Assembly (NCBI RefSeq): GCF_000003605.2
Contig: NW_003123907.1
Location: 605,912 to 650,261 of the forward strand
Source: Saccoglossus kowalevskii
Lineage: Eukaryota > Hemichordata > Enteropneusta > Harrimaniidae
Reading direction: 5' to 3'
Length of the DNA stretch: 44,350 nt
Below are positions 1 to 44,350 of this stretch, piece by piece. Below the pieces are notes generated by a model, which saw only the letters and a list, made by a program, of their open reading frames with translations, made no database searches and was not told where the DNA came from. The translations under genes were made by a program, and so were the position numbers. The stretch's first letter is position 1. Each line of letters begins with the position of its first letter.

Positions 1-122
1 CAATCGCTTTCATGTCAACCCAAGTCGTAATTATTTAGTTTCATGTCGAAATTACTTGGTGACATACCAGCCAGAATCGCAGTTACTTGGTTTTGTGCCG
101 GCCCAGTTCAGAATTACTCGAG
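1..122. repeat. Degenerate tandem repeat, unit about 31 bp, about 4 copies
   Basis: Four related segments follow one another, at roughly 8-38, 39-59 (shortened), 60-90 and 91-122. Each runs from a TTT(C/T)(A/G)TG-like start, through a CCCA/CCAG segment, to an AATTACTTGG-like end. The copies differ by many substitutions and one deletion, so the array is old. It reaches the left edge and may continue outside the window. Confidence 0.55.
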
Positions 123-3100
123 TTTTCAGATTTGAGAGACTGCTTAATGTCATAGCGGTCATAGTCTTGCACTGAATATACATCTCTTTAAGATTAGTAT
201 ATCATCTAGAACTAGATCCTACACAGTAAAATGTAAAGAGGAATCATGTACGCACGCCAATTATTCCGGGGCTGCCGCTACATGATACTGCACAGGCAAG
301 ATATAATATGGATATGAGCCATGACGATGAGCGCCGTGCCTATACGAGTAATGAAACACAACGGTCAAGATATCACACAAAGAATGCCAGTAATGCCAGC
401 TGTGCAATGCTGTAACGTTGCTAACGAAGCCGAGGAAAATATGAATGATCTGGGTACCAATGCTAACATGTCGTTCATGATAACGATGACGATTTTGTTA
501 TAATTTAGATTTTGTTTCTAAACTACTCTAAAAATGACTAGATTGCTTATGTTATGCCATAATAGATTACAACAAAATGATGTGATATGTTCATGTCAAT
601 GATGTGAGAGCAAATCGAGCTAACGTAAGAGATTATGACAGCCAGGTAGAAAAGACATCAGATAATGTATAAAGTACCCCTGTTTCTGGGATCGTTTTTC
701 GTCACTCAAAACTGTGTTATAGTCTAGAAAAAAAGATACGAGTCCAATTCAATCTGATGTTTGTTTGTTTTTCTACACCGCTTTTTCTCAAAACTCGTAC
801 CTGTAATTGCCAATAGAAGAGCGCATTGGACTGTGGGAAAATCAATGTTTATCAAGACAAATATCTCACATGCGCGGTGCGACGACCACCGCCTAGTACA
901 AAGACAGTACACTGTAAACACAAACATGATAAACAATAGTAGCTAAAACCAATAACAATTGCAAATAGTTAGTACGTAAAACACGTTTGAAAATTACTAA
1001 AATTTGGTCAAATGATTTTAAATGAGTTTATTTAATAGAGTAATCCTAGGTGTAGATGGACATTTATTTAATGAATGTAGTGATTTGTGTAACAATAATA
1101 AATGTAGAACATGTCTAAGGATTTGTAATGATTGCAAATTGAAATGTGTTTATAGAGATGAAATATCACGTGCTGACTTTTAAATGTTGCTTTTAGTGCA
1201 TAACCTTGTAAATGTGTGTTGAATACGACCAATCTTCATAATTATAAATCGCTGTTAACGGCACCACACTTGTACTAATATCTGCTAAACTATCTGCTAT
1301 TATCTTTATAAAGTCGTCGATTTTATTTGCAAAGTATGATTCGCATAAGTAACATGCTTTTTGGACACAATTAGTAAAGCAGTATTATGCGAGGTTTCAT
1401 AGTAATGATGAAAAACATTACAATCAAATATTCTATTTATTAAGTTCAATTTAAGATTATGTGTGTTATTTGCCATGCAGATTTACAAATAACAAAGTGT
1501 TCAATGCGACTGCGTGTTATGGGTAAGGCTGTTTGTACCCGGATTTATACTACTGATTTACCAGAACCTCCCCAGTGGAAAACGAACACGTTAACTGCTG
1601 TAACATCGACCAGCTAACAAAATTATAATCTTTTCCTGATGCGACCAGAGATCGTACATGTATTACACCGGTTTGAAATTTTGAGCTAATTTGCAAGGAT
1701 TGTTTTGGCCGACGATCACGGATGCCAACGTTAAATCATCTCATTAAAGTACATGCAAGTCGTATTTACGATATTCTACGAATCATGTAAAAATATAAGA
1801 CTGACATGAGTATTTGAGTATGACATGTATTTAACAACAGACAACGAAGACATGGTATAGTGGATTGAATTAATAATGCCCGAGAAGGCATAGATGTCTT
1901 CTTTAATCAGATAACTGTATACATACGCATCGTATTCTTTCAATTTTCATGAAGTCAATAAACGACCCTAATTTCCACAGATAAAATCTTCCATCTGAAG
2001 GGTGTTCAAGTGTTGCCACTTCATATAGACATACATAATGTTTGATTAACTTGACCTTAATAACAACAAATTTTCATCACAAATCACATGAAGCGAATAA
2101 CCCAATTACACGTCATTGTTTGAGTTTATTTCGTCAAAGGGATGGACGATATAGTAACCATTGCCACCATATATACGTTATTGCTAATCGAGTACAGATA
2201 CAAGAGGGTTCATATTATGAAAACAACTCTAGTGTTAATAATCTCGAAATGAATGTGAAATGAACGAGGTGTATATAGCGAATAATAATGGTCTGTAATG
2301 CTCATCGTAGCATTAACTTCTGAAAAAAAATCATTACTGAGTACAAATGCATTACTACAGTTCTATTATGAATAACACATTATTGACAAAAATACTTTTA
2401 CTTTTCACTAACATCAATATATATTGATTATTTTGGCGTCATAGAATGGACTTTAAATTAACGTAATCCGGATATGTACAGTTGACTGTTTTTGAAATCT
2501 CCTATTTTAAATTACTTTGTCGCCATGATTTGAATTGTTTCACTGGTACAAAGCACTGACATCAATTCTAACACACAGTCTGTTGTTGCACATGTCTTTA
2601 TTCATTATGTGTGTATATAGACATTGCAACATTTAAATGCAGCCCACGACATATTCTCTGTATTCTATATTGGGATGAGAAACCTCTGTGTGCGAAGCAG
2701 CGTAAGTGATGCCAATGAATTCGATGTAAATAGCAATCTAAGAGTTTAAAACAGCTTCTAGTAATTAAGTCATGGAGGTGAAAAAAAATACTTTTCGTTA
2801 GGTGGGGCTCGGCGAAATTTGACAGTGGCCAAGCGTCTGAAACCCGCTGGGGTATCCAACATTCATTCAAAGGCGCTATGTAGAAGGAAAAAGTGAAGTC
2901 ATCTCTAGATACCACTTTAAAAGGCTAAGTAATAGAAAGGTAATTCATTGACAGAAGAGGCGGATTGTTAAACGTCGTATCACTTGGCTTACTAATAAAG
3001 TCTCGTATCGCCGTAATGCCTCCTGTCGTAGAGGGTACAATTAGATGAAATGAAAAAGTTATGAACGGCAAGAAGTTGATCTGTCCAAATAAAGCTAGCT

Positions 3101-4596
3101 CTAATCTTAAAATGTGATTAACGTGTGGATATCATTTCAGGTAATGCGTCCACCCGCAAGCATGAATAGCGGTTCTACTGAAAACCCTAAAATAATCACC
3201 AGTTCTCAGTGTATAGTATTGCGCACGAGTAATTCGGTTTCTATGTCAATATCCATCCAATAAGCATGTCGTGGTTAAAAAAAACTATAGTGATTGGCTG
3301 CGGGGAATAGTAAATTTATTGTGTATGTGTCTATGTATACAATCGACGGATTATTCGAAATACATACCGTATGTTCGCAGTCGGCTGTTATAATCGTGGA
3401 TGACATCACTGTATATGGGCACATTTCGCATACTTTCGACTGTATCTTTACACACAGTAGTATACAAATATTATTCCATACAATTCGGGGAAGTTCAACT
3501 AGAATAGTGTAAGTCCTTTTATTATAATGAAGTACCGCAAGAGCTGAACTATTCTGCATATTCACTAGATAATTTGAATACCGGAATTATTTCCCTCGTG
3601 TTTCGATTACACATAGGTCAAATAAGATGACGTCAAACACTCAAGTAGATTGTATAGCATACAATACAGTAATATTGTTGCCATTACTAATAAATTATGA
3701 TCACGCTGTGTCCACCGTAAATATAACACACCCATTAAATATAGCAAGTCGAAATTACATAACTACGCAGAAACGCTCATAAAACAATTGAAATATTGCT
3801 GTCAGAAAGAAAGTTCCTTTGTCATTATGTATGACACAACCCTAGCCTACGTCCACATTGGCATTATCGATTCAAGAACGTTCTAAGTACTGGACGTGCA
3901 GTCCAGAATGTAAAGACTGTGCAAGTAATTTTCAAGTTGCCAAGGTGATTGCCATGATATGAGAAATGCACATCCAAATGTGAAATTAAATGCAAACGAG
4001 AAGCCACGAAAATGAGAGACGTCTTAATAATACCAACAACTAATAACCTAAGCTAGCTACACTAAGGCGTTTATGTACAGTCGATTGAGCTGAATGAAAT
4101 AGCCCGCTGAGTGGCATTACTACATGGATGGTTTGAAGTCCATGCTTCGTTGGAAGACAATATGAACAGTCATTTGAAAACATCACGCCAGCAGGCAAAG
4201 GGACAAAGGAAAACACGGTTCAATCAAAATATTAAATTTCTGGGACTGTCATGCCTTTTGTGTGGTGAATATCGCAAACGCATGGTCGTTGTGCTCTCCT
4301 TGTATACCTTAATAATATTTGTTCACATTCATTTGAATAATAAAATAGCTAATAATTAACGCAATGCTAATTTAAATTAGCAAATAGAACCTGGCCTTTT
4401 GATAGTCTAATATCACATGACATTGTTATACCTTGCCATGGAAATGTCAGCACCAATGACACACCTTCTAAATAGAAATACAACCAATTAACGCAATATA
4501 TCTTTATTCTTACTGTACGTTTGCAACAATCAGTGTCACCTCAATTTTCCACCGACCTGCGTCATATAGTTTGATTGGCAGTTACTGTGCTGTTAA
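123..4596. other. Intergenic, no gene recognised
   Basis: Open frames here are short (at most about 105 codons), lack protein-like composition and have no convincing splice partners. A perfect CRE octamer TGACGTCA lies at 3628-3635 and a perfect 18-bp AT-rich palindrome at 4365-4382. Bases 785-880 resemble 30106-30185 (see findings). I see no RNA gene or mobile-element coding sequence. Confidence 0.6.
4365..4382. repeat. Perfect 18-bp palindrome with back-to-back TAAT/ATTA cores
   Basis: TGCTAATTTAAATTAGCA equals its own reverse complement. It carries two inverted TAAT-type homeodomain core sequences about 420 bp upstream of the receptor start codon. Regulatory use is not shown; short AT palindromes also arise by chance. 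Confidence 0.4.
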
Positions 4597-4609
4597 CGCC
4601 CTCTACTGG
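4597..4609 (-). promoter_or_regulatory. CTCF-like core motif upstream of the receptor gene
   Basis: On the minus strand the bases read CCAGTAGAGGGCG, which fits the bilaterian CTCF core CCASYAGRKGGCR at all 13 positions. It lies about 190 bp upstream of the receptor start codon. The match is seen directly; occupancy and insulator function are inference. Confidence 0.35.
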
Positions 4610-4799
4610 GATCCACGATGTTTGTACAAGACAGGTCTCTATGTTGGAATCGCTCTCACTCATACAAAGTAGGCGTTGACTGTTGGGCGAAGAGTTAGTT
4701 TATATTCTGGGGATGTTCACCAATCTGCAGTCACCGAAAAAGCTCTGTATCTGAAATTCCTGTACTCTTGTCCTGCACACAGTGTGTATTTGTACAGGT

Positions 4800-6383
4800 A
4801 TGAAGATTAATCGAACTAGTTGGTTTTTCGTTAATGAAACCGTGTTGCCATTTTTCAACATCTCCAGCTTTAATGCCACAAGGAATGGAACTGGTAATTA
4901 CATCGATGGTTACTTGCCTTTATATGGACCCCTGGCTTTTTACTCCATATTAGCAGTGCTTTCAACTATTGTCCTGATCACCGTCGTGTCAAATTCGCTC
5001 ATCATTCTATCATTTATATACAACAAGAAACTTAGGAAATTGACAAACTATTTTTACATGAGTTTGGCCATTTCCGATTTATTGGCCGGACTGTTTGACA
5101 TGCCGTTAGGGGTTTGGGAGGTGTTGATGGGATACGAAGACTGGCGATTCGGTAAAACTTTATGCACAGCTTGGATGGTGTTGGACTACTGGATCTATAC
5201 TGCTTCGACGTACACTATGCTGGCAATCTGCATTGACCGATATTTCGCTATTTTACACGGTTTACGCTACAGAAGAATGCGTACAAATAGACTGATTAAT
5301 GGTATGATCATATCATGCTGGGTTACTGCATTCCTGGTAGAGGTTCCCGGATTGGTGTTATGGGAACCCCTGTCAGGTGTGAGTATCGTCGACTATTCGT
5401 ATTATTGTGATGTAGAATGGGCGGAGAATGAGACGTATGCTACAATAAACACACTACTCACGATGTTCATACCATTCTCTTTCATACTAATACTGTCATT
5501 TGCTATTTGGATCGCTCTACGGCATCGATCTAAAGCATTAAAGGGAAAAGACGGTGTGAATTTATTGGGTATAAGTGCAGCTTCGAGTATTTCAAAAAAA
5601 TGCACAGATACGCAAATCAAAGTACGTACCATCGACGTCGGTGTGCAGACATCTGAGTGTGAGCAGTTCGAACGTAGCAACAGGATTCAGTATTGTGACA
5701 AGTCGGTGTCAACTGCAGATCTAGAAACATTGTGTTTCACTCAAGAGCTGGGCTTAGGAAATGGCAATGTAAAGGGAATTGAAAACACTGGGTTCGTATT
5801 TGAACACGAGTTGATCGAGGGTGAAATACTCCCAACGGACTTTTCTCCTGAGCAAAGTACACCGTCTTCAAACGTGGAGTGCATCAAAGTCATTCGTATT
5901 CACGGCGAAATGAATGGTAATGACGAAACTACCAGAGAGGTTGAAGCAGACCAAGACAGAACCTCACACGCGCAAACACGTAAGAAATACGAAGACGTTT
6001 TGGGTTCAAAGCAGGCGAGCACAAAGCATCTTGAAAGACTGAACACTTTGAAGACAACATACCAGTCGAAGAACAGACGCGGCGCCGATATGAGTCGTCT
6101 TGCTGGTGATAAACGGGCTGTCATGTCCTTTGCCATTCTGCTGGGTACGTTTCTAGTGCTGTGGACGCCTTGGTTCGTCATCGCAACTCTAGAATCAGTT
6201 TGTGAGGAAACGTGTGTAATGGGAGATACGCTGTATTACATTGCATCATGGTTGATCTATGTTAACTCAATGATCAATCCTTTTATATACGTGTTTAGGG
6301 ACGCCGAATTTAAACGTACTATATCTGCTATTTTGTTGTGCTTCTGCTGCCGGAAAAAAAAAAATTTAGCGTGTTTTCAATAA
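4800..6383 (+). CDS. Intronless aminergic-type rhodopsin-class GPCR (muscarinic / histamine H3-like)
   Basis: This is a seven-transmembrane receptor of 527 residues on one exon. The frame is open from 4782, but the first ATG is at 4800. The N-terminus has five N-glycosylation sequons (N4, N12, N20, N25, N29). Class A landmarks are N65 (TM1), SLAISD with D93 (TM2), C122 and the amine-binding D129 with Y130 (TM3), DRY at 146-148, W174 (TM4), C203 (loop 2), P225 (TM5), LWTPW with W455 and P457 (TM6), W484, Y487 and NPFIY at 493-497 (TM7). The third intracellular loop is about 195 residues (about 241-437), as in muscarinic and H3 receptors. The tail ends in a CFCC cluster suited to palmitoylation. 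D129 implies a biogenic-amine or acetylcholine-like ligand. The muscarinic N6.52 and the H3/H4 E5.46 are both absent (F459 and T221 instead), so the ligand is unassigned. A pyrimidine-rich stretch ending TACAG just before the ATG could be a 3' splice site for a 5'-UTR intron. The run of 11 A's at 6354-6364 near the C-terminus is an indel risk. Confidence 0.93.
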   Translation: MKINRTSWFFVNETVLPFFNISSFNATRNGTGNYIDGYLPLYGPLAFYSILAVLSTIVLITVVSNSLIILSFIYNKKLRKLTNYFYMSLAISDLLAGLFDMPLGVWEVLMGYEDWRFGKTLCTAWMVLDYWIYTASTYTMLAICIDRYFAILHGLRYRRMRTNRLINGMIISCWVTAFLVEVPGLVLWEPLSGVSIVDYSYYCDVEWAENETYATINTLLTMFIPFSFILILSFAIWIALRHRSKALKGKDGVNLLGISAASSISKKCTDTQIKVRTIDVGVQTSECEQFERSNRIQYCDKSVSTADLETLCFTQELGLGNGNVKGIENTGFVFEHELIEGEILPTDFSPEQSTPSSNVECIKVIRIHGEMNGNDETTREVEADQDRTSHAQTRKKYEDVLGSKQASTKHLERLNTLKTTYQSKNRRGADMSRLAGDKRAVMSFAILLGTFLVLWTPWFVIATLESVCEETCVMGDTLYYIASWLIYVNSMINPFIYVFRDAEFKRTISAILLCFCCRKKKNLACFQ

Positions 6384-8947
6384 TACTACATTATTAGTTT
6401 CACGGTATATTACATACAATCTGGTAAACATAATGCATATTCAAGAAACAATCCAATGTAGAAACCATACGGGTAAGGGTTAAACTGTCGCTCATGTGTT
6501 TTTAATATTTAATTACATATGTACTCACCGTAGAGAGAAAAATCAAATACATTCTCGTGTTAGTCATTGTTGTAACCTTCCTCCATTGGCGTAGCTGTGA
6601 ATGTGCTCGTGATCGCAAGCAGTGCGTTAATCGAGAATATAGCCATGTTTGAATTCACTAAAACAATTACGTAGTATATTGTTTATATTCATATTGAATA
6701 TTTAACATTACAAACTTTAACATCACATTTGGAGCATTAATGTATAATTTTACTTAGTATCTACACTCATTCATCAAACTATTATATAACTGAATCCCAT
6801 TTGATAACCGCTTTCTTTTATTTGTGGTCAAATTAATTCTTTTTCATTTCGTCATATTTAATATACCCTAACCATTATAAACAGATTTAAGCAGTTACAA
6901 ATATAATAATTGAGTTTGTTGTTCTTACACTATAAACACTCAATATGACGGTTTGCTCGAAAGGTAATACGACTTATCTGCCTCAGTCTGTTATCAGTCT
7001 AGAAACAGATATGCATACGCTCAGGAAAGCTATTGGGACTACTTTAGCGTTTAAAAAAAATAGTGTTTAAATAATTAAGTGTGTAATTATGTATTTGCGT
7101 GGTTGGTTGGTTGTAAATTGCCATTTTCGCATGGGAATAGACAAACAAACGAGCGCTATATATATACACAGCGTGTGCTCCATTAGTTTGTAATAATCTG
7201 TTTGCATAACGGATTGTACGTAATCTACCATGCACGTAACACCTGTACAGTCTGGCCTCAGGACACTGTTTTGTTTTGCTTGTACTGTCTATATATCTTA
7301 CAAGTCACGGTTTCTATAGTATTATTAGTCGTGTTTCAGTCACGGTAATACTCCACTACGCCAGTACTCACTTCAGCGTGGTATCTGCGTACACTCGTTA
7401 AACTTCTAACGAGCTCTTGTCGATGGCAGACATAGTTGTTATTACAATATCAATATTGTATGTATGTATTTGTTACCCTGGCTTCAATTGTAGTTTTAAA
7501 AACAATCAAACAGTTTATATTAATTCTCTTGATGAATTTTAAATCCACTGTCTTTTGGTCACATGTAACAACAAATCAATAATATAAAATAGATTAATTA
7601 ATCTAGTAACGAGACAATAAAAAAAGGATCCTCGATCGATGGTTTGACTGTGTAAACAGGTCTTGCCGTTGCTATTATTGGCAATGCCTTTAGCCCTTCG
7701 TCAAATGTGAAAGTAAATTACAATGAGTATTGAAATATTGTGTACCTCAGTTGAATTTGAATCGAGATTGATTAGTTTTTTGTTATATATACTCGCGGCG
7801 GTTAGTAATTGGGGTCGCAGATGGCAACGATTAAAACATACATTGTTGCAATATACTTTCCCAGTACTATGAAAACAATGTTGGATTTCAGTTTCCAGTG
7901 AATTTGCAGGTACATGTAGATTAATGTGGTTCTATAACTAACTTTATTTGCAAATTCGTCGATACCGTTAGTTTGGCGAATCTGCTTCACAGCGCACCTA
8001 TTTTAAGCAGTACACACATTCGCATTCATTGAATGAATAAGGCATTACGCGAGTTTAGCATCTACATATCAGGCACCGGAATTCAATGCAATTCGAGTCA
8101 GTAAGTTTATCTTTTTAATAAAAATAAAAATCCTCGAAGGGTTTCCGTTATCTGAGGATTTGGCAGCTGTTCAATCGCAATACAATACATTCATATTGAC
8201 ATGACGTTTTTTTTTATTATCGCTGAATATATTTTTTGTAGATTTTATCTCCACAGTCCATTTTAGGTATTGCTGCATAATGTGTATATAATTCTCTGAG
8301 TTCTACATTCTAATGTATATACGGTATTTATTGAATACATGCTTTCGGTCGAGTTTGTTCGTGACACGGTCGATGTGTTGGGATTGAAGATGAGAAACTC
8401 TCCCAGGGATGGGGAAAACATGTGTAGTTTATCATTTTCTTCACTTTTTGCACTGTAACACTTTGTTTTGTTATTAATAAAACAGTTTCTTATACCATTG
8501 TCCTTGTAGTATATTATGTACACTGATTTCTTTCTTACCTTTTTCTTCATATTCATATTCATCGCATCAATTTCAATATTTTCTAACGACCAGCCCCTTA
8601 TATGCCCACTTTACTATTGGATTCATGACTTGAAACTTTTCCGTGGTCAATTTCTCATGTTACCCCGAGCGCACCTCATGTGAAAGACACACTGGCATAA
8701 AAGAAGATTCGCCAGCGCGGTCTGACGACGAGTGAACAAACCCGCTGGTTGTATCTATATTTGTTTTGACAATAGTATTATAAACTGGATAACAATCAGA
8801 CAACTAGGGGCGTTTACATTTGATGTTAACGTGTGAAACCATACATTGAAAGCACGATATCACGAGATGCGTTGGTCGTTCTGCTCCTCTCCATGGTTAC
8901 CTTACATTACCTGACAGCTTTGCTTTGCTCGACATCTTTTATTTGTA
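6384..8947. other. Intergenic between receptor and gene M, no gene recognised
   Basis: This is AT-rich sequence with short open frames only. A hairpin with 8-bp arms (AAATCCTC and GAGGATTT) lies at about 8128-8161. The receptor 3' UTR must begin here, but no AATAAA close to its stop codon is obvious. No RNA gene or transposon coding sequence is apparent. Confidence 0.55.
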
Positions 8948-8953
8948 TTTATT
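8948..8953 (-). terminator. Candidate polyadenylation signal of gene M
   Basis: The minus strand reads AATAAA about 70 bp downstream of the gene M stop codon, and a second AATAAA follows closely. The distance suits a short 3' UTR. Confidence 0.5.
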
Positions 8954-9024
8954 GTCATATGTCAATCTATAGAATTATACTTATATTAAAAAAATCAATT
9001 TACATAGTCTTATACATAAAAATG

Positions 9025-9957
9025 TTACAAATGTAAATGCTTGTTGCCAGAGTCTTTGTCGTCCCGTGGTGGCGTTGGGACAAATCTTACACTCTCTATG
9101 GCGACTCTTTGGTGTGGTCTTTTAAGTAGTCCCAAAGATGGCAAACATTTTTCAAGTACTGTCGGCTTCCCGATTACACCAAAATCACTACTTTTGTCAC
9201 GTGAAACCACAACTTTCGAACGTTTTCTTATTGCCGTTTTTACTTTTAGTACAGGTAAAAATGTTTGTTTTGTGGAAACTCTCGGAATAGTGTCAACAAT
9301 ATTGACAACTGGTTTTCTCCGACGCACAAAACGTTTCGATCGTTCGGCCATTGGAGGCGGGTGTGGCAAATGGTAGTACACCTTAGTGGGCGGGGGTTCA
9401 AGATTCGTTTTATTGATATGTTGAGAGGATCTCTGAGAATAACTAAAAATTGACACGGGGGATTTTGGGAGTTTTAATGCGGGAGCACCGATTACTATAA
9501 GGTCCCTGTATGGACTGGCAGTTAGCCGAGAATCTGATACAGAAACATTATCACTTGGAGAGTATTGCAATGTTAGTTCTTGAATATCCATATGGTGTTG
9601 AGATGAGAGAGATGACGCATTGCTCTCAGTTGATTGGCAACTTTTGATACTGCTTTGTGAAGTATACAATGCTTCGATATTGATTGATCCCAAACTTACG
9701 TCACTGTTATCGCTAAGGCGGTCTTCAAAGTCAGAATTACCTTCCAAGAATGTTAAGTGCTTGCGTATCATATCCCGCAGCTCGATCAGCGCCGGTAAAT
9801 GGTCTGCAACGTCGCCAACTAAAGAGGATACGGCCGGACGACTACCTAACTCGTTATCCGAGATTTCTTCAATCACGCGAATTAAATGAATAGCCTGGTC
9901 TTTGGGCAAATGATACATCCATCCTGTCTTGAGGTTTTCCCTTACGCACCCTTGAAG
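9025..9957 (-). CDS. Gene M exon 4, terminal exon of 310 codons plus stop
   Basis: The acceptor is CGATGTAG, phase 0 in. The exon opens with a helical segment (residues about 345-400, Leu, Ile and Glu rich), passes through a Ser-rich stretch with many Ser/Thr phosphorylation candidates, and ends in a basic region with RRRKP and Pro-rich motifs. It has no recognised domain and no similarity to the RBR part of gene P. Confidence 0.75.
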   Translation of the reverse strand, partial: LQGCVRENLKTGWMYHLPKDQAIHLIRVIEEISDNELGSRPAVSSLVGDVADHLPALIELRDMIRKHLTFLEGNSDFEDRLSDNSDVSLGSINIEALYTSQSSIKSCQSTESNASSLSSQHHMDIQELTLQYSPSDNVSVSDSRLTASPYRDLIVIGAPALKLPKSPVSIFSYSQRSSQHINKTNLEPPPTKVYYHLPHPPPMAERSKRFVRRRKPVVNIVDTIPRVSTKQTFLPVLKVKTAIRKRSKVVVSRDKSSDFGVIGKPTVLEKCLPSLGLLKRPHQRVAIESVRFVPTPPRDDKDSGNKHLHL

Positions 9958-12900
9958 CTACATCGGGGACATAAACATGAAGTGATTAGTCGTATCAGTA
10001 TATGAAACATGTCACAATGTGACAAAACTAAAGTTATGTCAGTTTCACTTTTGACTGAATTGGAAAGAATAGGTTTAATTCTGAGTATGTCTGTATGTCT
10101 TATCGTGAATGACCACGGACGTAAACATGCCAAGCAAATACGAGTCTCAAGATAATTGCGTTGCGTCCCTAATAAACTTGGCTATTAATAAACATGGTAA
10201 TCGAATACACAAATGGCGAACAGCACTGATATTCTGTTACAAGATAACTCTGCTCAAAAGATGGATAAAATGTAATCTCTGTTTACCCTGTATGGTGTGT
10301 CGTGCTCATGCTGATGTTTCGATCCAGTAATTACATCACATTTCAATAAGAGAATTACACTTCCTTCCCGTTCCTTGTGAAACCGCAAAGTTTTGTTATT
10401 ACCGCATCGATGGCATCTGAAAACGCTGCTCGACTGTAATGGACCCGGTGTTCTGCTGATTCCTGGTGAAAGCTGTGTGACAGAAAGGTCGTCGGGGTTA
10501 TTGAAGCATACGTGAATCTAATAGGATATTATGAGACATGATTTGACTACTATAACATTCCATTTTTCGTATAAAATTTGAAAGGATAAGATGCAAAGAT
10601 AATTTTGTTCCATGTATGTTTCGTTCTGATCGTTGATTAGACCTATTGAGGTGGTCTGAACCTTATATCAATAATATCTTCAGCCATGTCGTACTTTTTT
10701 TATTTATGCAAATGTGTTCGTTTTCAATAACACTGAGTACAATACGTGTTGTGATAAAATACATTTTGCCGAGCATTGGTGGCATAAATCGCTCTCTTGG
10801 CAACTGCCGTTGCTAGGATTGGTGATTTGCTGTTCTAGGAATGGAGTGATTACTGGTTTCTACCAAGAGGGATGACGTCATCCTCCTTTTCTTGTATGAC
10901 GTGACCCACCGCCTCTTCATATGACAATTTAATTTACCTGTGAGTAGTTCGTGGCATGTTTGCGTAATGATTTGGTATCTTTCTGTTGAACATGAATTTT
11001 CGTCATAAAAGTCAGCTTCTGTGGTTCGTCTTCGGCAGACCAGCCAAAATCTTCTTTCCAGAACCAGTCATCAGAGAATCCTTCATAGTATTCGGCAGCG
11101 TACCCGCCTTTCATCTCGTTTCTGTGGTAACCATTCCAGTAGTAATAATGCTTCTCTTTTTCTCCTTTACTCTTCTTTGCTTTCTTGGTTGACCCTCCCC
11201 CTGTTAATGAAACAAAATGAACTCCTTAGAATAATTATGACACTATCGGGGCACAATAACCATACTATGGAAATTACCATACATATTACTTTGATATGCG
11301 GAGCTCTTTATCAGTAAATAGAATTAGCAAACACGTTGAAATATAACTACTCCGTAAATCGCTGAGTTCAAATCTCCGTCTATCTCTTCGGAACTATTTA
11401 CTGGATTTATCCTATGTCCAATTGAGCTGACCTCAGATATGAACTGTCTATATCCCTTACAATAAACCGGACGCAGTGCGGCGTTTGTGTGTATGAACTT
11501 GACAAACAGTGATTGAATTTAGATATCATCTCTGTAAATTGGCAGCACAATACATGCAAATTGAATTGCAATAATATCGTTTCATGTACTTCAATATACT
11601 TTGATTTAATTGTGAATGAACTGCAGTTGATGAAATTATCTTAGTAGTACATACACATAATCACTGTGTATTTTGTCGGTCGAAACTGGAGTATTGCATT
11701 GCTCTGTTTTGAGAATATATTTACATACTGGCTAATTTGATAAGTACTTAATCATATGTTATCCGTAAGACTGTAGAGGTGACGAGTAATCAGTATATGC
11801 ACGGTATTCGCTGGAGATAACAAACAAACCCTGTAGTGTAATATCGGGGGATCTTTACTCACTTTTATATCTGGATTTATGATGTATTTCCTTGTACGCC
11901 GGGTATGTCGTCTTCTCCCGACCATAGAACACATCGTAAACAAGTTCTGCTACAACCTCACCACTAACAACTGAAAATATGTCATTTTTGTCTTCAACCG
12001 TCGACGGGCTTCCTTTCAAATTATTACATTGCTTTTTACGATTGCGTCGATGGTTCGGCTTCTTTCTGAGGTCATCTTTGAAAGAGTATTTACGTGATGC
12101 TGGTATTTTTATTGCTTTGTCTGTGTGGGTTTCGGAAATTTGTATGCAGTCTGCCTTCTCTCTTAACAACTCAGTGGTTTCGTGCTCGATCAAAGTAACT
12201 TTCACATCGTCCACTGAATGTAGATCGAAGTCTCTCACGCAAGAAGCGAACTCTCTGATTTTTTGCTGTGAGCAAATATATTGCTGTAATATCTCAGAGA
12301 GTAACCACCTTTTTTTCTTATTTAAACTGAATTTCAAATAGCCACCGTATTGTTGTTGATCACTCAAAAGTTGTGTATTACCTGGCAGGGGAAAAGACGT
12401 CAGTTAATATAATTGAATTAGGGTAATCTGAGATGGTAGTGATTATCTTGGGGCAGTAAAAATAGAAAAACTGAACACACACATGCAACTTTTAAGAGGC
12501 ATTAAAGTCAATACCATAACAACTTATGTTCCAAGCACAATGGGACATACCGAAGCCTCGTGAAAGCCTCAATAAGTAAACTTGTCAATTGGCATTTATT
12601 GTGTCAGTGTGGTACGTACAACTAATGGGTTGTATTGACAACTGCATGCACTGACTATACATCACAGATCTCTTCACCAACAAGACAATGAAGAGGTACG
12701 CTAACGACCACAGAAAGCATGTAATTAGGAATCACATTAGTTTGCCATCTGAATCAAATAAATGTGCAACAATTCGCGCACCATTAGTTACGCGTCTATC
12801 TTCGCACGCGTCTATATTTGTTGTGGAAACGAGTGTGAAATTCATGTTGCCATTGTCCCGTTGTCCCTTCTCTCAGTCTTGTAAAATGTATTGTTTGTAC

Positions 12901-13114
12901 CTGTGTGACATGCGAAAAGCTGGAGATTTCCATCCTCAACTGGATAACCATCTTGTAGATCTTGGATGAGACTCTTTTCCTGCCAGGCAGTGCAGTGACT
13001 TGACAGCTTCACGTACTTCGTCACAGAAAATAGACATCGACGGTGAACGGTTGGACAGCATCGTTTTAGCGTTCGGTTTGTCTCAATGCCAAATCTCGCG
13101 TTTCTTTGCACCAT
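9025..13114 (-). CDS. Gene M: four-exon gene for an unassigned 642-residue protein paralogous to the N-terminus of gene P
   Basis: Exons in transcription order are 13114-12901, 12381-11863, 11200-10938 and 9957-9025. They sum to 1929 bases (643 codons with stop). All three introns are GT-AG, with phases 1, 1 and 0. I do not recognise the family. Two blocks match gene P: residues 89-105 (FSLNKKKRWLLSEILQQ) and 255-273 (SKGEKEKHYYYWNGYHRNE). The rest is charged and low-complexity: a Lys/Arg-rich stretch near 185-205, an acidic aromatic region around 276-305 rich in Y, W, F, D and E, a Ser-rich region at about 410-450, and a basic Pro-containing C-terminus. I see no signal peptide, transmembrane segment or RING-type cysteines, so it is probably an intracellular scaffold-like protein (inference). 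The start at 13114 is the first ATG of the open first exon and aligns with the proposed start of gene P. Exons further upstream cannot be excluded. Confidence 0.7.
10870..10904. promoter_or_regulatory. Palindromic CRE plus a second near-CRE in a gene M intron
   Basis: GGATGACGTCATCC (10870-10883) is a perfect palindrome around the CREB/ATF octamer TGACGTCA. TGACGTGA follows at 10897-10904. A paired full site and near site in the third intron of gene M is compatible with a cAMP-responsive or bZIP element; function is inferred. Confidence 0.35.
10938..11200 (-). CDS. Gene M exon 3, carries the SKxEK / YxYWxG block
   Basis: The acceptor is TTAACAG and the donor CAG|GTAAAT; the exon is 263 bp, phase 1 in and phase 0 out. 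It begins with a Lys-rich segment, then SKGEKEKHYYYWNGYHRNE, then an unusually aromatic and acidic segment (several Y, W and F among D and E). The phase-1 intron precedes the shared block at the same place, to within one codon, as in gene P. Confidence 0.78.
11863..12381 (-). CDS. Gene M exon 2, carries the SLNKKKRW block
   Basis: The acceptor is CTGCCAG and the donor is the strong GTGAGT; the exon is 519 bp, phase 1 in and phase 1 out. The first 25 codons hold FSLNKKKRWLLSEILQQ. A later KYSFKDDLRKKPNHRRNRKK segment resembles KYAQARDFLAKPKPPRRQRQ of gene P. In P this region is split by one more phase-0 intron. Confidence 0.78.
12901..13114 (-). CDS. Gene M exon 1 (71 codons plus one base, phase 1 out)
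   Basis: This runs from the ATG at 13114 to a CAG|GTACAA donor. It ends ...YPVEDGNLQLF..., comparable to YLDDGMLQF at the end of the first exon of gene P. Both exons end in phase 1 and have nearly equal length (214 and 217 bp). A second frame within the exon is also open and similar to an alternative frame in P, so the N-terminal reading is the least certain part of the model. Confidence 0.55.
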
Positions 13115-13483
13115 AATACCAATATATATCTGAGAATATAAATGTATTTAAGCTGTCGTGTTATAAACATATATGTACCACAAAACTCATTGAACACTTA
13201 TTATATGTCAGTGTTAAAGACAGATGCGTTAGGCAGAGATGATATTTTCCTAGATACGTGTTATAATTCAAAAGATATTGACCACAGTCATCAACTCCGT
13301 AACATGTCTTCGCGTAACAATGATTTTAAGACCAATCGTAACGATTTCTAATTTAATATTTCACGATACAGTAAGATATATTTACAAATCTAACCAAATG
13401 ACATTGTTAAACTACCCCTACAAGTTTGATATGAGATTCTTTGCAGGCAATCGGCTAAGTATATGTCGTTTACTGTGAGCGCT
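13115..13483. other. Upstream flank of gene M, no feature recognised
   Basis: This should hold the promoter or an upstream exon of gene M. A possible 3' splice site (TTCTCAG) lies about 15 bases before its ATG. No TATA box or CpG-rich core stands out. Confidence 0.35.
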
Positions 13484-13645
13484 AAAAGCAACCCAACCAG
13501 AAATACTGCAATATATCTCACTGTTTGCAAAATAGCAATATTGATAGTTCAATAATATTTTGCAGCGATAAGCTAATATCAATATGGCCACTTCGTTAGT
13601 TAGACTGTGAGCTATTTTGCAATACAACTGGTTGGTTTGCCTTTT
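13484..13645. mobile_element. Fold-back (MITE-like) element with long imperfect terminal inverted repeats
   Basis: The left end AAAAGCAACCCAACCAG (from 13484) pairs with the right end CTGGTTGGTTTGCCTTTT (to 13645). Similarity of the arms continues inward for about 35 bases, including TGCAATAT..CTCAC against GTGAGCTATTTTGCA. No coding capacity is present. A non-autonomous DNA transposon or fold-back element is most likely; a hairpin RNA gene is an alternative. Confidence 0.5.
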
Positions 13646-16600
13646 CGTCCAAAGCAATGCTGAAATGATGAAACAGTGTTGATTCATATTTTTTTTTGGA
13701 ATGTATCATAATGTCTCCGCTCTTTGTTACATATACTGTTACGTTCGATTTTCTATTTTATGATGACTTGAAATGCACGTGTCTTTACTTTCACTGAGCG
13801 GCTGTCTGTTTCTTCAAACATCATTTCTAATTTCGAGATGGATAATATATTTAAGTAGATGTTATGACTAACGTTTGCCGCAGGGTTTTGTAAAAATGAC
13901 AAATTTAATTACAATAACATTATCTCACCACACGTTCATGTAAAATATGATTCGATAAATGGCTAAGTACGAAATATGCATAACGTGGCTCTTTCTGAGA
14001 TTACATCGGTGTGTATATATAATGTGAATTTCTGTGAAAAGTATGTGTATTTGTTAACGTCAATAACGTTTCTTATAAATTAATGAGAAAGTAATTCGCC
14101 GTCGGCGTTTATTAAGAACTCTGTGGGTGCTCTGTGAAAGCCGAACATAAGGTTTCTTCAGTGCCATGAATTAAAAATGAGGCCATATAGACCAATGTCG
14201 GTAAATTAAAAACTCTGTGATACGAACAAATTACCCCTTTGTATTCAGCAAATGGAAACGGGGGCAAATATTCAGGTCAGTGAATGAAATGATATTTTCA
14301 CCGGCGATGGTTTGTCAAGGAAATGGCGATTCGCTGTAATTAATACGCGTAGGTGAAGTGTATTAGAGGGGTCACCGACCAAATTATCCAATTATAATTT
14401 ATTGGATGGTCGCACAATGAATTAGTAGTCGATGTATGGTGGCGGTAATAACATGGAGCGACTGCAGTAAGCTTAACTAAGACGGCAATAAATTATTGAA
14501 GAGACTCACTACGCACCGGTCACTTTCTGTTCAGACAACGACTTCGTCGTCCGTCTGCTCCATTCTAAGTTCTATCCAGAACAAACGATCCACGCTGTCC
14601 ACAAGTCTTCGCTACATGCTGGTGTGGTTGTTATAGTCGGTGGTTTTATGGAATGGGAGTATGGTTTCAAACATACAATGTGTATTCTATGTGACGCCTT
14701 TATTTATTTACAAATGGTATCCATGACTGTGAATTGTCTTATCGACCTTTGGGTCAAACGGCCTGACGCCCTCAGTGGCGTGACACCCTAGTAAATTATC
14801 ACGTTCTTTTGCAAACCAAATGAAACTTTTTGGAACTACTTGTGTGAAAAAATTACACCGTGATTCGAGTAACAATTAGTTTGCTTGACGGGACATATTA
14901 TTTGATGATATCGCGCGTACATACATACATACAGACATACTCACAGCGAACATTCATTTCCCTTTAACAATGCTACATTAATCTCAATATCCCAATATAG
15001 AATACAATTACATTAATTGTAGTATATCCACTGGCAGATCCAGAAACTCGGTAAGGGGGCGCTCCTATTGACGTGGGCTGGATTTGTCAGTTGATTTGTC
15101 ATATTTTTTTGCTGGCTGAAGGGAGAGGGGCGCCTGGCGCGCCTCCTCCTAAATCCTCGCGTGATATCTAAAAAAAGTTTGGTGGGAAAATATTGGCCAA
15201 CATTTTGGCGGTAAAAGTTCCTAAATTTGTTTGGCGGGAAGTATTATTTATACTACATAATGAGAACTTGAATAACGCAGCATTTTACAACACTATATAA
15301 TAATTGAACAGTTTTGGAAACAGCTGGTTTGGTCAGTCTTAATTCTGTGCTCTTATTCCTTATTGTCTAGATGTTCTAGCAAAATGTTAAGTACATATAT
15401 GATAGTCATACCGAAATTGACCAATAGAGAAAAGAAAAATGTTTCCCTCATATATCGTAAGGGCAAGGTAGAAGCACGTGTTAAAACACATGGGTTTTCA
15501 ATCAAAACAGTTATAGTATTATCAGGGGGAAAATTCTCTTCTCTCGGGTTCTCCACACTTGTCAGGGGGGGGGGGAAACTCGTCTCGTCTCTCTATCTCG
15601 TCCCCTTGAGGTACGGGATCGGGAAAGTCACTTTAACTTTACAGTCAAATAAGGCACACACAACGAAATACGTTTCAACTCTCGTCTTAGTCGATCTTTT
15701 GGAGCACTCTATAAGACACAGCGCCCTGGGGAAAAGTCCCCAAGACTCTCACAAAGCTGAACCAAGACTCGCCCAAGACTGGACTGCCTCAAGGCTCGCC
15801 CCTGGACTGGACTCTCGACTGCCCAGGACTGCACTCTCTCTCTACTGCGTCTATCGTGCTGTGCTCCCCAAGACCAACTCAAACTCTCTTTATTCATTTT
15901 CACAACTCTAACCAATTACAAAGCAGTAAAAAGACTCTAGGGCGTAACCTTCAATCATAAAGCCAATCACACTAAGTACTGAATACGTCATATCTTTTGA
16001 TTAATCGTTCACTACATTAATAACTATGGATGTAAACTGTCAGAATGAGTAGTCTAAAAAGCGGCGGTTATCTGGTAATTAGTTCCAAATCACTGAGCTA
16101 AGTTCCGTCCAAAACTTCAAATAGACCCGAACGATGACAGACATAACACAGCAATTCAGCTAATAATCAACTAATTAAGTCGGTCAACAGATACGCGAAA
16201 ACAAATTCATGACAGTATTTTGAAAAAGCGTTCGTATTACGACAACGGATAAGGGCAACTACTTAGCATGTTCCTAATGAGTGGCGGCGGCAAGGGGGGA
16301 TGTTTGGGACGTTGCTCCTCCAAAAACAAGCTGAAAACCCTTGTGTCACCAAAGTTTGCCACTCAAAATGTAAGGGTGAGCATGCCCCCGGACCCCCTAG
16401 GTCGACGCAGATCTTACCCACCCATGCACAATTTCGTGCCGCCGCATCTGGTGATTGCTGCTATATTTCTGATTCAACTCAACTTTGCTTTGAAAATATT
16501 TTATATTTTGAAAATGAATTCCAAGTTTTAGTGTATTTTCAAAATAAATTTGCAATTCCAAGTTTACTTACAATACACGTATAATATGATCGAGTCATCA

Positions 16601-18630
16601 ATCCTCAAGCTAGTAATTTGGCTACACAGAAGGTACGTTCCCATGACCTAATAAATAAACTCTTTTTTCTCATAGCGGATATTTTATTGTCGGAGTCTTA
16701 ATCTCGAATGCCAGATAATATGATGATTGTCACACGCCTTTGTGAAATTGAATGTAATCTTAACTACATGTCGTGATTATAAAAACTCAAAAAACGTTCC
16801 AATCAAGTCATTGACAAAAAGTGTTATGCAGATTTTTTTAAACACCAAAAGGACAAAATGTTTCATTTTAACTTGAAAATTAGGTGTTTTTTTAATCACA
16901 ACAATTGATGTGATTTTATAATGGGGAAAAGATATTTTAAAACAATTGGATGTAGGGTGTGTCGGAATGCTGTAGGTGCTGGAACAATTCAGTAATGTTG
17001 TTATACGTAGTTATTTGCCCCGTGTCTCACGAACAATACAATAACTATCGATAATGTTAATTTGTATGCCCGAAGTCTAAGATTACGTGCGTTCTACTCG
17101 CCAATTAATTATGTATACATACATTATTACATCGTCCCCGAAAGACGTGACTTCGAGTTGCATTATTTTTTTTCAATACTGTAAAGAAATCCCCACTGGG
17201 GGGTCTCGTTTAGGCTACGTTCCACCGATGCTGATATATCATAATCCACTCAAAACAAGTGTTGGTCTAGGATATCAGTTGTAATCAGTTGTTTGTGTAA
17301 TTAAAGCAGAAGGGTCATCACCTGCGCACGCGCGGGAATTGAGTCCCAAGCGACGATAACAACACACGCTAAAAACGCAAAGGCTCATGGGTAGATGCTT
17401 GTTTGTTAGCAATGACACGCTATGGCCATCTGACGCATGCCCAGGTGACGACTCCCCCGCTTTAATATAACATAATGATTGAGTTTCACATTTCAGTCAG
17501 ATTTTCGACAAATTGTGTTTGTCATATACCTCGTGATCAGCTACAATACAACAACACTCTGATGCGAAGGAAACAAATGGCGTACCAATGTCATGATATA
17601 GCATCTGCAAATCATTATTAAGATTGCGATAATAGACAGCCCGTGGCTATTCAAGATTTCAGGTTCATTGGATTCTGGGATTGCTTCTTTTTCAATTAGA
17701 TGATATTACGTGGATATGTAAACTTTCATGCGTATACGTAGTGTTTACGTCAGGGAACGGATAAAAATGCATTCACATACGTTTAATTAGAAAATGTCAA
17801 GAAACATATGAACTGCACGTCTCCCGATTTGTGATATGCTGGACGGTCATAAAACTGCAGAAAGTAGCATCCGACTACATCCTAGTCATAGTGAGCATCA
17901 CGTCCATTGCCTTTTTTTCTAGATAAAAAAAATTCCTACGCATACACGTATTCCCATAATGCAATGCGCCAAGATGACACACGCCGCCAATCAAAAATAT
18001 TCAATCCCTGGTCATTAGACATACGAAAGAGTGATTGTAGTTCTAATTCTACACAACAAGGTCCACCAAACAATCGGTGATTAAAGTATCAAATCTGATA
18101 GCGTAAGAATATTTATTACCCAGTATTACCTAATGTGTATATAATAAAGAATAACCGCTCAGAGTAAGCCACTCAACAAACGTGATGTAACTCGCCTACT
18201 ACACTATATACCCGGATGCAGTGTGGAGGAATGTGTATCATTCACTCGTCTTCAGGACACGCATTCTATTCCGTGGGGCCTGCTCTATATTCTATTAGTT
18301 ACTTAACTATGCCCGTCACACGTCTCAGTCGGATTTAGCATGTTTTAAACTAAATCCCTTATATTATCAAGTGGGAAAGCTATTTCACGGTGTACAGTCC
18401 AGTAACACATCGAAGCGATAATCTAATTGTTATATTAGTATGGCTTGTAAATAAGCTTTGTCAATCACGAATTCACACAAAAGTGTTATAATACAGATTT
18501 GCGAAAATCGCTAAAAAAAATGGCGTATTGCACTCTGTTGTTGATATGAGTAAAGATGGTAGTCACTGTCGGGTAGCGCTTTCAAATTCCTTGTTTTTTT
18601 GCGCATCGCTCGGGATTTATATTAAACGCA
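13646..18630. other. Intergenic with GC-rich repeat-like islands, no gene recognised
   Basis: The region is mostly AT-rich and non-coding. Two islands stand out by composition. One is at 15020-15150, with a GGGGGCGCTCC run and tandem GCGCC/GGCGCGCC words. The other is at 16268-16450, GC-rich and flanked by AT-rich DNA. Between them, 15545-15870 holds a 12-base G run and a stretch rich in repeated GGACTG and AAGACT words. These look like remnants of mobile DNA, but no transposase, RT or LTR boundary can be shown. An 18-base word at 17377-17394 recurs at 43729-43746. Confidence 0.45.
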
Positions 18631-19620
18631 ACGCGACGCGACGCATAAGACTCATATCAAACACGACGCGTCGCATGGGACTCGTATCGAAAGTAACGCG
18701 TCCTATGGGTTCTATATGGAACACAACGCGTCCTATGGGTGCCATATCGAACACAACGCATCCTATGGGTGCCATATCGAACACAACGCGTCCTATGGGT
18801 GCCATATCGAACACAACGCGTCCCATGGGTGCCATATCGAACACAACGCATCCTATGGATGCCATATCGAACACAACGCGTTCTACGGGGGCCATATCGA
18901 ATACAACGCGTCCTATATGTGCCATATCGAAAACAACGCGTCCTATGGGTGCCATATCGAACACAACGCGTCCTATGGGTGCCATATCGAACACAACACG
19001 TCCTGTGGGTTCTGTATCGAACACAACGCGTCATATGGGTGCTACATCGAACACAACGCGATATATGGGTGCCATATCGAACACAACGCATCCTATGGGT
19101 GCCATATCAAACACAACGCGTCCTATGTATGCCATATCTAACGCAACGCGTCCTATGGGTGCCATGTCGAACACAACGCGTCCTATGGGTGCCATATCGA
19201 ACACAACGCGTCCTATGGATGCCATATCGAATACAACGCGTCCTATGGGAGCCATATCGAACACAACGCGTCCTATGGATGCCATATCGAACACAACGCG
19301 TCCTATGGGTGCCATATCGAAAACAACGCGTGATATGGGTGCCATATCGAAAACAACGCGTCCTATGGGTGCCATATCGAACACAACGCGTCCTATGGGT
19401 GCCACATCGAACACAACACGTCCTATGGGTGCCATATCAAACACAACGCGTTCTACGGGGGCCATATCGAAAACAACGCGTCCTATGGGTGCCATGTCGA
19501 ACACAACGCGTCCTATGGGTGCCATATCGAACACAACACGTCCTGTGGGTTTTGTATCGAACACAACGCGTCATATGGGTGCTACATCGAACACAACGCG
19601 ATATACGGGTCCCATATCAG
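18631..19620. repeat. Minisatellite, exact 30-bp register, about 33 copies
   Basis: The consensus half-units are ACACAACGCGTCCTATGGGT and GCCATATCGA. From 18661 on, all 32 units keep an exact 30-base spacing with no indel. Units hold up to three CpGs (ACGCGT and TCGA), and most variants are CpG to CA or TG changes. Because 30 is divisible by 3, long open frames run in all six frames. One reads a decapeptide repeat NTTRPMGAIS from the first ATG at 18546 to a stop at 19646. A variant block near 18871-19080 recurs near 19441-19620, giving a higher-order repeat of about 540-570 bp. It is best read as non-coding satellite DNA. Confidence 0.9.
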
Positions 19621-22600
19621 AGACAAACAAATATCTGATAATATAGAGGTTCGGACCGATCTGAAGATTATATGTCATCCTTTGTTTATTGTTTTTCTTT
19701 TAATGGGATAGTATCGTTAGGATGCCGAAAATGAGTAACCTGACAATGTTTTAAGAACAGAATCTGGAATCGCACTGAGATTCAAACACGGCCAGGGTAT
19801 GTGTCTATATGTGGGAATGGTGTCAGTTCGGAACGCCACAACGCTGTACAAGATGAAGAGCCGACCACTTGTGGATGTATGTTGAGAACCAACGAATTTA
19901 GGAATCAGCGACAACCAGTGTATGTAGATGAAGTGTATTAACAATTTAATAGTTCAAGTGTAACCTCCAAATGTATTGCGTACAACTAATATCTCCATTA
20001 TAGATTTTCAATATTGTATGCAACGGTTGGAAATTTAAGTTCATAAAGTTCTGACTTCACCTCCACTAAAATAAGAAGTGAACTCCACAATAAGCCATCA
20101 ACATTAATCAGTCTGATTGTAATCGAAATGTTTTATTCAGTGGGGCGTACTGTGAGATTGATCATGACCTCACTGCTCGCGCAGGCAATTCAAGAATAAT
20201 AACATAATTATATTCTTTACACTTGTCGAGAATGTGTATACTTCACAGGTGCAATATAATATTCAGTTGTCAAATGTCAGACCATTCAGGAAAGCGTACA
20301 TCATTATCATCCCCACAACTAAGATATTCATCCTGTGTTAATGAACACATGACCTATTTACATATTATTTTCGTTCCAGTGCATCATTGACGTGAACACG
20401 TACAAACTATGTATACATTTTACATGGGTGTGAGAGAGATCTCCCCGTGGATCATATGATTGGATTTTACAGTAAATGATTTATAAATCTGAATATCAAG
20501 TGATCCTCAGGGTTTGTTTTTTTTCGAGTATGTTTTCGCGAATGTGATATTTAGAATTGTTTCACGTTACCCGCGCGGTAGTAAAATGTCATGTTTTAAT
20601 ATATTAATGACATTAATATTAATATTTATTTGCGAAGTTTCAGAGCATTGGTGTGTGATATCACTAATATAATAACACATTTTAACATCATAATCATATA
20701 TTAATAACTTCAACATTGTTAATATTACAACAAACACATCTACTATAATATAAAAAACTACTACGCGCGGCATACTTAATATAATACTTGCGTTTAAACT
20801 AGATATACTGTGTGGCAAAACAAACCACTCTTTTTTTAATATTCAGTACTCGATTCTAAGTATTGATGAACCTTCTTGATCAGGGTCTATTTTAATTAGT
20901 TTAAAGCTAGAGTAAGACAGTGATTAAGACGAGGGAAATTTCAATTGAGTTACATTCAAGTTTACAATTCATAGTGAACTGTAATCCAAATCACATTTCC
21001 CATTAGCAGGGAACTAATAGAGTGAGGAGGCCACAGCGGAGACAGAGCATTGTGGAGGGGATGTCGGTTTCCCACTGTTTGTAACTTTATTGTACCATGT
21101 ACAATGTATGATTCCATTTCTACCTTATAAATAGTACAACCCCACTTTAAATATAACGAGTTTTTTTTAAATGTTTATATTTCATGAAAGTGATGGGTCA
21201 CGTTTCTATTCCAAATTAATTCCAAAATGGGTACAATTACGATAACTGAAACAAATGAACAATCATTTTGTGGTTGGACAAAAAAAAAAGATTGTGAAAT
21301 GGTTGAAGTTACCTATTCATAATACAAGCCGGGGATGTGTGCCCGGTATAACGTATTCGCCACACATCAAGGAATAACATGTGGCGTTATTAGAAAGATA
21401 TGTATTCTCACAATTCATTGTATACAACATCTGGTATTATATTCTCAATATCTCCAATGAAAAATGAACGTGAAAAAATGACAAACAATACCTGCGTCGA
21501 ACACTCAAAACACTTATTTTCACTCAAAATACTACAACAGTGTAGTGTATAATAACAATGTCGGCTGTAACCATGGTAACCAAACATTGGTTTTCTCCCG
21601 GTCTTCCGAGATTTAACACCAGTGTGAAACATTTCGTTCAACCACGCAAGATTCCGTGGCAAGGTTTGAACAGCTGCCAGATGAGTTTTGTATTCTTTTG
21701 CGAATGGATCGATATCGATAAGTAGATCTGTTTTCAATAGGTTTGTACTCGTACGCCAGTGCATATGGCGTGGTTACCTGTAAAGTAGCTATACCCTTAA
21801 CTGTGTCAAACTTTGATAAGTTAAACATACTACCGTGATCAAAGTAATAAGAAATGGTGATCATAGAGGGATATTGCTTCGTGAGATAACGTTGAACTAA
21901 GACTGTACACGATATTTAAGGGTCGCTAATACCATATTAACCCGCGCAGTTCCCCCCCCCAAAGGCACAGGCCTTTACAGTTTATTATTATCCTACATCG
22001 TGGAGAATTTGTCATGCATCATGTTGCTGCTATAGCAACAACGTTCAGGTCGTTTCTCGTAGCTCGTACGAGAAAATAACAAACATAACGATATATCAAG
22101 TTATTCAGAAACAAATCATTACAGACAGATATTTCATGCAAGTTGAATGCAGGGAGTTTTGTTGCTGTTGCGCAACTCGATATCTGATATAATTATGCTC
22201 CGCTTATACGTAAATTTGAAGCGCATTGCTACGTATCAAGTAACATGGCGTAATCGGGGGCCATGTGCTGCTTTGGTATTATCATTTCCGATACTGAACT
22301 GAGACAACACTAATAATGAGCAATATTTTAGCTATACTTACTCGGAATTGAGACTGCGAAAGGTCAAATAAGTGTAAATTATGCACAAATTAAAATGTTG
22401 TTGGATATATTTCTTCGTTGGCAAGAAATTTGACTCAGACGTTGGGTTAACTTTTTCGTCAGAAACGACATTTAATTTGTTTGTGGTTATATTTTGGCTA
22501 GGCAATTTTGTACAAACTTGACAGGTACTACCTACACCTGCAGATAGGTGGAAACATTTGAAAAAAATCTTATTCTACCGTTGCCGTGACAACGTCCAAA

Positions 22601-22790
22601 AACCTGATTATGTAGACGTGACTTTGGACAAAATAAATGTCAGATGTCAGTGCATACACTTGGTCAGTAATACACGTATATGCATTACACCAAATTTTCA
22701 AATGACAAGATATCTCAACATTTAGTTTAACAGGCGTTCAAATGTTCAAGTCTATAAAGCATTCAGCTTTACCTTGTCATGGAGTTCATT
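19621..22790. other. Intergenic, no gene recognised
   Basis: This is AT-rich sequence. Two overlapping minus-strand open frames at 21408-21864 (118 and 83 codons) have no domain or convincing splice support and fall in the size range expected by chance. A C run lies at 21952-21960. No RNA gene is apparent. Confidence 0.5.
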
Positions 22791-22876
22791 AAACGTTCAA
22801 GTCCATTAGGTGTTCATTGACAAGTCCATTAGGTGTTCAAGTCCATTAGGTGTTCAAGTCCATTAGGTGTTCAAGT
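22791..22876. repeat. Short tandem repeat, 17-bp unit, about 4 copies
   Basis: The unit CAAGTCCATTAGGTGTT is repeated with minor variation. Looser relatives (GTTCAAATGTTCAAGTCTA) lie just upstream near 22735-22755. Confidence 0.75.
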
Positions 22877-23229
22877 CTAACAAACGAGTTCATTAAGTAA
22901 TGTTCTGAAGACGTTCTAACTTTTTAACTTTTTCCGGAGATGTTTTTGCCCTTTTTAGGCTCGTCACACCTGCACTCTTGTTAAGTAACAAGATTTGTCA
23001 AAAAATCTGTCCTACATATGTCATGGCAAGGGCATAAAACAAATGTACGATGTACTCCAATCGAAAGCGAGGATGGTTAGATTAAAGCGCCACGGTACTA
23101 CGCGGTGTGTCTTGTTTGATGTTTGAAAATGTGTTTGTTTGTTTGCAGGGAAAACACGGTGAGCAACGTTTTTAAAGTGTCAGATTAAATCCTGGCTGCA
23201 AAATTAATCAGTGAAAGCTTAGACAGAAC

Positions 23230-24026
23230 TCCCGTGTGCTGTGAGTATTTGAGACACAATAAAAAATAATTCTAAATTACCTGTATCTGAGATATTGATG
23301 GAAAAGCTGAAAACTAATTATGCAAATCAGAAAATTAATATGAACAGATTTGAGTGTAAAACTAATAAGGTCTGTGCAATGTAACATACCATCTACATGT
23401 ATGTACCAAGTTTCATTGAAATACGATTAGAAAAAAAATTATGAATTATTATGCTAATTGGAGAATTAACATGAACAGATTTTAACTTGAAACTAATTAG
23501 ATTTGTACATTGTCCTAAAGAATCTTTGTAGCAAGTTACATTGAAATGAAATAATTAGTACTTTAGATATCAGTGTGAAAGCTTACAATTGGTTAATCAT
23601 GCAAATTATGTAATTAATATGTACAGATTTCAACCCAAAGTTAATCAGGTCTGTCTATTCTACTAGAACATCTATGTACAAAGTTTCATTGAAATGTGAA
23701 GATTAGTGCTTGGGATATTAGTGTGAAAGTTGAAAATTGATTAATTATGCAAATTATGTGATTAATATGCATAAATATATACCAAAAACTAGTTGGGTCT
23801 CTGCATAATCCTAGATTCATTGAAATGTTATGATTAGTACTCGAGATATCAGTGGAAAAGCTTAAAATTCAATTAATATGCATGGATTTCTACCAAAACC
23901 TAATCAAATCTGCGCATTGGCCCAGAACATATATGCACCAACTTTCATCAAAAGACAATGTATGGTTCTTGAGATATCAGTGGAACGGATAGATATACTC
24001 ACACACACACACATACAGACACACTA
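23230..24026. repeat. Decayed tandem repeat, unit about 110-150 bp, about 5 copies, ending in a (CA)n tract
   Basis: Landmark words recur in order: ATGCAAATTA, AATTAATATG, A(A/C)AGATTT, AATCAGGTCTG, GTACCAAGTTTCATTGAAAT and GAGATATCAGTG. The A(A/C)AGATTT landmark occurs near 23343, 23474 and 23623, with decayed relatives near 23770 and 23880. Most copies carry an octamer-like ATGCAAAT. The array ends in (CA)n and CAGACACAC at 23999-24026, a common terminus of such repeats in invertebrate genomes. Confidence 0.7.
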
Positions 24027-25967
24027 ACTGCAAAGACTTCTATTGTGTGCTTCGCCCACGGGAGTCAAACATGACCCATTTCAGTCTTTTCAGCCAGAAA
24101 ATCAGCCCCTTTTAGACTTGCGCTGAGTGAGTGTTTTTTTTTTAAATCCCCACTTATCAGTTTTCACAGACATGAGATTTTTTAACGAAATATCTTTGCC
24201 CCTCGAAATTTAGAACGCCCATGCGCATCTCCTAACTAGCTATGTGCCCTACTCAGAACAGCTATGTCAACATATTCCGTAGTTTTGAAGCATTTTGTAG
24301 ATATAGAATGACTTCGTTCCGTTATCATTGAGAGTGCTGATGGGCCGCCGTGACGGTTGACATGCAATCTATTTCTCGAAAAGTTGATACAGCTAAGGCA
24401 CAGATGTACAACACTGAGATAAGTCACGAAGCGACAGTTAGAGTCCATAAACAATTATGCAGCACCAGCTAAATTAAGTTGACACGACACGACGAATCAG
24501 ATAAAAGTAATCCGGTATATGAGAACTTCGCTAATGAACTGTCAAAACTAAACGGATAACCAACGGTTTAAACTGCGAAATAAAAAACAAATAAAGAAAG
24601 AATTGAATCAATCAGGATAATTAGATACCTCCCGGTGGAAATTAGTGACACGTTCGTAAACAAGCAAAATAAACGAGGCAAGCTTCACATCGTGCAATTT
24701 ATATGCCAATATTGGGGTATAATTTAAGATGTATTAAGTATTGTGGTGTTTAATGAAGCACTTAATTTAATCTAACATACATATATATGGTCACGTGACA
24801 ATACGTCAATTGTGGTTTGGATGGTACTCAGAAATCTATTTGCAGATTAATTCTCTCATGACAATTGCAAACAGTATGCGTTGATGAGTGACACAGTTTA
24901 TTCCCCGTGAATATCATATATGTTAGCATGACAGAAAATAATTTGTCAAGACGCCTCAATTAAGAGCGAGAAGTGCAAACCGCGAGAGTGGACTCATTTG
25001 ATGGGATGATGAGATAATATCGCGTCCGCGTCATTGCAGTTCACCCAACAAACCGTTTATATATAGTGGTTCACTGAAAGTAGTTGTTTCAACACCGTGT
25101 ACATTGACAAGGTTGACTGAAAGGTGTCAGCTTCATCTGATCCTAGTCTTAACAAGATAAAATTCCCGAGAATTGAAAGCTATCCCCATGTGTGTTTAAA
25201 TCTCTGTATTTCAAGACGAAACATAACCTCGAATTTCAATAATAAAGAGAGCGATCAATGGTCTAGGTGAAGTAGTTTAAAGCTTCGGTCGCACTGATCA
25301 TGTTAAGCGTACCACTTTTAAAGAAAGCGCTGAAATGACTGTCCTTTAGAAACACGGTCCGTATAACTTGGATAATCAGGCAAATATATCAGTGCGACTT
25401 GTTATAAATGTCACATATATGTGTTTTTAGTCGTGTAGGAGTTTGAATTATGTCGAAAAGGCATTTTTTTCGAAAGATACATTTGAATATGAGCTTTGAT
25501 TTCTGCTTAATTACTTCGTGGGATCATGGCGAATATACCACAAACTTTGCACGAAAGCAGTATGGTGCTCGTATCGACCGGAAAGAGTGTTAAAAAAAGA
25601 GTATATAGCACCGACGTTGATTGACCTGTCTGTTCGCGTGTTAGTAAATAAATTATCACTTAAACTGGGAAAATCGCAGTCACAATGTCTTTGGACAACC
25701 GTGTGCGTCTAGATTCAGTTCAGATTGCCTTTGTGCTTAGCTAAAACGCTGTATATTATACAAATAATGACACAAGTGCCGAGATCAACATTCTCATTTG
25801 CCTGCACTGGTAGCTACTGCATTAATTTAAAACAATCCACAATCCAGTTGAATCTATCAATGTACCACTGTATCAAATCATATGAAAGTCTACAATATGA
25901 CTATTATTTTACTCATTTGCTCTTAAATAGATAGCTGTCGACTATGTATATACTGGTACTATATATG
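24027..25967. other. Intergenic, no gene recognised
   Basis: Only short open frames are present. No motif, RNA gene or transposon coding sequence stands out. Confidence 0.5.
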
Positions 25968-26167
25968 GACAACATCGGACCTGCAGTGGACAACATCGGG
26001 CCTGCAGTGGACAACATCGGGCCTGCAGTGAACAACATCGGACCTGCAGTGGACAACATCGGGCCTGCAGTGGACAACATCGGGCCTGCAGTGGACAACA
26101 TCGGGCCTGCAGTGGACAACATTAGGCCTGCAGTGGACAACATCGGGCCTGCAGTGGACAACATCGG
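25968..26167. repeat. Minisatellite, 21-bp unit, 9.5 copies
   Basis: The unit GACAACATCGGGCCTGCAGTG is repeated without indels; a few copies differ at one or two bases. The unit includes a CTGCAG palindrome. The plus strand would read a DNIGPAV heptapeptide repeat, but there is no surrounding gene, so it is treated as satellite DNA. Confidence 0.9.
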
Positions 26168-27469
26168 TGTTTTGGCCAGCGCGTTGCTTTAGATCGTCTG
26201 TCTTTAGACGACAGCGACATATAAAACATTTACATGTGTGGTAAGGAATATTTTTGAAGACGGGTAAGTCAATAACTCCAAATAATCCCATTCGAGGCAT
26301 TATACATTTTTCATGAATCAGCGGTCGGCAGTGGACATGAGGTGTAATAATGTGTTTATATTGCCTTCAGTGAACTTAATAATGTGTCGCACAGCATCTC
26401 GCAAGATTTAATCATATACGTCATCCCACGTAACATCGTGCATTTTGAGAATTGAAGAGAGTGAAACTATCTCACGTGGATAAATAGCATTAATTACCAC
26501 GAATAAATTAAAAGTCGAATTCCGAGGTGAAAAGTTGAAACTAACGAGAGGAAACTGCGCAGCTATACGCAGGTATGTTTGCGTGATGACGCAGTACAAA
26601 AAAAAAAAAAAAAACATGCCACAAGGTTTCACAGTACTGAATACAAATGATGTTATTAACTTTAGGTTGTTCAGCACCGTGGGGGTTTACTGACACGTCG
26701 TGTCGTTAAAGATTTAAACACGCCATACTTGATATCAATACATCGGTAAGGTAGCTGAGACTCGATCGGTGCAAAATATCATACATTCCCCTGCAACAAT
26801 CACATGTACAAGTCTCCACATAACCACCATCGTGAAATATTAATCATCACAGATACACATATTTTACGAGCACGGGAAAGTGGGGTATTTTCATCGGAAA
26901 GATTGTGTAAAGCGAGAAAATGCAGATGAGTTTTTAAGAAGTGTTATTTTGATTTAAAACACAGTCACGCAAAACGCACATCTCGGTTATTTAAATATAG
27001 TAGGAGAGAGTTTTAAAGTGCTTAGAAATAGAGATCTATTATACACGTGTGAAGTGCATCTAGTGCTGTCTGTTAATGCAGTCGTTACAAAGTTCTCGAA
27101 AGGATCTAACAACAACAAATATGCATACAACCTGGTGCCAGGTGATAGCTAATGGATTTTCTATCCGCTGACAATTACTTTATCTTTCGTTTTATGTTTG
27201 TTGTATCGGTTTTCAGAAATCGGCAAAGGCTGTTGCAATATTCCACAAATAATCTTACTAAGGCTCTATACTCCATTAAAGCCTCTGACCGTGACGGTGA
27301 CTAAATAACGTGTCCGCCATTTCAGAACCATTGTATATTCTTCTACATAGTTCATTTCATCTTTTCGAGTAATCACAGCTCATGGTGTATTTCTCAGTAT
27401 GTCAATAGTTTCGTTTGAGTAGAAAATAGTAAAATATTACCAGTTTATTTGAAGTTGTTTATTATGTTC
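26168..27469. other. Intergenic, no gene recognised
   Basis: A poly-A tract occurs near 26597-26614. No supported coding or RNA feature is seen. Confidence 0.5.
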
Positions 27470-27800
27470 CAGGTAATGCCGCTACGTCATAATATAATGG
27501 AAAGTGTACACTATATAATGCAATTACGTCATTATAAAAGAAACTTCCCCGTTATATAATGAAGCTACGTCGTAATATAACGAGAACTCGTCACTACATG
27601 ATGAAGTTACGCCATATTATCATGAATATTGTTAATGAATAAGTACACTGTATAATGCAATTACGTCACAATATAATGAAGTTTCACCATAATATAATTA
27701 AAACTCATTATAACAAAATGGTGTTAGTCTATAATTCAATGAATATTTGCCATTGTATAATGAATTTACGTCATAATAAATGAATAATGTACATAATATA
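27470..27800. repeat. Degenerate tandem repeat, unit about 42 bp, with a TACGTCA word in many units
   Basis: Seven loosely related units follow the pattern (C/T)TACGTCATAATATAATG, a spacer, then ACTATATAATG(A/C)A. TACGTCA occurs near 27482, 27520, 27660 and 27767. Decayed versions (TACGTCG, TACGCCA, TTCACCA) fill the register between. The unit length drifts, so the array is old. Confidence 0.6.
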
Positions 27801-29973
27801 AAGGATACTACCACATAAGGCTCTTCCATACAAGTGTGCTACGATGCGTCTATTTTATAACAACTTCCTATTAACAATAAAGTCCCACGAGGATTACGGG
27901 GAAAGTTTTAATATATATTCTAGAATGAATCCTATATTCAGATGACACAGCATATATTGAAGTTATCAATGTTATTGTGAAGTTAACACTGTCATTGGTG
28001 TATAAATTGAGCTAATGGAGGTATGTCCACTGGGACTAGTTATATGCGTGTCCATGAGATACGGACAGATTAAATGCAATACAGAAAATAATAGGAGTGT
28101 AAACTTCTACGATCTTCATGGATTTAGAGTAATTACTGATTGTTAAATCCAAGTTCACGGATCACATCCTACAGCGCCGTGCAGCTTCGGTTTCAAGGTT
28201 TCAACATAAAGATGATTACTCAGTTCACTTCTCCTGAGACTAAAGCTAAGCGTCAGCCCCGCTGTCAACGTAATTGAATTTCCATTTCGCCTAAGGTATT
28301 CATTCGTATGAGACATTTAAAACAAGGCCACTTCGCAAGTTCACTTCGATACAATACATTTTGTCCAGTCTTGAACCCATATTTAAAGGTGAGCAATTAT
28401 GAGGCATCAGACGCGTTATTTATACATCTCTCTTCTATCACAGTCCTTCTATAGAGTGAATGTGCTTCGATATATACCAAACCCGAGATAGCACCCAGAT
28501 GAAGGTCAAGTTAACTTTCATGGCATATTTTATTAACATTATGTCATTGAGGATGATTAATTAGTGATGAAATATATAATAATATAATGATGTGTAAAAT
28601 CTCTGCATAATCCGGAGAAGGAAAGCTTTACAGAATGTATAAAAAGATGTCGAACCCAGTCTCTTTTTTCGTAAATCGAGTTCTTTCTAACAGCGCCTCC
28701 AAGTGGTGGAATCAGTATACACCGTAGGTGGCGTAGTCTGTCATGGACAAATTCAGTCCGGCGATTATTTTGTTTACAATATAAATAAGCAAAAAAGTGA
28801 AGTAATTCTTAACTACGTCGTCATTTTTCACTTTCACTAATTTTCATTTATTTTTGGTAAAACAACAACAATTAATAAATGGAGGGCGGAAGGGGGAGAG
28901 TCTTTTCAAAAGTTTTAGTTTTCTCTAACAATAATAATAATAATAATAGAAAATATAAACAAATAAGAATAAACTTTTCTTTGATGCAATCAATTGTACT
29001 GTATATTGCTGAACGTCACAACTGCGAATGATGGTCACGTGACTTTATTTATATATTTTTCTAATAGTTTTCAAAAAAACAACAACAATAAAACCAGTTG
29101 CCTTCTTTAAAAATTGCTTTGAAAATCTATCATTCTACACCAAAAAATGGACACTAACAGTCAACACGAAGAAATAATAAGTAATAATATATTTTTCTGA
29201 GGAAAAAAGGGAAACATTTAAAATCTTAAATTATTGAGAATAGTTTCGAGTGTAAATGAAAAAATCAATGGAAGTCCTGAAGGTTTTGCGAATAGCGCAT
29301 TGTGGTAAGGGGACTCAGGCGAGTGTGCAAATAACTGTAGAGGTACTAGTGTCGTACCCAAAGGAAATCACATTAGTTCATTACAGATAGTCCAGCTTTA
29401 TTCATCTGAAGTGACGCCTCGCTGTTCCCTTCTCTTCTTAGCTCTTACAAAATCTTACAAACTCCCAAATAAACGGCATGACAGAGTAGTAAACATGCGT
29501 TCATTCATTGGCACGAACACGTGATTACAAAGGATGGAATTATATAGTAGCATGTCTTGTAATTAAAATGTAATTAAAGACAGTAAGTTTATTTGACATT
29601 ACGAACTTTACTAATCTAAAATAAACTTAAATTTATAATGATAATGAAAATTATAACACAGGTGTACTCATTGTACTGGCTAAACTCCTAAAAAATAATA
29701 TGCAAGCAACACCTCGCAATTTGAGTTCCCCTCATGTCAAGTTCTGGATGGACAATCGTTTCATTTATTTATTTACAAGACTTAAAACTTTTTAATAACA
29801 GCTATTGGAACTGCTTTATATATCACTTTCGTTAGTGGATATTTGCTTGTCTAGTGTGATTGAATTTTATTCTCCTTGATTTTAAGTTTCTTGGGGTGTT
29901 GATTAGTCATTTTCGGTTAAAGGTCGGTGGTCGTCGCGTCATGCGTGCTCGAGATATGGGTCTCATATAAACA
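27801..29973. other. Intergenic upstream of gene P, no gene recognised
   Basis: The region contains an (AAT)n microsatellite at 28929-28948 and two CTCF-like words in opposite orientation near 28694-28740 (GCGCCTCCAAGTGGTGG and ACCGTAGGTGGCGT), each with mismatches to the consensus. The rest is AT-rich with no coding signal. Confidence 0.45.
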
Positions 29974-29984
29974 AAGATGGCGAC
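29974..29984 (+). promoter_or_regulatory. YY1-like initiator motif upstream of gene P
   Basis: AAGATGGCGAC matches the core AAGATGGCGGC of YY1 sites, which usually sit at or just downstream of the transcription start. The flanking bases are CpG-richer than the surroundings. A gene P promoter about 0.5-0.9 kb upstream of the coding start is inferred. Confidence 0.35.
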
Positions 29985-30237
29985 TTTGACTGTTGTGTAC
30001 ACCAACGAGTAGAAATTGAACAGTTATCAAGCTTTAATTAGGCTATTTGTTGGTGATTTTAATACATCAAATAAGTTGCCGGTAATTAGTGCAAGTGACA
30101 CCCAAGTCAAAACTCGTACTCGTGATTTCATTAGAATTGGATTGTGGGAAAATTATTTATATCAACACAAATGTCGCAAAGGTCAATTGAATGTATTTCG
30201 GTCATGCTGTTTTCTTGTCCTTCAATTAAAGGGCGGG

Positions 30238-30287
30238 NNNNNNNNNNNNNNNNNNNNNNNNNNNNNNNNNNNNNNNNNNNNNNNNNN
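30238..30287. other. Assembly gap (50 N)
   Basis: Fifty Ns in a row mark an unresolved join; the round number suggests the true length is unknown. The flanks are GGGCGGG on the left and CCCGC on the right. Confidence 0.99.
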
Positions 30288-30509
30288 CCCGCTCATAGGG
30301 AGTGCGTACTGTTGATCATAGTTCCTGGGCTCCCTGTGGTTTCAACACACTGTATGTTCGGTCAGTTGCAAAATATATCAATAGAGGGCGATGTGTTTCG
30401 AATCCCTGTTATCCTGCCTGTTATTCACCTCCTTACAGTATTTACGCTACACATCGTGTTTTAAAAGTGGTTTAGCCCATCTATATTTAGATCAAATAGG
30501 TCATTCAAA

Positions 30510-30680
30510 ATGGTGGCGTTCAGCAAATGTTGCACAACTTTCGGCAAGCTCAGCAAAACGATCAAAACAGACCGTACAAATGAAGAATTCACGTGTACGT
30601 CACCTCAGTACAGACAGCGATACCGTTGTTGGAGGCAAGGGTTCGAAAAAAGAAAACCATATCGCCGAAAATTATCAATA
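30510..30680 (+). other. Candidate upstream exon of gene P (57 codons, frame conflict with the main model)
   Basis: An ATG in a good context (CAAAATGG) opens a 57-codon frame that ends exactly at a consensus donor (ATA|GTAAGT) in phase 0. It joins in frame at either acceptor (30808 or 30826) to a second open frame in the next exon, which reads protein-like residues (TRWYENKAQESIGLPM...) and then stops at 30974-30976. The main gene P frame is different. This may be a 5'-UTR exon with an upstream ORF, an alternative short product, or the true N-terminus disrupted by a one-base assembly error. Confidence 0.35.
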
Positions 30681-30831
30681 GTAAGTACTTAATTTGTGCA
30701 CATTCCGTTGAAGGACTGTGATTTGTGGAACCTTGAGATCCCAATGATCGTCCGTGATCTTATCTTTTTTTATGACTGCATAAACTTATTGTCAATTTTG
30801 TAATTTAGCAACATCAGTTATTACAGACAAG

Positions 30832-31048
30832 ATGGTACGAAAACAAAGCGCAGGAAAGCATTGGATTACCAATGGACGGACAGTCAGGAACGATCATAAT
30901 AGTATCCGCTATAAAAGAGATTATGCAGCTTGTGAAGAGGTGTCTAAATGTATCACCAGGAGGAACGGTAATATAGGGCGAGAAGAAGAAGAAGAAATCG
31001 AGTCTGAGTTCCACAATTATTTAGATGACGGAATGTTACAGTTTACAA
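30832..31048 (+). CDS. Gene P exon 1 (72 codons plus one base, phase 1 out)
   Basis: This is open from the ATG at 30832 to a strong GTGAGT donor. An acidic run of five Glu is followed by YLDDGMLQF, matching the end of gene M exon 1. Acceptor-like sites at 30808 and 30826 suggest the exon begins upstream of the ATG. Another frame is open over 30827-30973. Confidence 0.55.
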
Positions 31049-34000
31049 GTGAGTTGAACAAGTACCCAATGTTAGAACTTGGGCAATACTTCACCTTTAC
31101 CGGCAACTTATGTCGTAATAAAAACGATTTCACACAGCAATTATCTCTTACTAGATTATTTGCAAAAAAAAAAACAAAAACAAAAAAAAAACATGCTAAT
31201 GCTGACCACAACATTTAAGGACTGGAAACTCTTAGTTTGATTCCAAACCAGCTATGAATGCTGACGAAAAATTATGTTTTGTCATCTAATTGTTGTCACT
31301 TTTGTGAGACATGGTGTTGTGCACTGTGCTTGTTGATTTGCTGCTTGGGTTCAACTGTCATTGAAATTTGTCAATATTTATAAAAATAAAGAGAATGCAA
31401 TTGTTATAAAGAACATATATAAAGAAAGGCATGGTTAATCAATTAGTTGTTATATATAATCTGTTTTCTCTTGTAGAATGTTTTCGAGATGATCCAGGTG
31501 TGAAATATAGTTTAAATAAAAGAAAGAGATGGGAACTCCCTGAAATGCTAAGACAGAGTGTTTTAGATCGAGAACTACATAAAGACCTAGAATTTCGAGT
31601 TATCATGGAAGAAAAGCATGATGGATATGGACTGTTCTCATCAAAAGGAGGCAGTAGGGTAAATATCTGCTATGTGTATCTATAATTGTGATTGGATTAA
31701 ATAGGAAGCTGTTAATCCCGGGATGGAATCATGAGATAACATTGTTTGTATGTTTTTTTACACTATAGTCTGTTTTCCATTGTAATTTAATCACGTTAGA
31801 TGGATTGAATTAAGTGAATGTTCTTTCTTGTCCAATGCAGCCTAATTGTATTAAAGTGTGCGATGGCAAGTCTGATAATCCTGTAAAGAAACCAAAGAAA
31901 CACAAATATGCTCAAGCTAGAGACTTCTTGGCAAAGCCTAAGCCTCCAAGACGACAACGCCAACAACGTGAGGAGTTTGATAATACTGAATTGGAAGATG
32001 AAATTACTCTGAAATACATCATCAATCACCCAGTGCCACCCAATCAGCATCCAGTATGCAGAGAAACATCTAAATCATTTGGATGGAAGAAAGGTTTGTC
32101 AGTTATTGCTTTTTGAGAAAAAGATTTTATTACAAACAACAACTCTAATGTGCAGAAATTTTATTTTCTACACAGGATTGTTTTTTACTTATTTTCAAAA
32201 TTGATGCACTTTCAATAACCTGACCTTGCTTGAGTTTGCATGCCCAACTAGAACTTGACTATTTTAAGGAGTTCTTCCTGTGTCTAGTTGGACATGCTGC
32301 TGGACCAAAATGGCAATTTGTACAATAGTTCCCAATAACAGTATGGGGCTGCATCACAGCAGCATTGTGTTGACAATAATTTGTTATAAGATTAATTTTT
32401 ACAAATATTATAAAATAAAAAGTTATTCCAACATACCTACTCTATTTCTTCTTACATTACCAAAAACACACTTATTTCTTATCTATTTAATTGAGCTTAT
32501 ACCAACATTTATTATCATCTGTGACCATAACGACAAAAACACCATATGTACAATTAAAGCAGAACAGTAGCTGTGTTATGTTGTTTGATATTGGTCCTAA
32601 GTGGCATTACATGTACCTCTATATTGTTTGTTTACTGTAAAATGACTAATTTTCACTGGATTTACCATTTCAGGCATATTCACTGGGTTTAAATTTCACG
32701 GTTTTATCATCTAGATAATGTGTTCTATGCTAAAAATTACATATTCACTGGGTTTTAATTTAGCGCATTTTCCAGTGAGCCAAATAAGCAAAATTAAAAC
32801 CCAGTGAATAATTAATCCTTTTACAGTAAATAAAATTTGAATGTGTGCTACATGGTGACTGTTACAATTTGAAACATCCCCAGCTGCAAGTCTCCACAGA
32901 TAGCCAGAATAAAAGTGATGTGTCAGGAGAGTAGAACCACAGATAGTAGGTAAACAATGGTAGTAATGGAGTATAATTTGTATGTTCCTGTTTTTACTTT
33001 TACAGACTTTGCTTATTGTCACAAATCAGCATGCAAATCAAAGAGCGAAAAAGTTCACAACTATATGTATTGGCATGGACATAGCATTAATGAATTGAAG
33101 ACCATGCGTAAGGAGCACATTGATGACCACATAGATTATGACGTTTATATAGATACTAAAAATTCCTGCCAGAAACCAGACATGCCGAGCATCAGCAGTA
33201 TTATGCATAATGCCCTACAAAGAGATGAACTTGTGAATAACCCTGCAATTACATTACAGCATAGAAAACTGATTGAACATTTACCAAACAATACTAATAT
33301 GGCAACATCTACTCCCATAAAAATGCACCACAAAGGATCTACTGTATTTTTTGAAGAGAGAGAAGTTGAAACAAATATCCAAGAAAGTAAAGATGAAGTT
33401 CAAGATCTAAGCATTATTGTGCCACCAAAACAAAGTGATGCTGCCATTAACATTGATAAACCTAGTATTGTTCTAAAGGCTCACTCAGAAAGTCTCAACC
33501 TGAAAGAAGTAATTAATGGATTTGGTGATAGTTACTTAGAAGGATTCTCAGTTCCTCATAAATTCAGCGTTGATATCACTTCATCTGTTATTGCTTCTAT
33601 GTATGACAGAGGGGAGACTAAGTTGGCAAAACAGTTACAGGATTTTGGAGATCCATTATATACAGTGTTTGATGAAACAGGAATGAGAGATGATGACGAT
33701 GACATCAAGAGAATAAGGTACATATAAAAATGTTTTTATTGTTGTTAATAATATCATTTACTTTGTGTTTTAAAAAAATATAATTTTATATTCTAATTAT
33801 TCTTGTATTATGTTTTTGTTTATACAGGGTTTCTTTATTTGGTTGTAAACATTCTTTCCACGATCATTTACAAACTATGTTGGATAGTTATTACAAGGTC
33901 AATCATGTGTATACTGTTGCTGAAATAATTGAGATGATGTTGAATGTGATTGAGTCATCACCAGTACAAAGGTAGGATATTTTCAATTTATGTACAATTT

Positions 34001-37000
34001 GTAAGAAGCTATATCAAACCTAGGAATGCAAACATTTGTTGCTTTTCACAAAATAATCATAATTTTGTCAAAACCTATTGCCAAATTGTTCAAACTAGAT
34101 AAAAATGTACCAAATCTTATTAAGATTGCCAGTGTATTTTTATTTGGAAAGAATATGAATTTCTCTTGTTTGTTTTTTTTAGTTAATCTTGATAAATTTA
34201 GTTCAATAAATGAACTGACTGTCATTTTGTCATGTCTTACAGTATCATTGTGAATTATGGCCCAGTTAAAAGAATTCCCAGTAACTTGGCTGATACAAAT
34301 CTTATTAAGATTGCTAGTGTAATTTTATTTGGAAAGAATATGCATTTTACTTGGGGTTTTTTTTTTTTAAGTTAATCTTGATAAATTAATTCATTAAATG
34401 AATTGACTCATATTGTCATGTTTTACAGTATCATGGTGAATTATGGCACAGTTAGAAAAATTCCCAGTAATTTGGCTTCCAGCTGTATAACATTTGATAG
34501 GTTAAGATCAGTTGCTGGATGGCACACAGAATCATTAACTACCTACCAAGCATATCAAGATAATATAAAAGCTTCTGCTAATGAGGTGAGTTTTTGAAAA
34601 AATCAATTTTTGAATAAATTAGAAAAATTCAGCATTCTACAGTGAGAAACAAAATGTAACTGTTAGGCAATTACTTAATTCCTGCGCATACGCAGATGAC
34701 GACCCTCTCGAAAGAAAGAAAGAATTGCATTTATTTACATGTACGTCTGATTTAGTGCAACAGTCTTTGCACCATTTCTTTCTGTATAAGACTCCCATAT
34801 GACACATAAAAATCATGTAAAATACATTTTCTATTTACATAAAATTTAATCGTTGGTGCTCTAGGGTTCGTATTTAATCACAATGGCATATGAAATAAAT
34901 GATTTTGAAATTCCTTTCAGAATGAACACCAGAATATAATCAATGTAGACATAACAACTCAACAAGAATACTGTGCTATTTGTTATGATGATATCAGTGA
35001 CCATGATGGTACTTGCCTGATGAGATGCCGACATTGGTTCTGTAATACATGCTGGAAAATGCATCTTGCTTCTAGAGTCAGACAGGGGGATATGAAAATC
35101 ATGTGTCCCGTAAGTATGACCCCCTGTATTAGGTGTATATCTATAACTGACAATTGAATGTGAGCTAAAATATGGTATTTTAAGATCATCAAACTTGAAT
35201 CATTTGACTACATTCTGATACATCAAATATAAGCCTTCAAGTAATTCATGAGTCAAGACTGAAGTTACATGTCAATAAATTTTGTGTGAAATATTAAATG
35301 TTTAAGTTTCTCTTCTTAAAATTGTTTATGGTTTGATTTTATCAACAGGAATACAAGTGTGGTGAAGTTGTTGACAGAGTAACCTTGATGTCTTTGATGT
35401 CAGTCCACCAATACAACTCGTACATCAGACAACAGAATGAAGCTTATCTAAATAGTAATGATAAATACCAGTGGTGTCCATCTCAAACCTGTGGTAGAAT
35501 AGTCAAGGTGGATTGTACATCTACAGCTGCTGTGCCTGTCAACTGTGTATGTGGCAGAGCCTGGTGCTCTAAATGTAAAGAAGAACCACACTGGCCAGCA
35601 ACATGTCAACAGGCATTTGAATATTTAGAGCTGAGAAAGGATAAAGGTAAGTGGAATTCCCAGTCTTGATCTTAGAACAAATCATATACCGGTATATCAG
35701 GGACTTTTTTAAACAAGGGAACAGAGGGCGCAGCACCCTCATGCCATTGCCATGCGCCCACTTACCCTGGGGAGCAGATCCTCTGGCAACCATAAAAGGA
35801 AGCCATAGAATGGTCTATTTTAACTTAGAATTATCAAAAACTCTACACCCTGGTAGGGAGAACCCTATCTCCGCCACTTGGTGGCATCGATGAATTGCAG
35901 TGCTCCCTTTTGCAGTGCTTTTCTAGAAAAAAGTCCTGTATATTACATGTATCAATTGCTACATATGAACTGTATGTTTAATTCTATTTACACAGGTGAC
36001 GATAATACATTTACTACTCGTGTCATCAATTATGTTAGAGTAAAAAAATGCCCGTTTTGTAAACTGCAAATGGAGAAGAATGGTGGCTGTCCGCAAATGA
36101 GTTGTCGCTGTGGAGAGTCCTTCTGCTGGTCATGCCTAGCTGCATGGTCGAAACACTATGGTCGTGGTGGTTGGAAGTGTCCTGTATCGTCACATGACAA
36201 TTTTGAGGTATGTACATGTAATATACAAATATTCATGCATATGTATGATTTACAACCAAAAAATGAGTATCTAAAAATGAGCTAACACAATGTTTTCCAT
36301 GTTCATAAAATATCTGAGTGCTTCATGGAGAGAACATATTTATGTATCATTATTGTTTATTAATTGATTTAAGAGACAATTTGGGAGCTAGTTATTCTCA
36401 AGTCCATAATGTATTTGTCCAATAGAAGCATAGAATTGAACATGAAGTAAAAATTTCATTTATTGTATACTGGAGCATTAAAATTCAATTAATTTTATCA
36501 TCATTACATCTCTGTAATTTACCGAAGCACATAATATTTGCATATTACTTATACAGAAAATATGGTTTGTGTCATTATTGATTATGATTAGGGTAAAATC
36601 CACATGGATCAGCAATCAGCTTTTGTTGACCAAGAATAGATAGATTTATAAGTTACAGTGAATATTTAAATAAGAGACACACATACTAACCTTTTCACCA
36701 CCAGACCTTCTAGCCCAAATTTTCCTACACTTCAATATTTCTGGAAATGAACCATAATTTTGGACCCAACGGACAAAATTTGAGTAAATTTTTTAGGTTT
36801 TACTCAAAAAATTTGGCTATATTTGTCCCAATATTCTGAAGAAAAGTGCAGACTATAAACAGTATTATTATTTTGTGAATTTGTGATGAAAAGAAGGAAC
36901 TGGTGGTTAAAAAGGCTAAAGTGCAAACAATAATAACAATATTTGTATTTACATTACGATTCAATTTTACAGACTGTCTACCTTGTTGATGCTACTAATG

Positions 37001-39361
37001 TAAGGTTCTGTGTTGAGTTTTATAATATTTCAATTCGACATCATAAAGCCAGGAGGTATGATAAGCTGAGAAAATTTAAAGTCGCCGCACGTAGTCTTTG
37101 CTCAATTTTGGTGAGTATAGCGAGAATATTTTATAATAACTCAGATTGAAAATGCTATTGTATTTTACATATATTCGTATATGAAAGTACACTGCAAGCA
37201 AGCTGTAGTTTCACAGAATCGTTTTTATTTGGTCTTTATAATCTGAAAATGTGGTAATCATTGTTATTTTATTATCTGCACTAGAAACTGTCTTAGCAAG
37301 GTGCATGAGAAATATCATTCAAATATCATTCAAACAGTATATGGTTTCCCATATCCTTATACCTTACAATAGTCAAGTAGTCTAGTTTGTTTTATGTAAT
37401 TACGTTATTACTGTTTTCTTCTTCATAGCAATCTAAGAAAACAAAAGCTTCCAGAAAACTAAGTAGGAAGGTGTACCCATCATTTGGATCTGTTTCTGAT
37501 GTAAGCAGTGATACATCAGGATATAGTTCATCTTCTGATGATGAAGAGTTGGGTGACTACAAACAACTGGCTACTAAGATTTGTAAATTATATTCTGAGG
37601 TAAGAAACTGAATTGGTTTTATCATGTTTTATAATTCAATCAATAATTAATGTTGCTCACTGTTAATAGATTACCGGTAGTTTGTGAACTTGGGAAATGT
37701 GTTGGTGTTAACCAACAAACCAGAAATACAGACATCCGTCATCCAGTCATTGTGTGCGAGTATTAAACTAGTGAGAGTCATGTGACAGCTGTCATAGCAG
37801 TATAAGTTTATGTAAATTTTAACTAAATTTCACAACACTGTAACATGTTGCATAGTAGTCTTCATACATATCATTTATAAACAGATGATGCAGTGTAACC
37901 TGTATCTAAACTTGATGAGTACTAGAGTCTAATAATCAATTCAAATACAATTATGAATAAAAGACATGTATATTACAAAGTCGTACTCGCTGTATATTGC
38001 AAAACTCTTGGCATCTTCATCTAAGTCATTTAGACATGTGGTTATATAGCAGAAAGATATTAATTGGATGTATTATTTTTTTACAGATGGTCTACTTAGC
38101 AGAGCACATTGCTGTTCTATGTGGTAATTGCTCTAATAGGATGAGAAGTAGCTCTGTATTACTGATGATGTGGGAAGTGGAATTTATTATCACTAGACTC
38201 ACCCAGGTGTGTTGAATGTTTTGAATTATTTTTAAGTACAAATAATTAAGGGCTGTTCTAGACCCTCAACAAAAGCTAGAAAACCCATACCTCAGATATG
38301 AATTATCTCTTCCATTGTGACAGACTTTACAAAGACTTAACCTTGCTTCATCTTGAGCATTTGTTAGGTTCAAAAAATGTGTAACTGTGAATTACCAGCA
38401 TGAAATTAATAGAAGAAAACCTGCCTTCAGAGCTGATGGCACAGTATGATTTGTCATACACTGATAAGATTGTGTAAATTTACGTTGACACTGCTGGGAC
38501 ATTCTCTATGTGGTTTCCTAAATTTGTGTAATTTTCTTGAAAACTAGTATGTTGTTTACCAGCTTTTTTGTTGTGAATACGTTTGGAAAGTTATTGAAAA
38601 ATTTAATATTGTTGTTTCAGAATTTATTGTTATCACTATTAATTTCATATTGTGTTTTATTATTGGATATTTCTTTAATTCTGTTGTTTACATATTATCT
38701 AACATAAATGTTAAGCTGAATGTAACATATTTTGTCAATGTTTCAAGATTATAATTACATATAATTGAATTCTATCACATTTTTAATCTAAACCGTCACA
38801 TTTTTGTGATTATTTAAAATTTGGAATAAAAAGTTGTGAAATTAGTTTTTTTGATTGAAAACAGTCATAAATATAAATACGGCAAATATCAAAATCTGTC
38901 TAGTTATTTGTTAGAGGTGAGGTATCAATTCATCTTGTAAAACAATTGATGAAACAATTTGATATGTAGCAATAAATGTTTAGATTTGGATATGTTTTGG
39001 ATATATAACTAGGAGAAATAACACATTAACCACAACATTTTGTGATATGTTCAATACATGAGACAATCACATACTTTCTTCATTTAGGAAGAGAAGAGGG
39101 GTGAACAGAGGAGGGAGGGCTGAAAGCCAATCATTTCATGAAAGGTATAATGAAAATATCACAGTAGTAATGAATTCATTTGTTGTTTTTTTACAGATTG
39201 TCACTGATGGAGAGGGTAAAACAATGGACAATTTACACCTGACATTGAACAACTTGTGTAGGATGAGTGAAAAAGTTATAAAAACATTGTTAAATTCTGT
39301 ACCATACATACATGATAGATTGGGCAAATTAAACCAAAAACCTAAATCCATTTCTAAGTAA
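30832..39361 (+). CDS. Gene P: RBR-type E3 ubiquitin ligase with a novel N-terminal region (13 exons, about 985 aa)
   Basis: Exons: 30832-31048, 31477-31658, 31841-32093, 33006-33717, 33828-33971, 34429-34585, 34921-35109, 35349-35646, 35996-36207, 36973-37110, 37429-37599, 38087-38206 and 39197-39361. All introns are GT-AG and all phases agree; the total is 2958 bases. RBR ligases accept ubiquitin from an E2 at RING1, pass it to a RING2 cysteine as a thioester, then to the substrate. RING1 has C573, C576, C591, H593, C596, C599, C617, C622. IBR has C661, C666, C684, C686, C691, C694, H699, C704. RING2 has C736, C739, C754, C756, C761, C764, H771, C779, with the expected catalytic C749 in EKNGGC. 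A Ser/Asp-rich linker and a helical tail (about 789-985) follow, possibly Ariadne-like. Residues 1-555 match no family I know, but two blocks are shared with gene M. I see no UBL, UBA or ankyrin region, so parkin, HHARI and ANKIB1 orthology is unlikely. Start choice is uncertain (see the 30510 entry). Confidence 0.85.
31477..31658 (+). CDS. Gene P exon 2, carries the SLNKRKRW block
   Basis: The acceptor is CTCTTGTAG; the exon is phase 1 in and phase 0 out. YSLNKRKRWELPEMLRQ (residues 83-99) is identical to gene M FSLNKKKRWLLSEILQQ at 11 of 17 positions. Confidence 0.82.
31841..32093 (+). CDS. Gene P exon 3, basic Lys/Pro/Arg-rich segment
   Basis: The acceptor is CAATGCAG; the exon is phase 0 in and phase 1 out (G|GTTTGT donor). 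It contains a KPKPPRRQRQQR stretch (possible nuclear-localisation-type sequence) and a more ordered acidic segment after it. Confidence 0.8.
32238..32297. repeat. Short hairpin-forming inverted repeat in a gene P intron
   Basis: GCATGCCCAACTAGAAC (32238-32254) pairs with GTCTAGTTGGACATGC (32282-32297), giving a stem of about 16 bp with one or two mismatches and a loop of about 27 bases. An inner GAACT/AGTTC pair could extend it. It could be a fold-back remnant or a structured intronic RNA. Confidence 0.5.
32631..32830. mobile_element. MITE-like element, 200 bp, with TTTACTGTAAAA ends
   Basis: The ends TTTACTGTAAAA (32631-32642) and TTTTACAGTAAA (32819-32830) are inverted copies with one mismatch. 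Inside, ATTCACTGGGTTTTAATT (32743-32760) has a perfect 18-bp inverted partner at 32792-32809. There is no coding capacity. It lies in the intron between gene P exons 3 and 4. Confidence 0.65.
33006..33717 (+). CDS. Gene P exon 4, carries the SKxEK / YxYWxG block and a long linker
   Basis: The acceptor is TTTTACAG; the exon is phase 1 in and phase 2 out. SKSEKVHNYMYWHGHSINE (residues 229-247) aligns with gene M 255-273 at 10 of 19 positions. The rest is a long polar segment ending in an acidic DDDDD stretch, of unknown function. Confidence 0.85.
33828..33971 (+). CDS. Gene P exon 5, helical segment before the RBR module
   Basis: The acceptor is TTATACAG; phase 2 in and phase 2 out. It encodes a GCKHSFHDHL motif followed by an amphipathic helix-like segment (residues 456-502). 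No zinc-finger assignment is possible from the single Cys and three His present. Confidence 0.82.
34111..34479 (+). repeat. Tandem duplication (period about 185 bp) of an intron 3' end and exon start
   Basis: Copy 1 (about 34111-34295) and copy 2 (about 34296-34479) share the intron tail, the acceptor (TTACAG) and the first 49 exon bases, with roughly 10-15% divergence. Copy 2 continues into the complete exon (34429-34585) and is the functional one by phase and donor. Copy 1 has an acceptor at 34241-34242 and an exon fragment from 34243 with no donor; reading on meets a stop in the T-rich tract near 34372. Confidence 0.9.
34429..34585 (+). CDS. Gene P exon 6
   Basis: It is phase 2 in and phase 0 out, with a GAG|GTGAGT donor. 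It encodes residues 504-555, beginning IMVNYGTVRKIPSNLA. It is the intact copy of the duplicated exon start described at 34111. Confidence 0.83.
34921..35109 (+). CDS. Gene P exon 7: RING1 domain
   Basis: This exon is 63 codons, phase 0 to phase 0. It encodes CAIC...CRHWFCNTC...MC with the RING1 zinc ligands C573, C576, C591, H593, C596, C599 and C617; the eighth (C622) is in the next exon. RING1 recruits the ubiquitin-loaded E2. Confidence 0.93.
35349..35646 (+). CDS. Gene P exon 8: end of RING1 and the IBR domain
   Basis: The acceptor is TCAACAG; phase 0 in and phase 1 out. The IBR pattern C-x4-C...C-x-C-x4-C-x2-C-x4-H-x4-C is complete (C661 to C704) and ends in the EPHWPATC form. Confidence 0.93.
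35996..36207 (+). CDS. Gene P exon 9: RING2 with the catalytic cysteine
   Basis: The acceptor is TTTACACAG; phase 1 in and phase 0 out. KKCPFCKLQMEKNGGC aligns with the RING2 start of parkin and HHARI, which places the thioester-forming Cys at C749 (codon 36088-36090). All eight zinc ligands are present, so the enzyme is predicted to be active. Confidence 0.93.
36973..37110 (+). CDS. Gene P exon 10, C-terminal helical region
   Basis: 46 codons, phase 0 to phase 0, donor GTGAGT. It is rich in Arg, Lys and aromatic residues (FYNISIRHHKARRYDKL) and resembles the first helix after RING2 in Ariadne-type ligases; that similarity is weak. Confidence 0.82.
37429..37599 (+). CDS. Gene P exon 11, Ser/Asp/Glu-rich linker
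   Basis: 57 codons, phase 0 to phase 0. A Lys/Arg-rich start is followed by a Ser/Asp/Glu-rich stretch (GYSSSSDDEE) of acidic casein-kinase-2 type, probably disordered. Confidence 0.82.
38087..38206 (+). CDS. Gene P exon 12, helical tail
   Basis: 40 codons, phase 0 to phase 0. It is hydrophobic and helix-like (MVYLAEHIAVLC), probably packing with exons 10 and 13. Confidence 0.78.
39197..39361 (+). CDS. Gene P exon 13, terminal exon
   Basis: 54 codons and a TAA stop, phase 0 in, acceptor TTTTTACAG. It is helical and ends in a basic tail (KLNQKPKSISK). Confidence 0.82.
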   Translation: MVTDGEGKTMDNLHLTLNNLCRMSEKVIKTLLNSVPYIHDRLGKLNQKPKSISK

Positions 39362-41552
39362 AACATGAAATGTTCACCAATTTATGAAGTGCAATATTCC
39401 CGCTAAGGAATGATACTATTAAAGTAAATTTTTATTACTATATTTATACCTTTTGTATTCTTTCCAGCAATCCATATGAGAAAAACTTACAGTTATACTT
39501 TTCAGATGGCATCATGTAAGGTATGATTGGAAAAACCAACAATGCAAAAAACAATTGTCTGTTTTTACTTTTGTATTAGAAAGTCTTTTCTTCTTGGATT
39601 AATAGGCATTTAATTTTTAGTTACATTCATATCTATAGTACTGGTATTTGGCTTATTGTGCTCACAGTAAAATAAGCTGGCACACTCAAACAATATCATT
39701 TGATACTTCCAAATGTTTTCTGGTAAATACTAACTATTCTAAGCTGTTGGAAATGTGTGTGATTTTTTTTTTATATTATTTATTTGAACTAAATCTCACA
39801 AAAGCAATTTTATGTCTGAATAATCCATTTTTTTTACGTGATTTTGTTACCTCTTGAAACATTAAGTAGTTAACAGTAGTGGCATTTAATGATTTTCGCA
39901 AAAGATTTCTGACTTTTCATTCATGTACTGTGTACTTTTAGCTTTCATTTGTAAGAAAACATATGGTGTTAGTAAAGTTAGGATAAGTGTTGTAATGGTT
40001 TCAGCATGTATTGAGTTGTTTGGTATGAGTGTGACAAATTTCTTTTTAACAGACTAGTTTAAATCTCAGTAAATGTTTTGCAAACTAGGTTGCATCATAG
40101 TGTATCTGGCGGTGACAGGCTAGTTTTGTATTTGCAGAAATGCGTAATATATCATCATCCGACACTGAAAAACAGGTTTTGATGCTGTCTTTTTTTTTAT
40201 TACCTTCCATTTTATCTGACTTTCAATACTTGTTATTAATGGTATACATTTGTAAAACATACATTTGTACTAAAGGCATATCTGTCATTCTTGAAAGTAA
40301 ATGACTGCAAGATACAAGCTTTTGCTAATAAACTTTATAGTAAAATAACATTTGTGTATTTATTGATGTGTGTCTGAAAGTTATGAAAAATATGTTATTA
40401 CTGCAATAATGTTGCCAATGCCTAACCATAAACCAGATGCAATGAACCAGAAAATCAACTAAATGATTTGTCTTTCCTTTTTCTGTCAATGTACCTGTAC
40501 TGTCAAGGTAAAGCTTTATACAAAAATTTATAGTGAAATTGAATGCTCTTCAGGCAGAAATGCAAAGAGCGCCCTCTTGAGATCTATGTAGAAAAAACAA
40601 AGTAAAAAGTCACAGAGGGCGCAACATCTGAAAGGTACAGTTTTTTAATTTGAAAATAAAACACTAATGGGTTTGGCCTGTGTTAAAGCTGACAATGTTA
40701 AATGTGCAACAAAATTAAAACTGGACAAAAAACCATGGAAAGCAACTGGGGTTTATGGTGCAATTGCCAATTGTACCCGTTGTCCCTATATTGTTATATA
40801 CCCTATTGAATGGTGAACACATGCATTTATAAATAAACTGTAGTTTGCGAGGTTATTTGACCACGAGCATCAAGACGTAGAAACTAAGTAATCTGTCAAT
40901 GGCCTAGATATTGTAATTGGAGTTGAAGTTGCAAGGAAGAGGAGGTCCAAGGAAGTTGGAGATTATTTCACACAATAAATATGGAGCAAATATAATTGTA
41001 AGATGTCTATTAGGAAGACAAAAAAGACAAATTGTACACATCACAAAAGATGGCTATACAAATCATTTGGAAGTACTCTGAAGGTTCACAGAAAATCGTT
41101 ATTATTATTGATTCATCAGAAATACATGACAGAAACTGGAAAACTAAACTCAACTACATATCAACAAATTTGTTTATCTATATATAGATTGTTTATGATA
41201 AAAACAGTACATGAATAAATATTAGATAATGACACAAAGCTATTTAAAATAAATAATGTAGTTCTCGATCTCTAATTTTGGGAATGCATGAGTATTGAAT
41301 GGTTGCATTTCGAAAAAAATATCAATTTGAACAAATAAATGTCACCAGTTTTTTTTTTTTTCAAATAAATTGTAATACTAAGTTATTATGAGCACAGATT
41401 AATGTGCACTTTAAAGGATACATTATGAATATATGCTCACTTACAATTCTGCCCAAACTTCTAGTAGTTTTATTGCGTTGATACTGTTTTGTCATTGGTT
41501 TCCGACGGCGCACGCGTGCCGATAGCGCGCCGAGCATAACCTTATCACTGTT
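39362..41552. other. Gene P 3' UTR and the intergenic region before gene S
   Basis: The 3' UTR probably runs about 1 kb, to the AATAAA at 40327-40332. Beyond it, GCGCCCTCT (from about 40569) and AGAGGGCGC (from about 40613) form an inverted pair about 45 bases apart with CTCF-like cores. No further gene is recognised. Confidence 0.5.
40327..40332 (+). terminator. Candidate polyadenylation signal of gene P
   Basis: AATAAA lies about 970 bp after the stop codon, in T-rich and A-rich context. AATAAA-like sites elsewhere in the 3' region make the exact end uncertain. Confidence 0.4.
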
Positions 41553-41572
41553 AGGTCAAAGTTCATTGACCT
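41553..41572 (+). promoter_or_regulatory. DR1 nuclear-receptor element in the gene S promoter
   Basis: AGGTCAAAGTTCA (41553-41565) is a direct repeat with one-base spacing that contains CAAAGTTCA, the HNF4/RXR-type core. TGACCT follows at 41567-41572, so the half-site AGGTCA also appears inverted. The site is about 50 bp upstream of the start codon, in a CpG-rich block (about 41500-41720) that is probably the promoter. Confidence 0.5.
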
Positions 41573-41618
41573 GTGCGGAACTTCACTTTTCAGAGCACGA
41601 GTTGTCAGACTGGCAAGC

Positions 41619-44344
41619 ATGGCTGACAAAGAGGGGCGTGTGAGTAACGGTGGAGCGGCTGCTCCAGCACGAAAGAAGAGACAGGGTAAACGCAAAAAAA
41701 GAGGGAAGACGGATCCTGGTACGTATTTTGTTTTAAATAATATGTACATGATTTCAAGAGTTTTAATAGCGAGAAGGAGAATGTTATGTCAAAAACGATG
41801 TCCCCGGCCTTGGCGTTTCGGAATTCATTGACATTGCTGTAAAATCGGGGCTATGATGAGTATTAAATCTTGTATGAAGATGACCCGTTTATTTGATTTT
41901 CCAGGCTTTTCACATGGTCGTATACGCGATTTGATGGAGCAACCAGACTTTGTTTCTGGAGCAGGTAAAACGTGTGTCGTTTTGCATGGATGGCATGCAC
42001 ACATAACCCGGTCATCTTCTCGGCACCAGGTGCACAACTAAACTTGAAAAACGTCATAAATATTGTAAAAAATTGTCACAAAACTTTATTATCATGGCTG
42101 TCGTACGTTAATAATTGAACTGCATCAACCATGTTGTACATTTCCCGTATTTTCTAACGTGTCACACCGGCTGTGATGTTGTGGAGATGTCATTACAGCT
42201 GCTATAGTCGTTTGTTTTGTCATCCATTGAATATATGTATATGTTTGCTATGATATATATATATGATGGGTGAGAGAGACGACTCCAAATAACAGAATTT
42301 CTAAAAATCTGACATAAATCACTATATACACAAAATACATCAAAATAAAACTTAATTTAGATACTATACTGATACCATACATTTAAAAATGGACTTAACT
42401 TTTGACCTTGGTGTTGTAAAGAAACCCCCAACCAACACAAACTAATGTCACATTTTTTTGTTATTATTGGTTTGGTACAAAGCTGCTGTGCATGTTGTGT
42501 AGATTTATACTTAATGACAAATGTATTGTCCCACCTATGCAGGGAAATCCTCAATCCTCATGGCTGTCTTAAATTGGCCAATGAACATTCAACAGTTGTC
42601 ATGGTGTTAATATGTTATGCTGACATGGTGCACAAGATCAAAGTATTACAACACTTCCAAAATGAAAATTAATTGAATGCAGGATGGAACACTCCATAGT
42701 TTGTGCCAATTGTGATACATGTCCACAGGGTCGCACTCTTGATTATATGATTAACCACCATGTGACCATTGTTTTTACCGGTATACACATATTCGTTCCA
42801 TACCATTGTCCAAGTTTATAGGGCTTGTGCACTGTCGTAGTTGCAGCTTATTTGTAGAAAACAATTGTTATGAAATAAATAAAATCTGCCCAAATAACTT
42901 AATTACTTAGAATCATGTAGTATGAATGCATTATTAGATGTTAGCATTTATGTAGTGTTATATTAATACACTGAACATACCAATACACATGTAATTTAAT
43001 ACACTGCTTCTTTGGTATGTGAGATAGCATTTATTTCAAGCTGTCTGTAGTTTATCACATTAAGTAAGAACTAAAAACTTGTATCAAGTAACTAGAATTT
43101 ATTAAAGATTGGTAACTATAATTTACTAAATATAAGTAATTGGAAATAAATCCATCCAATTTCATTTTTAAGCTTTTAAATTAGAAAACAAGCAATTGGT
43201 TAGATAATCTAAATTCCTATTACTGAAATACAAGGACCTACATCTACTGTTTAATATTTGTGTATTCATATACAGTTTATTTTTATTCTAGTTGGGGGCC
43301 AGAGTAAGGAGATTTCTACATCATTGGACAATGATCTCCATAAAGAAAGCCTGTATAGTAAAGCACATGGTGAAGGTGATGCAGCAAACTTAGTGTCCCC
43401 AAAGGTAAATGCACTTTATAGTAACTTGCATAGCATTGTCGCCATGGATATTGTATTATGCTTCTATTACAGGTATTATTTCTATTTGGTTTGTTTCATA
43501 ATGCAAATCATAAAAACACATTTCTGAATGAGTGAGTGAGTGAGTGAATAAGTACATGGTTTCATGATGGCATGAAATTTTTTTTTAAATATAATATATT
43601 TCTAAATTTCAAATGACGATTGAGAACAAGTTGATCAATTACAACACCTTAACAAATAAATACCACCCAATATATACAATATCTTTCGCGTACATGGCAG
43701 TAAATCGACCAAAGATTGAAAGATATTTGCAAAGGCTCATGGGTAGTGGAAGTTAACCAAATGGCTTCTTTAGAAATTAATGAAGTGTGAGCATCTTCAA
43801 GGGAAAATGTTCCCATAAATAATTTATAAACTTCTATAGAAGTATTGATGCCTTCATGAAACCGAGTGCAATAAATAAATTTATTTATTTATTGTTACAG
43901 CTCTAGTAATAAAATATAGAATAAAATATCATTCAAAGACAAGACTTTCCTTGTATTGATAATACTAATAGCCGGATAGACTCCCTTGACTTACTCACTT
44001 TATTTAAAATATCATGCCTCAATATCATGTAGACCATAACATCTCATTGTTATTCCAACCAATTTATAGCGATTTTGAGAATTATATGGACAGTCAGTTA
44101 ACAAGGTAACTTTCAACTTTGCATATTAAACTTGTATTTTTTTTGTTCAATCAAGCTTGACGGTGCATTTCAATTATTGCGTGCATAGTTCAGATCATTC
44201 ATTATCGTACTAAACAATGGTAAATCAGTTTTTTCTAAATGACTATCGTTCGCTAGAATACATGAACAGGTTATTTTGATTTGTTTTAACAGTCCTGAGT
44301 CACATACAATTGTAGATACTCAAGAAATTAAGGATAGTTATTGA
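41619..44344 (+). CDS. Gene S: small basic protein, six exons, about 139 aa, unassigned
   Basis: Exons are 41619-41718, 41905-41964, 43292-43404, 43473-43531, 44070-44105 and 44293-44344. All junctions are GT-AG and phases agree (1, 1, 0, 2, 2), totalling 420 bases. The N-terminus is highly basic (ARKKRQGKRKKRGK, residues 17-30), typical of nuclear or nucleolar proteins. The middle is polar, residues 92-98 are hydrophobic (VLFLFGL), and the C-terminus is acidic and polar. I do not recognise the family. The first three exons are well supported by splice sites and codon composition. Exons 4-6 are short and rest mainly on phase agreement. The stop is only 6 bases from the window edge, so a different 3' structure is possible. 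Confidence 0.6.
43530..43552 (+). repeat. (GTGA)n microsatellite that includes a 5' splice site
   Basis: GAGTGAGTGAGTGAGTGAA directly follows the predicted end of gene S exon 4. The first GTGAGT gives the phase needed for the next exon; further GTGAGT copies follow at 4-base steps. Confidence 0.6.
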
Positions 44345-44350
44345 ATACAT

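Follow-up and report, generated by a model that had tools for sequence, protein, structure and literature searches.

Two neighbouring genes in Saccoglossus kowalevskii, on opposite strands, were reported in a preliminary description to share an N-terminal module that is fused to an RBR ubiquitin ligase in only one of them. Is this module shared by common descent, and what might a ligase-bearing and a ligase-free copy do side by side? The genes, here called M and P, lie in a window of 44,350 bp, the whole stretch of DNA that was analysed (C1648:605912–650261). The genome comprises 572 Mb in 4,830 contigs. Coordinates without a contig name are window positions.

Locus and gene models

Models of M and P were built by hand from consensus splice sites in the genomic sequence. 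M is a predicted minus-strand gene of four exons encoding 642 residues before the stop codon, with GT-AG introns of phases 1, 1, and 0. AATAAA signals are found downstream of M at 8953 and 8943. P is a predicted plus-strand gene of 13 exons, from 30832 to 39361, encoding 985 residues with no internal stop. All 12 P introns are GT-AG, and one has a weak donor (gtttgt, after 32093). The start codons of M and P are 17.7 kb apart. In-frame genomic stops lie 11 codons (M) and 16 codons (P) upstream of the chosen ATG. Because the upstream stop of P precedes a potential splice acceptor near 30808, P may have an earlier start and an additional spliced exon upstream. The exons are as follows.

12901–13114, minus strand: M exon 1, coding part 214 nt, ending in phase 1 (open frame, upstream in-frame stop, donor CACAG/gtacaa)
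11863–12381, minus strand: M exon 2, phase 1 to phase 1, with block 1 FSLNKKKRWLLSEILQQ (model and alignment)
10938–11200, minus strand: M exon 3, with block 2 SKGEKEKHYYYWNGYHRNE (model and alignment)
9025–9957, minus strand: M exon 4, 310-residue Ser/Pro-rich tail (model; no Pfam match or second genome copy)
30832–31048, plus strand: P exon 1, coding part 217 nt from the chosen ATG, ending in phase 1 (model)
31477–31658, plus strand: P exon 2, with block 1 YSLNKRKRWELPEMLRQ (model and alignment)
31841–32093, plus strand: P exon 3, mid-module, aligning with the second half of M exon 2; weak donor
33006–33717, plus strand: P exon 4, with block 2 SKSEKVHNYMYWHGHSINE and a linker of ~200 residues (model and alignment)
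33828–34585, plus strand: P exons 5 and 6 (33828–33971, 34429–34585), between linker and RING1 (model)
34921–35109, plus strand: P exon 7, RING1 with 7/8 zinc ligands (Pfam, model, ARIH1 alignment)
35349–35646, plus strand: P exon 8, final RING1 ligand and IBR (Pfam IBR 1.8e-12, ARIH1 alignment)
35996–36207, plus strand: P exon 9, Rcat (RING2) with catalytic Cys749 and Gln751 replacing the usual His (Pfam, ARIH1 alignment)
36973–39361, plus strand: P exons 10–13 (36973–37110, 37429–37599, 38087–38206, 39197–39361; model), C-terminal region with a Ser-rich stretch; stop at 39361

The M tail is 12.9% Ser and 7.7% Pro. M gave no match in Pfam (E ≤ 5) or PDB (E ≤ 10), and its tail matched only itself in the genome (E ≤ 1). 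The predicted M model contains no RBR, as the preliminary description had stated.

Other features were seen in the window. A tandem duplication (34111–34477, period 186, ~2 copies) lies in P intron 5 and the start of exon 6; its upstream copy at 34241–34297 reads SIIVNYGPVKRIPSNLADT, resembling exon 6 SIMVNYGTVRKIPSNLASS, and is a partial duplicate exon of P. P intron 3 includes an imperfect palindrome (32731–32823, ~76% self-complementary over 95 columns). A minisatellite between M and P (18653–19618) has 32 copies of a 30-bp unit and is open in several frames on both strands, and another (25966–26167) has 9.6 copies of a 21-bp unit with 95% matches. A long open frame at 4755–6383 encodes a rhodopsin-class GPCR (Pfam 7tm_1, 4.7e-58); among the best 60 of 544 matches, muscarinic and histamine H3 receptors of solved structure score highest. 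An open frame at 41526–41831 with MADKEGRVSNGGAAAPARKKRQGKRKKRGKTDPG may represent the first exon of another gene, located downstream of P.

On the 17,037-base mitochondrial contig of this genome (C4830; loci L030 and L031), COX1 is encoded on the strand opposite to that of most other genes that could be recognised, an arrangement described for S. kowalevskii mitochondrial DNA. The contig has a tRNA with anticodon TTT (Lys) and AAA at Lys positions. AGA is rare, with six codons in seven open frames and none in COX1. The COX1 positions carrying ATA are presumably mostly Ile. ATA as an Ile codon marks echinoderms and hemichordates (PMC2697986). Together these mitochondrial features point to an acorn worm resembling Saccoglossus as the most likely source.

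The shared N-terminal module

Residues 58–275 of M are collinear with residues 63–249 of P, with a Smith-Waterman score of 166. P was shuffled 5,000 times, 2,500 of them preserving local composition, and no shuffle scored above 80. For the N-terminal regions the maxima were 75 (2,000 full shuffles) and 76 (2,000 local-composition shuffles); for the full proteins they were 75 and 80 (500 of each kind). The presence of a shared module in two opposite-strand genes is thereby confirmed. Both modules are basic (K+R content 17.6% in M and 20.2% in P), and the objection that their likeness is no better than that of random basic segments is answered by the same shuffles. Two-sequence blastp of M and P gave E 5e-13, 58.9 bits, and 59/224 identical columns (26%).

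The two conserved blocks are in frame in coherent predicted models with GT-AG introns. The reported identities (11/17 for block 1, 10/19 for block 2) and spacing of block starts (166 residues in M, 146 in P) hold on the translated models, and both blocks are more conserved than the shared stretch as a whole. When parts of M were compared with parts of P, three of the 20 pairs stood out: M exon 2 with P exon 2 (score 70), M exon 2 with P exon 3 (65), and M exon 3 with P exon 4 (75), each score being reached by 0/1,000 shuffles. The tails of M and P show no similarity that stands out in this comparison.

In M and P alike, both blocks are preceded by a phase-1 intron. On the alignment (A1) these introns lie at column 78 in M and column 74 in P for block 1, and at columns 256 and 257, respectively, for block 2. 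P has a further phase-0 intron after residue 133 (column 159), which has no counterpart in M. Given the chosen start codons, the first exons are nearly equal in coding length, as had been noted, and end in the same phase. Homology of the first exons rests on length, phase, and position, since exon 1 of M has no similarity to exon 1 of P (score 22, equalled in 457/1,000 shuffles).

Alignment score, collinearity, and two same-phase introns at matching places strongly support the reading of M and P as old paralogues that share the module by common descent, in line with the original proposal. Judged from their sequences, the pair is a sound paralogy. The duplication appears to be old, because the same codon is used at only 34/73 identical M–P residues and a blastn self-comparison of the window (E ≤ 1e-5) lists no M–P match. 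A local inverted duplication had been proposed. Opposite strands, the 17.7 kb between the start codons, and the lack of a convincing third copy in searches of limited sensitivity agree with this; the inversion may have come with the duplication itself.

The statement that the module matches no nameable family holds within Pfam-A and PDB. The M module had no match in Pfam-A, the P module had a single match below cut-off (Neural_ProG_Cyt, 15.6 bits; cut-off 29.4), and a two-sequence module profile found nothing in PDB at E ≤ 10. "Undescribed" here means without a match above cut-off in Pfam-A and without a match in PDB. No description of the pair or the module was found in the part of the literature covered. 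A profile of the alignment gave 57 pattern matches on viral contigs and 368 on prokaryote genome contigs, with none confirmed in either set; no such relatives are expected of an animal gene.

Copies elsewhere in the genome were sought by pattern and by protein search. The block-1 pattern occurs at two places, exactly M and P. Its reversed control occurs at three, so the count alone proves nothing, and the relevant point is that no third copy appears. The block-2 pattern occurs in M, in P, and at C2718:169165, and its reversed control nowhere. The C2718 site was taken for a chance match: a stop codon lies three residues upstream in frame, and no block 1 was seen in the 1.5 kb upstream, a stretch that may fall short given that the P blocks are ~1.5 kb apart. 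The zero control count gives the chance reading no help. The P protein searched against the whole genome gave 14 matches from 15 candidates: 13 were the exons of P itself, and the other was M exon 2 (E 0.019). M exon 2 matched only itself at E ≤ 0.001 and did not recover P. At a limited sensitivity, at which the P query missed an ARIH1-like locus and distant copies may escape, the module seems to form a two-copy family restricted to this locus.

The RBR ligase of gene P

The fusion of P to an RBR ubiquitin ligase is borne out, with RING1, IBR, and Rcat present in that order by Pfam and phmmer. This part is encoded at 34921–36207, past the end of the interval originally noted (9025..33717). Pfam IBR matched whole P over two stretches (3.1e-14). 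On the Rcat exon, IBR_1 scored 31 bits (cut-off 27), compared with 26.3 on whole P. The RING1 exon reached the cut-off of zf-C3HC4 (23.2; cut-off 21) and missed that of zf-RING_2 (27; cut-off 27.3). Phmmer of P against PDB matched 35 distinct sequences at E ≤ 0.01, including ARIH1 (best match, 1.2e-27 over P 558–787), ARIH2 (1.8e-21), and the RBR part of Cullin-9 (1.1e-16 over P 510–772). P and ARIH1 are identical at 75/221 aligned residues. At the positions that we take to be the ARIH1 zinc ligands, 24/24 residues of P are the expected Cys or His.

Cys749 of P aligns with the catalytic cysteine of ARIH1 (HHARI), an Ariadne-subfamily RBR E3, and like it stands in a GGC motif. Two residues on, P has Gln751 instead of the usual active-site His. 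The corresponding HHARI residues are Cys357 and nearby His359, and substitution of the equivalent His in parkin, H433, abolished polyubiquitin formation (PMC3772753). Gln751 could impair catalysis by P. In RBRs the Cys is essential, conservation of the remaining triad residues is incomplete and their importance varies between RBRs, and HOIL-1 has Trp at the His position (PMC9834252). On these grounds Gln751 is compatible with RBR membership, and P is predicted to be a complete RBR ubiquitin ligase, Ariadne-like in sequence and probably active.

P was not filed as an Ariadne member because the Ariadne and UBA-like domains, which ARIH1 carries (PMC7904520), are not demonstrable in P. A PDB search with P 773–985 (E ≤ 10) gave two unrelated matches (E 0.53 and 1.1) and no ARIH chain, and Pfam gave a single unrelated sub-threshold match. 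The alignment of this region with ARIH1 scored 43 (reached in 1,582/2,000 shuffles), 48 without the Ser-rich stretch (1,091/2,000), and 33 end to end (596/1,000). The region before RING1 of P had no PDB match at E ≤ 10. Compared with what we take to be the ARIH1 UBA-like region, P scored 32 against its first 60 residues (reached by 728/2,000 shuffles) and 57 against a longer segment that extends into the first RING residues (29/2,000). Both domains are plausible by eye and unsupported by most shuffle tests.

P further differs from ARIH1 in a 450-residue N-terminal part that is unmatched to it. P is very probably not the ARIH1 of this genome, since a separate fragment (L020) is 73% identical to ARIH1 over 59 residues. 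ANKIB1 is an Ariadne-like RBR with ankyrin repeats and a long N-terminal part ahead of the RBR. P resembles it in the long N-terminal part, but no ankyrin model is among the Pfam matches of P. Another locus (L021) has short Ariadne-like RBR stretches and is presumably the ANKIB1 candidate. Unlike Cullin-9, P has no cullin model among its Pfam matches. Across the genome, the IBR family gave eight matches on six contigs at E ≤ 0.1, two of them within P; the other loci were judged by short stretches.

Origin and possible roles of the pair

We lean slightly towards a reading in which M and P are old paralogues, the module docks or targets the ligase of P, and M binds the same class of partner without ubiquitylation. 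Duplication of the 5′ part of one gene would have placed the three-exon module (~190–220 aligned residues) in both. In P, where the 200-residue linker joins it to the complete and probably active ligase, the module may act in docking or targeting, directing the ligase towards a partner or a substrate. With the module and an unrelated 310-residue tail, M may bind such partners without ubiquitylating them and act as a ligase-free partner or competitor of P. The architecture makes it plausible that M competes with or assists P, as the preliminary description had suggested in casting M as a possible partner, decoy, or antagonist. The 26% identity over the shared stretch counts against this, as functions may have diverged long ago.

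Homologous genes with different partners or pathways and no cross-regulation are a possible, if somewhat doubtful, alternative. The low identity, the unrelated C-terminal parts, and the small share of identical codons, as expected after a long time, all suit it. M and P are still neighbours, however, and conservation in their blocks clearly exceeds that of the shared stretch overall. We consider functional independence almost as likely as competition with or assistance of P by M. M may also have begun as a complete copy of the ligase gene P and degenerated, losing the linker, RBR, and C-terminal exons and acquiring a new terminal exon. This possibility bears on origin and is compatible with either functional reading. 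It would explain why sequence sharing ends after block 2 and why the introns preceding both blocks match; but tblastn with P as query against the window shows no trace of an RBR exon near M, and the opposite direction, an older module to which the ligase was joined in P, fits equally well. We regard loss of the ligase from M as rather unlikely. Chance or composition in lysine-rich segments, with no common descent, is hardly credible. The modules are rich in K and R, but the shuffles refute this explanation unless the gene models are wrong, and the intron phases and places match.

A broader reading extends the preferred one, of paralogues with a shared docking module. The module may be a previously undescribed domain, present in hemichordates or across deuterostomes in general and retained as a divergent gene pair in which a ligase is accompanied by its own ligase-free competitor or adaptor; this we consider improbable. 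Should the pair prove to be conserved, an RBR ligase's targeting part would occur in two neighbouring genes, one with the catalytic part and one lacking it, and the role of the targeting part would be directly testable.
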